In this document: positions 1 through 64,000 of the stretch, piece after piece
Numbering within the stretch: position 1 is the stretch's first letter
Layout: the number at the start of each line of letters is the position of its first letter
Assembly (NCBI GenBank): GCA_029260795.1
Contig: JAJDCO010000087.1
Coordinates: forward strand, 81,926 to 145,925
Direction of reading: 5' to 3'
DNA: 64,000 nucleotides
Source: Planctomycetota bacterium
GTDB lineage: Bacteria; Planctomycetota; OFTM77
The notes under the pieces: generated by a model
What the model was told of the DNA's origin: nothing
The model's input: the letters and a program-made list of their open reading frames with translations, nothing else
The model's database searches: none
Position numbers and translations under genes: made by a program

Positions 1-539
1 AGGCAGCGCGATTTGGCGACGTAGACCTGGTCGATGGTCATCTCGAGGTCGCGCGAGATCTCTTCGGCCGGTTGGTCGCGGAGCGCGAAGCGGCGGAAGG
101 CCTCCACGGTTCGTTTCTCCATGCGCGTCGTCGCGCTGAGCTCGTCGACGGCACGACGCAGGATCTCGGTCTCGCACTCCCGGTCCCACCAGGTCGAGAC
201 GATCGGCTCGTGGGCGAGCTCCTGCACGACCGAGTCGCCTCGCCAACCCTCGACCCGTTGGCGTTTGCGATGGGCATCCACCAGGCATCGGCGCGCGATC
301 GCGAACATCCAGGTCTTGAGCTTGGCTCGCGCGGGATCGAAGCGCGCCGCGTTCTGGGCGAGGCGCATCAGCGTCTCCTGAGCCACGTCCTCGGCCTCGT
401 CGGAGCGGAGGCCGGCGCGTCGAGCCAGGCCTTGGATGATCGGCCGGTAGCGCTGGTCGATCTGCTGGAAGCTCTCCGGCCGACCGCTCTCGACGAACTC
501 GAGCAACAAGAACGAGGTGGTGTGGGTGCCGGAGACCAT
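1..539 (-). CDS. ECF-type RNA polymerase sigma factor, C-terminus cut by window edge
   Basis: Reverse-strand reading from ATG at 539: MVSGTHTTSFLLLEFVESGRPESFQQIDQRYRPIIQGLARRAGL..EAEDVAQETLMRLAQNAARFDPARAKLKTWMFAIARRCL..; closely matches the ECFs at 11677-12267 and 17544-18131. Missing from the ORF track because it runs off the window. Confidence 0.88.
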   Translation of the reverse strand, partial: MVSGTHTTSFLLLEFVESGRPESFQQIDQRYRPIIQGLARRAGLRSDEAEDVAQETLMRLAQNAARFDPARAKLKTWMFAIARRCLVDAHRKRQRVEGWRGDSVVQELAHEPIVSTWWDRECETEILRRAVDELSATTRMEKRTVEAFRRFALRDQPAEEISRDLEMTIDQVYVAKSRC

Positions 540-782
540 CGGGACCTGGGAGCCCTTTTCGCGGATGGGAATTCGCCTCGAGGTGCCCTCCGCATCGCGT
601 GCGGAAGGCACAGGAGCATCGGCTGTCGAAAGCGACTCACCGATCGTCGCAGACTTTCTCTCGGCGCACAACGAGATGCTGCGTCTGGTCGTAAGAGTCA
701 GCACGCACTCAAGCGCAGTGGGCTCTTGGGGTCGTTGAGCCCCTCGAGCTCTCGGGCGCACTCGTCGATGTCGACGGAAACC

Positions 783-825
783 GCCCGCCCGATCCACGAT
801 TTCATCGCGGTTCGAGCGGGCGGGC
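783..825 (-). terminator. Possible stem-loop downstream of the propeller-like gene
   Basis: GCCCGCCCG (783-791) and CGGGCGGGC (817-825) are reverse complements; long loop and no clear T-tract. Confidence 0.3.
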
Positions 826-860
826 TGTCGATCGGGGAGCCAGACCTTCGAGCGAACGCG

Positions 861-3413
861 TTACTTGATGATCATGCACACCGCGTTCGACTTGACCGAG
901 TTGGCGCCCGGCGGTCGAAGGATGATCACCTGACTGTAGATCGGGATGTTCTGGGTGTTGCCCGGTATCTGCACCGTCCACTCGGCGAAGCCGCAGCAGT
1001 TGGTCTTGAAGGGGCCGAAGAGGTTGATGGCCGGTAGCAGGTCCAGGCAAAAGGTGTTGCCGAAGAAGCACGGCCCATTGCCGATACCGGCCAGGCTGAG
1101 CAAGAGGTACACGGACTCACCTGGCTCACCTCCGTACACCCGGAAGGTGGCGGACTGACCGGCGACGAGGGGATCTTGGATCAGCACCAGATCGTTGTGA
1201 TAGGGCACCCTCGCGGCGAGGCCGTAGAGCGCGAGGCTCGAGTCGTACGCGGCTGAGCCGATGACGGATCCGTCGCGCTCGTCGACTCGGTAGAGGCTTT
1301 TCGGGGCCGCGTCGATGGCGAAGAGCGACGAGCCGCAGAACTCGATGTCGGTCGCCAAGTCGTAGGCGCTGTCCCCACCCTTGGGCGTGTAGCTCGAGGG
1401 CAAGCGATCGGACTCGTTGATGTTGGATGACGCAAAGGCGTTCATGCCGAAGATCTGACCGCTTGGATCCGTGCCCAAGCCATCGTAGTCCGCGGTGAAG
1501 CTGAGATGATCGACTACGCTGGCGGGATCGATCACGCCGTCGAGGCCGAGGATGCCCAGCTTCTCGCCCAGATTGGGAGTGGTGGACGTCCCAAACCCGA
1601 TGACGAGATCGTCACCCACGCTGGTCAGGCCTTCCGCGACCGTGACCGGAGGAGTCGCCGTGACGGGGACGGCCGAGATCATCGCGCCGGTATCCGGGTT
1701 GATCTCGACGAGATCCCAAGCGGTATAGGGTCCGGTCTCGGTGGTCGCGGTCAGCGCGTAGAAGGATCCACGGTGGAACGCGAGGTCGGTCATCTGGGAC
1801 ATGTTGTGTCCGATGATTTGACCAATGACGAGATGGTCGCCGGTCTCGGGCTCGAGCCGAATGAGCTCATCGGTGGCGGGGTTGACGCTGTAGAGCGGAC
1901 CGCACACGGGCCTGCAGACGGCCAGTCCCGAGAGTTCCAGGGGGGGGGTCAGCTTGGTCGAGCTGAGAAACGCCCCGTTGGTCGAGTCGATGCGGTGGAG
2001 CATCGGCCCGTTGGTGGCGTCGCGATCGATGCCCAGGAGCTGGTCGTGGCAGAAGGTCATGTCGTTCGCCTCCCACGCGTCCGAGGAGTGGGGCTCTTTA
2101 CCGAGCAGCGTGTGGTTGACAGGGATACGATCGGTCTCGTAGAGGTCGATCGAGGTGTTCGTGAACCACTGCTGGCTGGAGAAGATCTGGCCATACCGGT
2201 CCGTGGCGAGGGCGTCGAAATCGGCGTTGAAGCTCGTGTAGTCGATCGAGCTGATGATGAGGCCGGTGCTCGGAACGATCACGCCCAAGCGGTTGGCGAT
2301 GTACTCGAGGGGAGGGAGGTCTCCGAAGCCGACGATCAGCTCGTCGCCGACGCTGGTCAGCGACTCGACGTTGACCACCAAGCCGCCGCCCCAGGTGATC
2401 GGAAGCGCCGATCCGACCATCGCGCCCGTCTGGCAGTCGATCTCCAGCAGCCGATAGTCGGAGAGGGGCACGGATTCGGTCACCGCGTAGAGCTTGCCTT
2501 GGTGAAAGGCCAAGTCGGTCTTCTCCGCCATGATGAAGCCGATCCCTCCAACGTCGGAGACGAATCCGGAGGCTTGATCGATGGTCACGAGCCTGTTGCT
2601 GTCCGTATCGACACTGAAGACGCGACCACAGGAAGGCGGCGTCTTGGCGAGTCCGACCAAGCCGTTGGAGGGTTGAAGAGCCCGGGTCTTCAGCAGGCTG
2701 CCGTCGGTCGGGTCGATCCGGTGAATCGCCTGGCCGTTGGCCGAGATGCCGTAGAGGTGCGAGCCGCAGAACTCGAGGTCGTTCAGAGCGTGACCCGAAT
2801 TGTAGCCGCCGATCGGTGCCGGGGTTGCCGGAACCTGGCGAAAGCCCGAGAAGCTGTTGGCGCCGTTCTCGTAGTCGACCCCGATGAGCTGATGCTGGGG
2901 GCTGGTCGCCATCCCGTCCGTGTCGGTTCCGGGATAGCTGGCCACGCTGAGTGGGTCCACGTTGCCCGCAGTGTCGATGATGGCGATCTGGTCGCTCGTG
3001 AAGGAGGTTCCCGTGTTGCCGAAGCCGATCATGAGGTCGCCGCCGAGGCTGGTCAGCGACTCGACGACGTCCATCGGGACTCCCGTGACGGGTGAGGCGT
3101 TGACCTTTAACCCAGTCACCGGATCGATCTGGACCAGGTCCCAGGCCGTGGCGGGAAACGGCGTCCTGGCGATCACCGCGTAGACGAATCCTTCGTGAAA
3201 GGTGAGGTCCATCGTGTTCGACATGTCGTGGGTGATCGTCCCAACGACCGTGACGATGCCGGTCGGCGCATCGATCCTCACCAGCTCATCGGTTGCCGGG
3301 TCGATGCTGAAGAGCTCGTCGGCCGTCGCCGTTCCGACCACGAGGCTCATGGCGACCAGGAGGATGGCGAGCGGCTTGATCGCTGCATCAACGAGCCACG
3401 ACTGGGTTCTCAC
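861..3413 (-). CDS. Secreted protein with three internal propeller-like repeats and a C-terminal beta-rich domain
   Basis: ORF track 861..3761; likely GTG start at 3413 gives a signal peptide (VRTQSWLVDAAIKPLAILLVAMSLVVGTATA). Three copies of (L/V)(F/Y)S(I/V)(D/N)..T..L..(I/L)...G. Confidence 0.75.
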   Translation of the reverse strand: MRTQSWLVDAAIKPLAILLVAMSLVVGTATADELFSIDPATDELVRIDAPTGIVTVVGTITHDMSNTMDLTFHEGFVYAVIARTPFPATAWDLVQIDPVTGLKVNASPVTGVPMDVVESLTSLGGDLMIGFGNTGTSFTSDQIAIIDTAGNVDPLSVASYPGTDTDGMATSPQHQLIGVDYENGANSFSGFRQVPATPAPIGGYNSGHALNDLEFCGSHLYGISANGQAIHRIDPTDGSLLKTRALQPSNGLVGLAKTPPSCGRVFSVDTDSNRLVTIDQASGFVSDVGGIGFIMAEKTDLAFHQGKLYAVTESVPLSDYRLLEIDCQTGAMVGSALPITWGGGLVVNVESLTSVGDELIVGFGDLPPLEYIANRLGVIVPSTGLIISSIDYTSFNADFDALATDRYGQIFSSQQWFTNTSIDLYETDRIPVNHTLLGKEPHSSDAWEANDMTFCHDQLLGIDRDATNGPMLHRIDSTNGAFLSSTKLTPPLELSGLAVCRPVCGPLYSVNPATDELIRLEPETGDHLVIGQIIGHNMSQMTDLAFHRGSFYALTATTETGPYTAWDLVEINPDTGAMISAVPVTATPPVTVAEGLTSVGDDLVIGFGTSTTPNLGEKLGILGLDGVIDPASVVDHLSFTADYDGLGTDPSGQIFGMNAFASSNINESDRLPSSYTPKGGDSAYDLATDIEFCGSSLFAIDAAPKSLYRVDERDGSVIGSAAYDSSLALYGLAARVPYHNDLVLIQDPLVAGQSATFRVYGGEPGESVYLLLSLAGIGNGPCFFGNTFCLDLLPAINLFGPFKTNCCGFAEWTVQIPGNTQNIPIYSQVIILRPPGANSVKSNAVCMIIK

Positions 3414-4275
3414 GACAGAAGGTCGCGCGAAGCGCGCGAGAACCAAAGGGAACAGAGCGTACACGAGAGATCTCCTTGAGGTGGGTCTCCGGCTCCCCGC
3501 TCGGGGAAGTCGGGAGACGACGATGGAGCCATGCCCCACGAAAGACGAAACCGCGGCCTCACGCTTCCATCCTAGCAGGACGAATGAAGCGAGCGGCGCC
3601 CAACACGGCGTCGCCGTCAATGCGGTCTCAGGCAACGAGAGTGTAACCAGCTGCCACCCCACCGGAGAAACTCGAAAGGAAGTCGGGTGTCGGTGCGATG
3701 TCTTCGACCTCCCGACTGAAAGTCGGGCGTTGCGACGCTCGATGGAAAGCCGCTCTCTCACCTCGGTTCCTCTGTGGCGTCTCGGCCCGACTTCGTGGGA
3801 CGCGGTTCCTGGACCCGAGCGGCGGACTCCGTTCGCGCCTCTGCTCCATCAAGGCGCTGTCCGTCGAGAGTCGAGGCCTGCAAGGCCGGCCTTGTGAAAG
3901 CCCCGGGGCGAAGCCCTGGGAGTCGGTATGTTCATTTGTTCAAAGCGACATTGAATGTGCCGCGTAAGCCCTGTAGGAGCGGCGTCGGCGTGAGACGCGG
4001 TTCTTCGACCCGAGTGTCGGACTATGTTCGCGTCTCTGTTCCATCAACGGCGGTGACCGGCTGGCGATGCTCGTGTCGCATGAGTCGGTCCAACGCGGCG
4101 AAAGAAAATCTGTGCGAGGTGCAAGGTCTGCCGCTCCGAGGTCAATACGCAGCATCGATCAGTCGATCCGTGAGTCTCACACGGTGAGCCGCGGGTCGGG
4201 AACCGAAGACCACGAAGACCCCGCGCACTTGTTCCGAGTCGGGACGAAGGCGCTTCCTACGAGAAGGAAAAGGCC

Positions 4276-6315
4276 ATGAACACTCACAGCGACTCTCTTT
4301 CGGCAGCGCTTTCGACCGCAGGCACTCGATCGTCTCGTCGCACTCGGCGACCCGGCAGACTGCAGCGACTGACTCTGGTCGCGATGGCGGCGGTGAGCCT
4401 CTCGACGCTCGCCCTCGCACAGTATCAGGACCACGAGGACTTTGATCTGAACACAGATCTCGACCATCCGTACGACGTCGCGCTCTTCGATCCCAACACC
4501 CGGGTCTACGACAGCTTCCCCCAGTTTTACCTTGGAGGGACCTCGCTGGCGTTCGTTTCTGACCCCGTTCGAGAATTGGCAGGCGGAAAGCTCCATCAGT
4601 ATCAGGTCGATGGGAGGTGGCTCGCGACCTACGACGAGAACGCGCTGGGGTTTCCTTTCGACTTCAGAGATGGTCCCTACGGCGTCGCGGTGAACGACAA
4701 TCCCAGCGATGACAACTTCGGCCATATCTATGTCATTGGTGGCTTCGAACAATTCAATGGGGCCCCGTTTTGGCGCATTCGAGTCTACAAGATGGACAAC
4801 AACCGCTTCCAAACCAGCACCTACCAAAAGCTCGAAGTGGTGACCGACTTCTTTGGGAGGTCCCCCACTGATAGCCTCTTCCAGCCCAAGGGGCTCGCCG
4901 TGGATTCCGACGGCGACGTTTATGTGACCACTTATGACGATTCGAAGTCAGCAAGCGTCGTGCTCAAGTTTCATGGCGAAGACGTGAGCAAGTATGGCGG
5001 GTTCTACGCCCCGGAGGAACGGATGTATGTCCTTCCCAATGGCGACAGCGCTCGAGACGTGAGTGTGAGCTCCTTTGACAAGATCGTCACGATCGCGAGC
5101 ACCACCAAGGTGTACCGATTCCAGAACAACGGCACCTTCATCGACTCGGCGAGCCCGGGGACCGAGTGGAGTCAGTGCTCCCAAGAGATCCAAGGTGTTT
5201 GCGCCCGGGATCTCGCTGGGGATCTCTGCGGCAGAGTGTGGAACTCGGTACGGGTGGACGGTCCGCCGGCCTGCAAGTTTGGCAAGGTGGAACGGCGAGG
5301 TCCCAACAATGTCCAAAGTCTCGAATTCACGGCGGGTGGCCTCAACATTCTGGAACAGGGTTCTTCCGATCCGGGATCCCTCGGTCTCGAGCATGCCCGA
5401 ACGTGGGGCTTCAAGTACTCGTCGTCTGGGCCCTTCCAACTGCCGACGACCGTGCTCTGCCAGCCGAGTCTCTTCGTTTGCAATGACAGGTTCACGAATG
5501 CAAACGTCACCGTCCTCAAGGATTCCCCCATGGAATCCTGTCCTCTGCCGGACGACGCCGTCGCTTGGTGGCCATTCGATGACTGGCGAGCGTACCGAGG
5601 GTCGGGAGCTGTTTCTCCCAAACTCAACATGATGAAGAACCGGATCAATCGGGACGCGAATGGAGTGTTGAAGTCCAACAACGCTTTGATTCCTCTTCCC
5701 CCGACCGTGGAAGGGGTCGTCAAGACTGCCCTCGGTTCCAAGAGCAACGACGAGTGGGTCGAAGTGCCGGATCACCCCAGCGTCAACTTCGGGACAGACG
5801 ACATGACCATCGAAGGCTGGATCCGAGCCCGCCCTTCATGGGGAATCGGAGTCATCCTCGACAAACGCGGCTTGAACTCGAGCGGCAAGGACGCCGGCTA
5901 CGCTGCTTACCTCCACGGCGGATTCCTCTCCTTCCAGTCGCTGGTCGATGGGGCCGCCGGAGAGTACTCCAGCGTGACGTCCTCTGCGAAGATCGATGAC
6001 GAGAAGTGGCATCACTTCGCAATCGTCTTCGAAAACACATCTCCCGGTCCCGGTACAGTGGAGTTCTTCGTCGACGGAGAGGACACCGAACCCATCAACA
6101 ACAAGTGGTCCGTCGAGCATACCGGCGACCTGGACAACCTCAGCCCTCTCTATATCCTTCGCCACCGACCCGATTTCTCGGACGGGCTGTCCGGCCATCT
6201 CGATGAGCTCACTCTCTACCGCCGAGCGTTGGACAGGGATGAGGATATCAAGCCCATTCACGCCGCAGGCTGTGCGGGCAAGAACCGGCCCTATCGGGGG
6301 GCGAGGGGTCAGTAG
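4276..6315 (+). CDS. Secreted protein with N-terminal propeller/NHL-like region and C-terminal LamG (concanavalin A-like) domain
   Basis: 679 aa ORF; N-terminal hydrophobic segment; C-terminal AVAWWPFDD..VEVPDHPSVNFGTDDMTIEGWIRAR..KWHHFAIVF..LDELTLYRRAL is LamG-like. Confidence 0.85.
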   Translation: MNTHSDSLSAALSTAGTRSSRRTRRPGRLQRLTLVAMAAVSLSTLALAQYQDHEDFDLNTDLDHPYDVALFDPNTRVYDSFPQFYLGGTSLAFVSDPVRELAGGKLHQYQVDGRWLATYDENALGFPFDFRDGPYGVAVNDNPSDDNFGHIYVIGGFEQFNGAPFWRIRVYKMDNNRFQTSTYQKLEVVTDFFGRSPTDSLFQPKGLAVDSDGDVYVTTYDDSKSASVVLKFHGEDVSKYGGFYAPEERMYVLPNGDSARDVSVSSFDKIVTIASTTKVYRFQNNGTFIDSASPGTEWSQCSQEIQGVCARDLAGDLCGRVWNSVRVDGPPACKFGKVERRGPNNVQSLEFTAGGLNILEQGSSDPGSLGLEHARTWGFKYSSSGPFQLPTTVLCQPSLFVCNDRFTNANVTVLKDSPMESCPLPDDAVAWWPFDDWRAYRGSGAVSPKLNMMKNRINRDANGVLKSNNALIPLPPTVEGVVKTALGSKSNDEWVEVPDHPSVNFGTDDMTIEGWIRARPSWGIGVILDKRGLNSSGKDAGYAAYLHGGFLSFQSLVDGAAGEYSSVTSSAKIDDEKWHHFAIVFENTSPGPGTVEFFVDGEDTEPINNKWSVEHTGDLDNLSPLYILRHRPDFSDGLSGHLDELTLYRRALDRDEDIKPIHAAGCAGKNRPYRGARGQ

Positions 6316-6363
6316 GGGTGCGATTCGTCTGAGACTGGCCTGATCGACGGATCGGCCATAGAA

Positions 6364-6404
6364 GAGGCGCCGAGAGGGCAGGTCAACTGCTCTCTCGGCG
6401 CCTC
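6364..6404 (+). terminator. Strong hairpin downstream of the LamG gene, terminator-like
   Basis: Perfect 13-bp inverted repeat GAGGCGCCGAGAG (6364-6376) / CTCTCGGCGCCTC (6392-6404), about 50 nt after the stop; no obvious T-tract. Confidence 0.55.
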
Positions 6405-6493
6405 ACTGCGTAATTCGGCGCTTCAGGCACGAACCGAGATAGAGGTCTCTCCTGCGCCGCCCTTTCAGAGCGGCGACCGCCAGTGAGGTCTTT

Positions 6494-6544
6494 TCGGGTT
6501 GCGCATGGCTTCTTCTTTGTTGGGAACGCCGCTCGAAGCCCGAT
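6494..6544 (+). repeat. Dispersed noncoding repeat D, copy 1
   Basis: cgggttgcgcatggcttcttctttgttggga resembles 11280-11335 and 13839-13880. Confidence 0.45.
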
Positions 6545-6634
6545 GAGGCGGACATTGAACGCACGTCGACACGAAGAGCGTTGACCGCAGGCGCTCGCGC
6601 GCGGATGCTGCAGGGGCGTGCAGATCGCCATTCC

Positions 6635-6657
6635 CCGGGCCACGGCGGGGCCGTGTC
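6635..6657 (+). promoter_or_regulatory. Conserved GC-rich leader element upstream of kinase 1
   Basis: ccccgggccacggcggggccgtg ends about 14 nt before the ATG; nearly identical to the element before kinase 2. Confidence 0.35.
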
Positions 6658-6671
6658 CCGGAGAGGCCGCG

Positions 6672-9600
6672 ATGGATCCGGAGCCCCATGACCGCCTCGC
6701 CAATGCGTTTCGCCTGGTCAAGGAGTACGAGTCTCTCGATCCTCGGCCGACGGTGGACGAGTTCCTCGAAACGCACGCAAGCCTCGCGGATCTGATTCGC
6801 CCTCTGATTGCCGCGGAGCGCGTAGACGAACCGGAGCCAGCGCGCGTCTCAGGTGAGGCCGTGTTCTTCGGCCCCTACCAGGTGATCGAGACCCTGGGCG
6901 AGGGCTCCTTCGGTGTGGTCTACCGGGCGCTCCAGCGCGAGCCGCTGCGGCGAGAGGTGGCTCTCAAGGTCCTCAAGCCGGGAATGGAGACCCAGGAGAT
7001 CATCGCGCGCTTCGATGCCGAGCGTCACGCGCTGGCGTTGATGAATCATCCGAGCATTGCGCGCGTGATCGATGCCGGCGAGACGGACACGGGGCAATCC
7101 TACTTCGTGATGGAGCTGGTGCACGGTCGTCCGCTGACTCAGTTCTGCGACGAAGAGCGGTTGACGGTCGAGGAGCGGCTCGAGCTGTTCCGCCAGGTCT
7201 GCCTCGCGGTGGAGCACGCGCACCGAAAGGGCGTCGTGCACCGTGACCTCAAGCCGATGAACATCTTGGTGACGACAGTCGAGGACCGCCCCGTTCCCAA
7301 GGTCATCGACTTCGGGATCGCCAAGGCGATCGGTCGCAAGCTCACCGACAAGACGCTGTTCACTCAGGCCCGACTGGTCCTCGGCACGCCCTCCTACATG
7401 TCCCCCGAGCAAGCTCGCCAAACCAATCTGGACATCGATCATCGAAGCGACATCTACGCGCTCGGCGTGCTGCTGTACGAGCTGCTCACCGGCGTGCTCC
7501 CGATCGCGTTCGGCGACGACACGACCGGGTGCGATCTCTATCGGCAGATCTGGGAGGTGGACCCGCCACGTCCCTCGCACCGACTGCGCAGCTCCGGGGG
7601 CGACGCCGCTCCCGATTGGCCCGCGCGGCTGCACAGCGACACACGGTCCCTGCACGATGCGATCCGGGGTGATCTCGACTGGGTCGTCATGAAGTGTCTC
7701 GAGAAGGATCGGACCCGGCGCTACCCGACCGCCAAGGATCTGGCCGCCGATCTGGCGCACATCCTCGCGAACGAGCCCGTCGTCGCGCGCCCTCCCAGCC
7801 TCGCCTATCGCCTCCGCAAGCTCGCCCGCCGCAACCGCCCGGCGTCCGTCGCCGCGACCGTGGTGCTGGTGCTCGTGATCGTCGGCAGCGTCCTGACGGC
7901 CGGTCTGCTGGATTGGGCGCAGACGGAGAAGCAGACCGAGACGGAGCGGGCGAGCGTTGCGGCGGAGGCTGAAGCGAGGGCCACCTTCCTCCTGGGTGTG
8001 CAAGAAGCGCGCGACGACGGCGCCCCCGAAGGAGAGCGCTGGGCACTCGAGGAGATCCTCGAGCGCTCGAAGTTCCCGCCCCATCCGGCGTTGATACGGG
8101 TCCTGACCAAGATGTATCGGGAGAACCCCTGTCTCGCCACGATCCGGCTCAGGGAAAGCAGCGGGATTGCCGTCCGCCCCGGTGAGTCTCTTCGCGTGCG
8201 GGTCCTCAGCCGAGAGGGGTTGTTCGATTGGAATCTCGAATCGCTGGCGCTCGAGCCGGTCGAGATGCCCGCGGGTGTTGCTGGCTCTGAGTCGTTTCAG
8301 CTGAGTGCGGACGGAGAGCTCCTCACCTGGTGGAGGGGAGACGAGATGACTGTGGGACGAGCCGGTGAGTCTGGCTCGATCCGAACCGAGAGGATTCCTT
8401 TCAAGAGTGGAACAAGCGGGGCGTTCGTCCGGGTCGATTCCGCTCATCGAGCTGCGGTGGTGCGGGACAGCGAGACTGTCTGGCTGAGTCCGAACATCGA
8501 GTTTCAGCCTCTGACGCGCTTTGAAACGCCTCCCGTGGCGTTCCGCGTGGCGTTCTCGCCGTCGGGTGAGGCGACCGTCGCGACCTTGGGTGATCGGGAT
8601 GCCTTTGAGCTCTTGATCCGTCGGGAAGGCGAATGGTCTCCGTTGGCCAGCCTGCAAGAGCGAACCCCGTATTCTCCGGAGGTTGCGAGAAGCTCCCTCA
8701 AGTTCACCTGGATCGATGGTGATTCGGCACACATCTTTGGCTGGTTCGGGACGGAGTACGTGGAGATCTTGGCGACCGACGCCGAAGAAGATGAGCAGCG
8801 GTCGCGGCTCGAACCGAGTCTGGGCGCCGGTCAGGTCCAGGCCTTGGCCAGCTCGGGCGACTTCCTGGCGGCCGCGAGCGAGGAAAGGCGAATCCAGGTT
8901 TGGAATCGATCCGGTTCCGGCATAGCCGGCTTTGATCAGCGAGCGGATTTCGGCGGCATCGAGAGGCCGGCCAATCAGCTCGTCTTCAGTGAGGCGGAGC
9001 AAGAGCTCGTCAGCCATCACAAGGGACCGGGAAACGTGCGCGTTTGGGAGACCAAGTCGGGGCTCGACTACCAACGCCTGTATTCTGAGAGCGAACGTCA
9101 GGGCCTGCTCGACCGCTACGGCGCTCGCTTCTCAATAAACGGTCTGGCCATCAACGAGCGATTCCTCGTTTCCAGCGGAGGAGACCACGGGAATGGCTTC
9201 CTGAGTGTTCAGCAGATGGACAGCACGGGGCGTCTGGCGACGGGGCGTCCGAAGACGGAGCTGAAAGAGCAGATTCTGCCTAAGGTGGTCGGCTCCGTGG
9301 CGTTCTCTCCCGACGGTGCCTGGCTCGCCGTCTCGGACTACGCGGGCACGATTCGGGTGCTCGAAACGGAGAGCTGGCGAGTGATCGCCGTGGAGCACTC
9401 AGAGTCGACGCAGACTGCGGAGAAGGTCGCGAGCCTGTGCTGGCACCCGAGCCGCCCACTTCTGCTCGGCGGCAGCTCTCAGGGGGATCTCTTGGCCTGG
9501 GACATCCCCACCGGAGGCGATGCGACGCTCCACCGCCGCCGAGTGCCGATGCATGAGGGCCGAGTGTCGGGTGTCGCGGTGCATCCCAACGCTCAATGGA

Positions 9601-10175
9601 TCGCATCGACCGATCCTTCCGAGAGTGGAAAGCTCGTCGTCTGGAAGTGTCTCGACACGGGACCGGGCGACGTGCTTTGGGAAGAGAAGGTGCCCCAGGT
9701 GCGCGCTCCGCGCTTCCTGGACGATCGCTGGCTCGCCGTCGGCTCGTACGATCGGCTGATACTCTTCAATGTCGAGACCCGTCAAAAGGTCGTGACCGAC
9801 CCTCGCCATAAAGGCGAGGTCTACTCGCTGGCCGTGGATCCGAAGACGGGCTTCCTCGCCAGTGGTGGAGAAGACGGTCGAGTCTTGCTCTGGCAGGTCG
9901 AGGATGGTCGGATCGAGTTCCTCGAGACCTTGCGAGCTAAGGCTTCGAACGCCTCCTGCCTTGAGCTGGCTTTCACGCCGAACGGCCGGTACCTCGCCGC
10001 TGGCTTCCAGAAGGGCGTCGAGAGCGGCATCTGGGACCTGCACTACTACGAGCGCCACATCGCCGGCAACCTGGCCGGGCTTCTAGGTGAGGAGCTCGGC
10101 GCCGGGCGAATGGCCGACGCCGATCCACGCGTGCACAAGGCGCGCGCGTGGATCGAGGAGAAGTGGAACCACTGA
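6672..10175 (+). CDS. Ser/Thr protein kinase with TM segment and C-terminal WD40-repeat region
   Basis: GEGSFGVVYRAL, VALKVLKPGM, HRDLKPMNILV, DFGIAKA, GTPSYMSPEQA; TM SVAATVVLVLVIVGSVLTAGLL; WD-like repeats such as VAFSPDGAWLAVSDYAGTIRVLETESWR. Start set to MDPEPHDRL (track begins at 6618). Confidence 0.95.
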   Translation: MDPEPHDRLANAFRLVKEYESLDPRPTVDEFLETHASLADLIRPLIAAERVDEPEPARVSGEAVFFGPYQVIETLGEGSFGVVYRALQREPLRREVALKVLKPGMETQEIIARFDAERHALALMNHPSIARVIDAGETDTGQSYFVMELVHGRPLTQFCDEERLTVEERLELFRQVCLAVEHAHRKGVVHRDLKPMNILVTTVEDRPVPKVIDFGIAKAIGRKLTDKTLFTQARLVLGTPSYMSPEQARQTNLDIDHRSDIYALGVLLYELLTGVLPIAFGDDTTGCDLYRQIWEVDPPRPSHRLRSSGGDAAPDWPARLHSDTRSLHDAIRGDLDWVVMKCLEKDRTRRYPTAKDLAADLAHILANEPVVARPPSLAYRLRKLARRNRPASVAATVVLVLVIVGSVLTAGLLDWAQTEKQTETERASVAAEAEARATFLLGVQEARDDGAPEGERWALEEILERSKFPPHPALIRVLTKMYRENPCLATIRLRESSGIAVRPGESLRVRVLSREGLFDWNLESLALEPVEMPAGVAGSESFQLSADGELLTWWRGDEMTVGRAGESGSIRTERIPFKSGTSGAFVRVDSAHRAAVVRDSETVWLSPNIEFQPLTRFETPPVAFRVAFSPSGEATVATLGDRDAFELLIRREGEWSPLASLQERTPYSPEVARSSLKFTWIDGDSAHIFGWFGTEYVEILATDAEEDEQRSRLEPSLGAGQVQALASSGDFLAAASEERRIQVWNRSGSGIAGFDQRADFGGIERPANQLVFSEAEQELVSHHKGPGNVRVWETKSGLDYQRLYSESERQGLLDRYGARFSINGLAINERFLVSSGGDHGNGFLSVQQMDSTGRLATGRPKTELKEQILPKVVGSVAFSPDGAWLAVSDYAGTIRVLETESWRVIAVEHSESTQTAEKVASLCWHPSRPLLLGGSSQGDLLAWDIPTGGDATLHRRRVPMHEGRVSGVAVHPNAQWIASTDPSESGKLVVWKCLDTGPGDVLWEEKVPQVRAPRFLDDRWLAVGSYDRLILFNVETRQKVVTDPRHKGEVYSLAVDPKTGFLASGGEDGRVLLWQVEDGRIEFLETLRAKASNASCLELAFTPNGRYLAAGFQKGVESGIWDLHYYERHIAGNLAGLLGEELGAGRMADADPRVHKARAWIEEKWNH

Positions 10176-10213
10176 GAACCCGGAGCGGAGCTCGTTCGCC
10201 ATCGGGCGTTTCA

Positions 10214-10456
10214 TTCCGGAGTGCGGTCGCGAGCACCGCGAGCTGCCGCGGCGAAGTGCGGTAGCAAGGTCACGAGATTCCGCCGTGGAGTGCGAACGAG
10301 ATTCCGCCGGCGGACAACTTCTTCCGGAGTGCGGCCGCGAGCACCGCGAGCTGCCGCTGTGGAGTGCGGTAGCAAGGTAGCGAGATTCCGCTGGCGGACA
10401 GCTTCTTCCGGAGTGCGGCCGCGAGCACCGCGAGCTGCCGCTGTGGAGTGCGGTAG
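10214..10456 (+). repeat. 84-bp direct tandem repeat, about 2.6 copies; first copy carries a 24-bp internal insertion
   Basis: ttccggagtgcggycgcgagcaccgcgagctgccgc starts at 10214, 10322 and 10406 (spacings 108 and 84). Confidence 0.85.
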
Positions 10457-10483
10457 TGATCCTCCCCCGTCCTCGAGGACACC

Positions 10484-11221
10484 ATGACCTCCTGCCCGCG
10501 TCCTCCGGGCGCCGTCGCCTGGTGGTCGTTCGACGACCACGTTTGGCCGGATAAGAATGTCGTGGCCAACCGGCTCAACTCTGGCGCGAATGGAAAGAGG
10601 AAGTCGGCCAAGGGAGCCCCCCTTCCCCCAACCGTGGAAGGCGTCGTTCGAACCGCCATCGGTTCCAAGGACGGCAACGATTGGGTCGAAGTGCCCGATC
10701 ACGAGAGTATCGACTTCGGTACCGACAGCCTGACGATCGAGGGTTGGATTCGCGCCCGAGAAGATGAATTGGGAGTCCAGCCCTTCATCGAGAAGCGTGG
10801 TCAGCATCCCATTTCGGGCGCGGACAGTGGCTACCATGCTTATCTCCACGACGGACGCCTGTGCTTCCAGACAGTGGCCGCTGGAGTCCCCAAGAACTTG
10901 GAATCCCAACTGATGATCGCGGACGAGGAGTGGCATCATTTCGCGATCGTCTTCGACCAGAGTTCCGGGAACGTGACCTTCTACAATGATGGAGTGTCTG
11001 AGCTTCTCACCGGCGCCGTGACCGGAGACCTCGACAACATCGCCCCTCTCTTTCTCCTTCGCCACCGACCCACGGCCACGAACGGACTGAACGGCGAGCT
11101 CACGTTCTATCGGAGAGCCCTGCTCGATACGGAAATCCAGGACATCTTCAACGCCGGTTGTGCGGGCAAGGGCCTTCCCGGGCTGACGGGGACGTACCAA
11201 CTGACCAAGTGCTACTCGTGA
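10484..11221 (+). CDS. LamG-domain protein, 5'-truncated paralog of 4276-6315; possible pseudogene
   Basis: 245 aa: GAVAWWSFDD..PLPPTVEGVVRTAIGS..DWVEVPDHESIDFGTDSLTIEGWIRARED..EWHHFAIVF..FYRRAL, colinear with the C-terminus of 4276-6315; no signal peptide. Confidence 0.65.
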   Translation: MTSCPRPPGAVAWWSFDDHVWPDKNVVANRLNSGANGKRKSAKGAPLPPTVEGVVRTAIGSKDGNDWVEVPDHESIDFGTDSLTIEGWIRAREDELGVQPFIEKRGQHPISGADSGYHAYLHDGRLCFQTVAAGVPKNLESQLMIADEEWHHFAIVFDQSSGNVTFYNDGVSELLTGAVTGDLDNIAPLFLLRHRPTATNGLNGELTFYRRALLDTEIQDIFNAGCAGKGLPGLTGTYQLTKCYS

Positions 11222-11279
11222 ACGCTCACAGGAGCCCGTGGGGAGCGGGCTCCATCACTCTCACGAGCCGAGTGCTGCT

Positions 11280-11335
11280 TTCGGGTGGCACGCGGCTTTC
11301 TTCTTGGTTGGGAGAGCGATCGAAGCTCGATTCCG
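11280..11335 (+). repeat. Dispersed noncoding repeat D, copy 2
   Basis: tcgggtggcacgcggctttcttcttggttggga resembles 6494 and 13839 copies. Confidence 0.45.
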
Positions 11336-11676
11336 CTGACTCCGAAGCTCGCCCGGATCTCGGTGCGATCGTTAGCACCGCGTCCGAGGATGTCGCCCCT
11401 TCAGGGCGCCGCCCTGCGTTCGCCTCATCCAGGGCCATGAGATCTCCGGCACTTCGGGCCTCGCGTTCGCCAGCAGGAATGCTTCGGGCGAATCGGTCGC
11501 CCTGCTCACCGCGGCCGGGGTCGCATTATCGCACCGCAGGCTCCCTTGGTGGTTCGCTGCGCCGCGGCCTGTTCCGTCGCGCTCGATTGGCTGCGGGCGC
11601 AATTGCGCTGCGGAAGGTCCCGTTGCTCTCAAACCGCGGCAGCTCGCCGGGAACTGCATCCACCGTAGCCGCAAGC

Positions 11677-12267
11677 TCAATCGAGCTCGTAGAGGGAGCG
11701 CAGCGTCTCGACGATCGGGCGGAGCTTGACCAGGCAGCGGGACTTCGCGACGTAGACCTGCTCGACGGTCATCTCGAGCGAGCGCGCGATGTCTTCGGCG
11801 GTCTCGCCTTTGACCGCGAACCGCTCGAAGGCGTCGACGGTGCGGGCGTCGGTCCGCGTCGTGCGCAGCTCTTCGATGGCGCGACGCAGGATCTCGGCTT
11901 CGCAGGCTCGCTCCCACATCGTCGAGACGACCGGCTCTTCGGCCAGCTCCTGGACGATCGAGTCTCCTCTCCAACCGGCCTGCTTCTGGCGTGTGCGAAA
12001 GGCCTCGTTGAGGCAGCGGCGGGCGATGCCGAACATCCACGTCTTGAGCTTGGCGCGCTCGGGGTCGAAGCGCGTGGCGTTCTGAGCCAGCCGAATCAGC
12101 GTCTCTTGGGCGAGGTCCTCGGCACCATCGGCTTGCAGTCCGGCTCGGCGACCCAAGCCTTCCAAGATCGGTCGGTAGCGCTCATCGATCTGCCGGAAGC
12201 TCTCGGGGCGACCGCTCGCCACGAAGTCGAGCAAGAGGAGAGATGTGGTGTCGGCGGGCGATGGCAT
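11677..12267 (-). CDS. ECF-type RNA polymerase sigma factor
   Basis: 196 aa: LLLLDFVASGRPESFRQIDERYRPILEGLGRRAGLQADGAEDLAQETLIRLAQNATRFDPERAKLKTWMFGIARRCLNEAFR..AEDIARSLEMTVEQVYVAKSRCLVKLRPIV. Confidence 0.93.
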   Translation of the reverse strand: MPSPADTTSLLLLDFVASGRPESFRQIDERYRPILEGLGRRAGLQADGAEDLAQETLIRLAQNATRFDPERAKLKTWMFGIARRCLNEAFRTRQKQAGWRGDSIVQELAEEPVVSTMWERACEAEILRRAIEELRTTRTDARTVDAFERFAVKGETAEDIARSLEMTVEQVYVAKSRCLVKLRPIVETLRSLYELD

Positions 12268-12563
12268 CTCGACTTGGAGACCCTTCGGTGTGGGTGAGCC
12301 GCCTCTTGATCATCGGCGCGGAGCAAGGGGGGCGAGACCTCGGGCGCGGTTTGGAACGGCACGCAGAGTGTCAGAGTTCGGCACCGCACGCAACGCGAGG
12401 TCTCCGCTCGGGCTCGAGGGGAGAGGGGATTGGTGTGCCAGGGCGGAGGCTTTGGCAGTTTTCGGCCCTCGAAGAAACAATTCGGATTGAAGTGTAAGGA
12501 TCGTCCCGGTGGCGCGAATACGCAGCAGTCAGACAATCAAACCTTCATTGGGAGATCAGAATC

Positions 12564-13745
12564 ATGAAACGCTTCACCACGGCACTGCTGCTGTCCCTCG
12601 CCTTTCCTCTCGCGTCCGCTTCCGCTCAAACGATCGTGTTCCGCTCGGGCAACGGGAGCGTGGGGGATCCCGATAGCCGCATCACGTTCCTGGCCGGTGC
12701 GTCCGAGTCGGAGCTCCGTTCGAGTGCCTTCGTGGCGCAGGACTTCTCGGACGCCGAGAACGGCCCGGCCGCGACGATCGTGACGGAGTACGCCGGATGG
12801 CTGCCGAGCATCACGGACTCGAAGGCGCGTTGGGTCGCCGTCGACACCAACCGCACCCCAAAGTCGGCGCTCTACGCCATCAAGTTCCACGTCGACAATG
12901 TTTGCTGGGAAGCGGCATCGCTCCAGTTCTCGTTCGCGACCGACGACCAGCTCGGGGACCTGTCGGGAGGATCGAACGAGCTCGGCCTCTTTCTCAACGA
13001 GCAGCCCTTGGCCGGCTCGAACGGTGGCAGCTTCAACACCGAAACGACTCTGGGCGTCTACGACGTCACGGGGCTTCTTCAGCCCGGTGAGAACACGCTC
13101 TACTTCTACAATCGGGACAAGGCACGCGTCGTGAGCGGTGTCATCTTCAGTGGTCGCGTTCAGATCACTCCGATGGCGCCGGTCTACCTGACCGATCAGT
13201 TGACCTCGAACCGCTTCAATGGTCTGCCGAACAACACGCTTCAGCTGACGGCGACCTACGACGGCGTTTCGGGTGGCCAGCTCCTCGAGATCGAGTTTCG
13301 CCATGTGCCGTCCGGCCAGAAGACCTGGGTCGTCATGCCGGCTCTGTTCGACCGCAGCACTCGCATCAACACCTTCGAGTTCGACATCTGTGACTGGGTG
13401 CCGACCTGCCGCTGCCGGATCAGTGGCGTCGTCCCCAACGGCGGCCTCGACGGCATCGCGTTCGGCATGTTCTGGAAGGACAAGGACGGCAACTACGACC
13501 TGCTCAAGAGTCGTGCGAATGCTCCGGCGAGCTTTGCGGCCTTCGAGGGTGCCTGGCCGATCAGTTACAGCTCTGCCACCTTCGACTTCCTGACGCCGCA
13601 GCTCGCGGTCTGTCCGAATGGCGGCTGCCGCGATCAGGCGCGAGCCATGCTCTACGGGTCCGAGGTGATGGGAAATGGCGTCCACCTGATCTGCTGCGCG
13701 CGTGGAGGCAATCTCCCGAAGGAGAGTGATCCGAGACTCAAATGA
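12564..13745 (+). CDS. Secreted protein of unknown function
   Basis: 393 aa with signal peptide MKRFTTALLLSLAFPLASASAQ; no domain recognised; C-terminal half contains several Cys residues. Confidence 0.75.
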   Translation: MKRFTTALLLSLAFPLASASAQTIVFRSGNGSVGDPDSRITFLAGASESELRSSAFVAQDFSDAENGPAATIVTEYAGWLPSITDSKARWVAVDTNRTPKSALYAIKFHVDNVCWEAASLQFSFATDDQLGDLSGGSNELGLFLNEQPLAGSNGGSFNTETTLGVYDVTGLLQPGENTLYFYNRDKARVVSGVIFSGRVQITPMAPVYLTDQLTSNRFNGLPNNTLQLTATYDGVSGGQLLEIEFRHVPSGQKTWVVMPALFDRSTRINTFEFDICDWVPTCRCRISGVVPNGGLDGIAFGMFWKDKDGNYDLLKSRANAPASFAAFEGAWPISYSSATFDFLTPQLAVCPNGGCRDQARAMLYGSEVMGNGVHLICCARGGNLPKESDPRLK

Positions 13746-13765
13746 GTCGGGCGACGATGACCACG

Positions 13766-13798
13766 ACGGGAGGTCTCTCCGAGCGGAGACCCTCCCGT
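13766..13798 (+). terminator. Hairpin downstream of secreted protein gene
   Basis: acgggaggtctc..gagaccctcccgt inverted repeat with a one-base bulge, just after the stop at 13745; no T-tract. Confidence 0.45.
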
Positions 13799-13838
13799 CC
13801 GGTTCCGGCGACCTCCGCCAACCGCCGCGTGCCACCCT

Positions 13839-13880
13839 CGGGTCGCACGCGGCTTTCTTTGATGGTTGGCGCCAGCGTGA
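13839..13880 (+). repeat. Dispersed noncoding repeat D, copy 3
   Basis: tcgggtcgcacgcggctttctttgatggttgg resembles the copies at 6494 and 11280. Confidence 0.45.
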
Positions 13881-13977
13881 ATTCGTTGCGGCCACGGGCG
13901 CGAAGCCTCTCGCACCCCCGAGCATTGACCTGGGGATTCGTCGCGCCGATGCTGGTGACCTGTACCAGTCGATAGTC

Positions 13978-14000
13978 CCCGGGCCCACGGCGGGGCCGCG
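13978..14000 (+). promoter_or_regulatory. Conserved GC-rich leader element upstream of kinase 2
   Basis: ccccgggcccacggcggggccgcg about 18 nt before the ATG; matches the kinase 1 leader. Confidence 0.35.
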
Positions 14001-14017
14001 CAGCAAAGAGGTCCCTC

Positions 14018-17000
14018 ATGAGCTTGGAGTACCACGAACGTCTCGCCAGTGCGTTGCGCCTGGCCGACGAGTACGAGGAGCTCACCCCGCGGCCGACCGT
14101 CGACGAGTTCCTGGACCGGCACGCCGACCTCGCCGAGCTGATCCGCCCTCTGATCGATGTGGAGCTGGCTGAGGAGGTGAAAGAGGAGCCCGATTCCATC
14201 GAGGGCCTTTCCTTCGGCCCCTACGAAGTGATCGAGACGCTCGGCGAAGGCGCCTTCGGTATCGTCTACCGGGCGCTTCAGCGGGAGCCGCTCCGCCGCG
14301 AGGTGGCGCTCAAGGTGCTCAAGCCCGGCATGGACAGCCGAGAGGTCCTCGCGCGCTTCGACGCCGAGCGTCACGCGCTCGCCTTGATGGACCACCCGAA
14401 CATCGCACGGGTCATCGACGCCGGTGAGACCGAATTGGGGCGACCCTACTTCGTGATGGAGCTCGTGCCGGGTCGACCGCTGACGCAGTTCTGCGACGAG
14501 GAGCGTCTGACTGTCCGGGCACGGCTGGAGCTGTTCATTCGAGTCTGCCGCGCTGTCGAGCATGCACATCGCAAAGGCATCGTGCACCGCGACCTCAAGC
14601 CGATGAACATCCTGGTGCGGTCAATCGAAGACCGACCGGTTCCCAAGGTGATCGACTTCGGAATCGCCAAGGCGCTCGATCGCAAGCTGACCGACAAGAC
14701 GCTGTTCACGCAGGCCCGACTCGTCATCGGAACGCCCGCCTACATGTCGCCCGAGCAGGCTCGCCAGACGACGTCCGAGATCGATCAGCGCAGCGACGTC
14801 TACTCGCTGGGCGTCATCCTGTACGAGCTCCTGACCGGAGTGCTGCCGATCCAGTTCGTGGACGATGCGACCGGTCTCGATCTCTATCGGCAGATCTGGG
14901 ACGTCGAGCCGGCTCGGCCGTCACAGCGACTGGGCACGGGCGGCGACGTCGGACCGGACTGGGCGACAGGGCTCCGGAGCGACTCGCGCGCTCTCCTGGA
15001 GAAGGTTCGGGGCGATCTCGACTGGATCATCATGAAGTGCCTCGAGAAGGATCGGACGCGGCGCTACGCCAGCGCGAAAGACTTGGCCGACGACCTGACG
15101 CACTTCCTCGCGAACGAGCCGGTGGTGGCGCGGCCCCCGAGCTTGACCTACCGGCTTCGCAAGCTCGTGCGCCGCCATCGCACGGCGAGCGTCTTCGGGG
15201 CAGCCATGCTGGTGCTGCTGCTCGCCGGTGGTATCGTGACTGTCGCCGTCTTGGATTGGGTTCAAGGCGAGAAGCAGGCGGAGGGCGAACGAGCCCGCCT
15301 GGCCAGCGAGCGCGCAGCGGAGGCGGAGTTTCGCCGCGGCGTGCGACGCGCGCGTGATGAAAGGGCACCGGCCGGGGAGCGCTGGGCGCTCGCCGAGATC
15401 CTCGAGCAGTCGTCGATCCCTCCGGATCCGATCTTGATCGGCCTGCTGAGTGAGATGTACCGGCTCAATCCGTGTCTGGCTTCGATCCCGTTCGGAGTCG
15501 AGGGTGCCACCGCCGTCGTGCGTTCCGGCTTCCCGCTGCGACTGCGCGTCCTCCACAAAGAGGGACTCTTCGATTGGGATTTCGAGATGCTCGCGCTCGC
15601 TTCCGTCGACCTCGCGGCGGACCTCAGCCGCGCTGACCGGATAGCCCTCAGCCCGGATGGAGAGATCTTCGGCTGGCTGGAGGGTGACCAGCTCTCTATT
15701 CAACGAGTGGGCGAGGCCCAGCCCCTTCGCCCGCCGCAGACCGTTTGGGGGGTCGGCTTTTCGAATGACCTGGGGGCAACGGCGAGCTTCAAGATCATCC
15801 CCCCTCGCCGCGGTCTCCTGTTCGCGGATAACGAGAGCTACTGGATAAGCGAGAACGTCGAATCGCAGCCGCTGACTCGGGTCCGAGCACCCGATCTCAT
15901 CATGCCGAGGGTCGTGTTCAACGCCTCCGGGGATCCGACGGTCGCCACGCTCGGGGATGCGGCCGGCTTCGAGTTCCTGACCCGGCGCGACGGCGTCTGG
16001 AAGGAGTTGGCCCAAGTCGATCATCCCATCATCCTCCCGCCTGACCGTCCCGGCCGCAAAACCGCTCAGTTCCAATGGCTGAACGGTGATCCCAGCCGAC
16101 TCCTGTTTTCGATCGAGACTGGAAGCCTGGAGGTGCTGACCCTGGGTGCGGATGGGAAGGCCAGGCGACAGCTGGGGGCTATTCCATTGGTCGGCCTGAT
16201 CATCGGGTTGACCAGCTCAGACGACCTCCTGGCGGCCTCGGACAGGGGTGAACTCGTTCGCATCGCACAGCGGTCCGGTCCGGGCGAGATCGACTATCGC
16301 TTGCGGGCGTCTTTCGACGGATTCGAAGCACCAGCCGACGAACTGCAGTTCGACTCCCAAGGTCAACGGCTCGTCAGCAAGCACGGGGATGGCACGGTCC
16401 GCGTCTGGGAGACCGAAGTGGGGCTCGACTACCAGCGCCTCTACTCTGAGAGCGACCGCGGTGATCTTGTCGACAAAGCTCGATACGGTCCGGGATTCTC
16501 GATTCACGGCCTGGCCATCAGTCCCGACAATCGCTTCATCGCGGCCGGCGGGGGCGAGCTCGACCAGGGCTTTTTGAGCGTTCAGCGCGTCAAAAGCACG
16601 GAGCTCTTGAAGACGGAGCTGAGCGAGGAAACGCTTCCTCGACAGATCGGGGGCGTCGCGTTCTCAGCTGACAGCGCCTGGCTGGCGGTCTCCGACTACG
16701 CCGGGGTCGTGCGAGTTCTCGAGACCGAGACCTGGCGGGTGATTGCCCGAGGCCGATATCTGGACCAGCGCGAGAACCAGGTCACGAGCTTGAGCTTTCA
16801 TCCGAGCCAACCCCTGCTGCTCGGCGGCGGCTATCAGGGAGAGCTTGTCGTTTGGGACGTCCGGAGCCAAACCGATGCGATGCCGCGCCGACTGGTGCCG
16901 GCGCACGACCATCGGGTGTCCGGGGTCACGATCCATCCGAGGGCTCGATGGATCGCATCGACGTGTCCCCGGACCCGGGAGCTGATCGTCCGCGAGTGCC

Positions 17001-17527
17001 TCGCCGAGGGTCCGGGTGCGGTGCTTTGGAAGGCGATCGTGCTCGACGCCCGCACCCCGTGCTTCGTGGGAGATCGCTGGCTCGCCGTCGGGACAAGAGA
17101 TCGGCCCCGCATCTTCGAGCTCGAGACGGGCCGCTGGCTTCCGGGGCCTGAATCGGGGCGCCATCTGGGACCGATCTTCACGTTAGCGCATAGTCCGAAA
17201 ACGGGACTTCTCGCCAGCGGCGGCCGCGATGGTCAAGTCTTGCTCTGGCTCGTTCTCGACACGGGTCAGATCGAGTTTCTCGAGACGCTGCGCGGACGGA
17301 ATGGAGACCCATGCTTCAAGCTGGCCTTCACGCCCGACGGCCGTCATCTCGCCGCTGCATTCGAGAACGGAGTCGAGAGCGGTGTCTGGGACTTGCGTTA
17401 TTATGAGCGTCACATCGCCGGCAACCTGGCCGGCGTCCTCGAGGCCGAGCTACGAGCCGGCCGCGACATCGATGCCGAGCGCGTCTCAGAGCTGCGCGCC
17501 TGGATCGACGAAGCTTGGAACCGCTGA
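14018..17527 (+). CDS. Ser/Thr protein kinase with TM segment and C-terminal WD40-repeat region, paralog of 6672-10175
   Basis: GEGAFGIVYRAL, VALKVLKPGM, HRDLKPMNILV, DFGIAKA, GTPAYMSPEQA; TM VFGAAMLVLLLAGGIVTVAVL; colinear with kinase 1 along its length. Confidence 0.95.
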   Translation: MSLEYHERLASALRLADEYEELTPRPTVDEFLDRHADLAELIRPLIDVELAEEVKEEPDSIEGLSFGPYEVIETLGEGAFGIVYRALQREPLRREVALKVLKPGMDSREVLARFDAERHALALMDHPNIARVIDAGETELGRPYFVMELVPGRPLTQFCDEERLTVRARLELFIRVCRAVEHAHRKGIVHRDLKPMNILVRSIEDRPVPKVIDFGIAKALDRKLTDKTLFTQARLVIGTPAYMSPEQARQTTSEIDQRSDVYSLGVILYELLTGVLPIQFVDDATGLDLYRQIWDVEPARPSQRLGTGGDVGPDWATGLRSDSRALLEKVRGDLDWIIMKCLEKDRTRRYASAKDLADDLTHFLANEPVVARPPSLTYRLRKLVRRHRTASVFGAAMLVLLLAGGIVTVAVLDWVQGEKQAEGERARLASERAAEAEFRRGVRRARDERAPAGERWALAEILEQSSIPPDPILIGLLSEMYRLNPCLASIPFGVEGATAVVRSGFPLRLRVLHKEGLFDWDFEMLALASVDLAADLSRADRIALSPDGEIFGWLEGDQLSIQRVGEAQPLRPPQTVWGVGFSNDLGATASFKIIPPRRGLLFADNESYWISENVESQPLTRVRAPDLIMPRVVFNASGDPTVATLGDAAGFEFLTRRDGVWKELAQVDHPIILPPDRPGRKTAQFQWLNGDPSRLLFSIETGSLEVLTLGADGKARRQLGAIPLVGLIIGLTSSDDLLAASDRGELVRIAQRSGPGEIDYRLRASFDGFEAPADELQFDSQGQRLVSKHGDGTVRVWETEVGLDYQRLYSESDRGDLVDKARYGPGFSIHGLAISPDNRFIAAGGGELDQGFLSVQRVKSTELLKTELSEETLPRQIGGVAFSADSAWLAVSDYAGVVRVLETETWRVIARGRYLDQRENQVTSLSFHPSQPLLLGGGYQGELVVWDVRSQTDAMPRRLVPAHDHRVSGVTIHPRARWIASTCPRTRELIVRECLAEGPGAVLWKAIVLDARTPCFVGDRWLAVGTRDRPRIFELETGRWLPGPESGRHLGPIFTLAHSPKTGLLASGGRDGQVLLWLVLDTGQIEFLETLRGRNGDPCFKLAFTPDGRHLAAAFENGVESGVWDLRYYERHIAGNLAGVLEAELRAGRDIDAERVSELRAWIDEAWNR

Positions 17528-17543
17528 GGACCCGTCGTCCGTT

Positions 17544-18131
17544 TCAGTCGTAGAGCCCGCGCAGTCGCTTGACGATCGGTCGGAGCTTCACGAGGCAACG
17601 GGATTTGGCGACGTAGACGTGGTCGACGGGCATGTCGAGCGCGCGCGCGATGTCTTCGGCCGACTCGTTGCGAAGCGCGAAGCGTTCGAAGGCCTCCAAC
17701 GTGCGCTTGTCGGTGCGCGTCTTTTTGCGTAGCTCATCGAGGGCACGACGTAGGATCTCGGCCTCGCACTCGCGCTCCCACCAGGTCGCGACGACGGGCT
17801 CCTGCGCGAGCTTCTGGACGACCGAGTCGCCGCGCCAGCCTCGATTCTTTTGGAGCTTTCGAAAGGCATCTGCCACGCAACGACGGGCGATCGCGAACAT
17901 CCACGTCTTGAGCTTGGCTCGCTCTCGATCGAAGTTAGGGGCGGTCTGGGCGAGCCGCATCATGGCGATCTGAGCGACGTCCTCGGCCTCTTCGGCTTGC
18001 AAGCCGGCGCGGCGCGCGAGGCCCTCCACGATCGGTCGGTAGCGCTCGTCGATCTGTTGGAAGCTCTCCGGTCGGCCGCTCTCCACGAAATCGAGGAGCA
18101 GGAACGACGTGGTGTTGGAACCGGAGACCAT
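17544..18131 (-). CDS. ECF-type RNA polymerase sigma factor
   Basis: Start at MVSGSNTTSFLLLDFVESGRPESFQQIDERYRPIVEGLARRAGLQAEEAEDVAQIAMMRLAQTAPNFDRERAKLKTWMFAIARRC; paralog of the other two ECFs. Confidence 0.93.
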   Translation of the reverse strand: MVSGSNTTSFLLLDFVESGRPESFQQIDERYRPIVEGLARRAGLQAEEAEDVAQIAMMRLAQTAPNFDRERAKLKTWMFAIARRCVADAFRKLQKNRGWRGDSVVQKLAQEPVVATWWERECEAEILRRALDELRKKTRTDKRTLEAFERFALRNESAEDIARALDMPVDHVYVAKSRCLVKLRPIVKRLRGLYD

Positions 18132-18316
18132 TTCGACCTCGTGCTGTTGCGTGCCGCTCCCTTCTCCACCCGCACGGCGCGAGAGACCGAGAGACGAACG
18201 AGTCGCAAGCCAGCCCGAATCCTCGCAGAGAGGAGAAGGACGTGCAACGTGGCTTCGGAACGGCGTCACACCCTGGGTCGGTTCGGTATCCGTCACCCCC
18301 AGGTTGCGCGCCCTCA

Positions 18317-18356
18317 CCCCAGGTTGCGCGCCGGCTTCGCCGGCGCTGACCTGGGG
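18317..18356. repeat. Intergenic hairpin repeat
   Basis: CCCCAGGT..GCGCCGGC-TTC-GCCGGCGC..ACCTGGGG; related copy at 18613-18648 and fragment at 18296-18310. Confidence 0.65.
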
Positions 18357-18359
18357 CTG

Positions 18360-18600
18360 GATGATGTCGGCCTCTCAAGCCGAGCAACCGCCGTTCGATC
18401 ATCGTCGAAAGACCCGGCAGCGGATCGGTGGGAGCTGTCTTCGCTGGCAGCGCGGGCGGCCCGCCCGCATGGACGGATGATGTCGTCCCTTCAAGCCGAG
18501 CAACCGCCATTCGATCATCGTCGAAGGACCCGGCAGCGGATCGGCGGGGGCCTTCTTCGCTGGGAGCGCGGGCGGCCCGCCCGCATGGACGGATGATGTC
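18360..18600 (+). repeat. 116-bp direct tandem repeat, about two copies plus a partial third
   Basis: gatgatgtcg starts at 18360, 18476 and 18592; units share aagccgagcaaccgcc.ttcgatcatcgtcgaa.gacccggcagcggatcgg and GCGGGCGGCCCGCCCGC. Confidence 0.85.
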
Positions 18601-18801
18601 GGTGTCCAGTGACCCCAGGCTGCGGCCGGGCTTCGCCGGCGCTGACCTGATGCAGAATGGAGTCGGCACATCGGGCCGAGCGGGACGCCACGGGAGGCGC
18701 TGCATCCCGCTGAGTGTGTGGGAATTCTCCTGGCCTTTCGCAAGGCCGAATCGCCTACTGGCAGAGTTCGAGGTCCGGCATCAACTCGGAGAGGATCCGT
18801 C

Positions 18802-19779
18802 ATGAATCTGCGATCACTGGCACTGCTCCTCTTGCTGGCGTGTCCGCTTCAGGCACAGGAGCCGACGACTCAGCCGACCGTCGAGCTGATCGTCACGGTC
18901 AGCGTCGATTGGGAAGGACGCTCCCTCGACGCAGCCAACGTCGCGGCGATGGTCGATCTACGAGAGCGCTTTCCCAAGGTGCCGTACACGCACTTCCTGA
19001 ACGCGGCCTACTACACGCATGCTGATGTCGATGCGGAGGTCATCGGGCGCGAGATCCGCAAGACGCTGCTCGCCAGCGACGAGATCGGTCTCCACATTCA
19101 CTGTTGGGAATCGCTCATGGTTGCGTCCGGCGTGACCTTTCGCGACCAGCCAACCTTCTGGGGTCGTCCGGCGAGCCGGCGCGGTGGCCGAGAGCCCGGA
19201 CATGAGGTCGAGCTCGATGCGTATGACCTGGAAGAGATCCGCAAGGTGACGCGCTTCTCGAAGGAGAAGCTGAAGGAGCAGGGCTTCGAGCTCTCGAAGA
19301 GCTTTCGTTGTCCCGGCTGGTGCGCGAGCGCGAAAATCCTGCACGCCGTTCGGGCCGAAGGCTTTCTCATCGACTCGTCCGCAACCGACGCGGCCTGGCA
19401 CGACCAAGAGCTCGACGGGCTTCCGATCCACGCCCGCATTCGAGCACTCTGGCCGGAGATCTCGCCTCTGTCGCAGCCTTACCCGATCGAGACAACGAGC
19501 GGTGAGATCTTGGAGATGCCGGACACGGGCGCCCTCGCCGATTACGTCACCGGCGAAGAGATGATCGCACACCTCGAAACGGTGTTGGCGGCCGAGAAAC
19601 TGAACGGACTGCGCTTCGCCCACATCGGATTCCATCACGAGACCGCCGCGCGCTACGGCCCGCGCGTCCGCGAGTGCCTCGAGCACTTCGCCGATGACGG
19701 GCGGATTGCCTTCAAGACGCTCGAAGAAGCGGCCCGCCTGTTCCGCGCCCAAAAGAAGACGGTCGAGATCGGCAAGTGA
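18802..19779 (+). CDS. Secreted polysaccharide deacetylase-like (NodB fold) protein
   Basis: Start at signal peptide MNLRSLALLLLLACPLQAQ; VTVSVDWEG, GLHIHCWES, SFRCPGWCASAKILHAVRAEGFLIDSS pattern. Confidence 0.65.
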   Translation: MNLRSLALLLLLACPLQAQEPTTQPTVELIVTVSVDWEGRSLDAANVAAMVDLRERFPKVPYTHFLNAAYYTHADVDAEVIGREIRKTLLASDEIGLHIHCWESLMVASGVTFRDQPTFWGRPASRRGGREPGHEVELDAYDLEEIRKVTRFSKEKLKEQGFELSKSFRCPGWCASAKILHAVRAEGFLIDSSATDAAWHDQELDGLPIHARIRALWPEISPLSQPYPIETTSGEILEMPDTGALADYVTGEEMIAHLETVLAAEKLNGLRFAHIGFHHETAARYGPRVRECLEHFADDGRIAFKTLEEAARLFRAQKKTVEIGK

Positions 19780-19799
19780 CCCCGCCCGCCCGCCATCTT

Positions 19800-19934
19800 G
19801 GACCGCCGGCTTCAGCCGGGATCGTTACGTGGTCGGCAACACGTGAACTCTCCGCAGTCTCAACCTGAGACGAGACGTCGCCCGGAGAGTCCACGATCCA
19901 CGAGGCGTAACGCGCCGGCTGAAGCCGGTGGTCC
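19800..19934. repeat. 135-bp element with 20-bp terminal inverted repeats
   Basis: GGACCGCCGGCTTCAGCCGG (19800-19819) against CCGGCTGAAGCCGGTGGTCC (19915-19934), 19/20 complementary; imperfect similarity continues inward (CGTTACG). Confidence 0.65.
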
Positions 19935-19989
19935 GAAGAGGTACGAGAGCAGACGATCTCGATCGCTTCCTGGACCGGTCTGGGACGAG

Positions 19990-20102
19990 GCGGTTCGAAG
20001 GAACAGAGACCCGAACGGAGTCCGTCGCGTCGAACCTTGACGTTCTACGCGTCCTGGCGGGCTGCGATGCCTTCGACTCACATCGAAGAGAAAGCGGCCG
20101 CG
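19990..20102 (-). repeat. Dispersed intergenic repeat B (extended copy)
   Basis: gaacagagacccgaacggagtccgtcgcgtcgaaccttgacgttctacgcgtcctggcgggctgcgatgcctt aligns with 46664-46772. Confidence 0.65.
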
Positions 20103-20137
20103 GACTAACTCTTCAGACGGTTTCTGTACGGCTCGAC

Positions 20138-21691
20138 TCACCGCTTCTCGAGCAGACGCGGCGCGCTGAAGCCGCGTTCTCGGATCTCTTTCAAGCGCGC
20201 CCGCAAGGCGAGCACCTTGTCCGGCTGCTCGGCGAATCGATTCTCCCGCTGCCCGAGATCGTCATTCAGGTCGAAGAGCGCCGCGGGATGTGCGTTCGTC
20301 TCGTAGCTCTCGGCTTCCATGACCCACTTCGGCACGCGCGAGTGCTGTCCGTTCGGCGCCTCGATGAGCACCCAGCTGCCGTGCCGGATGGCGAACTTGT
20401 CGGCATAGGTGTTGTGCACCAGCGTGTCGCGCGTCGCATTGGCAGCTCCCTTCAAGATCGGCAAGAAGCTCTGGCTGTCTTCCGCGGCCGTATCCGGCAG
20501 CTCATGTCCGACGATCTCAGCGATCGTCGCCATCAGGTCGATCTGTCCGATCAGCGCCTTCGAGACCGTGCCGGGCTTCACGACACCCGGCCAACGGATG
20601 ACGAACGGCACGCGATGTCCGCCCTCCCAGATGTCGCGCTTCAGACCGCGGAGCTCGCCCGCACTTCGATGCCCGAAGTCGCGGACGCGCGGATAGGCGT
20701 AATGCTCGGGGCCGTTGTCGGACGTGAAGATGACGAGAGTGTTCTCGCGGAAGCCGTGCGCGTCGAGTGCCTCGAGGATCTGACCCGCATGCGCGTCACT
20801 TTGATGGACGAAGTCACCATAGCCACCGGCCCGCGTCTTGCCGTGATAGGCCTTCGCCGGCACGATCGGCGCGTGGGGGGACGTCCAGGGAAAGTAGAGA
20901 AAGAACGGCGTGTCGCTGCTCTTCTGCTCCGAGATCCACTGAACCGCGCGCCGTGTGAGCTCGGGCATCACGGCGTCCTGCTTCCAGCCGGCGACCATCG
21001 GTCCCGGCCGCCCTTCCGGGGCGCCTTCCGCCGGCTTCGGATCCGGAACATAGGGCACGGTCGGGACCTGCAAGACGCGGTCGTTCTCGATCCACGTGTA
21101 GGGTGGAAAGTTCGGGACGTCGTCGCCGAAGTAGTGATCGAATCCGTGGGCGAGCGGGCCGTTCGGAATGGGCCGCGACCAATCGAAGGCATCGGCGGCG
21201 GAGCCGCGCTTCTTGCCGTTGATCTCGATCTGCTTCGCTTCGGGCTTCTGAATCGCCTTCCAATCCCAGCCGAGGTGCCACTTGCCGATGCAGGCCGTTC
21301 GGTAGCCCTGTCCCTGCATCATCTCCGGCAAGGTGAGTCGCTCGGGCGCGAAGACGGAGTCGCCGAACGCGTTGACGATGCCGTGAAACTTGCGCCAGTG
21401 GTAACGACCCGTGAGTAGTGCATAGCGACTCGGTGTGCAGATGCCTGACGAGCTGTGGGCGTCCGTGAAGCGCATGCCTTCGCGGGCGAGCCGGTCGAGG
21501 TGGGGCGTCGGGATCTTCGATTCCTGGTTCTGGATGGCGAGGTCGCCGTAGCCCATGTCATCGGCATAGAGGATGACGATGTTGGGCCAGGTCGGCGACT
21601 TCGGCGTCTCCGCGGGCTGTGAGAACGCGATGGGAGCGGCGAGGACGGAGACCCACAAGACGTGTGCGATGACTTCTTGGAGTAGGTTCAT
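20138..21691 (-). CDS. Sulfatase (arylsulfatase A-like), Cys-type
   Basis: NIVILYADDMGYGDL, PTPHLDRLAREGMRFTDAHSSSGICTPSRYALLTGRY; CTPSR fits the CxPxR sulfatase signature. Confidence 0.93.
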   Translation of the reverse strand: MNLLQEVIAHVLWVSVLAAPIAFSQPAETPKSPTWPNIVILYADDMGYGDLAIQNQESKIPTPHLDRLAREGMRFTDAHSSSGICTPSRYALLTGRYHWRKFHGIVNAFGDSVFAPERLTLPEMMQGQGYRTACIGKWHLGWDWKAIQKPEAKQIEINGKKRGSAADAFDWSRPIPNGPLAHGFDHYFGDDVPNFPPYTWIENDRVLQVPTVPYVPDPKPAEGAPEGRPGPMVAGWKQDAVMPELTRRAVQWISEQKSSDTPFFLYFPWTSPHAPIVPAKAYHGKTRAGGYGDFVHQSDAHAGQILEALDAHGFRENTLVIFTSDNGPEHYAYPRVRDFGHRSAGELRGLKRDIWEGGHRVPFVIRWPGVVKPGTVSKALIGQIDLMATIAEIVGHELPDTAAEDSQSFLPILKGAANATRDTLVHNTYADKFAIRHGSWVLIEAPNGQHSRVPKWVMEAESYETNAHPAALFDLNDDLGQRENRFAEQPDKVLALRARLKEIRERGFSAPRLLEKR

Positions 21692-22016
21692 GAACCGTAC
21701 CTGCCTTCAAGGGAGTGGAATCATTACTCATCAAGAAAGCACAAGGCCTCCACTCAGGCCAGCGCGTGACGCCTCCAAAGCACGAATGACAGAGACGCGA
21801 ACGGAGTCCGCCGAGTCGGCGGTCCACGGTCGTCGCCATCCGGCGGGCCGTTTCGCCTTCGAATGACGAGGACGAGAGAGCGGACGCGTTGATCCTGAGC
21901 CACGTGGACTCACTGAAAGCCGCTCACTGCCTTGGCGCGCGATGGCGACCTGGGTGGCGATCGGTCTTACGCGCCGACTGCCGTCAGCGGCTCTCCGTCA
22001 TGGAGCCTGCACTCCC

Positions 22017-23216
22017 TCACACGCGCAGCCAGCGCGTGAAGAGCGACGCGACTCGGGCGCTCAGGCGAGCGGCGAGGTAGCCGGCGAAGCGCTCGGTGAT
22101 GTCGACGCGGCGCTCGATCATGACCAGCGCGACCTCGCGGTTGCGCTCGAGGAGGTATTCAGCCGAGGTCTGAAGCTCATCAACCAGGCCGAGGCCCTTC
22201 TCCACCGACTCCTCCGCCGACCAGTGATCGCCCGAGCGTACCTCGTCGAGCTTGACGCGGTCGCCTCGATGCTTCTCCACGGCCTGGAGGAATTGAGTGT
22301 GGATGCCGGCCAGCTTCTCATCCATGTATTCTCGCACCTCAGGCCCGTCGTCGTCGGCGAAGTGCACGACCCGCTTCTTGTCGCCGGCCACGAACAAGCG
22401 ATACGATACGCCCTTCTCTTCGAGCAGGCGCTTCACGTTCGGGATGCCGGCCACGACACCCACCGAGCCGACGATCGCGAACGGGCCCGCCAGGATGCGA
22501 TCAGCCGGCAGCGCCATCAGGTAGCCCCCCGAGGCGCCGATGCGATCGATGCAGGCCGTCACCTTCAGGCCGGAGGCACTCAGCCGCTCGAGAAGCGCAT
22601 AGGCGTGACCATAGCCGTGGGTCGTGCCGCCGGGCGAGTCGATGATGACGACGGCTTCCTCGAAGTGGTCTCGGTTCACCAGCACCTCGTCGATCGCTTC
22701 GGATAGACGCTGGTCTCCCGACGCGTTGAGGTCGCGCAGGCCCTGAAAGCGCAGCACGGCCAAACGCGGCGGGGGGCCGGGAAGGCCGGCCTCAACGGAA
22801 GGATCGCGAGGCGCCTGCCCATTCTCGTTCGTGTTCCCCTCGTCTTCCGGCGGCTCGGAGGTCTCACCCGTCGGTGCGGCGGATCTCTCGGTCGGCGCAG
22901 GCCGCACGAAGGCTAGAAAGACGACCAGCTTGAGGAACTGGAGGACTGCGATCAGGAGTCTCGGGATCCACCCGAGGCGCGTCCCCCTGGGCGCCGGCCC
23001 CGGCAACGTGACCGCCAGGACGGGCTTCTCCTGAAAGCGCGTGTGACGATGGTATCGCCACAGGCCCGTGTGAGGATCGCGCTCCGGCTTGAAGTCTTCG
23101 GTATCCAACGACGACTTCGCCAGCAGGCGCGTCAGGTGGAACGCGAAGATCACGCCACTCAGGAGCAGCGCGATCAAGAGCAGTGACTGCAGGACGTCGA
23201 GCGCCTCGACAAGCAT
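22017..23216 (-). CDS. sohB: SohB-like S49 peptidase
   Basis: N-terminal TM; VVIIDSPGGTTHGYGHAYALLERL, DRIGASGGYLMALPADRILAGPFAIVGSVGVV..NVKRLLEEKGVSYRLFVAGDKK. Confidence 0.85.
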   Translation of the reverse strand: MLVEALDVLQSLLLIALLLSGVIFAFHLTRLLAKSSLDTEDFKPERDPHTGLWRYHRHTRFQEKPVLAVTLPGPAPRGTRLGWIPRLLIAVLQFLKLVVFLAFVRPAPTERSAAPTGETSEPPEDEGNTNENGQAPRDPSVEAGLPGPPPRLAVLRFQGLRDLNASGDQRLSEAIDEVLVNRDHFEEAVVIIDSPGGTTHGYGHAYALLERLSASGLKVTACIDRIGASGGYLMALPADRILAGPFAIVGSVGVVAGIPNVKRLLEEKGVSYRLFVAGDKKRVVHFADDDGPEVREYMDEKLAGIHTQFLQAVEKHRGDRVKLDEVRSGDHWSAEESVEKGLGLVDELQTSAEYLLERNREVALVMIERRVDITERFAGYLAARLSARVASLFTRWLRV

Positions 23217-23386
23217 GGCTCGATTCTCTCGAAAAGGACAAGGAGGGACGGGTCGCCCGACAGTCTACCCCAGGGTCTGTTCGTCAGGGATCGCCGCACG
23301 AAGAGAATGACCTCGCATTCCGTCGGATGTCCCAGAAAAAAGTCGCTCGCGCGACGTCTCCGGAAGCCTCCGGAAACCAAGAGAAA

Positions 23387-23414
23387 GAGCCCGGGCGATG
23401 GCTCGCCCGGGCTC
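23387..23414 (-). terminator. Rho-independent terminator of the downstream-reading S1 protease gene
   Basis: Perfect 12-bp stem GAGCCCGGGCGA-TGGC-TCGCCCGGGCTC; on the minus strand it is followed by TTTCTCTT. Confidence 0.75.
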
Positions 23415-23465
23415 GGGATCGATCGAAGAGCTCACTCCGACTCGGGGTCGGAGTGGCGGCGTGGA

Positions 23466-24905
23466 TCAGTAGACGTAGATCCGCACCGCGTCCTGACCGT
23501 CCGTGTCGTTGTTGCTGTTCTCGGCATCGCTCGGCTGCGTGATCACGCCGAGGTAGTACCAGCCCGGCGTCAGGTTGCTCGGGAGGTAGACCGAGCCGAC
23601 GTTGACGCGGACCGACGACTTGCTGCCGAAGTTCCAGTTGAAGGAGTGGGACTGGAGCAGGGTGTCGTACTGGGAGATGTTGTCGTTCGTGGAGAGGTAC
23701 ACTTTGACGGGGACGTTGCCGTTGCGTCCCGCGCTGGAGTAGTTGTGCGTCAGGTAGTTGACGCCCGTGACGTAGCCGCCGCGGGGGAAGTAGGTGCCGC
23801 CGGCGTTGACGTCGAGCGGGACGAGGTCCGGCGAGTTGTGGGTGCGAGCGTTGATGAAGTCGACGACGTGTCCGTACTTGCTGGAGGTGAGTCGGACCGA
23901 GTCCATGTCGGTGCCGTAGAACCAGTTCCAGAAGTTGTGCGAGGTGACGGCGTAGACGTACCGGCTGCTGCCGATGAACTTGTAGCTGCCGCTCCCGCTC
24001 TGACCCGGGATGCCGGCCTTGCGACGACGCGCCTCGTAGCTGTTCGGCAGCGTGTCGAAGTCGCCAGCCTCTTGGTACATGTCGACCTGCGAGTAGGGAG
24101 AGCCGGGGTAGGAGTTGTTATACCACCACGGGCTCTCGAACCAGCTGCTGCTGGAGGTGTAGCCGTAGCCGAACCAGCCGGTCAGGGCGCCGACGGGACG
24201 GGCGAGGCGCACCAGGGCAATGTCGTGCTCACTGTCTTCGTTGTTGGTCCAACCGGTCCAGCTCATGACGGTCTCCATCTCGGAGGTGCCGTAAGGAGCG
24301 CTGCCACCGTCGCGACCGGGCGTGACGATGATGCGGCTGGCCCAGCCACCGTTGTCGTGGCTGAAGACGCAGTGACCGGCCGTGATGACGTGTCGCGAGT
24401 CGATGAGCGCGCCCGAAGCACCCGACCAGTTACCGTTGGGCCACTGGATGGAAAGGTGGACGTTCATGCGATTCGGGAAGCACTCGGGGCACGAGACGTA
24501 GTTGAGGCTGCCGAAGTTGGCCGTCATCGGAGGATGCTCGTGATCCTCGCCACCGATCGTCAGGTCACCGACGGCGCCTTCGAGGAACTCCTCGCCGAAG
24601 CGGAGCGCTGTCGAGGCGGCTCGGTCGCCGTCGCGAGTGATCGAGTCGCTGGGAAGGACGAGCTTCTGCTCGTCGCTCGCGAACTCTTCGGGCATCGGGA
24701 GGGGCTCGGGAAACAGAATCGCCTCGTCGGCGTAGCGCTTCGCGCCTTCCTCGCCGGGGCGAGCCGGCTGCACCTTGCCGGGCTGCGGGATGGCGTCGAC
24801 GGTGCTCTTGTCGGAGCGGTCGGTGTTCTTCTGGGACGACTGGGCGAAGGCGGGCGTGGCCAGCACGAGGCCGGCGATCAACAGGAGGGTGTTCCGCGAT
24901 CTCAT
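23466..24905 (-). CDS. Secreted trypsin-like (S1) serine protease with C-terminal beta-sandwich (CARDB-like) domain
   Basis: Signal peptide MRSRNTLLLIAGLVLATPAFAQ; SGALIDSRHVITAGHCVF, HDIALVRLARPVG, GQSGSGSY. Confidence 0.82.
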   Translation of the reverse strand: MRSRNTLLLIAGLVLATPAFAQSSQKNTDRSDKSTVDAIPQPGKVQPARPGEEGAKRYADEAILFPEPLPMPEEFASDEQKLVLPSDSITRDGDRAASTALRFGEEFLEGAVGDLTIGGEDHEHPPMTANFGSLNYVSCPECFPNRMNVHLSIQWPNGNWSGASGALIDSRHVITAGHCVFSHDNGGWASRIIVTPGRDGGSAPYGTSEMETVMSWTGWTNNEDSEHDIALVRLARPVGALTGWFGYGYTSSSSWFESPWWYNNSYPGSPYSQVDMYQEAGDFDTLPNSYEARRRKAGIPGQSGSGSYKFIGSSRYVYAVTSHNFWNWFYGTDMDSVRLTSSKYGHVVDFINARTHNSPDLVPLDVNAGGTYFPRGGYVTGVNYLTHNYSSAGRNGNVPVKVYLSTNDNISQYDTLLQSHSFNWNFGSKSSVRVNVGSVYLPSNLTPGWYYLGVITQPSDAENSNNDTDGQDAVRIYVY

Positions 24906-25319
24906 CGTGGATTCCTTTGAAGTTTCGTGGAGAGCTTTATTGCTTCACTCGGCCAATGCCGGGTGGTCATGCACTCCAAGCGAAAAGCGCGAGGAGCTGT
25001 GACACCGAAAACTTCGGAGGGCGTGTCTTTTTTCGATCGGCGGGCGAGAGGATGCGGAGTCGACACGCACCGACCGGCTGGTCCAGGCGGGCGAGCCGCC
25101 CGCGCTCCGTGCGTTGACGCACTCGGATCTATGCACGCCGAGAGCCGAACCGGAACCGACGTCATGATCGATTACGGCAGTCCAAGTGGTCCAGCCGAGG
25201 AGAGCGAGCGTCGGATTCCTCAGGTACGATGAGCACTCGAACTTCCTCCTTGTCGACTCGGCTCTACCGGCCGTGGATCGTCGTGGATCGTTGACCTCGC
25301 ACGCACTCAGGAAAGGCCC

Positions 25320-25850
25320 ATGACCGAGACTCTGCCGGTTCGCTCCGCGCGCTCGAGCGATCTCGATGCGATCGACGATATCTACCGCTACTACGTCGAG
25401 GAGACGCCCGTCACGTTCGACTTCACTCCCCGAGCCCGTGAAGAGACGCTGGAGTGGTTCGCGCAATTCGACGAGCGAGGGCCCTGGCGCCTGCTCGTCG
25501 CGATGCGCGCAGAAGCGGTCGTCGGATTCGCACACTCGAAGCGCCATCGTCCCAAGGCCGGTTACGATACGTCGGTCGAGACGACGGTGTACGTGAAGCA
25601 CGGCGCGGAGCGGCAAGGGGTCGGAACCGCGCTCTACCAGGCGCTCTTCGAGGAGCTAGAGGGTCTCGATCTGCACCGCGCCTTCGCCGGCATCACGCTG
25701 CCGAATCCCGGCTCCATCGCGTTGCACGAGCGATTCGGATTCCGGCACCTGGGCACGTTCGACGAGATCGGACACAAGGGGGACCGATACTGGAGCGTCG
25801 CTTGGTACCAGAAGGCGCTGCCCGGCGGCCGTACCGCGAAGGGCTCCTGA
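25320..25850 (+). CDS. GNAT N-acetyltransferase, phosphinothricin acetyltransferase-like
   Basis: VRSARSSDLDAIDDIYRYYVEETPVTFD..TVYVKHGAERQGVGTALYQALFEEL..NPGSIALHERFGFRHLGTFDEIGHKGDRYWSVAWYQK. Confidence 0.87.
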   Translation: MTETLPVRSARSSDLDAIDDIYRYYVEETPVTFDFTPRAREETLEWFAQFDERGPWRLLVAMRAEAVVGFAHSKRHRPKAGYDTSVETTVYVKHGAERQGVGTALYQALFEELEGLDLHRAFAGITLPNPGSIALHERFGFRHLGTFDEIGHKGDRYWSVAWYQKALPGGRTAKGS

Positions 25851-25936
25851 CGGCGACTCCGGGGTAGTTTTCTCGGCCGGCCAGCGTTACCTTCACCGCT
25901 TCGATTGGCGCACCGAGAGCCTCCAGGAGAAACGAG

Positions 25937-26770
25937 TTGAGCATCGCGGCGATCCACTGGGACGTGAGCCCCGAGCTCGTGGAGCTCGGTCCGATCACGA
26001 TCCGTTGGTACGGTCTCCTCTTCGCCTCGGGCTTCATGCTCGGCTTCGTCATCATGACGAGGATCTTCCGTCGAGAAGACAAGCCGGTCCGCGATCTCGA
26101 TTCGCTGCTCATCACCATGATGCTCTCGACCGTCATCGGTGCGCGCCTGGCTCACTGCCTGATCTACGAGCCCGATCGCTACCTGAGTGACCCGATCCAG
26201 ATCCTCAAGGTCTGGGAGGGCGGTTTGGCGAGTCACGGTGGCGTGGTCGGCATCCTCATCGGCTTGGTCTGGTACTGCCGAAAGCACAAGGATCAGCCCT
26301 ATCTCTGGCTGGTCGATCGCCTCTGCGTGCCGGCTGCGTTGACGGCCGGGCTCATTCGCCTCGGCAACCTCTTCAACTCCGAGATCGTCGGCGTGCCGAG
26401 CGACCTGCCGTGGGCGGTCGTGTTTGCCCGCAACAACGAGTCGATCAGCCGCCATCCCGCGCAGGTCTACGAGTCGCTGTCGTACCTGATCCTGTTCGCG
26501 GTGCTGATCCTGCTGTACCGGCGCCGGGGGGCGAGCATCCGTCCGGGCCTACTGACAGGGCTGCTGCTCACGGTGATCTTCTCGGCTCGCTTCCTGATCG
26601 AGTTCGTCAAGGAGCGCCAAGCGGAGTACGCCACCCATGCGCAGCTCAGCGTCGGCCAGTGGCTCAGCATCCTGCCCGTCGCAGCCGGTGTGTGGCTCCT
26701 TCTTCAAGGCCCTCGCTATCAGAGGGATGTCTCCTCGCCATCGCCGGCGAGTGGGTCCTCCACTCCCTGA
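25937..26770 (+). CDS. lgt: Prolipoprotein diacylglyceryl transferase
   Basis: Multi-TM; ELGPITIRWYGLLFASGF..GARLAHCLIYEPDRY..VWEGGLASHGGVVGI..RLGNLFNSEIVG..SRHPAQVYESL..RFLIEFVKE. Confidence 0.93.
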   Translation: MSIAAIHWDVSPELVELGPITIRWYGLLFASGFMLGFVIMTRIFRREDKPVRDLDSLLITMMLSTVIGARLAHCLIYEPDRYLSDPIQILKVWEGGLASHGGVVGILIGLVWYCRKHKDQPYLWLVDRLCVPAALTAGLIRLGNLFNSEIVGVPSDLPWAVVFARNNESISRHPAQVYESLSYLILFAVLILLYRRRGASIRPGLLTGLLLTVIFSARFLIEFVKERQAEYATHAQLSVGQWLSILPVAAGVWLLLQGPRYQRDVSSPSPASGSSTP

Positions 26771-26797
26771 CCGAGCCTTCTCGATGGGCCTTGCGAC

Positions 26798-27031
26798 ATG
26801 ACGATCGAGCTTTCTCCCGATGCCCGCGACCAGCTCATCGCCCAGATCCGCGCCTACCTGAACGAGCACTTCGATCAAGAGCTCGGTGAGCTCGGAGCTC
26901 GCCTCTTCCTGGACTTTCTCCTCCCCAAGATTGCGCCAACCATCTACAACCTCGCCATTCGCGACGCCCAAGCCTACCTCCAGGAACGGCTCGAGGACAT
27001 GGAGGCGCAGCTGTGGGAGCCCGAGGCTTGA
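26798..27031 (+). CDS. DUF2164-like small protein
   Basis: 77 aa MTIELSPDARDQLIAQIRAYLNEHFDQELGELGARLFLDFLLPKIAPTIYNLAIRDAQAYLQERLEDMEAQLWEPE. Confidence 0.85.
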   Translation: MTIELSPDARDQLIAQIRAYLNEHFDQELGELGARLFLDFLLPKIAPTIYNLAIRDAQAYLQERLEDMEAQLWEPEA

Positions 27032-27050
27032 GCGCTCTCGCGTGGATGGA

Positions 27051-27647
27051 ATGAAGGACGTGTTCAACCGCCGCCATTGGATCTTCGACATGGATGGCAC
27101 GCTCACGGTCGCCATCCACGACTTCGACGCGATCCGCGCCGAGCTCGGTCTCCCGGCGGGTCGGCCAATCCTCGAGGCCCTCGATGAGCTCCCGGAAGCG
27201 GAGGCGAGTGAGATCCATCGGCGACTCGATGCCATCGAGCTCGAGCTGGCCCGCCGAGCTCAGCCTGCGCAAGGAGCGGTCGAGTTCGTCGGTGCATTGC
27301 ATGCGCGCGGCGATCGGATCGGCATTCTGACGCGCAACACCCATGAGAATGCGTGGGTCACGTTGTCCTGTTGCCGGCTAGACCGCTACTTCGACCCGAG
27401 CGATGTGCTGGGACGAGAGGCCGCCGATCCCAAGCCCAGCCCGGCCGGTATTCGTGCTCTTCTCGAGAAATGGAACGCCGAGCCTGACGACGCCGTCATG
27501 GTCGGCGACTTCCGATTCGACCTCGAGGCCGGTCGCGCCGCACGGACAGCGACGCTCTACGTCGCGGCCGGGCGTGACCCGGAGTGGGACCACCTGGCCG
27601 ACCATACCGTGGCATACCTCGAGGCACGGCTTCTCGGTGATCGCTGA
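27051..27647 (+). CDS. HAD-superfamily hydrolase
   Basis: WIFDMDGTLT, GILTRNTHENA, DPKPSPAGI, VGDFRFDLEAGRAA; start placed at MKDVFNRRHW (track starts at 26886). Confidence 0.88.
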   Translation: MKDVFNRRHWIFDMDGTLTVAIHDFDAIRAELGLPAGRPILEALDELPEAEASEIHRRLDAIELELARRAQPAQGAVEFVGALHARGDRIGILTRNTHENAWVTLSCCRLDRYFDPSDVLGREAADPKPSPAGIRALLEKWNAEPDDAVMVGDFRFDLEAGRAARTATLYVAAGRDPEWDHLADHTVAYLEARLLGDR

Positions 27648-27751
27648 CGCACGGTGCGGAAGAGCGCATCGCGGACGATCGCTTGTTTGCGAGGAGCCAG
27701 GCGCGGCGTTCGGTTCCGCAGTACTTGACGCGATTGTGCATTGCGTGCGTC

Positions 27752-27777
27752 AGCACCGCGGCCTCGATTGCGGTGCT
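27752..27777. terminator. Hairpin between convergent genes
   Basis: AGCACCGC (27752-27759) / GCGGTGCT (27770-27777). Confidence 0.4.
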
Positions 27778-27855
27778 TGATTCGTTCGTCGATGAGCGGC
27801 CGCTCCACGAACGCACTCCCCGCCCTTAGGGGGCGCACTCCTCCTTGCTCCTCGA

Positions 27856-30093
27856 TCAGCGCTCGAGGATCAAGAAGCGGAGGTCGACGGCCGGGAGTGC
27901 CATGGTGTGGGTGAAGTCGTCGGTCACCGTCGCGAGGACGCCGTTCGTGCGGCCGTCGAGAAGCCGATACTCTTGACCAGGCACGAGGTCGTAGGACTCG
28001 AAGTCGAACTGGAACGAGACGTTCGTGTCGAGCTTCTCGTAGTTCACGAGCAGGATGCCCAAGCGTCCGTCTGGAGCTTTCCACACCGATGTCAGGACGC
28101 CGGGAGCCCGAATGGTGTAGGGCTCATCCGAACGCGGCTCGATGAGTGTCATGGTCTGCGAGGGGGCCGACGTCTCGAGTGGTCTCAGGAGCTGCCCCAA
28201 CAAGAGGAAGTCCCGGTATCGACGCCGCGCCACGATGAAGCGCTTGAGTGCACCGACGTAACGTTGCACCGACGCGTAGTAGATCCAGTGATTCGGAACG
28301 CCTCCGAGCTCGAACAGAGACTCGATCGAGCTGAGCATCTTGCCCAGGCTGAAGCCGTGCGCCAACGTGTAGACCGCGTCGTCGAGGTGCACGAAGTGGT
28401 GCGCGCGGAAGAAGTCCATCTTCGAGTTGGCGATCAGGGTGACCGTGTAGTCGTGGTAGACGCTGTCGTACAGCGGTACGTATTGCGCCGAGCCGTCTCT
28501 CGAGACCGGGTTGTACTCATAGGGATTCTCGGGCGCGATCATGTCGGCTACGCCGATGAAGCCTTCGAACATCGACTCGTAGGTGATCACGAAGTCGGCG
28601 TTCTCGGCGCGTCGCCCGTTTCGGACGGCCGTCATCAGGGCATGAAAGCCCGCGATCGTGTGGGAGCCATGTCCGCGACGGTTGCGGAACGCATCGAAGT
28701 CGGGATGGACCTCGTACGGGTTGTCGAGGTAGACACCGTCCGTGCCCACTCGCCGAAGGATGGCGTTCACGTGGTCGTGCCATGACGACACTCCCGGATC
28801 GAGGACGACGACCGTCCAGGGCGCGAACGGATCGAAGATCGTCGCCCCATGGAAGTCCTTCTTCGTCCAGGCGTAGACGTTGTCTTGCCCATAGCTCGGA
28901 TGACTGGCGTCGTAGGCGTATGACCACACGTACGGGATGCCGCGCACGCCTTCGGAGGCGAGGCCGTCGAGCGTCGCCTGGAACCCGGGCGAGGAGCCGT
29001 AGGCGCCGAAGGTGTCGAACCAGGCCCAGTGAGCGACGGCCAGGCCACCCGGTGGAATGTTGTAGAACTCGCGCACCGCCTTGAATCCGGCGACTGTGTG
29101 GTTCACGTCGTCGGAGACTTCGAAGGTATGAAGCTCCAGCAGATCGAGCTCTTTCCACCAGCTAGGCACGTCCGTGCGTTCGGCCAGCTTGCCGTGTCGC
29201 AGCCAGGCTTGATCCTTGGCAAACTCGCGATAGATCTGACCGGCGTCGTACCAGTCGCCTTCGAAGAGTCCGATCACCCACGGGAAGCTCATCAAGAATG
29301 AGCGACCGGGCGTGACCTGATCCTCGGTGAAAGCCTGCAAGCCGAGATGATAGGACTCGCCATCCCCTTCCAAGCTCAGGCGCTTGTAGTACCAGTTCGG
29401 ATCGTGAGCGGCGAGGTAGAGCCCGGCCCCTCCGTCGGTGTACACGGGGAAGAGCTGTGCGTTGAGCTTGTTGCCGATGAAGGTCGCGGCGCCGTTGTGC
29501 TTCAGCGTCCGCTGGGGATCGGCCACCTCCAGCGCGCCCCGGTAGGGCACGATCGCTCTCAGCGTCGTGCCGTCCGCCGGAGGCGAGATCGCCAGATGGA
29601 GCTCGGCCAGCTGGACGGTGAACACGTTCATGGCTCGCGCATCGACGGCCAGGCGCCATTCGGTCTGCGATCCGTTCGCGGGAAGGCGGATCTCGACGTG
29701 AACCGAGAAGCGCTCCCCGCCGACTCGACACTGCCGCCAGATGAGCGTCACCACCAACGTGTCGCCCTCTGGGCGCCGTCGCACTTCCGCCGGCCGCGTC
29801 GTGCTCGTCGCATCGGACTCGATCGTCTCGCCGCTCGTCAGGTCGAGCCAATGAACCCGCCAGAGCGACGCGTCGGCGAACGAGAACGCGATCTCGCGCT
29901 CGTGGTCGACCAACCGAGCCAGCGAGAGGTTTCCCGAGAACGGCGACCGGCTCAGAGTGAGCTCGAGGTCTCCATGGCGAATTCGCTCGGAGTCGCTCGC
30001 ACTGCCCGGAGCTCGGGGCTGAGCGGCGGCGGGAATGGTGAGAAGGGCCAGGAGCAGGCCGATGCGGTGAAGAGCAAGCATGCCGGTGGTCAA
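27856..30093 (-). CDS. Secreted glycoside-hydrolase-like protein (DUF6259-like)
   Basis: 745 aa, signal peptide; ELDLLELHTF, HWAWFDTFGAYGSSPGFQATLDGLASEGVRGIPYVWSYAYDASHPSYG, GTDGVYLDNPYEVHPDFDAFRNRRGHG suggest a TIM-barrel hydrolase. Confidence 0.7.
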   Translation of the reverse strand: MTTGMLALHRIGLLLALLTIPAAAQPRAPGSASDSERIRHGDLELTLSRSPFSGNLSLARLVDHEREIAFSFADASLWRVHWLDLTSGETIESDATSTTRPAEVRRRPEGDTLVVTLIWRQCRVGGERFSVHVEIRLPANGSQTEWRLAVDARAMNVFTVQLAELHLAISPPADGTTLRAIVPYRGALEVADPQRTLKHNGAATFIGNKLNAQLFPVYTDGGAGLYLAAHDPNWYYKRLSLEGDGESYHLGLQAFTEDQVTPGRSFLMSFPWVIGLFEGDWYDAGQIYREFAKDQAWLRHGKLAERTDVPSWWKELDLLELHTFEVSDDVNHTVAGFKAVREFYNIPPGGLAVAHWAWFDTFGAYGSSPGFQATLDGLASEGVRGIPYVWSYAYDASHPSYGQDNVYAWTKKDFHGATIFDPFAPWTVVVLDPGVSSWHDHVNAILRRVGTDGVYLDNPYEVHPDFDAFRNRRGHGSHTIAGFHALMTAVRNGRRAENADFVITYESMFEGFIGVADMIAPENPYEYNPVSRDGSAQYVPLYDSVYHDYTVTLIANSKMDFFRAHHFVHLDDAVYTLAHGFSLGKMLSSIESLFELGGVPNHWIYYASVQRYVGALKRFIVARRRYRDFLLLGQLLRPLETSAPSQTMTLIEPRSDEPYTIRAPGVLTSVWKAPDGRLGILLVNYEKLDTNVSFQFDFESYDLVPGQEYRLLDGRTNGVLATVTDDFTHTMALPAVDLRFLILER

Positions 30094-30216
30094 AGGGGGT
30101 GGGAGAGTCGGGCGAAGGTTCTAACCACTTGTCATCACGAAGATAACAGGGATTCTGCAGTGGTCAAGCCTCGGCTCGGGCCCCCCCCTCGATCGACGCC
30201 GACGACCGCTTTCGGT

Positions 30217-30555
30217 TCAACCGCCCAAGATCTGAACGGCATCGTCCCGAGTGTCGAAGACGTCGATGATCCGGTCCATGCGTACGAGACGGAAGGTCGA
30301 AGCGACCTGTCTCGACATGGAGCACAAGGCAAAGGTGCCGCCGTCCGCGTTCTTGCGTCGGAGGCACGAGAGGATGACCCCAAGCCCGGCACTGTCGATG
30401 AAGTCGATCTCACTCAGATCGACGATCAGCGATCGGTCGCCCTGAAGCTGGCTCGCGACGCCTTGCGAGAATGCCTTCGCGTTGTCGGCATCGAGGGCCG
30501 AGACTCGCGGTCGAACCACGTCCACGTGGTCACCCGAATCAATCTGGATGTCCAT
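30217..30555 (-). CDS. STAS-domain anti-anti-sigma factor
   Basis: MDIQIDSGDHVDVVRPRVSALDADNAKAF..LIVDLSEIDFIDSAGLGVILSCLRR; ATG overlaps the upstream stop. Confidence 0.9.
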   Translation of the reverse strand: MDIQIDSGDHVDVVRPRVSALDADNAKAFSQGVASQLQGDRSLIVDLSEIDFIDSAGLGVILSCLRRKNADGGTFALCSMSRQVASTFRLVRMDRIIDVFDTRDDAVQILGG

Positions 30556-32591
30556 CAGCCGTCTCTCCGAGAAAGGAATCGGGTCAGCGTCAGGCGGTTC
30601 TCGCCTTCGGGTCCCCGGATGTATTCGACGTCGTCCATAAGCTCGTGAATGAAGTAGACCCCCATCCCGCCCGGGGACAGGTCGTCCCAATCGGGGGGCT
30701 GCACACTGGCAGGATCGAACGAGCGTCCCCAGTCTCGGAGGATCATCACGAATCGATCGGATTGGCGACGGACGGTCAGCTCGAGGATTCCCTGATCCTG
30801 ATCTTCGTCGTAGCCGTGGCGCATGATGTTGCTGGCGGCCTCGGTCAGAGCCAGCAGTAGCTCGTCGAGAATCTCGACCGGCATGGTGGGCTCACGCTCG
30901 GCGATGCTCGAAGTGAAGCTGCGCAGCTTGCGCAGCTGGCTCGTGCTGCTGGGTACGCTGAGTCGGTCCTCGAGGACGATCTCCTCGCGTTCGACCAGCG
31001 GCTCGATCTTGATCACCACGCACGACAGGTCGTCTCGGACGCCGTCGGCACCGGCGAAGGCGACGACCGACTCGCGGATCGCGATCGTGAGATCGCTCGC
31101 CGAGAGATCCCGATGCTCGAGGAGGGTCTGCTCGAGTCGTCTCTGCTCGTACAGCTCGCCGCCGGGGCCGACCGCTTCGGTTACACCGTCGGAGTAGATC
31201 ACGAAGATGTCGCCCGGCTCGGCCGTGCTCTGGAATTGGCGGTACACGGAGTCGGGATGCATTCCGAGCGGCAGGTTGACCCGGCGCTCGCACTCGTCAC
31301 GCAGGGCATCGACTCGGCCCGTGCTCGCGCGCAGGCGCAGCGTGCTGGTATGCCCACAGTCGACGTATGTCACGATGCGTCGTCGGGTGTCGAAGCGTGC
31401 GTAGCAGATCGTGACGAAGCGCTCGAGCTCGATCAGGCGATTGGTGATCGCTTGGTGGACGTCGAGCACGATCCGCTCGGGTCGAGCGGCGTTGGGACGA
31501 CTCTCGCCACCGGGTGAGCCGCTTCCCGATCGGAGGAACTCGCTCTTGACCGCTGCTCCGACGAGCGCGGCGGGAACGCCCTTTCCCATGACGTCGCCCA
31601 TGACCACGTCGAGGCAAGTCGGCGACTGAGGCAAGAAGTCGAAAAAGTCGCCGTCCACGTGCTGCGAGGGAATCGACAGCGCCCCGACGTCGAGCCCTTC
31701 CAGGCCGCTCGGTAGCTGCCCGAGGAGCAGATGCTCCTGGATGTGCGCTCCGATCTCGAGATCGTGGCGCAGTCGCTGCGACTCCAGCCGCTCCTCGTGC
31801 AGCCGGCTCGCCTCGATCACACGCGAGAGCTGAAAGGAGAGGATCTCCACCAGGCGCATGAAGTGTGAGTCGAAGGAATCTTCGTGCTCGTTCCAGACCT
31901 CCACCACGGCGTGCACGATGCCGTGCGCCACGACGGGCGACACGAGGGCACTTCGGGCCGAGTCGAGCTCGGGGTCGAGGCGAGCTTCCACGCGCTCGCG
32001 TCGACGCCAAATGATGCCGCGCTTCTCTTGAATCGCCTTGCCGACCAGGCCGATGTCGGCGGCTCGAGGCTCGGGCACCGAATCGAGGGAGCAGTTGGCA
32101 ATCTCGATCCCGTTCTCCCCGACCGTCCAGATCGCGGCTTCGAGGCCGGGAGTGATCGCAATCAGTCGCTCGAGGACCTTGGAGAAGGCGCGGCTGGGCG
32201 TCAAGAAGACCGTCGGATCCGAGCCGAAGTCGTGGATCGAGGCGAGCCCTTCGTAGCTGAAGCCGAGCTCCTCGAAGAGGTTCTCGATCTCGACCTCGCG
32301 CTCCACCAGGCATTGGGCGGCCTGCGTCATCGACTCGGCGAGGCGGCGTCCGGACGAGCCGCTTTCCAGCCCATCGAAGACGACCGTCGACCGCGTTCCG
32401 TCTCGGAAGTCGAGCGCGATCTCACAAGCGGCCTCGCTCGGCTGCTCGACTTCGGAGGCCCCGAAGGCCGGTCGTTGCCCCTCAGGAGACCGAACCCAGA
32501 CCCGGACGCCCTGCCAGTTCTCCGGAGGGTGGATCAGCTGGTGAAGAGTCGAGATGAGGCGATCTGCGGTCGACGAGGCGGCCGGGATCAC
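30555..32591 (-). CDS. SpoIIE/PP2C phosphatase with N-terminal GAF-like region and C-terminal HATPase (RsbW-like)
   Basis: DGDFFDFLPQSPTCLDVVMGDVMGKGVPAALVGAAVKSEF, DIFVIYSDGVTEA, DDLSCVVIKI; C-terminal LTEAASNIMRHGY..LRDWGRSFDP..GGMGVYFIHELMDDVEY. Confidence 0.92.
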   Translation of the reverse strand: MIPAASSTADRLISTLHQLIHPPENWQGVRVWVRSPEGQRPAFGASEVEQPSEAACEIALDFRDGTRSTVVFDGLESGSSGRRLAESMTQAAQCLVEREVEIENLFEELGFSYEGLASIHDFGSDPTVFLTPSRAFSKVLERLIAITPGLEAAIWTVGENGIEIANCSLDSVPEPRAADIGLVGKAIQEKRGIIWRRRERVEARLDPELDSARSALVSPVVAHGIVHAVVEVWNEHEDSFDSHFMRLVEILSFQLSRVIEASRLHEERLESQRLRHDLEIGAHIQEHLLLGQLPSGLEGLDVGALSIPSQHVDGDFFDFLPQSPTCLDVVMGDVMGKGVPAALVGAAVKSEFLRSGSGSPGGESRPNAARPERIVLDVHQAITNRLIELERFVTICYARFDTRRRIVTYVDCGHTSTLRLRASTGRVDALRDECERRVNLPLGMHPDSVYRQFQSTAEPGDIFVIYSDGVTEAVGPGGELYEQRRLEQTLLEHRDLSASDLTIAIRESVVAFAGADGVRDDLSCVVIKIEPLVEREEIVLEDRLSVPSSTSQLRKLRSFTSSIAEREPTMPVEILDELLLALTEAASNIMRHGYDEDQDQGILELTVRRQSDRFVMILRDWGRSFDPASVQPPDWDDLSPGGMGVYFIHELMDDVEYIRGPEGENRLTLTRFLSRRDG

Positions 32592-33022
32592 ACGAGGCCC
32601 CTCGGCGAGGGGCGAGTCCCGGAGGACTTGGAGGCCAGCCCGAGTCGCTCGAGCGTGCGGAAGAGGTCGACCGGACTGATCGGCTTCGTCAGGAAGGCAT
32701 TTGCGCCCGCCTGCTCGGCCGTCTCGGCCGTCGCTTCTCCCTCGTCGTCGAAGGAGTGCGAGGTCATCACGATGATCGTCATGTCATCGAAGTCGGCGAG
32801 CTGGCGAACTTGCCGGCAGAGCTCGAGCCCCGACTGACCGGCGCAGAGGACCACGTCGGTGATCATCGCTCGAGGCCGGAACTCCGGGAGGAGCTCGAGA
32901 GCTTGTTGGCTGGACTCAACGATCCGCAGCTCGAAGCCCGCCTTGGTGAGGTAGTGCTCGAGGAAGCGAGCGACCACCAGCGAGTCTTCGACGATGAGGA
33001 TGCGACGGGGTGACGTGTCCAT
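32588..33022 (-). CDS. Response regulator receiver (CheY-like)
   Basis: MDTSPRRILIVEDSLVVARFLEHYLTKAGFEL..PRAMITDVVLCAGQSGLELCRQVR..IIVMTSHSFDDEGEATAETAEQAGANAFLTKPISPVDL. Confidence 0.9.
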   Translation of the reverse strand: MDTSPRRILIVEDSLVVARFLEHYLTKAGFELRIVESSQQALELLPEFRPRAMITDVVLCAGQSGLELCRQVRQLADFDDMTIIVMTSHSFDDEGEATAETAEQAGANAFLTKPISPVDLFRTLERLGLASKSSGTRPSPRGLV

Positions 33023-33154
33023 CAGGACCTCCGGATTCGGAGCCAAGTACCTGGTTTCCGTATCGGCCGGTCGGCTCTGAAACCTGAACCGTCGCCTCCA
33101 CCTTCCCCGACGGGCTCTCGGGCTCGCCCGATCGCCGGGGCAAGAGCCCGCAGC

Positions 33155-34624
33155 TCACTCGACCGTGACGTTCTCGAACGTAACGGAGGAGGTACCTGTC
33201 CGATCCGAGGCCTGGCGGGACTCGAAGTAGAGTCCCCAGCGGCCGGGGTCGACGGCACTCCCGGGGGCCGACCACACGGTCTCGCCGTCGATGGACCAGC
33301 TCATCTCACCGGTCGCGGGCGATCGCTCGAGGCGCCACACGCCCGTGGGGTCGAGGTGATCCGGAAGCTGCCAAAGAGCCGGCGTGTCCCAGCTTCCCTC
33401 GCGATAGTCGACTCGAATGAGCTCCCGGCCTCGGCGTCGGGCGCCCAGCACCGTGAAATGACGCGGTGACCGATAGCTCGTCAGGAAGGCGACGGTGGAG
33501 GCCGTGGGAAGCTGGGCGAGCGAGAACTCGACCCGGGACGGCGGCTGGAGGTCGCCTTGCCAGATCAAGGCCGTCGAGCCGCGTGCGGGCCGACGAGCAC
33601 TCAGGTGCGAGCCGTGTTGAATCCAGCGGCGTCCGAATCCGACTCGCCAAGGCAGGTCATTCCAGCGATCGAGATGATCCCGCCAGCGGCGCTCGACGAG
33701 GCCAACCGGGTACGTGCGCTGAAAGGCGAACCAGGGTGAGCGGTCAGCGCCAAGGCGCTGAATCAGTGCCGGAAAGCGGCCCGCCACGCTCGGATGACCG
33801 TCGCTGAGGAGAAAGTGACAGAGGCTGGTTGCGAGTGAGAAGTTCAGATCGTCGCTGCGATCGTCTCGGAACTGCCAGTAGTCGAGACCAAAGAGCCAGG
33901 CGAGGCGAAACGCGCGTCGGTCGCGACGGGTCGCTGATCGACAAGTGTTCACGACGTTGAGGTCGAGTGGGAGATCGTCCGACGGCATCTCCGCGTTGGA
34001 GTAGAGCACCCAGGCGGTGACGATCTCGGCCAGCCCTTCATTGAGGACGTCCGGCACGAACGACGTCCAGCGCGCCAGCGCCGCGTGACTCGTCTCATGA
34101 GCGATGTTCCAGGGCACGTCGACGCCGGGTTGGTCGAGGAGCGCGATCACACCGAGCTGCTGGTAGTAGCCACCGCGCGGCTCGAAGGTGCGATCCGGAG
34201 TGCTCGCCGAGTCGGCGTGGCCGTAGACGCTTTTGAAGTCGTGGTGTCGCTCGATCGCGAGGAGCGTCTCGATATCTCGGCAGAGGTAGACGAAGGAGGC
34301 GGGCAGGTCCGTCTCGGGCGATCGTCCCGTCGCCCAGTTCGACAAGCGCTCGTCGACGCGATCGATCGTCGTGGCGAGGTCGCCGAGAGCGCGCAACGTA
34401 TCGCTGCCGTAGTAGACGCTGCCACGCTGCGTGCGATAGGGAAGCGCGTAGGCGCGCGGCGTGTTCGAAGCCGGCGGCGTGATGACGGTGCGCTTACTCG
34501 TGACCGATCGGTGCGCGGTCAGGGGCGGCAGCTCGTCTCGGTGAGCATCGTCACAGGCGGCGAAGAGGAGCAGCGCTCCCGCGAGGAGACCTCCCACTCG
34601 CCCTCTGCGCCGATCTGCCATCAT
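33155..34624 (-). CDS. Lipoprotein with HExxH metallopeptidase-like motif and C-terminal LamG/DUF1080-like region
   Basis: Lipobox-like GALLLFAAC; NIAHETSHAALARWTSFVPDVLNEGLAEI; C-terminal WSIDGETVWSAPGSAVDPGRWGLYFESR..VTFENVTVE. Confidence 0.7.
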   Translation of the reverse strand: MMADRRRGRVGGLLAGALLLFAACDDAHRDELPPLTAHRSVTSKRTVITPPASNTPRAYALPYRTQRGSVYYGSDTLRALGDLATTIDRVDERLSNWATGRSPETDLPASFVYLCRDIETLLAIERHHDFKSVYGHADSASTPDRTFEPRGGYYQQLGVIALLDQPGVDVPWNIAHETSHAALARWTSFVPDVLNEGLAEIVTAWVLYSNAEMPSDDLPLDLNVVNTCRSATRRDRRAFRLAWLFGLDYWQFRDDRSDDLNFSLATSLCHFLLSDGHPSVAGRFPALIQRLGADRSPWFAFQRTYPVGLVERRWRDHLDRWNDLPWRVGFGRRWIQHGSHLSARRPARGSTALIWQGDLQPPSRVEFSLAQLPTASTVAFLTSYRSPRHFTVLGARRRGRELIRVDYREGSWDTPALWQLPDHLDPTGVWRLERSPATGEMSWSIDGETVWSAPGSAVDPGRWGLYFESRQASDRTGTSSVTFENVTVE

Positions 34625-35868
34625 CCACTCGCTCTCCGCCTCTTCGCGACGATTCGCCGAATCACTTCATCGGCCAATACACCGAGCAAGATGACCGTGC
34701 CCATCACGGCGTACTCGACCGAGTAAGGGATTCCGAGGAGGTTGAAGGCATTATAGAGAAGACGGAGGACGGCAGTCCCGATCACGATTCCGAGGATCGA
34801 GCCCTCACCGCCGCGCAGGCTGCAGCCTCCGAGGACGGCCGCCGCGATCGCATACAGCTCGTAGAACTGACCGAGCTGCGAAGGCTGGACACCGTTCGCA
34901 TCCAGCGTGAAGAGCACACCGCCGAGGCCCGCCAGCACCGCACACAGGACGTAGGCGACCGTGATGATCAGGCCCGTTCGGACGCCACTGAACCGCGCCG
35001 CTTGCTCGTTGCGTCCGGTGGCGAGTAGGTGCCGCCCGAACACCGTCTCGTTCAAGAGCAGTCCGCTGACCAGCGCCAGCGCGACCAGGACCCAGAACGG
35101 CATCGGCACCGGAACCTCGGCCAGCAGCGTGCGACCGGTCAGCCAAGTCACACCGCCGACGACCAGCACGAGCGTGCTCGACACGAGCCCGACCAGCAGC
35201 GCCCGGCTTTGGAGCCAGGCGGGGCAGCGCTTCAGCCCGGCGACGAATCCGGCGCGGGATCGGAGCCCGCGCAACGTCGCGATCCACGACCTCGAGACTG
35301 CCCGGAGGCCTCCTGCCATGAAGGGTCCCGTCCGCGTCCGCAGCCAACGCGCCAGCAGCCACATCGTCAGCACGGCTCCCACCACGGTGAGGAGCGAGGA
35401 CATCGAGCCCATCGGCCCGGTCGTCAGCTCTCGGAGCTCGGTGTGCCCGGTCCCAAAGCCTTGGTTGAGGTCGTCGGTCAAGTAGCGCGCCGCGCCGCGG
35501 TAGATCAGCAGGCCACACAGGGTGACCAAGAACGGCTGGAGCTTCAACCGCGTGACGAGCAGCCCGTGCAGGAGCCCGATGCACACCGAGACGAGCGCGA
35601 TCAAACCGAGGACGCTGGTCAGCGACCAGCCCTTCTTGACGAGCAGCCACGGCAGCATCGTCCCGGTCAAGCCGACGATGGATCCGACCGACAGGTCGAT
35701 GCCACCCGTGATGATCACGAACGCGACACCGATCCCCAAGATCCCGTAAAGCCCGGTCCGGCTCGCGAGGTTGGAGATGTTGCCCGGCTTCATGAACGAG
35801 TCGCTGTTGAGCGCGGTCACGAAGCAGATCACCAGCAACAGACCGAGAATACCCAGGATCTTCTTCAT
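34621..35868 (-). CDS. Ribose-type sugar ABC transporter permease
   Basis: Start MKKILGILGLLLVICFVTALNSDSFMKPGNISNLASRTGLYGILGIGVAFVIITGGIDLSVGSIVGLTG; C-terminal FYELYAIAAAVLGGCSLRGGEGSILGIVIG. Confidence 0.92.
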   Translation of the reverse strand: MKKILGILGLLLVICFVTALNSDSFMKPGNISNLASRTGLYGILGIGVAFVIITGGIDLSVGSIVGLTGTMLPWLLVKKGWSLTSVLGLIALVSVCIGLLHGLLVTRLKLQPFLVTLCGLLIYRGAARYLTDDLNQGFGTGHTELRELTTGPMGSMSSLLTVVGAVLTMWLLARWLRTRTGPFMAGGLRAVSRSWIATLRGLRSRAGFVAGLKRCPAWLQSRALLVGLVSSTLVLVVGGVTWLTGRTLLAEVPVPMPFWVLVALALVSGLLLNETVFGRHLLATGRNEQAARFSGVRTGLIITVAYVLCAVLAGLGGVLFTLDANGVQPSQLGQFYELYAIAAAVLGGCSLRGGEGSILGIVIGTAVLRLLYNAFNLLGIPYSVEYAVMGTVILLGVLADEVIRRIVAKRRRASG

Positions 35869-37370
35869 CGCGTGGCGGCCTCCTGTCCGCCGGTTGCGAG
35901 CTGGAGAACGGCGCTTTCGGCGAGCTCTTCGCGACCGAGCTCGCCGGTGAGTCGGCCTTCGTGCATGACGAGCACTCGGTCGGCGAGACCGAGGATCTCC
36001 TCCATCTCGGAAGAGACGAAGAGGATCGCGACGCCGTTCTCGGCCAGGCGAGAGATCATCTCGTAGATCTCGTGCTTGGCGCCGACGTCGACGCCTCGCG
36101 TCGGCTCGTCGAGCAGCAGCACGCGCGGCTCGAGGGCGAGCCATTTGGCGACGACGACCTTCTGCTGGTTGCCGCCCGAGAGGTTCCCCGCCAGCTGATC
36201 CGGTCCGGGCGCCTTGATGCGAAGGGAAGTCTGCTGACGGCGAGCCAAGGCATCCTCGAGCGGGCGACGCACGAAACCGAGTCGGCTGCGGCGAGCGAGA
36301 GAGGCGAGTCCGATATTGTCGCGCAGGTTCGCAGTGAGGATCAGACCTTGCCCCTGGCGATCCTCGGGCACGAGGGCCAGACCGGCCGCGATCGCGTTCC
36401 GGGGCTTGCCGAGCGAGAGCTCACGACCCGTCACGCGGACGCTTCCGCTTCGGGGCGCATCGATGCCGAACAGCGCACGGAGCACCTCCGACCGACCTGC
36501 GCCTACCAGGCCGGCCAGCCCGACTCGCTCCCCGGCGCGCACGGTGAAGCTGACCGCATGTTGCGGATGAGCTTCGGTGCGGAGCTCCTCGACCTCGAGT
36601 GCGACCTGGCCGAGTGCGTGTGGGCGCGAGGCATAGAAGCTGTCGAGCTCCCTTCCGACCATGCAATGGATCATGCGACCGCGCTCGATCTCGTCTCCGA
36701 CGAGCTCCGCGACCCGCTCGCCGTCACGCAGCACCGTGACCCGATCGGCCAGATCGATGACCTCACCGAGGCGATGCGAGATGTAGACGATGCTCACGCC
36801 TCGGTTGCTCAGCTCACGAATGACCTCGAACAGTCGCTCGCTCTCGTTGGTGGAGAGGCTCGAGGTCGGCTCGTCCATGATCAGCACTTGGGCGTCGGCC
36901 GCCAAGGCGCGCGCGATCTCGACCAGCTGGCGTTGGCCGACCGAGAGCTCCGTGATCGGAGTGCCCGGACCGAATGGCACACCGATGCGCGTGAGGACCC
37001 GACGGGCATCGGCCTCGAGGCGTTGACGATCGAGCAGGCCGAAGCGTCGGGGCTCGCGTCCGAGGTAGAGGTTGCCGGCCACGTCGAGGTTGTCGGCGAG
37101 GTTGAGCTCTTGGTGAATGAGGGCGATGCCGAGCGAGCTCGCGGCCCGGGGTGATTCGATGGGGGTCGACTCGCCGCGCCAGCGCAGCTCACCCTCGTCT
37201 GGCCGCTCGATGCCGGCGAGGATCTTCATGAGCGTGCTCTTCCCAGCGCCGTTCTCTCCGACCAGGCCGAGCACCTCGCCGGGAGCCACGTGCAGGTCGA
37301 CGCGGTGGAGTGCCCGCACGCCGGGAAACCGCTTGCCGATGCCGTGTGCCTCGAGCAGCGGCTCGGTCAT
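35865..37370 (-). CDS. Ribose-type sugar ABC transporter ATP-binding protein, double NBD
   Basis: GENGAGKSTLMKILAGIERPDEGEL, LSVGQRQLVEIARAL, LSGGNQQKVVVAKWLALEPRVLLLDEPTRGVDVGAKHEIYE. Confidence 0.94.
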   Translation of the reverse strand: MTEPLLEAHGIGKRFPGVRALHRVDLHVAPGEVLGLVGENGAGKSTLMKILAGIERPDEGELRWRGESTPIESPRAASSLGIALIHQELNLADNLDVAGNLYLGREPRRFGLLDRQRLEADARRVLTRIGVPFGPGTPITELSVGQRQLVEIARALAADAQVLIMDEPTSSLSTNESERLFEVIRELSNRGVSIVYISHRLGEVIDLADRVTVLRDGERVAELVGDEIERGRMIHCMVGRELDSFYASRPHALGQVALEVEELRTEAHPQHAVSFTVRAGERVGLAGLVGAGRSEVLRALFGIDAPRSGSVRVTGRELSLGKPRNAIAAGLALVPEDRQGQGLILTANLRDNIGLASLARRSRLGFVRRPLEDALARRQQTSLRIKAPGPDQLAGNLSGGNQQKVVVAKWLALEPRVLLLDEPTRGVDVGAKHEIYEMISRLAENGVAILFVSSEMEEILGLADRVLVMHEGRLTGELGREELAESAVLQLATGGQEAATR

Positions 37371-37386
37371 GGTCGGACCGAGGAGC

Positions 37387-38391
<1,005 letters not shown>

Positions 38392-38643
38392 GGTCGGAGC
38401 TCCTTCGCAAGCTGGGTCGAAGCCGCCGGGCCAGGGCGACGAGAGTGAACGGATAAGCGATACCGGATTCAGGATCGGGCCGCAAGCCGCGTCGGTCGGA
38501 AGCGCCGGATGGTTTGCGCTCTTCTGCACCAGCGCGTGCGACGATCGCTCCGCCCATGCTTTGCGCCAGCAGAGGCTGCCGCTAGAATCCGACGCGAGCA
38601 CTTGGAACCGAACAACGTCGCCGGATGGCCCGGGAGATCACCT

Positions 38644-39168
38644 TTGAGCGCAGCCGCGCTTTGGAATCGCAAGCTGCATCGATGGGGAGCCATCCTCACC
38701 GCTCTTCCCGTCATGATCGTGATCGGGTCGGGCCTCTTTCTGCTCCTGAAGAAGGACGTCGATTGGATCCAGCCATCGACTCTGCAAGGCAGTGGCGATG
38801 CGCCATCGTTGCCCTTCGAGCGGATCCTCAATGCCGCTCGCGGTGAGCCCCAGGCTGGCATCCAGACCTGGGAGGACATCGACCGGCTGGACATCCGACC
38901 CGGTAAGGGTGTCATCAAGGTACGCGGCAAGAATCGTTGGGAGGTACAGCTCGACGCCCAAACCGGAGCCGTGCTGAATGTCGCGTTTCGACGCTCGGAT
39001 CTCATCGAGAGCATCCACGACGGTACGTTCTTCCACGATCGTGTGAAGCTGTGGGTGTTTCTTCCGGCGGCCCTCATCCTGCTCGGGCTGTGGGGAACCG
39101 GTCTGTACCTGTGGCTGCTGCCCTACCTGGTGCGCGCTCGGCGGCGCAAGAAGGCGGCGAAGAGCTGA
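38644..39168 (+). CDS. PepSY-associated TM protein
   Basis: WNRKLHRWGAILTALPVMIVIGSGLFLLLKKDVDWI..WEVQLDAQTGAVLNVAFRRSDLIESIHDGTFF..GLWGTGLYLWLLPYL; TTG start proposed (track begins 38509). Confidence 0.75.
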   Translation: MSAAALWNRKLHRWGAILTALPVMIVIGSGLFLLLKKDVDWIQPSTLQGSGDAPSLPFERILNAARGEPQAGIQTWEDIDRLDIRPGKGVIKVRGKNRWEVQLDAQTGAVLNVAFRRSDLIESIHDGTFFHDRVKLWVFLPAALILLGLWGTGLYLWLLPYLVRARRRKKAAKS

Positions 39169-39433
39169 GGCTCGCGGCTCGGGATACGCATGGGCGTTCG
39201 TGAGACGTCGTTGCCGACGCGATTGCCGACGCGATTGCCAGCCCCAGGCCAAGGCCTCGCTGCGCTCCGCCTTGAGCTCGGGCTGGATGATTGCCGGCCC
39301 TTCAGGCCTCGCAACGGTCAGCTCCTGCGTCGACGAGCTCGCCGTGGGTCTGTGTCGAAGGCTACGCGGACATCCGGCCGCGCTTTGATCGCCCCCCTGG
39401 GACCGCGGGCGGCCCGCCCGCTTCCCTCTCGGA

Positions 39434-40912
39434 TCACTTGCCCTTGAGGTAGCCCAAGCGCTCGAGGTGGCGGCGTTGCTCGGGTGTCAGGTCGGCGGGG
39501 TTCGTCGGATCGAAGCCGAGCTCGCGGCGAATGGTCGTGCGTTGCCGCCACTGCTTCGCGAAGGTCTTGAGCTTCTCAACCCGGATCTCTTGCTCGCCAC
39601 TCAGATCTCGGCGCTCGAGCGGATCGGCTGTGAGGTCATACAGCTCGAAGGTGTCGATGTCGACGTTCCAGATGGCCTTGTAGCCGCCCTGTCGCAAGAC
39701 GATGTTCTCATCTCCGCGCAGCGCCTTGAAGGGTGCGAAGAACTTCTTGCGGTTCAGTCGCATGGCGGTCACGCGCACGTCGTTGCTGGGCTCCTCCGCG
39801 TCCCGAAGCCACGGGAGCAGAGTCCGTCCACTCACCGACTCCGTGTGGGGCAACCCGGTTGCATCGAGGATCGTCGGCATGACGTCGATCAAGCTCACCG
39901 GCGCTTCGATACGCCGACCCGCGCTCGTTCCGCCCGGCAGCTTGACCATCAAGGGCACGCGCACCAGCTCTTCGTAGACCGATTGATCGTGCTGCCAGCC
40001 CGCGTGCTCGCCGAGCTCTTCGCCATGATCGGACAGCACGATGAAGAGGGTCTCGTCCCAGATGCCTTCCTTCTTCAAGCTCTCGATCACGCTACCGATC
40101 AACGCGTCCGTCCAGCGCAGCTCGCCATCGTAGAGAGTGCTGATCACGGGCTGGAGCTCGTCGAGCTCGCGCATGAGCTCGGCTTGGCGGGCCGAGTTGT
40201 CCGCGATCTCGGGCGACAGAAGCGCTCCGATGTTCTCGCGTGTGAGGTTGCGATACTCATGGCACAGCTCGGTGATCCGATCGATCGTCACGCGATCGAC
40301 TTCACCGAATGGCGCCAGATGCTTGGCGGGCGGATCGTAAGGATCGTGCGCGCCCGTGTTGTGGAGGTAGAGAAAGAACGGGCGATCGCTTTCGGCTGCA
40401 TGCAGCCAGCGCGAGACCTGCTCGCCGTCGACCTCCTCGTCGACCAGCGATGCCGTCTCGAAGCCCACGTCGAGGCCGGACAGCTCGCCGGCGTACGGGT
40501 TGCGATGGAAGCTGCCGGTGCGGTAGCCGGCCTCGGCCAAGCGGACGGCGAGCGGCCGGGCGTCCGGGGCGATCCGATGCCCGTCGCGGATCACCCCGTG
40601 CTCGCCGACGAACGACGAGAGCATCAGCGAGACCACGGAGGGGAGTGTCCAAGGGGCGGCCGAATGTGCCGCCTCGAACACCACGGCCTCCTCCGCCAGC
40701 GCGTCGAGGTGCGGCGTCGTCGGCTTCGAGTAGCCGTAGACCGAGAGGCGATCCGCGCGCACGGTGTCGACCAGCATCACGACGACGTGCGGTGGGCGCG
40801 AAGCCTCCGCGCTCGGGGATTCGTCGTCTTCCTGAAGGGCATCCTCGCACGAGGGGAGCGCAGCTCCGATCAGCAGGAGGCCGGCGAGGATTCTCGAAGA
40901 CGGCAGGTGCAT
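39434..40912 (-). CDS. Sulfatase/alkaline phosphatase-superfamily lipoprotein lacking the CxPxR motif
   Basis: Start MHLPSSRILAGLLLIGAALPSC; HVVVMLVDTVRADRLSVYGYSKPTTPHLDALAEEAVVFEAAHSAAPWTLPSVVSLMLSS; LFIVLSDHGEELGEH. Confidence 0.88.
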   Translation of the reverse strand: MHLPSSRILAGLLLIGAALPSCEDALQEDDESPSAEASRPPHVVVMLVDTVRADRLSVYGYSKPTTPHLDALAEEAVVFEAAHSAAPWTLPSVVSLMLSSFVGEHGVIRDGHRIAPDARPLAVRLAEAGYRTGSFHRNPYAGELSGLDVGFETASLVDEEVDGEQVSRWLHAAESDRPFFLYLHNTGAHDPYDPPAKHLAPFGEVDRVTIDRITELCHEYRNLTRENIGALLSPEIADNSARQAELMRELDELQPVISTLYDGELRWTDALIGSVIESLKKEGIWDETLFIVLSDHGEELGEHAGWQHDQSVYEELVRVPLMVKLPGGTSAGRRIEAPVSLIDVMPTILDATGLPHTESVSGRTLLPWLRDAEEPSNDVRVTAMRLNRKKFFAPFKALRGDENIVLRQGGYKAIWNVDIDTFELYDLTADPLERRDLSGEQEIRVEKLKTFAKQWRQRTTIRRELGFDPTNPADLTPEQRRHLERLGYLKGK

Positions 40913-41218
40913 GGCGAGAGGGTTCAATGAGAGCGCGAGGAGGTGTGGGAGCGCGGCTGAGCGCGGGCGGGACCGAGGCCCGGGCTGAGGCTTCATCCTG
41001 CCGCATGCCGAGGGCAGGGTAAAGCAGCCCAAGAGAGTGGGCCGTCGAGGCGCTCTCGTTGAGACGGACCCGAACGGTCGGCGGGTTCCCTCCGAATTCG
41101 GGAGCCGGGTCGAGAGGTCGGGCGGAGACCTTCGCTTCAGGAGCGCCGTTGCGGGTCGAGCTCGTCGTCTGTAAAGTCCCATTGGGGAACGAATACGGGT
41201 CAGCCATGGAGAGCGAGC

Positions 41219-41659
41219 ATGAGTGAGAATGAAGGCGCATCTCCGCGTGAGGTGCCGACGCCGACCGCTACCGAGACCAAGAAGCGGAGCCGCCTCTGGA
41301 CCGTGATCGGGTTCGTCGTGGTGGCGGGTGGCCTGATTGGAATGAAGTACTGCGACCAGGGCGAGGCCGACGCCGACGTCAAGGGTCAGGCTGCCGAGGT
41401 CGTTTCGCAGCTTCCCGACTACGCCGGCAACGAGGAGTACTACGCCTCGCTGATCGAGACGGCGCACCCGACGGCCTTCGACGACTCCTACCGGATGGGA
41501 GGACGTCGCACGTCGAGCAAGTTCGACGACGAGCGCTACCTGCAGCTACTCTTCCAAGGTATGGCCGACCAGGCTCAGGCCGATGGGCGCACCGAGATCG
41601 TTGGCACGCTTCGGTTGGCACTGCTCTCTCTGCGCAGCGGTCCCGGCGAGTCGCGCTGA
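41219..41659 (+). CDS. Hypothetical single-TM protein
   Basis: 146 aa with one TM segment (LWTVIGFVVVAGGLIGMKYC); modest support. Confidence 0.55.
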   Translation: MSENEGASPREVPTPTATETKKRSRLWTVIGFVVVAGGLIGMKYCDQGEADADVKGQAAEVVSQLPDYAGNEEYYASLIETAHPTAFDDSYRMGGRRTSSKFDDERYLQLLFQGMADQAQADGRTEIVGTLRLALLSLRSGPGESR

Positions 41660-41689
41660 GGCGAGCTCGCCGAGCGGCTCAGCCGGTCC

Positions 41690-43027
41690 TCAGTAGTCGC
41701 GCTTGTAGAAGAGTCGGCAACCGAGGGCGAGCACGACAGCGGCAAAGGCGAACGAGGTGCCGAGGGAGAAGAACCAGTCGACCTCGGGGAGCTCCTTCAT
41801 GATGCGGTCGTAGGCCATGGGGTCGAGCGTGGCCTTGGAGAAGAGCCAGGTGTTCAACGTGTCGAGGTCCGTGATCTTGGGCAAGATCGTGTACAGGACC
41901 TCGATCAGCGTCTTCACCCACTCCGGTGACGATTTGAGCAGCACGTCCCTCGACCGGTACAGCCCGGTGGCCGAGCTACTGATGCCCCAGACGCCGACCG
42001 AGACCATGAAGGCCATGTTCGTCGAGCGCGACCAGACGCCGACCGTGACGGACACCGCGTAGAGAAACGAGAAGCCCAGCATGAGCACGCCGACCGAGAG
42101 CAGGAACATCGGATCCCAGTAGCCCGTGCGCAAGCCCAAAGCGACCCAGCAGCCCCCGATCAAGAAGCTGCCGAAGACGAAGATGAAGCTCAGACCGCCG
42201 AGGTACTTCCAGAGCAGGAGCGGCACGCGGCCGACCGGCCGCGCGAGCACGAGGTCGAGCGTTCCCTTCTGGAGCATCGACGGCACGAATGAAGAGCAGA
42301 CGCCGAGGGCGATGAGTATGCCGATGAAGCCCCCGAAGGTATTCGCGAGCACTCTCTGCATGTTGACGACCGCCTCCGACAGACTGGTGTCGATGACCTT
42401 TTGCTCGACCAGGCCGAAGAAGAGACTCTGCTTGTGGGCACCCGGAATGTCCGCCCAGTCGTTCACAGCGACGGCGGTCGCGATCTTCACCTCGTTCTCG
42501 GCCCCGATCTGCGCTTTGCCGACATGCACGTGAGGAAAGAGGTCGTGCGCGATCCGTTCGCGCAGCGCCTGCTGCCAATCCTCGGGCGGATAGGTCGTGG
42601 GAACTTCGACCTCTTCTTGTTCGTCGTCGTCGAGCCCATGTCGCTCGATGTCTTCCTGGAAGCTGCGCCAGCCGCGCACGAGACCATTGAGGTGGGACTG
42701 CGTCGTCGTGAGATCGATGCGGTAACCGTGGGCGACGTCTTTCGGAAAACCGTCCTCGGGCGTCACGGGTCGGATACCGTCGATCTCGGCCTCGAATCCG
42801 ATGCTGTTGCTCATGTTGAACGAGCTGAGCCCGGCCGAGCGCGTGTACTCCAGCCGGTCCAACTGGCTGAAGTTGCGTGCGAGCAGCGTCTCCGGGTTTT
42901 CGGACTGGTACGATATCCCCAAGCAGAACACGATCGCGACGATCGAGAGGAAGAGCAGGATGATGAGCGAGCGACGGTCGATCGACTCGCGGATCGAGTC
43001 TTCGAGGATCACGAAGAAGGTCTTCAT
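41690..43027 (-). CDS. ABC-2-type transporter permease
   Basis: 445 aa multi-TM with large extracytoplasmic segment after TM1; overlaps upstream ATPase gene by 4 nt; KGTLDLVLARPVGRVPLLLWKYLGGLSFIFVFG. Confidence 0.85.
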   Translation of the reverse strand: MKTFFVILEDSIRESIDRRSLIILLFLSIVAIVFCLGISYQSENPETLLARNFSQLDRLEYTRSAGLSSFNMSNSIGFEAEIDGIRPVTPEDGFPKDVAHGYRIDLTTTQSHLNGLVRGWRSFQEDIERHGLDDDEQEEVEVPTTYPPEDWQQALRERIAHDLFPHVHVGKAQIGAENEVKIATAVAVNDWADIPGAHKQSLFFGLVEQKVIDTSLSEAVVNMQRVLANTFGGFIGILIALGVCSSFVPSMLQKGTLDLVLARPVGRVPLLLWKYLGGLSFIFVFGSFLIGGCWVALGLRTGYWDPMFLLSVGVLMLGFSFLYAVSVTVGVWSRSTNMAFMVSVGVWGISSSATGLYRSRDVLLKSSPEWVKTLIEVLYTILPKITDLDTLNTWLFSKATLDPMAYDRIMKELPEVDWFFSLGTSFAFAAVVLALGCRLFYKRDY

Positions 43028-44001
43028 GACTTGCCCTCCACCTTCTCGTCGATCACTTGCAAGAAGACCTGCTCGAGCGTGAGTCGCTTCTTGCTCAGAG
43101 CGCGCAATCCGATTCCGCGGCTGCGGAGCAGATCGACGACGCCGTCGATGTCGTCCTCGCGGGCGATCTGGACCTCGAGCTCGGTGCCCGTGACGTTGAC
43201 CTCGACCACGAGCTCGCGGACGGCGGCCACGGTTGCCTCGTCGGGCTCGGGCTGGGTCGTCAGCGAGAACATGCCTTCGCTGCGCGTCAGCTCGGAGGTC
43301 GCCCCGCAGCGAACCAGCGTGCCCCGATGCAAGATCCCGACTCGGTCGCAGACCTGCTCGACCTCGCTGAGGAGGTGCGAGTTCAGGAAGATCGTCTTGC
43401 CTTGTCGCTTCAGTCCCGTCAGGACCTCGCGAATCTCGGCGCGCCCTTTCGGATCGACGCCGTCGGTCGGCTCGTCGAGGAAGATGACCTGTGGGTCATG
43501 GACGAGCGCTTGCGCGAGGCCCAGACGCTGCTTCATGCCCTTCGAGAAGCCCCGGATCTTCTTCTTGCCCGCGTCTGCCAAGCCGACCTGCTCGAGCAGC
43601 TCGCCCGATCGCACTCGGCGCTCGTGCTTGGGCGATCCCGACAGCGCCGCATAGAAGTCCATCATCCCGGCCGCCGTGCGATACTCGGGGAATCGATGGT
43701 CCTCGGGCAGATAGCCGACCGAGGAGCGGGCCTGCGTGTGGCGTGACGACTTGCCCAAGATCGACGTCTCGCCGGTCGTCGGGCGGACGATGTCGAGCAG
43801 GATCTTGACCAGAGTCGTCTTGCCGGCGCCGTTCTGACCCAGGAGCCCGAAGATCTCGCCGTTCGCGATCTCGAGATCGGTCGGTTGCAGCGCGTGGACC
43901 CCGCGCACTCCGCTGCCGTACTGCTTCGAGACTCCGCGGACCGAGATCGCGGAGCCGGTTCCCGTCGTCACCTCGCTGCCTCCCCGAATGCCCACCGACA
44001 C
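43024..44001 (-). CDS. ABC transporter ATP-binding protein
   Basis: GLLGQNGAGKTTLVKILLDIVRPTTGE, FSKGMKQRLGLAQALVHDPQVIFLDEPTDGVDPKGR. Confidence 0.93.
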   Translation of the reverse strand: MSVGIRGGSEVTTGTGSAISVRGVSKQYGSGVRGVHALQPTDLEIANGEIFGLLGQNGAGKTTLVKILLDIVRPTTGETSILGKSSRHTQARSSVGYLPEDHRFPEYRTAAGMMDFYAALSGSPKHERRVRSGELLEQVGLADAGKKKIRGFSKGMKQRLGLAQALVHDPQVIFLDEPTDGVDPKGRAEIREVLTGLKRQGKTIFLNSHLLSEVEQVCDRVGILHRGTLVRCGATSELTRSEGMFSLTTQPEPDEATVAAVRELVVEVNVTGTELEVQIAREDDIDGVVDLLRSRGIGLRALSKKRLTLEQVFLQVIDEKVEGKS

Positions 44002-44128
44002 CGGATTCGTCGAGGGGCCACGCCTACGGCCCGCGCACCGATCGACGCCCGGTTCATGAACACTCGGTTTACCGCATCAACGCACCATTGTGCACTCCGT
44101 TCTTTGCGGCACCGGGAGGATCCGGCGC

Positions 44129-44659
44129 TCAGTCCGTCGGCGCGAATGCCACCTGATCGAACAGGCGTCGCCAAACGCGCAGCTTCAAATACGGGCGCAA
44201 TCGCTCGCCGGCGGACTCGAAGTCCTCGTCGATCAAGGCCCAGGCAAATCCATCGGCCAGCGGCGGGAGATCTCGTCCCTGCGACTCGGCCAGCTTTCGA
44301 GCCCGCAGGAGCTCGTCGCTCGCCTCGGCCTCGCGGCCCGCCAGAAGATGGCAGAGCGCGAGATAGCCCGTCGCAGCCGGATGATCCGGAGCCAGCTCGC
44401 GAGCCCGGCGCAGCTTGCGAGCTGCCGAGCCGAAGTTGCCCAAGAAGAGCTGGGCGAGGCCGAGATCCTGCAGCCAGATGGCCTCGGCGCCGCGCAGATC
44501 CAAGTAGGCGCGACAGAGCGCCTCGAGGTGAGCGTACTCCCCGGCGTCCCTGAGGCGGCCGCGCAGCCGATCGGCCGCCTCGTTGAATTGGGGATCCTGC
44601 ACGTCGAGGTGGAACCGACGGAGGGTTTTGGTGGCCTTCCGGTTCAGAAGCGCTAGCAT
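44129..44659 (-). CDS. TPR-like repeat protein
   Basis: Start MLALLNRKATKTLRRFHLDVQDPQ; helical repeats YLDLRGAEAIWLQDLGLAQLFLGNFGSAARKLRRARELAPDHPAATGYLALCHLLAGREAEA. Track ORF extends to 45214. Confidence 0.7.
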   Translation of the reverse strand: MLALLNRKATKTLRRFHLDVQDPQFNEAADRLRGRLRDAGEYAHLEALCRAYLDLRGAEAIWLQDLGLAQLFLGNFGSAARKLRRARELAPDHPAATGYLALCHLLAGREAEASDELLRARKLAESQGRDLPPLADGFAWALIDEDFESAGERLRPYLKLRVWRRLFDQVAFAPTD

Positions 44660-44824
44660 CGCGAACTCCGGCTTCGTCGAGCGAGTTGTCGGGGTGTTGA
44701 TCAGGCTTATCCGGACCGAGTCGCTTTCGGGCATCCTCGACCCACAGAATCGTCGTCGGCCGGAATGGGTGTCCAGTTTGAGCGCCCGTTGAAATCCTCG
44801 CCTTCCCACTCTCGACAGCCCGCC

Positions 44825-46642
44825 ATGTCTGCGCAGCCTCTGCCCCCGGACGTCGACAACGAGCCATCGCCGCCCGCGGAAGAGCAACCCGAGCCGGAGC
44901 GAGTTGCCTGGCCGAACGCTCTCGCTCTCTTTCGCCGTTTGTGGCCGCAGCTGCGGCCCGAGCTGCGGCCCGCCCTGTGGGCGGCCGGTGCAGCGCTCTT
45001 GGCCGTGCCCGCCTCGGTCGCTTCGCCGTTCCTGACGCGCTCGCTGTTCGACGACGTGCTGCCTCAGGGCGACGCACGAGGCATCCTCGTCATCGGCGGC
45101 GCCATGATCGGGTTCACCCTCGTCGGTGGCCTGTTGAGCTACTTCCAGGAGCGGATCGCGATCGGCATTCGAGCGCGGGTGCGACAACGCTTGACCCGTG
45201 GAGTCTTCTCCCACTTGCTGCGCCTACCGCTCCGGTACTTCCACGGCAGCGAGACCGGCTACCTGATGTCGCGCGTGCGCGACGACGTGAACGGCCTCGA
45301 TTCGCTCATGATCGACGAGCTGATGGGAGCCGGTGTCGACGTGCTGCGGGCGGCCGTGTTCTTGAGCCTGCTCTTCTTCGTCGATGTGGGCTTGGCGCTG
45401 TCGGGAGCCACCTTGCTGGCCATCATCTTGGGCTTGGTGTTCGCCGTCTCGCCGGCATTGCGCCGGCGCAGCGAGGTGGCGCGCGAGACCGATGCCAAGA
45501 GCAGTGCCGCGCTGCACGAGTCGATCGCGGGCTTGGCGACCGTGCGCACCGGCGCCCAAGAGGCGAGCGAGCGACGGAGGTTCTTACGGTCGGTACGGAC
45601 CGCCCTCCGGGCGATGGTGCGGCGCGACGTGTTGGGTGCCGTGACCGGAACCGTGTTCAGCTTGGTCGCGAACCTCGGGCTGTACGTGATCCTGGCGGTC
45701 GGTGCCTATCGCATCGCATTCGGCTCGTCGTCGATCGGCAGCCTGATGGCGTTCCTGATGTTCCTCATGCAGCTGATGGGAGCGGCGGGAAGTGTCTTCG
45801 GGCTGGTGCCGGCTCTGCAACAATCGCTGGCGGCTCTGCAGCGGCTGTTCCGCTTACTCGACGAGGAGCCCGAAGAGGACAGCACCGAGCGTCCGCCCGG
45901 CGAGGAGCCGCAGGGGGCCTTCGAGTTTCGCAACGTCTCCTTTCGTTACGAGGACGATGGCGAATGGGCGCTCCGCGGCGTGACGCTCTCGGCTGCTCCC
46001 GGCGAGCTCATCGCATTGGTCGGGCGCAGCGGCGCCGGCAAGACCACGCTCGTCCACTTGCTGCCTCGCCTCTATGACCCGACCGAGGGGGTGATCACGC
46101 TCGACGGTCGCTCGCTTCGGGAGATCCCGCTCGATTGGCTGCGCCGGCGAATCGGCGTCGTGCCGCAGGACATCTTCCTGTTCGACCGAACGGTGCGAGA
46201 GAACCTCCTGTACGCCGTGCCGCACGCCTCGGAGGCGCGCCTGATGGAGGCGGTCCGCGGAGCGCATGCCTGGGACTTCATCGAGCGCTTGCCCAAGGGG
46301 CTGGAGACGCGACTCGGAGAGCGCGGTGTGCGCCTGTCGGGTGGCGAGAAGCAGCGGCTGGCGATCGCAAGAGAGCTACTGCGCGATCCGCCAGTGCTGA
46401 TCCTCGACGAGGCGACCGCCAACCTCGACGCCGAGAGCGAGGCGCTGGTCCGTGAAGCCATGGAGCAGCTTCGCCAAGGTCGGACCTGCTTCGCGATCGC
46501 CCATCGCCTCTCAACGGTGCGAGCCGCCGACCGCATCCTCGTCCTGGACCGCGGAGCCATCGTCGAGTCGGGCACCCACGACGAGCTCCTGGCGCGAGGT
46601 GGGCTCTATCGAGAGCTCCACGATCTCCAATTCGACGAGTGA
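44825..46642 (+). CDS. ABC exporter, fused TMD-NBD (MsbA/MDR type)
   Basis: GRSGAGKTTLVHLLPRLYDPTEGVITLDG, VRLSGGEKQRLAIARELLRDPPVLILDEATANLD; start at MSAQPLPPDVD. Confidence 0.93.
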   Translation: MSAQPLPPDVDNEPSPPAEEQPEPERVAWPNALALFRRLWPQLRPELRPALWAAGAALLAVPASVASPFLTRSLFDDVLPQGDARGILVIGGAMIGFTLVGGLLSYFQERIAIGIRARVRQRLTRGVFSHLLRLPLRYFHGSETGYLMSRVRDDVNGLDSLMIDELMGAGVDVLRAAVFLSLLFFVDVGLALSGATLLAIILGLVFAVSPALRRRSEVARETDAKSSAALHESIAGLATVRTGAQEASERRRFLRSVRTALRAMVRRDVLGAVTGTVFSLVANLGLYVILAVGAYRIAFGSSSIGSLMAFLMFLMQLMGAAGSVFGLVPALQQSLAALQRLFRLLDEEPEEDSTERPPGEEPQGAFEFRNVSFRYEDDGEWALRGVTLSAAPGELIALVGRSGAGKTTLVHLLPRLYDPTEGVITLDGRSLREIPLDWLRRRIGVVPQDIFLFDRTVRENLLYAVPHASEARLMEAVRGAHAWDFIERLPKGLETRLGERGVRLSGGEKQRLAIARELLRDPPVLILDEATANLDAESEALVREAMEQLRQGRTCFAIAHRLSTVRAADRILVLDRGAIVESGTHDELLARGGLYRELHDLQFDE

Positions 46643-46663
46643 CGTTCTCGGTTCAGAGGACGT

Positions 46664-46815
46664 AAGGAACAGAGACCCGAACGGATCTCGTCACGTCGAA
46701 CGTTGAGCTTCAACGCGCCTTGGCAGGCAGTGATGCCTTGTCCTCCCGTCGACGAGAGAGCGGTCTCGCTCCCGAAGAGAAACAGAGACTCGAACGGAGC
46801 TCGTCGAGTCGACCG
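46664..46815 (-). repeat. Dispersed intergenic repeat B, two copies (46664-46703 and 46779-46815)
   Basis: gaacagagacccgaacggatctcgtcacgtcgaac and gaaacagagactcgaacggagctcgtcgagtcgac. Confidence 0.65.
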
Positions 46816-46929
46816 ATCGAGTGGAGTCGGTCGACGGAGGGCCGTGCGACAGTGTCGGGCCGAAGATGAGAGAGGGTTCTTCCCACGAGCGTTCTTCCCC
46901 TCGAACGCCGTCGCACCAACACCGCCGTC

Positions 46930-47847
46930 TCAAAGCGGCACGCCTTCGTTTTCGTGCCACTCGCGGGTGAGGTCGAGCCAGAGCGCCAGGCCGAGCCAGG
47001 GGCCGAAGGCCCGATAGCGGCGGACGATCGAAGCGTCCTTCTTGGCGCGTCGGGCGCCGTAGAGCTTCGCGAAGCGAGCGCGGCACCACGAGTCGAGCGC
47101 CGGATGCTCGTAGTGGCCGAGCAGCCGTTGCAGCAGGCCGGCCGAGTAGGGACCGATGCCGGGCAGCTCGATCAGATCCCCATACAGCGCCTCCACGTTG
47201 GTCGACTCGTGCCGCCAGGCTTCGGGATCGAGCTCCTTCCGCGCCACGCGGCGCGCCAGCTCGAGAAGATGCGGCGCGCGGTAGCCGCAGCGAATGCGCT
47301 CGCGGAGAAAGGCCTCGTCACAGGCGGCGATGCATTGGGCGCGCGGAAAGGTGCGTCCTCCTCCGGGCACGTCCTCTCCGAGCTCGTCGACGAGCCGCTG
47401 GACCATCTGCTTCGTCAGCGACCACGAGCAGTTCGTCGTGCAGAGCACCTTGACGAGGTCTTCGAAGGCGGTTGGCGAGCGCAGCAATCGGCCGGCTCCT
47501 CGTCGCGCTGCCCAGGCGAGCGCCTCGTCGGCAGTGGCCATCTCGTAGAAGGCGCCGAAGTCCTCGTCGAGACGTAGGCAGGAGCGCACGACCGAGCGGA
47601 GCCGTCGTCGCTGGTCGGTCGACAACGGCTCCGCAGAGAGGCAGGTGCCCGCTAGCTGATGGCCGCGTTTCCACACTCGAACACCGACCGGCCTCTCACC
47701 GAGATCGCACGTCCACGCGAGGCGGCTCCGTTTCGCGTCCCATTCGAAAGGCGGCAGGTCGTACCAGCCGTGACCGAGCGCGGCGAGCCGGAGCTCGAAG
47801 GGCTGCGGGACGCGGAGCGTGAACGAGCAGGCGGTCGTCGACGTCAT
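46930..47847 (-). CDS. HhH-GPD-type DNA glycosylase (AlkA/OGG-like)
   Basis: VLCTTNCSWSLTKQMVQRLVDELG..FPRAQCIAACDEAFLRERIRCGYRAPHLLELARRV..YGDLIELPGIGPYSAGLLQRLLGHYEHPALDSWCR. Confidence 0.85.
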   Translation of the reverse strand: MTSTTACSFTLRVPQPFELRLAALGHGWYDLPPFEWDAKRSRLAWTCDLGERPVGVRVWKRGHQLAGTCLSAEPLSTDQRRRLRSVVRSCLRLDEDFGAFYEMATADEALAWAARRGAGRLLRSPTAFEDLVKVLCTTNCSWSLTKQMVQRLVDELGEDVPGGGRTFPRAQCIAACDEAFLRERIRCGYRAPHLLELARRVARKELDPEAWRHESTNVEALYGDLIELPGIGPYSAGLLQRLLGHYEHPALDSWCRARFAKLYGARRAKKDASIVRRYRAFGPWLGLALWLDLTREWHENEGVPL

Positions 47848-47865
47848 GCTCGCCCTCCCGACTCC

Positions 47866-48231
47866 TCAGCGTCCGAAGCGGATGGTCGTCGACGCGTGCG
47901 ACTCGATCGAGAAGTCGTCCACGCCGTAGGGCGACGTCAGGGCCGACTCCAAAGCCTTCATGGCTTCGGCCACGTTCGACCCATCGAACCGTTGCTCCAG
48001 CAGAACGGTCGCGGTCTCGGCGTCGACCTCGAGTGCCTCGACGCCGGCCACGGGCTCGAGCCGAGAGCGAACGGCCTGCGCGCCGGATTCATCGCTCAGG
48101 CCCGAGACGCGGATCACGACCACGAGCTGATCGGCGTCCGGCTCGAGGCTCCCGTCGGACGTCCCGCTCTCCTCAGAGCTGCAAGCCACACTGACGAGCG
48201 CGAGGGCAAGGATCGCAGACAGAGCCTTCAA
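47866..48231 (-). CDS. Small lipoprotein with heavy-metal-associated (HMA)-like fold
   Basis: Proposed TTG start: MKALSAILALALVSVACSSEESG; VVVIRVSGLSDESGAQAVRSRLEPVAGVEALEVDAETATVLLEQ. Track ORF begins 48468. Confidence 0.6.
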   Translation of the reverse strand: MKALSAILALALVSVACSSEESGTSDGSLEPDADQLVVVIRVSGLSDESGAQAVRSRLEPVAGVEALEVDAETATVLLEQRFDGSNVAEAMKALESALTSPYGVDDFSIESHASTTIRFGR

Positions 48232-48280
48232 GGTGCCTCCCAGGCGTGGGCGCGCCGCCGAGGGCGCACCCGCGAATCGC

Positions 48281-49633
48281 TCATTTGGTCTCCGAGAGGC
48301 AGTACAAACGCTTGTGTCCGCGGAGCAGCAGGTCCGAGCCGATCGCGATCGGCGAGGCGTCGAACTCGTCGTCGAGATGGTTGACCGCGAGCACGTCGAG
48401 CTTGGTCCCGGCGGCGAGAACGACGGTGGCGCCGTCTCGGCCAGTGACGTAGACGCGTCCGGCAGCACCGAGCGGCGACGAGTAGACCTGCGTCAGTGCT
48501 TCGAGGCGCTCGGGGCCGTAGTGCACCTCGCCCGTCTTCGCGTCATGGCAAGAGATCATGCCGCGGAAGTGAGACAGGAAGTAGATTTCGTCTCCGTAGA
48601 GCAGGGGCGAGGGAACGTAGGGCGTGTGCCGATCGAAGGACCAGGAGATGCTCTCGGTCCCCGTGATGTCCCCTTTCGCCTGGCGCGGGTCGATCGCCTG
48701 CAGCATGGTTCCGCGGTAGCCGCTCATCACGTAGACGAGCCCGTGTCCGAACATGGGAGACGGGATGACGTTGGTCGTGAGGCCCGAGCACTTCCAGATC
48801 TCGCGACCGTCGCTGAGATCGTAGGCCCGCGTGAAGGCGGTGGCGGGCACGATCACTTGCACCCGATCGCCGACGGGCAGGATCAACGGCGTGGCCCAGG
48901 ACGTCACCTCGTCGCGCGCCTGACGCCACTGCTCCTCGCCGGTCTGGCGATTGAAGCAAGCGATGAACGAGTCGCCCTCGTGGTCCCAGTTGACGACGAC
49001 GCGATCGCCGTAGACGGCTGGCGAGCTGCCCTCGCCGAACTGGTTGCGCGTCTGCATCCTTCCGAGGTTCTTACTCCAGAGCACCTCGCCATCGAGGTTC
49101 AGGCAATGCAGCCCGCGCGATCCGAAGTTGACGTACAGGCGGTCGTCGATGAGCACCGGCGACGAGGAAGCTTGCGAGGCGGTCGGGTGCCCGCCCTCGT
49201 GGGGTGTCTCGGTCACGATCGTCTTGCGCCAGATCTCCTTGCCAGAAGCGAGGTCGAGGCACATCGCCACGAACTGGTAGGGCTTGGTCGGAGTCGTGTT
49301 CTGCATGCGGCCCTGACCTCGGCCTCGGCCACCGCGCACCAGGCCGGCGGCGCCTTCGGCCGGCTCCTCCTTGGGCTCCTCGGCGTCTTGCGTGTCGGTC
49401 GGCACGGCCGTCATCAAGTAGATGCGTCCGTCGGCGACGACGGGCGTGGAGTGTCCGAGCCCGGGGAGCTCGATCTTCCAGCGCACGTTCTTCGTCTCAC
49501 TCCACTCGAGTGGCGGTCGAGCACCCGGCGCCTCGCCGGTAGCCAAGGGCCCGCGCCAGTGGCGCCAATCGTGCTGCTCGTCTTCGATGACGAGGGGCAG
49601 GAGCAAGGCGGTCGCGAAGAAGGCTGAGAGCAT
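48281..49633 (-). CDS. Secreted PQQ-binding-like beta-propeller protein
   Basis: DWRHWRGPLATGEAP..NVRWKIELPGLGHSTPVVADGRIYLM..LYVNFGSRGLHCLNLDGEVLW. Confidence 0.9.
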   Translation of the reverse strand: MLSAFFATALLLPLVIEDEQHDWRHWRGPLATGEAPGARPPLEWSETKNVRWKIELPGLGHSTPVVADGRIYLMTAVPTDTQDAEEPKEEPAEGAAGLVRGGRGRGQGRMQNTTPTKPYQFVAMCLDLASGKEIWRKTIVTETPHEGGHPTASQASSSPVLIDDRLYVNFGSRGLHCLNLDGEVLWSKNLGRMQTRNQFGEGSSPAVYGDRVVVNWDHEGDSFIACFNRQTGEEQWRQARDEVTSWATPLILPVGDRVQVIVPATAFTRAYDLSDGREIWKCSGLTTNVIPSPMFGHGLVYVMSGYRGTMLQAIDPRQAKGDITGTESISWSFDRHTPYVPSPLLYGDEIYFLSHFRGMISCHDAKTGEVHYGPERLEALTQVYSSPLGAAGRVYVTGRDGATVVLAAGTKLDVLAVNHLDDEFDASPIAIGSDLLLRGHKRLYCLSETK

Positions 49634-49806
49634 CGGGAGTCTCCCGTTCGTCGGTTTGCGTAGGGGTGGACCTCGGGGCGTCGGCAGTCCAATGGGTCAA
49701 CCGCGCAAGAATGGCAAGGTCGCGCGCTTCCTGCAATGCGCTGCGACGACTTCGGCGTTCACTGGAGAGTCGAAAGGCCGGATCGCGTGCTCGGTCTCCT
49801 GGGTGG

Positions 49807-50553
49807 TCAGCCTTCCCGCTGCACTCGAGAGCCGGGCACGACGTCGAGCTGGCCGTCGTCGAGAAAACGCACGAAGCACTTGCGGCCGTCGTCGTAGTCA
49901 CGCGCGTCGACGATCAGCTCGGCCGGGCGTCCGAAGGCGGTGCACCTTCGTCCATCAGCCTCGTCGAGGCCGCGCCAGTTGCGGATGAAGGGATTGCTCT
50001 CCCACTCTTCACCGATGGTGGTGTCGTCCATGTGCCCCGGATGCACGATGGTCTCGGCCGGCAGCTTCATCAGCACCTCGAGGATCGAGTGCCGCAGGTC
50101 TTCGAAGGTCGTATGGCCCGGGCCGCGCGTGCCGCCAACGCTGCCGCGAAACAGCGTGTCACCCGTGAACACGCGCTCGTCGTTCACGACGAACCCGAGC
50201 TGGCCGAGGGTGTGACCCGGGATGTGCAGCGCGCGAATCTCCAGGCCACCGCTGCTCAGCGTGTCGCCGTCCTCGAGCTCGACGTCGAGCTCACCGAACA
50301 AGGATCGCTCCCGCGGATGGCCACCGATCTGGCACCCGTAGCGGCGTTGGTAGTCGCCGTTGTGGGCGATGTGGTCGTAGTGATGGTGCGTGCAGAGCAC
50401 GTGCGTCAGCGTCAAATCGTGCGCTTCGATCTGCGCGGCGATCGGCTCCAGGGGGCCGCCCGAGTCGATCATCACGGCCGGGCCACCCGGGCGGTCTGCC
50501 AACAGAAAGGTGTTTGAGAGCCAACCCGGATGACGTGATGAAGTGATGATCAT
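49807..50553 (-). CDS. MBL-fold metallo-hydrolase, glyoxalase II-like
   Basis: VLCTHHHYDHIAHNGDYQRRYG, HIPGHTLGQLGFVVNDERVFTGDTLFRGSVGGTRGPG, IVHPGHMDDTTIGEE. Confidence 0.92.
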   Translation of the reverse strand: MIITSSRHPGWLSNTFLLADRPGGPAVMIDSGGPLEPIAAQIEAHDLTLTHVLCTHHHYDHIAHNGDYQRRYGCQIGGHPRERSLFGELDVELEDGDTLSSGGLEIRALHIPGHTLGQLGFVVNDERVFTGDTLFRGSVGGTRGPGHTTFEDLRHSILEVLMKLPAETIVHPGHMDDTTIGEEWESNPFIRNWRGLDEADGRRCTAFGRPAELIVDARDYDDGRKCFVRFLDDGQLDVVPGSRVQREG

Positions 50554-50560
50554 AGCGGGC

Positions 50561-51664
50561 TCAAAACTGGATCACCGAGCGGATGCCGTCTTGCTTCTTC
50601 ATCAGCTCGAAGGCGTCGTTGACGTCGTCCAGAGGCATGCGATGCGAGACGAATCCGTCCAGGTCGAGCTTGCCCTGCACGTACATGTCGACGAGCTGCG
50701 GCACGTGGGTACGGCCCTTGGCGCCACCAAAGCTTCCCCCTTGCACCGTGCGTCCCGTGATCAGGAAGCGGGGAATGATCTCCAGCTTCTCGCCTTTGCC
50801 AGCCACTCCGAGCATCGTGCAGAGACCCCAGCCCATGCGGGCTGCCTCGACCGCTTGCCCCATCACGTCGACGCGTCCCGTCGCTTCGAACGTGTAGTCG
50901 GCGCCGAAGCCTTCGGTCAGGTCGAGGATCTGCTGCACCGGATCCTCGCTCGCCAGCAGCGTGTGCGTGGCGCCGTACTTCTTGGCCAGCTCGAGGCGCT
51001 GCGGAGACAGATCGACCGCGATGATGCGCTCGGCCCCTTGGAGCTTGCAGCCCAGCAGTGCGCCGAGACCGACCATGCCGGCACCGAACACGGCGCAGGT
51101 CGAGCCCTTCTGGACCTCCGCCTTCCACAGCGCCGCAGCGATTCCGGTCGTGGGGCCGCAGGCGAGGAGGCAGGTGGCTTCGAAGGATGCACTCGGGTCG
51201 ATCTTCGCCAGTGCGATCTCGGGCATCACCGTGTACTCGGCGAAGGTGCTCGTGCCCATGAAGTGGCGAATCGGCTCGCCGTTGCGTGACAGCCGCGGCG
51301 TGCCGTCGGGCAGGAATCCCTTGCCCTGCTGCTCGCGGATCTTCAGGCAGATGTTCGTCTTGCCGCTTCGACAGTGAATGCACTCGCCGCACTCGGGCGA
51401 GAACAGCGTCACGACGTGGTCGCCGACCTTCACCGACGTCACGCCGGTCCCGACCTCCTCGACCACGCCCGCGCCCTCATGGCCGAGCACGCACGGGGCA
51501 TAGCCGCTTGGATCCGCGCCGCTGGCGGTGTAGAGGTCCGTGTGACAGACGCCGCACGCCTTGACCTTCACCAGCACCTCGCCGGCCTTCGGCGGCGCGA
51601 TGTCGAGATCCTGGACGATGAGGGGCTCTCCGAACTTCTCCAGCACGGCAGCGCGCATCTCCAT
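50561..51664 (-). CDS. Zn-dependent class III alcohol dehydrogenase / S-(hydroxymethyl)thiol dehydrogenase-like
   Basis: VKACGVCHTDLYTASGADPSGYAPCVLGHEGAGVVEEVG, CGECIHCRSGKTNIC, LPDGTPRLSRNGEPIRHFMGTSTFAEYTVMPEIALAKI. Confidence 0.9.
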   Translation of the reverse strand: MEMRAAVLEKFGEPLIVQDLDIAPPKAGEVLVKVKACGVCHTDLYTASGADPSGYAPCVLGHEGAGVVEEVGTGVTSVKVGDHVVTLFSPECGECIHCRSGKTNICLKIREQQGKGFLPDGTPRLSRNGEPIRHFMGTSTFAEYTVMPEIALAKIDPSASFEATCLLACGPTTGIAAALWKAEVQKGSTCAVFGAGMVGLGALLGCKLQGAERIIAVDLSPQRLELAKKYGATHTLLASEDPVQQILDLTEGFGADYTFEATGRVDVMGQAVEAARMGWGLCTMLGVAGKGEKLEIIPRFLITGRTVQGGSFGGAKGRTHVPQLVDMYVQGKLDLDGFVSHRMPLDDVNDAFELMKKQDGIRSVIQF

Positions 51665-51894
51665 GAGGCGGTCTCCGGGAATCCGCTGCGGCGAATCAAT
51701 TTGTTTCGGGCTGCAGTATAGCCAGGTGTGCCCCGAGACCAACAGGCACGCGCCCGGACATCGCGGTCGCGGGGGCTCGGTGCAAACCCGCCTGGTCGGC
51801 GCCGAGGCATTGCCCTATAAAGGGCGGCGCTCGTCGAGCCGCGCGGCCCGGATCGACGGACTTCGTGCTCGGCCGCTCGCCAGAGTGCCCGCTC

Positions 51895-53190
51895 ATGTCC
51901 CAGCCGACCGCCGCGCCTTCGCGCACCGCCGAGATCGATGCCGCGCTCGCCGAGCACTCCTCCTTGCCGCCCGAGGCGATCTTCAAGGAGGACCTGCTTC
52001 GGGGCGGTGTCGCGTTCAGTGAGGACGCACTGCGCATCGCTTCGGGATTCAAGCCGAAGTCGTACTTCATCTTCTCCTTCGATCTCACGCCGATCGATCA
52101 GATGGAGCAGGCCGAGAATCTGCGCGCTCCCGAGGAGATGTGCCTCATCGGCGGCCCGCGAGGGTTTCGACGCACGATCGTTTCGGTACGGGTCAATCCC
52201 GCTTCGCCTCACCGGGTCGAGCTCGTCGAAGGGCGCCTGACGCTCATGCTCGAGGGCGAGTCTGTCTGCGACGTGCAGCTTCAGGAGATCCCCGAGTACT
52301 ACCGTCGCTCGCTCGAGAACGGTCAGCCCGTCACCCAGGTCGCACCCACCATCGAGTGGGGATACCTCATCTACCTGACGGTCTACCGCAAGTGTCAGTA
52401 CTTCGGCTTCCAGGAGGAGTGCCGCTTCTGCGACATCAACGAGAACTTTCGGCAGCAGGTCGCAGCGGGCCGCCCCTACCAGACCGTCAAGCCGATCGAT
52501 CAAGTCCTCGAGGCCCTCGAGATCATCGCGAGCTCCGACAACCACGCGAAGGCCTACACGGTCACCGGCGGCAGCATCACGCGGCACCTGAAGGGTCAGC
52601 AAGAAGCTGACTTCTACGCCGACTATGTGCGTGCGATCGAGGAGCGGTTCCCGAATCGTTGGATCGGTAAGGTCGTCGCCCAGGCGTTGCCGGTGGAGGA
52701 GGCGCGTCGCTTTCACGACGCCGGTGCCCAAATCTACCACCCCAACTACGAGGTCTGGGACCCGCGCCTCTTCGCCGAGCTCTGTCCGGGCAAGGAAGCG
52801 TACGTCGGTCGAGACGAATGGATCCGACGCATCCTCGATGCGGCCGAGATCTTCCGGCCTTCGCACGTGATCCCGAACTTCGTCGCGGGCATCGAGACCG
52901 CCCTGCCCCATGGGTTCGAGACGATCGAAGCCGCGCTCGACTCCACGACCGAGGGTCTCGATTTCTTCATGAGTCGGGGGATCACGCCTCGCTTCACCGT
53001 CTGGTGCCCCGAGCCGCTCAGCGTCCTCGGGAAAGATCAGGGACCGGCTCCCCTCGCCTATCATGCGGGCCTCCTCGAGCGGTATCGGGACACGCTTCGC
53101 CACCATGGGCTGGCTCCTCCTCCCGGCTACGGCGAGGCGGGCATCGGGAACGCCGTCTTCTCGGTGAGCGCTTTCATGGACGTCCTGTGA
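51895..53190 (+). CDS. Radical SAM protein with CX8CX2C cluster motif
   Basis: LTVYRKCQYFGFQEECRFCDINENFRQQ; AYTVTGGSITRHLKG, GAQIYHPNYEVWDPRLF, PNFVAGIETALPHGFETIEAAL. Start at MSQPTAAPSR. Confidence 0.82.
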   Translation: MSQPTAAPSRTAEIDAALAEHSSLPPEAIFKEDLLRGGVAFSEDALRIASGFKPKSYFIFSFDLTPIDQMEQAENLRAPEEMCLIGGPRGFRRTIVSVRVNPASPHRVELVEGRLTLMLEGESVCDVQLQEIPEYYRRSLENGQPVTQVAPTIEWGYLIYLTVYRKCQYFGFQEECRFCDINENFRQQVAAGRPYQTVKPIDQVLEALEIIASSDNHAKAYTVTGGSITRHLKGQQEADFYADYVRAIEERFPNRWIGKVVAQALPVEEARRFHDAGAQIYHPNYEVWDPRLFAELCPGKEAYVGRDEWIRRILDAAEIFRPSHVIPNFVAGIETALPHGFETIEAALDSTTEGLDFFMSRGITPRFTVWCPEPLSVLGKDQGPAPLAYHAGLLERYRDTLRHHGLAPPPGYGEAGIGNAVFSVSAFMDVL

Positions 53191-53227
53191 CGGGCCAGAG
53201 AAGCGGTGGCGAGCCCGCCTCGATGTC

Positions 53228-53935
53228 ATGAAGCGCCTCGGGATCTTCCTCGGCCTGGCACTCGTGCTCGGCGTCGTCTTCTTCCCTTTCTGGAGCGAGC
53301 CAACTCAGCCGACCGACCGAGACTTGGCCCTCGCCGTCGAGCCGCCGGGCTCGGGTTCGCACCCAAGCAGCCTCACACCGCTGGCGTCCGAAGAAGCGCC
53401 GGCGACGCACGAGAAGGCCCACGTCGAGCCTTCCGATGACGAGGGGATCCGCCCGTCACCGTCTCCTCTGCTCCTCGATTCGAGCAAGCCGCTGCCATCC
53501 CCTCGGATGGTCGCGCCCCTCGTCACCTCCGAGCTGAGCTGGGTCCAGGGTCAGGGCAACCCGCTCGAGGACCCACAGCTCAACCCCGACGGCCTCGATC
53601 TGTCGGACGACGACCAAGAAGCCTTCGCCGATCTTCGCGGCGAGCTGGCGGCCTCGGTCCATGTCGCCTTCAAGCAGGTCGAGCGAGCAGCGCTCGCGAT
53701 CGCCCGACGGCAAATCGAGACCGGCGAGTACCAAGTCCTGGCGCAAGGGGAAGAGATCACTCTTGGCCAGGATGTCCTGGGCTATGTGTTCCAGCCGCTC
53801 GACGACCATTGGAGTGCGATCGTCATACTGCGGGTGAGTGAGCCCGAGATTCGTCAGTGGTTGGACGCACTCCGCTCGCGCCAGCAGCAGGTCTTGGATC
53901 AGCTCCACCGATTCCTGAAGGAGCACGGTCGGTGA
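53228..53935 (+). CDS. Hypothetical membrane-anchored protein
   Basis: 235 aa; N-terminal hydrophobic segment MKRLGIFLGLALVLGVVFFPFW. Confidence 0.65.
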   Translation: MKRLGIFLGLALVLGVVFFPFWSEPTQPTDRDLALAVEPPGSGSHPSSLTPLASEEAPATHEKAHVEPSDDEGIRPSPSPLLLDSSKPLPSPRMVAPLVTSELSWVQGQGNPLEDPQLNPDGLDLSDDDQEAFADLRGELAASVHVAFKQVERAALAIARRQIETGEYQVLAQGEEITLGQDVLGYVFQPLDDHWSAIVILRVSEPEIRQWLDALRSRQQQVLDQLHRFLKEHGR

Positions 53936-53954
53936 CCCGCTACCGACGGCACCC

Positions 53955-54029
53955 CAGGGACCGCCGGGCGCCCAGTAACCAGGGAACGTCGGGCGGTCAG
54001 TAACCTGGGACCGCGGGCGGCCCGCTCGC
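53955..54029 (+). repeat. Degenerate 25-bp tandem repeat, three units, last unit contains the GC palindrome
   Basis: cagggaccgccgggcgcccagtaac / cagggaacgtcgggcggtcagtaac / ctgggaccgcgggcggcccgctcgc. Confidence 0.65.
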
Positions 54030-54147
54030 TGTTATCGGGGCGTCAGCTTCGCTTCGCCGCGACGACCTGTACGAGTTCCGTGAGACGACGTCGGCTCCGC
54101 TGCGCGGACGCACTCCAGTCACGTTCGGGGGCGTCTTCCCTGGGACC

Positions 54148-54164
54148 GCGGGCGGCCCGCCCGC
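54148..54164. repeat. Dispersed GC palindrome A
   Basis: GCGGGCGGCCCGCCCGC; same 17-mer at 18452-18468, 18568-18584 and 39405-39421, one mismatch at 54013-54029. Confidence 0.75.
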
Positions 54165-54249
54165 ATTCTGGCGCCCTTCAGGGCGCGCATCCTGTGGCTC
54201 ATCGAGCACAGTCCTGTGCGGAGGGCCCATCGGCAGCGTGGGTCTGCGT

Positions 54250-55371
54250 TCAGCTCCGGTCGGTAGTCGGAACGTAAGGTCGAGGTCCCGGACCGACGTA
54301 CTTGGCACGCGGTCGAATCAGGCGGTTGTCGGCGAGCTGTTCGAGCACGTGTGCGGTCCAGCCGGCCATGCGGCTGACGGCGAAGAGCGGAGTGAACAGT
54401 CGCGTCGGCAGTCCGAGCTGGTGGTAGGTGGAGGCGGAGTAGAAGTCGACGTTGCAGTTGAGGCCCTTGGCCTCACGCATGGCGTCCTCGATCTGCTGCG
54501 ACATCTCGAACCACTTTCGGTCACCCGTGGAGTCCGCGAGCGCCTTCGACATGCGTCGCAAGTGAGTGGCGCGAGGATCTTCGGTGCGATAGACCCGGTG
54601 TCCGAACCCCATGATCTTCTCGCCCTGCTCCAATGAGCGGAGCACGAACGCCTCGGGCTCGATGCCTTCCTCGTCGATCTGGAGGAGCATCTCGATGACC
54701 TTCTCGTTGGCGCCTCCGTGCAGTGGCCCCTTGAGGGTGCCGATGGCGGAGGTGGCTGCCGAGATGACGTCGGAGAGAGTCGCCGCTGTCACGCGTGCCG
54801 AGAACGTCGATGCGTTGAAGCCGTGGTCGGCATGCAGGATGAGAGCCACGTCGATCGCGCGAGCGGCTGCGTCGCTGGGGACCTCACCCGAGGCGAGGTA
54901 GAGGAAATTGGCGGCCAGGCCGAGCTCGGGCTTTGGAGCGAGGGGCTCTTTGCCGAGGGAGAGTCGGTGGAGGGCGGCCACGAGGGTGCCAGTACAGGCG
55001 ACGAGTCGCTCGGAGATCTGGCGGCGTACGATCGGGTCGTGGGACTCGGCGTCCGGCTCGTGGTGTCCGAGCAGGGAGACCGCGGTGCGAAGGCTGGCCA
55101 TCGGATGCGCGTCCCGTGGGATCGCGCGGAGCTGGTCGACGAGGGCGGCGGGGATCGCTCTCTCGCGAGCCAAGCGCTTGGTGTCGGCGGCGAGACCGGC
55201 ACGGCTGGGGAGCTCACCGTCGAACAGGAGGAACACGACCTCCTCGAAGGTCGACGCTTCGGCGAGCTCGTGGATGTCGTAGCCCCGGTACCGGAGCTCA
55301 CCCTTCTCACCATCGATCGAGCAAATGGCCGAGTCGGCGGCCGTGATACCTTCGAGTCCCTTGCCCGACAT
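54250..55371 (-). CDS. Citrate synthase family protein
   Basis: GLEGITAADSAICSIDGEKGELRYRGYDIHELAEASTFEEVVFLLFDGELP; LHADHGFNASTFSARV; GPLHGGANEKVIEML; MGFGHRVYRTEDPRATHL. Start at MSGKGLEG. Confidence 0.94.
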   Translation of the reverse strand: MSGKGLEGITAADSAICSIDGEKGELRYRGYDIHELAEASTFEEVVFLLFDGELPSRAGLAADTKRLARERAIPAALVDQLRAIPRDAHPMASLRTAVSLLGHHEPDAESHDPIVRRQISERLVACTGTLVAALHRLSLGKEPLAPKPELGLAANFLYLASGEVPSDAAARAIDVALILHADHGFNASTFSARVTAATLSDVISAATSAIGTLKGPLHGGANEKVIEMLLQIDEEGIEPEAFVLRSLEQGEKIMGFGHRVYRTEDPRATHLRRMSKALADSTGDRKWFEMSQQIEDAMREAKGLNCNVDFYSASTYHQLGLPTRLFTPLFAVSRMAGWTAHVLEQLADNRLIRPRAKYVGPGPRPYVPTTDRS

Positions 55372-55656
55372 GCGCAGGCTCCTCTCATGCGGTTTGCCGG
55401 GGCGAGTGCAGGAAACCCGGCAGGCGGAGTTCGCCGGTTCCATCATCGGCGAGACCTCCTGATCCTCTGGAGAATGATCATATCACCCGGGACCGAAAGA
55501 GTCCTCGGCCGGGCGACCGGACGACGAGTCTCGTCTCCTCGTCCGGGAAGCGTTCGGGGCGATGTGGCGATCCGCGCTGGCGGGCCTGGCGCGCCAGGTT
55601 TAGATTGAGGCCGCGTGCCGGTCGAACCGGCGACCCTTCGTGAACGAGGAGCCCGG

Positions 55657-56115
55657 ATGTCCCTTCGCTGGCTGTTTCTTCTGGGAATGCTTTCGATGAG
55701 CTGTGCGAGCGTCGAGCGCTTCGATGCTGGAGATGAGCAGGCTGTGCGCGCACTGCTCGAAGAGCAGCGGACGGCCTGGAATCGTGGCGACATCGAGGGC
55801 TTCGTCGACGGCTACGAGCGCTCCGCGCAGCTGTCCTTCGCCGGTGCCGATGGAGTCACCCGGGGCTGGGCGGATCTGCTGACGCGGTATCAACGTCGCT
55901 ATCCCGATATCGCCGCCATGGGTGAGCTGAAGTTCGACCTCTTCGAGGTAAGGCCCTTGGCCAAGTCCGCCGCCCTCGTGATCGGCGAGTGGCGGCTGAT
56001 GCGCGAAAGCGACTCGCCGGGCGGCATTTTCAGCCTGATCGTCGAGCATCAGATGGATGGCTGGAAGGTCATCCATGATCACACGTCATCGTATCCGACC
56101 GAAACCGAGGACTGA
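55657..56115 (+). CDS. SnoaL/NTF2-like (DUF4440-like) lipoprotein
   Basis: MSLRWLFLLGMLSMSCAS; AVRALLEEQRTAWNRGDIEGFVDGYERSAQLSFAG..GGIFSLIVEHQMDGWKVIHDHTS. Confidence 0.82.
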   Translation: MSLRWLFLLGMLSMSCASVERFDAGDEQAVRALLEEQRTAWNRGDIEGFVDGYERSAQLSFAGADGVTRGWADLLTRYQRRYPDIAAMGELKFDLFEVRPLAKSAALVIGEWRLMRESDSPGGIFSLIVEHQMDGWKVIHDHTSSYPTETED

Positions 56116-56141
56116 GAGTCAGTCCGGAAAGGAAGTGGGGC

Positions 56142-57056
56142 GTGGGTGATCGGACGGTTCACATCATCGGAGTGCCGATGGACCATGGCGCGGGGCGCCG
56201 GGGCGTCGGCATGGGTCCGACCGCCATTCGCATCGCGGGCCTGCACCGGGCGCTCGAGCGGATCGGGCGCTCGTTCGTCGACCGCGGCGACATCGTGATC
56301 AAGACGCCCGAGACCGAGGTCTCGGGTGATCCGCACTACCGGTTTGCCGGGCTGATCCAAAAGGCCTGTGACGAGCTGCGCCAGCTCGTGCTGGCGGCTC
56401 TCGAGGAAGGGGGCTTGCCGCTCGTGATCGGCGGGGATCACAGCATCGCCATCGGCACCGTCGCGGGGCTGTCGGAGTTCCATCGCGCGCGCGAACAGCG
56501 TCTCGGCCTGATCTGGGTCGATGCCCACGGAGACATGAATACGCCGTCGACCAGCCCCAGCGGCAACATCCACGGCATGCCGCTCTCAGTGAACCTCGGC
56601 ATGAACGCGGGCGCCTTGACGTCGCTTGGCGGCTTCCAGCCCAAGGTCCTTCCCGAGGATGTCGTCTTGATCGGACTCCGCGATCTCGACCAAGGAGAGC
56701 GGCAAGCGATTCGAGAGTCGGGCGTGCACGCCTACACCATGCAGGACATCGATGAGCGCGGCATGGCCTCGATCATGCGGGAATCGATCGAGCACGTGAC
56801 GCGTCAGTGCGACCAGTTCCACATCAGCTTCGATATCGACAGCCTCGACCCTCGCGTGGCTCCCGGAACCGGAACACCCGTCCCCGGTGGCCTCACCTAC
56901 CGCGAGGCGCACCTGGCACTCGAGCTGGCCGCAGCCTCCGAGCGCCTGGGCTCCTTCGAGCTGGTGGAGGTCAACCCGATCCTCGACACCGCCAACCAGA
57001 CCGGCGAAGTCGCCGTCGGCTTGATTGGCTCAGCGCTGGGGCGGAAGATCCTGTAA
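56142..57056 (+). CDS. rocF: Arginase
   Basis: [73 protein letters not shown]. Confidence 0.92.
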
Positions 57057-57109
57057 CGCTCGGCGCGCCCGGTCAAACCTCTCGGAGGCCCGACTTCAGG
57101 ACCTAAGAC

Positions 57110-58243
57110 GTGGAGGTCGTCCTGTCCCAGCCTGACGCCGTCTCGCTCGACCAGAGCTTCATCCGTTCATTTCGTCGTCGCCTGCTCGATTGGTTTCGTC
57201 GCCACCGGCGTGAGCTGCCTTGGCGAGAAACCAAGGATCCCTATGCGATCTGGATCTCGGAGATCATGCTCCAGCAGACCCAGGTCGCCACGGTGATCCC
57301 CTACTACGATCGCTTCCTCGCCCGCTTTCCGACAGTCGAGGACCTGGCGGCGGCCGAGACGGACGAGGTCCTGCGGCACTGGGCGGGTCTCGGGTACTAC
57401 AGCCGCGCGCGCAGCCTGCATGCCGCCGCGCGCCACATCGTCGCGGAGCACGGGGGGCGGTTTCCCCACGAGGAGGAGCAAGTTCTCGCGCTGCCGGGGG
57501 TCGGTCGCTACACGGCGGGCGCCATCCGCTCGATCGCCTTCGACATCCCGGCGCCCCTGCTCGACGGCAACGTCACGCGTGTGCTGACACGCGTGCTGGC
57601 GCTGCGCGGGGATCCCAAGAGTGCGCCCCTTCACAAGAAGCTGTGGCGCATCGCCGAGGAGCTGGTGGCCCCCAAGACGGCTTCCGAGTTCAACCAGGGA
57701 ATGATGGAGCTGGGTGCCCTCGTCTGCACACCGCGGAACCCGGACTGCGGACGTTGCCCGGTTCGCCGACTGTGTGAGGCGAACCGCCTCGGTCTGACTC
57801 GAGACCTTCCCGAGACGCCGGCGAGACGACCCACCGTTTCCGTCACGCTCGCCGCGGCAGCGATCACCGATGCGCGCGGCCGCCTCCTGATCGTCCAGCG
57901 CCAGGGTGAGGACTTGCTCGAGGGATTCTGGGAGCTTCCAACCGTCGAGCACCAGGAACCCGTCGAGCGGGCGCTCGAGACGGCGGTGCGAGAGCGCACC
58001 GGACTTCAGATCCGGCTGGGTCGTCGTCTGGGTCGCGTGCGTCACACGATCACCTATCGGCGCCTGCAGGTGATTGTCCTCGCCGGCCAGTGCCTGAGCT
58101 CGGGTCGTGCGAGCCGAGGACGGGACTGGGCTTGGTACACGCCCGGCCGGGAGGAGTTCGCCTTCTCGGCACTCGCCCGAAAAACGATGCGGCTCTGGTC
58201 CGAGGATTCATTGAGCCGTGAGTCGGTGAACGGCGAGCGATGA
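57110..58243 (+). CDS. mutY: A/G-specific adenine glycosylase
   Basis: LPWRETKDPYAIWISEIMLQQTQVATVIPYY, LPGVGRYTAGAIRSIAF, Fe-S motif CTPRNPDCGRCPVRRLC, C-terminal NUDIX-like domain. Confidence 0.95.
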   Translation: MEVVLSQPDAVSLDQSFIRSFRRRLLDWFRRHRRELPWRETKDPYAIWISEIMLQQTQVATVIPYYDRFLARFPTVEDLAAAETDEVLRHWAGLGYYSRARSLHAAARHIVAEHGGRFPHEEEQVLALPGVGRYTAGAIRSIAFDIPAPLLDGNVTRVLTRVLALRGDPKSAPLHKKLWRIAEELVAPKTASEFNQGMMELGALVCTPRNPDCGRCPVRRLCEANRLGLTRDLPETPARRPTVSVTLAAAAITDARGRLLIVQRQGEDLLEGFWELPTVEHQEPVERALETAVRERTGLQIRLGRRLGRVRHTITYRRLQVIVLAGQCLSSGRASRGRDWAWYTPGREEFAFSALARKTMRLWSEDSLSRESVNGER

Positions 58244-58339
58244 TCGGGTGAGCCAGCGGGAGCGGCAGAAGCGAAGCAGTCCTCGTACTCGAACCCCTGC
58301 GTCGACAGCGCTCGCCGTCTCGCATAGAGTGCGAGGCGG

Positions 58340-59779
58340 GTGGAGGATTCGGCTGGAGCCTGCAACACGGTGATTCGACTAAGCCTGGTCCGCTTCTTTT
58401 GGCTCGCTGGCACGCTGACGACGGTCAGTCTGGCGGCGCACTCGCAGCACCCATGGGAGGCGCACACCGATCGCGTGACGGGTCTGGAGATTCGGAGCCC
58501 GCGCGTCTTTCGACCGCTCGGCATCACCTCCTTCGACGGACCGGTCATCCTGAGGCTCATTCGGCCGTCGAGCACCGAGCGGTCGGGAGGGTGGCGTCGA
58601 GAGAGCGAGATCTGGCTGGTCGATTGGGGCACCCGCTCGGACTCCCCGAATGCGGTCGCCGAGGACTTTGATCGTCTCTTCCCCGTGCAGCTCGCGGGCT
58701 GGCGCGTCGTCAGCCGGGAAGAGGTCGGCGGCAACGTCGAGATCGAGCTGGCGCGCGCGGGTGCTCGCGGCTGGGCTTGGCTGGGAAGAGTCGGCGATCG
58801 CCGCATCGCGGTCATCGGCTTGTCGGATGCGGAGAGCTTCGAGGTCGATCGTGCGGTGTTCGTGCGCGCGGCCGCCTCCTCGCGGATCCGCAAGCAAAAA
58901 GGAGCGCCCGAGGAGAGTCTGCGGCGAGCCTATGCCGCGAGATCGGACTGGCTGGACGTCGAGCGTCGCTTACAGCTCTGTCTTCGAGCTCCGCCCGGTT
59001 GGTCCGTCGTCGAGAGCCCCCGCTTCCTCGTGATCCATCCGGAGGGAGCTCCGTCCTGGATCGAGGAGTCCCCACTCCGATTGGAAGCCGTGCGGTCGGC
59101 GCTCGAGCGACGGTTCCCACCTCGGGTCGCCATCCGCTCGGTCGGCGTCGTTCGGGTCTGCAACGATCGCGTGGACTACTTCGCGCATGGCGGCGTGCCC
59201 GATGCGGCCGGAGTCTGGAATCGGCGCACCGAGGAGCTGGTGCTCTTCCTCGACCCACAGGCGGTGGTGTCGGGTGACCGGCGCTTCCTCACCTTGCAGC
59301 ACGAGGCCGTGCATCAGTACTTCGCGGCGGCGCTCGGCGACAAGCGGCCCGCCTCTTGGTTCGACGAGGGAGTCGCCGACACGTTTGCCGCGGCACGTTT
59401 CGACGATGAGGACCGAGTCGTGTTCGAGAAGAACTCGCAGCGACTGCCGCGGCTCGAGATCGTCCTTCGCCGATTGGGCCCGCTGCCTCTGCGGGAGCTC
59501 CTGAATGCCTCGCATGGCGAGTACCTTCGTGGCGGCGCCGCCACCTACGCGACCGGCTGGTCGTTCGTCTACTTCCTGATGACGAGCCCGGAAGTCAGCG
59601 CGCACGAGGAATGGGCCCGGCTGTTGGATCGGTACTACCGCTTCTTCGAGCAGTCGGAGTCGGAAGCGCTCGATCCCTCCTCACGACGCGAGGCAGCCTT
59701 GCAGGCGGCCCTCGGCTCCATCGATATCGAGGCGCTCGAGTCGGCTTGGAGAAGTTTCCTCGACCGCCTCATGGGTTGA
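58340..59779 (+). CDS. Secreted DUF1570/peptidase MA-like protein
   Basis: N-terminal signal-like segment; TLQHEAVHQYFAAALGDKRPASWFDEGVADTFA with HExxH and downstream Glu. Confidence 0.72.
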   Translation: MEDSAGACNTVIRLSLVRFFWLAGTLTTVSLAAHSQHPWEAHTDRVTGLEIRSPRVFRPLGITSFDGPVILRLIRPSSTERSGGWRRESEIWLVDWGTRSDSPNAVAEDFDRLFPVQLAGWRVVSREEVGGNVEIELARAGARGWAWLGRVGDRRIAVIGLSDAESFEVDRAVFVRAAASSRIRKQKGAPEESLRRAYAARSDWLDVERRLQLCLRAPPGWSVVESPRFLVIHPEGAPSWIEESPLRLEAVRSALERRFPPRVAIRSVGVVRVCNDRVDYFAHGGVPDAAGVWNRRTEELVLFLDPQAVVSGDRRFLTLQHEAVHQYFAAALGDKRPASWFDEGVADTFAAARFDDEDRVVFEKNSQRLPRLEIVLRRLGPLPLRELLNASHGEYLRGGAATYATGWSFVYFLMTSPEVSAHEEWARLLDRYYRFFEQSESEALDPSSRREAALQAALGSIDIEALESAWRSFLDRLMG

Positions 59780-59795
59780 GCGCGAGACGCGACGC

Positions 59796-60317
59796 TCAAT
59801 CCCAGAGGGACAGGCGATCATGGGCACGGCTCTCGGTCACGATGCCGACGCGCATCGACCGGTAGAGGTCGGGGCGAGGCAGATCGAGGTCGATGGTGCA
59901 GGACTCGGCTCCGGCTCCGCTCGAGGCGTCGAGGGGAGAGATGATGGAGAGCAGGGGAGAGCCGTCGTTCCTGAAGAGCTCGACGCGCAGGTAGTAGGCT
60001 TCCCAGCGCAGGTCCGAGCCATCGGCCATCCCATGAAGCTTCCACCCATCACCGTCATCGGCCACTCGGAGATCGTCGAGGATCTCGACGGCACGACCGA
60101 GGACGAGGCAGCTCTTGGCATCGAGCTGGCGCGGTCGCGGGGGCCTGGACTCGCGCGGTGCTCTCCCGTCTTCACTCGGTGCCGCCGCCACATCGCTCTC
60201 CTCGAGCACGCTCGGCGAGCGGGTTTCGATGACGGAGAGCTGTCGATGCTCCTTCAGAGGGGCACAAGCGGTCGAGCCGAGCAGGATGAGAAGGAGGGCG
60301 CGGATCGGCATCGTCAT
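59796..60317 (-). CDS. Hypothetical lipoprotein
   Basis: 173 aa; MTMPIRALLLILLGSTACAPLKEH lipobox. Confidence 0.65.
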   Translation of the reverse strand: MTMPIRALLLILLGSTACAPLKEHRQLSVIETRSPSVLEESDVAAAPSEDGRAPRESRPPRPRQLDAKSCLVLGRAVEILDDLRVADDGDGWKLHGMADGSDLRWEAYYLRVELFRNDGSPLLSIISPLDASSGAGAESCTIDLDLPRPDLYRSMRVGIVTESRAHDRLSLWD

Positions 60318-60462
60318 GGTTGGGCAATCCAGGGGAGCGGGAGGCGGCGGGCGGGCCGAGGCAGGCGGGAGACGACGATCACGACCGAGTGGACGTGCGC
60401 CGTCGCAGGTAGGACGGGAGCACGGGGTCGGTAGGTTCCCGAGTTCTGCCTCGACGGGGTCC

Positions 60463-61833
60463 TCACCGCCCTGCCACCATGAGCTGAGCGATCTTCAGCG
60501 TGGGTGCCGAGACGGTCCGCTTGGACTCGAGGTCCGAGCCGATGCTCACGATGCCCCGGAAGATGTCCTGCAGCGTGCCGGCGACCGTGCACTCCTCGAC
60601 CGGCTCGGCGAGCTCGCCGCCCCGAATCCACAGGCCGGCCGCGCCCTGCGAGAAGTCGCCGGTCACCAGGTTGGCGCCGTGACCGATGAGGCTGGTGAGG
60701 TAGAGACCGTCATCGACGCTGGCGATGATCTCCTCGGGCGACAGCTTGCCAGGCAGCAGACGAAGCTGATGGGGCCCGGCGCTCGGAGAGCCCTCGGTGG
60801 ATCGGCGGCAGTTGCCGGTCGTGGGCAGCTGCAATCGGCGACCCGAGTAGCAATCGAGCAAGTACGACTGCAGATGCCCGTCGCGGACGACCGCAGTCCG
60901 CCGAGTCGCGACCCCTTCACCATCGAACGGCCGGGAGCCGAGGCCACGGTTCTCGAGAGGGTCGTCGACGATCTGAACCGGGGATGCCGCGATGGCCTCC
61001 CCGATCTGATCGATCAGGAAGGAAGCCTGGTTGTAGAGCGAAGCGCCGCAGACGGCCGAGCCGAGAGAGCCGAGGAGGCGGGAGGCCGTCTCGGGTGAGA
61101 AGACCACCGGCACCGCACCCGTCTCGGGCTGGGTCGCTCCCAGTCGGCGGACGGCGCGACGGGCCGCTTCGGCTCCGATGGCTTCGGGCTCCTCCAGATC
61201 CGAGAGGTGTCGAGCGACCGTGTAGTAGTAGTCGCGCTGCATCTGATCGTCGGCCGAGGCGAGTGGCTGCGAGATGAGGGAGAAGGTCGTGCTCGGGTAC
61301 TCACCGGCGAAGCCGCAAGAGCTGGCGTAGATGCGATGGGAGGCGTCGAAGGCGAAGGTGGACCCGTCGGAGTTCGTGATGCGGGGATCGGCACTCAGCG
61401 CGGCTTCTTCGGCGCGACGCGCGAGATCGATCCGTCCCGCCACGTCCAGGGAGTCGGCGTGTGGATCGGCGAGCTCGAGATCGGGAAGGTCGCGAGCGAT
61501 CTCGGTGGCCAGCGGCAGGCCGGCGCACTCGTCGGATCCCATGGCGCGCGCATTCGCGACCAGCTCGCTCACGAGGCGCTCAAGAGTCTCGGGAGTCGTG
61601 TCGGACGTCGCCCCGGTCGCGACCTGACCGTCGACGAAGACGCGGAGGCCCAGGCGACGCGAGTGCGCACCGTGGAGCTTCTCGACCTCGTTCGAGCGAT
61701 AGGTCACCGAGAACTCGTCGCCGTCGATGGAGAGCAGGTCGGCCGCGGTCGCACCTTGGCGGCACGCCAGCTCGATCAGCTCACGGGCGCGGTCGATGTC
61801 CAGCTGACGTCGGGTCGCGGATGGAGTGCTCAT
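60463..61833 (-). CDS. pmbA: TldE/PmbA-family protein
   Basis: GATAADLLSIDGDEFSVTYRSNEVEKLHGAHSRRLGLRVFVDGQVATGATSD; GNCRRSTEGSPSAGPHQLRLLPG; FSQGAAGLWIRGGELAEPVEECTVAGTLQDIF. Overlaps tldD stop. Confidence 0.9.
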   Translation of the reverse strand: MSTPSATRRQLDIDRARELIELACRQGATAADLLSIDGDEFSVTYRSNEVEKLHGAHSRRLGLRVFVDGQVATGATSDTTPETLERLVSELVANARAMGSDECAGLPLATEIARDLPDLELADPHADSLDVAGRIDLARRAEEAALSADPRITNSDGSTFAFDASHRIYASSCGFAGEYPSTTFSLISQPLASADDQMQRDYYYTVARHLSDLEEPEAIGAEAARRAVRRLGATQPETGAVPVVFSPETASRLLGSLGSAVCGASLYNQASFLIDQIGEAIAASPVQIVDDPLENRGLGSRPFDGEGVATRRTAVVRDGHLQSYLLDCYSGRRLQLPTTGNCRRSTEGSPSAGPHQLRLLPGKLSPEEIIASVDDGLYLTSLIGHGANLVTGDFSQGAAGLWIRGGELAEPVEECTVAGTLQDIFRGIVSIGSDLESKRTVSAPTLKIAQLMVAGR

Positions 61834-63284
61834 TGTGTGCCTCCCACGGTCAGGCCATCGACACGGATCGTCGGCAGGCCAACACAGACCGGCACCGACT
61901 GACCCTCTTTTCCACAGGTGCCGACTCCCAGGTCGAGCTCCAGATCGTTCCCGACCATCGACACGCGCGTCAGCACGTCCGGTCCGTTGCCGATCAGGGT
62001 CGCACCCTTCACGGGTCGCGTCACCTTGCCGTCCTCGATCAGAAACGCCTCGCTGGCCGAGAACACGAACTTCCCATTGGTGATGTCGACCTGACCGCCC
62101 CCGAACTCCTGGGCGAACAGCCCGCGCTTCACCGAGCGCAGGATATCGCCGGGATCCGACTCGCCCGCCAGCATGAAGGTGTTGGTCATGCGAGGCAGCG
62201 GCTGATCCTGGTACGACTCGCGGCGACCGTTTCCGGTCGCGGGCAAGCCCATCAAGCGAGCGTTCAGGCGGTCCTGCAGGTAGGCGCGCAAGATGCCGTT
62301 CTCGATCAGCACCGTTTGCTGAGTCGGCGTGCCTTCGTCATCCACGTTGAGGGATCCCCGCTGCCCGACGAGGGTACCGTCGTCGACGACGGTGCAGAGC
62401 GGCGACGCGACGCGCTCACCGATGCGACCCGAGAAGGCCGACGTGCCCTTGCGGTTGAAGTCGCCCTCGAGGCCGTGGCCGATCGCCTCGTGCAAGAGGA
62501 TACCTGGCCAGCCCGGACCGAGCACGACATCCATCGTGCCTGCCGGTGCGGATTCGGCGGTCAGGTTCCGAATCGCTTGTCCGGCCGCCCGCTGGGCGAG
62601 GTCGGCGAGGTGCGCGAGATCGGCGTGACCGTCGAAGGCCAAGCGGCCGCCGGCGCCCGCGTATCCCTGCTCCCGGCGATCTCCGTCCACGGCAATGCAG
62701 CTCACGTTGAAGCGGGTCAGCGGGCGAACGTCCCCCACCACTTCGCCGTCGGCACGCGCGACCAGGACGACCTTGTGCTCGGTCGTGACGCTCGCGACCA
62801 CCTTGCGGATGCGAGGATCGACGGCGCGAGCGCGGGCGTCGATCTCCTCGAGCAGGCGGATCTTCACCGCCAACGGTACGTCCGTCGTCGGCGTGTCGAT
62901 CGGATACAGATCGTGGGTGTGTGCGCGGGGCGCGACCGCGACGCTCTCGCCGCCCGGTCCGGTGGCCGCGATGGCACGGGCGCTCTCGGACGCGATGCGC
63001 AGGCTGTCGATCGTGATGTCGTCCGAGTACGCGTAGCCGGTCTTCGCCTCGGAGTTGGCTCGCACACCGACGCCCTGAGTGACGTTGCGCGTCGCTTCCT
63101 TGACGACGCCGTCGTCGAGCTGGAGGCCCTCGTTCGTTCGGTACTCGAAGTAGAGATCGCCGTCGTCGATCGGTCCGCCCAGCAGACGGCCCAACGCCTG
63201 TCCCGCCATCCGGTCGGAGAATCCGAACTGCTGGGCAAAGAATCGCTCGGGCGTCCGCTCGAGCGCGTGCTGCGCATCGCTCAT
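61830..63284 (-). CDS. tldD: TldD-family metallopeptidase
   Basis: GPGWPGILLHEAIGHGLEGDFNRKGTSAFSGRIGERVASPLCTVVDDGTL; GTCGKEGQSVPVCVGLPTIRV. Start at MSDAQHALER (track 63485). Confidence 0.94.
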   Translation of the reverse strand: MSDAQHALERTPERFFAQQFGFSDRMAGQALGRLLGGPIDDGDLYFEYRTNEGLQLDDGVVKEATRNVTQGVGVRANSEAKTGYAYSDDITIDSLRIASESARAIAATGPGGESVAVAPRAHTHDLYPIDTPTTDVPLAVKIRLLEEIDARARAVDPRIRKVVASVTTEHKVVLVARADGEVVGDVRPLTRFNVSCIAVDGDRREQGYAGAGGRLAFDGHADLAHLADLAQRAAGQAIRNLTAESAPAGTMDVVLGPGWPGILLHEAIGHGLEGDFNRKGTSAFSGRIGERVASPLCTVVDDGTLVGQRGSLNVDDEGTPTQQTVLIENGILRAYLQDRLNARLMGLPATGNGRRESYQDQPLPRMTNTFMLAGESDPGDILRSVKRGLFAQEFGGGQVDITNGKFVFSASEAFLIEDGKVTRPVKGATLIGNGPDVLTRVSMVGNDLELDLGVGTCGKEGQSVPVCVGLPTIRVDGLTVGGTQ

Positions 63285-63666
63285 GGTTGCGTCCTGTCTG
63301 GAAGCGGGGAGTTGGCCCGTGCACGGAGAGTCGGGCTCGCTCGAAGAGTTTGTCGGATGTTGATGTCCTGGAGGTTGAGGAGAAAACACGGAGAGGACCC
63401 CCTCGGAGCTCCCAGTCCTCCGGCGGCTTCGTTGCCATTCTTTGGCCGCCACGGCGCACTCGGACGGCCTCTCGAAGTTGGGCATGTCGGACCCCGAGCT
63501 CTGTTCGTCTCGACCCAGATTCTGAATTGCCGTCCCAATGGTCGCTCACCTCGTTTTATTGACGCTTCGCCCAATCAGGCGTAGCCTCGGAAGGGTTCCG
63601 GGAAGGACCCGTCGCCCTCCTGCAAGCCGCGGGGGGAGGCGACGACACATAACAGGGGAGTGAAAC

Positions 63667-64000
63667 ATGAACAGCAGGATGAGCACCACGAGCGTCCGTA
63701 CGGCGATCGAGGGGGGGGCACTGGTTGTCGGGCTGATGCTTGGCTTCATCGCCTTCACGCCTGAGGCAGTCTCTCAGGTTTGCGCACCGGGCGGCCCGTC
63801 GCGCAGCGTGTATTTCCAGAAGACGAATGGTGTCTTCGACTTCAATCTCCAGGAAACCTCGATGGATGCCGGCGCCCACGTCTGGGAGGGGATGCTGGAC
63901 GATCTCATCACCGATCCCACCTGGGGGATCACGAGCTGGCAGAATCCCGTCGATTACGCCAGCGTGGATGTGAGCAGCTTCGCTTGGGACGGTCCACTCG
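63667..64000 (+). CDS. Secreted protein, 3' end beyond window
   Basis: ATG at 63667 opens through the window end: MNSRMSTTSVRTAIEGGALVVGLMLGFIAFTPEAVSQVCAPGGPSRSVYFQKTNGVFDFNLQETSMDAGAHVWEGMLDDL. Confidence 0.6.
   Translation, partial: MNSRMSTTSVRTAIEGGALVVGLMLGFIAFTPEAVSQVCAPGGPSRSVYFQKTNGVFDFNLQETSMDAGAHVWEGMLDDLITDPTWGITSWQNPVDYASVDVSSFAWDGPL

Follow-up and report, generated by a model that had tools for sequence, protein, structure and literature searches.

Three tandem kinase and ECF sigma factor gene pairs in a planctomycete genome, with kinases from outside the sigma lineage's usual partner family

Genes and features of the locus

The DNA analysed here (the window) is a stretch of 64,000 nucleotides, C146:81926-145925, from a Planctomycetota genome of 8.1 Mb in 160 contigs. 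Based on gene calls and Pfam searches, it carries intact genes for two proteins that combine a kinase domain, one transmembrane (TM) segment and WD40 propellers (K2 and K3) and for two ECF sigma factors (E2 and E3), with a third ECF gene (E1) at its left edge. The contig extends leftward, and this flank (L023, C146:63000-82600) encodes a complete kinase-TM-WD40 gene, K1, which lies wholly outside the window, the pair K1/E1 straddling the edge. The kinase and ECF genes had been predicted at these same positions from the letters alone, and the domain searches confirmed them (Pkinase around 1e-43, WD40 well over cut-off, Sigma70_r2 from 1e-13 to 1e-16). Both kinase-ECF modules of the original prediction are real, although its count was one short, the total being three; its additional ECF at the left edge, starting at 539, is indeed a paralogue of the other two, and K3 and E3 do converge across 16 nt. 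The main features are as follows (window positions unless marked L023).

L023:15238-18735, + strand: K1, kinase-TM-WD40 protein of module 1, 57-60% identical to K2/K3; outside the window
1-539, - strand: E1, ECF sigma factor of module 1 (full gene L023:18872-19465); Sigma70_r2 1.5e-16; 72-73% identical to E2/E3
861-3701, - strand: predicted secreted repeat/propeller protein with DUF6923 repeats (3.3e-18), between modules 1 and 2
4276-6315, + strand: secreted NHL-like and LamG protein before K2; Laminin_G_3 1.2e-17
6581-6609, + strand: promoter-like element TTGACC-N17-GATGCT before K2, one of three genome copies
6672-10175, + strand: K2, kinase-TM-WD40 propellers, 1167 aa; Pkinase 1.3e-43, WD40 2.2e-27; without HxxxCxxC
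10484-11221, + strand: LamG-only ORF between K2 and E2; Laminin_G_3 1.8e-15; 51% identical to residues 413-672 of the 4276-6315 protein
11677-12267, - strand: E2, ECF sigma factor of module 2; Sigma70_r2 2.1e-13; GAED in sigma2.2
12564-13745, + strand: S3, secreted protein before K3; one genome paralogue (66%); no Pfam or NCBIfam match
13925-13953, + strand: promoter-like element TTGACC-N17-GATGCT before K3, one of three genome copies
14018-17527, + strand: K3, kinase-TM-WD40 propellers, 1169 aa; Pkinase 3.4e-43, WD40 3.3e-22; without HxxxCxxC
17544-18131, - strand: E3, ECF sigma factor of module 3; Sigma70_r2 2.6e-15; EAED in sigma2.2

Along the contig, the order is S1(+), a kelch-like gene(-), a gene for a 430-aa secreted protein(+), K1(+), E1(-), DUF6923(-), NHL/LamG(+), K2(+), the LamG remnant(+), E2(-), S3(+), K3(+) and E3(-). 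All three kinase-ECF pairs are convergent, with gaps of 136 nt (K1-E1), 1501 nt (K2-E2) and 16 nt (K3-E3). The kinase domain nearest to E2 is that of K3, on its other side and divergent, and E2 and S3 diverge from an intergenic region of about 300 bp. Neither tRNA nor Rfam matches were found in the window.

A single hydrophobic stretch preceded by basic residues, together with the finding that planctomycete kinase-TM-WD40 proteins mostly have a cytoplasmic kinase and periplasmic WD40 repeats (PMC11032199), suggests that K1-K3 hold the kinase domain inside and the propellers outside. The PASTA/PknB-type kinase model NF033483 gave 243.8 bits, below its equivalog cut-off of 450, and a motif search found no HxxxCxxC in K1-K3. 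Membership of E2 and E3 in the ECF family is supported by Sigma70_r2 matches over cut-off and by TIGR02937 scores of 68.3 and 60.4 bits, respectively (cut-off 42.9).

The gene preceding the kinase differs by module. Secreted proteins do stand ahead of each kinase, as originally proposed, but they are not the same gene: NHL/LamG before K2, the unclassified S3 before K3 and the unrelated 430-aa protein before K1. The only paralogue of S3 in the genome, S1 (L023:10601-11761, 66%), lies three genes upstream of K1 and does not adjoin it. S3 was rejected as a conserved cargo, as a search of 393 phylum genomes found it at full length in the source genome only; its N-terminal half alone has weak relatives in 4 of the 393. 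Judged by this gene content, the secreted genes are outside the constant core of the module. The LamG-only ORF is probably a remnant of an NHL/LamG copy, given its 51% identity to the LamG end, its lack of a visible signal peptide and the 84-bp tandem repeat that it adjoins.

Tandem repeats lie beside the modules at 10297-10456 (84 bp, 1.9 copies, 97%) and 18359-18602 (116 bp, 2.1 copies, 91%), and near-identical copies of a dispersed repeat, about 27 bases long, occur at 18547-18586, 39392-39422, 54004-54030, 54138-54164 and L023 ~4009-4035. The left flank also encodes a fusion of an ECF sigma factor with some 750 residues that contain carboxypeptidase-regulatory-like repeats (L023:1135-3987), and roughly ten more ECF domains of the source genome sit in open frames of 800-1040 aa.

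Copying of the pair and its deeper history

The paralogy of the modules is beyond doubt, with blastn E-values down to 0.0. Kinase domains are 79-83% and ECFs 72-73% identical among the three copies, and the propellers are much less alike (36-40% for the first, 49-58% for the second). Silent distances are similar for the kinase domain (0.70-0.79) and the ECF (0.54-0.73), which points to a probable joint duplication of K and E; the duplicated kinase-WD40/ECF units first noticed in the sequence are upheld. With dN/dS below 1 throughout (kinase domain about 0.14-0.17, ECF 0.26-0.31, propeller 1 0.41-0.50), every copy of K and E has remained under purifying selection. By the same identities, the outer sensor region is the part that diverged most, while the kinase domain and the ECF stayed similar.

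Partners of related ECFs were surveyed through a profile search of 393 genomes, related to the source at phylum level and none closer, which yielded 29 ECF loci from other genomes, examined with their flanks (L218-L246). In 26 of the 29, the ECF lies directly upstream of a same-strand kinase, and 21 of those 26 kinases carry HxxxCxxC before the kinase domain; the five that do not still match the partner family better than they match K1-K3, L223 least clearly. The same gene order recurs at eight named matches from Planctomycetota and Verrucomicrobiota (L055-L062; HxxxCxxC in 7/8), the nearest named ECF relatives being Planctomycetota MAGs. Unlike these loci, the window pairs are convergent, and K1-K3 fall outside the HxxxCxxC-kinase family, lacking the motif and belonging to another clade.

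HxxxCxxC (Hx3Cx2C) is the motif by which class I anti-sigma domains, which bind zinc, are recognised (PMC7406223). The zf-HC2 Pfam match to this region was below cut-off (0.01) and occurred in one of five kinases, so that an anti-sigma reading rests on motif and position; a single HxxxCxxC protein may possibly serve as both kinase and anti-sigma factor. Our literature search found no paper on HxxxCxxC-bearing kinases beside ECFs. The expected absence of an anti-sigma factor holds in part: no canonical anti-sigma gene was seen in the window cluster, yet at homologous loci the partner kinase usually carries this motif.

In the ECF tree (60 rows), E1-E3 group together (100/100), nested in a 12-row clade (100/98) with eight ECFs that neighbour HxxxCxxC kinases and with an orphan ECF on contig C56 of the source genome. 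In the kinase tree (77 rows), where HxxxCxxC was flagged solely in kinases beside these ECFs, K1-K3 likewise group together (99), inside a 35-row clade (95). This clade includes eight kinases beside PF07638 sigma factors and, K1-K3 apart, none beside an ECF of the E1-E3 type; many kinases of the K family are near no ECF. AU tests rejected grouping K1-K3 with either of two partner kinases, that of L167, the nearest ECF relative (p 0.0015), and that of L055 (p 0.00015). Given these differing clade neighbours and rejected groupings, the trees indicate that the K and E families are not old partners and that their lineages are incongruent at depth. The congruence that the original prediction had set as its own refutation test is thus lacking at depth; within the three copies both trees are star-like and do not resolve cognate pairing.

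The C56 orphan (L025:9769-10404; C56:51783-52352) is about 40% identical to the window ECFs and lacks a kinase in the surrounding 10 kb or so. It converges, at 84 nt, with a NorB-like gene that, by eye, we take to be of nitric oxide reductase type. As an ECF of this lineage standing without a kinase, it suggests that the arrival of the new kinase partner followed, or roughly coincided with, the loss of the old one.

Chance adjacency, sigma2.2 motif and upstream elements

In family searches of the source genome, 39 of some 112 ECFs had a kinase domain no more than 5 kb away, where about 13 would be expected; in 23 of those 39, the kinase comes after the ECF on the same strand. Kinase linkage is known for several planctomycete ECF groups (PMC8999054), and ECF-kinase pairing itself is ordinary in these bacteria. 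Because the background in this kinase-rich genome is about 12% per ECF for a kinase within 5 kb, any single adjacency is weak evidence. Three further tail-to-tail ECF/kinase pairs, from other families, occur in the same genome.

C158:161000-169000: tail-to-tail pair, gap 130 bp (L204)
C158:133500-141500: tail-to-tail pair, gap 37 bp (L205)
C131:31500-38000: tail-to-tail pair, gap 258 bp (L206)

With the window units counted as one event, four immediate convergent neighbours were seen against a chance estimate of about 0.8, which assumes 6,750 genes (P about 0.01, a rough value).

The acidic sigma2.2 motif is intact in all three window ECFs: EAED in E1, GAED in E2 and EAED in E3. ECF43 proteins lack this motif and gain charge by phosphorylation, while the remaining kinase-linked groups retain a DAED-like motif and may have another mode of action (PMC8999054). 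An EcfP-type switch was rejected for E1-E3 on this ground, and with it the EcfP-like activation first proposed for the locus; because the acidic motif is kept, any phosphorylation of these ECFs must act otherwise. In the PknS/EcfK system, a phosphosite in the EcfK linker can matter for the ECF (PMC13147305). Two linker positions are Ser/Thr in all of E1-E3 and are candidates only: Ser103 (Ser/Thr in 18/32 relatives, acidic in 6/32) and Thr116, which, being Ser/Thr in only 2/32 relatives and acidic in 9/32, is no strong candidate.

Upstream of K1, K2 and K3, at -85, -91 and -93, lies TTGACC-N17-GATGCT, whose hexamer bases are identical at 12/12 positions across the kinases, against 21/120 in the upstream background. 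The exact form occurs three times in the whole 8.1-Mb genome, each time ahead of one of these kinases, and its use as a wide regulon was rejected accordingly. The element is similar to a sigma70 -35 followed by a poor -10, or could be an ECF site; the kinase promoters may possibly be ECF targets themselves. Looser matches number 40 in the window against a shuffle mean of 17 and, the exact ones of K2 and K3 aside, form no clear set upstream of genes. No shared motif is visible in alignments of the ECF upstream regions, and a promoter common to the ECFs and the secreted genes was rejected on the same alignments. Since the ECF upstream regions have nothing visible in common and the sole shared element precedes the kinases, the proposed ECF control of secreted cargo, which moreover differs between modules, is unsupported. 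Between promoter-like element and kinase start codon lies a GC-rich inverted repeat (CCCCG...CGGGG type; ~6640-6671, ~13985-14017 and L023 ~15200-15237) that varies in sequence between copies and may be a 5' leader hairpin.

Competing explanations and relation to known systems

Our best explanation, which we put a little short of probable, is that the kinase controls the neighbouring ECF in a triplicated, re-paired unit. The unit, present in three tandem copies, joins a membrane Ser/Thr kinase, whose WD40 propellers are predicted to be extracytoplasmic, to a tail-to-tail ECF. The partner found beside the ECF lineage elsewhere, a same-strand kinase of the family that mostly carries HxxxCxxC, would have been lost in the source lineage, and a motif-free kinase of another clade would have come to stand beside the ECF; this pair would then have triplicated, the outer propeller diversifying while kinase domain and ECF were kept. 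Each kinase may sense an outside ligand through its propellers and phosphorylate its ECF at a site other than the EcfP sigma2.2 switch, possibly in the sigma2-sigma4 linker, with Thr116 as a candidate. A fuller version, in which the motif-free kinase alone controls an ECF with an intact core-binding motif, the triplication yielded three sensors and the kinase promoters are possibly ECF targets, seems to us rather unlikely as a whole. Several observations weigh against kinase control: with their acidic motif intact, E1-E3 may be active without phosphorylation; triplication would copy any chance neighbour too, against the background noted above; and the pairing of E2 is ambiguous, its nearest kinase domain being that of K3.

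A serious competitor, if on the doubtful side, holds that K and E are adjacent without functional link, the ECF having lost its partner and now being governed through its own synthesis or by an anti-sigma factor encoded elsewhere, and that a chance neighbourhood was triplicated. The orphan on C56, the intact DAED-like motif, the background frequency of nearby kinases, the deep incongruence of the partners and the many K-family kinases far from any ECF all fit this account. It sits less easily with purifying selection on both intact genes in all three copies, with the several independent tail-to-tail pairs in this genome, and with a kinase partner being the rule for this ECF clade in other genomes. 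Alternatively, each ECF could belong with the kinase on its other side (E1-K2, E2-K3), in divergent ECF - secreted gene - kinase units, as the proximity of K3 to E2 and the E2/S3 intergenic region might suggest; this is improbable, as it leaves E3 without a kinase and K1 without an ECF, two unrelated genes separate E1 and K2, and K1-E1 and K3-E3 are direct tail-to-tail neighbours. The model proposed at the outset, EcfP-like activation of an intrinsically inactive ECF with output to neighbouring secreted surface proteins, agrees with the kinase beside each ECF, the lack of a visible anti-sigma gene in the cluster and the secreted genes adjoining the kinases. We nonetheless consider it very unlikely, as the defining defect of EcfP is absent, the secreted genes vary between modules, and the one shared upstream element marks the kinases rather than the ECFs or the secreted genes.

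Taken together, the locus is an ordinary system, a kinase-linked ECF, in an unusual form: the genes converge, the pair is triplicated and the kinase does not come from the usual partner family. It looks like a rewired, then copied signalling pair. The suggestion of an undescribed variant survives through this kinase partner and not through secreted cargo. Direct kinase control of ECFs has been shown in few cases, none of them from a planctomycete in the literature consulted; the locus speaks to how kinase-linked ECFs with an intact core-binding motif are controlled. It offers a natural comparison, with the same ECF lineage beside an anti-sigma-motif kinase elsewhere, beside a motif-free kinase here and alone on C56, and specificity could be compared among its three diverged copies within a single genome. 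If the re-pairing reading is true, sigma factors would be able to change kinase partners.

Among described systems, E1-E3 resemble ECF59, ECF61, ECF62 and ECF217, as described in PMC8999054 (a comparison by description and not by group models), in standing beside a Ser/Thr kinase and not an anti-sigma gene; like planctomycete kinase-linked ECFs, they have a kinase neighbour and no separate anti-sigma gene. In contrast to those groups, the window kinase is convergent and from another clade than the lineage's usual partner. EcfP/PknT of Vibrio parahaemolyticus and EcfK/PknS of Xanthomonas citri, both ECF43 systems, likewise place an ECF beside a transmembrane kinase. Direct phosphorylation has been demonstrated for them. 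ECF43 proteins typically have Thr in place of the acidic sigma2.2 motif that E1-E3 retain, the EcfK linker phosphosite being the closer analogy. With respect to ASDI (Hx3Cx2C, PMC7406223), the motif lies before the kinase domain in the partner kinases of the relatives but is absent from K1-K3. Finally, K1-K3 share the plan of Planctomycetota kinase-TM-WD40 proteins (kinase, single TM, C-terminal WD40 array; PMC11032199), and it is their ECF neighbour and their triplication, not their domain plan, that set them apart.
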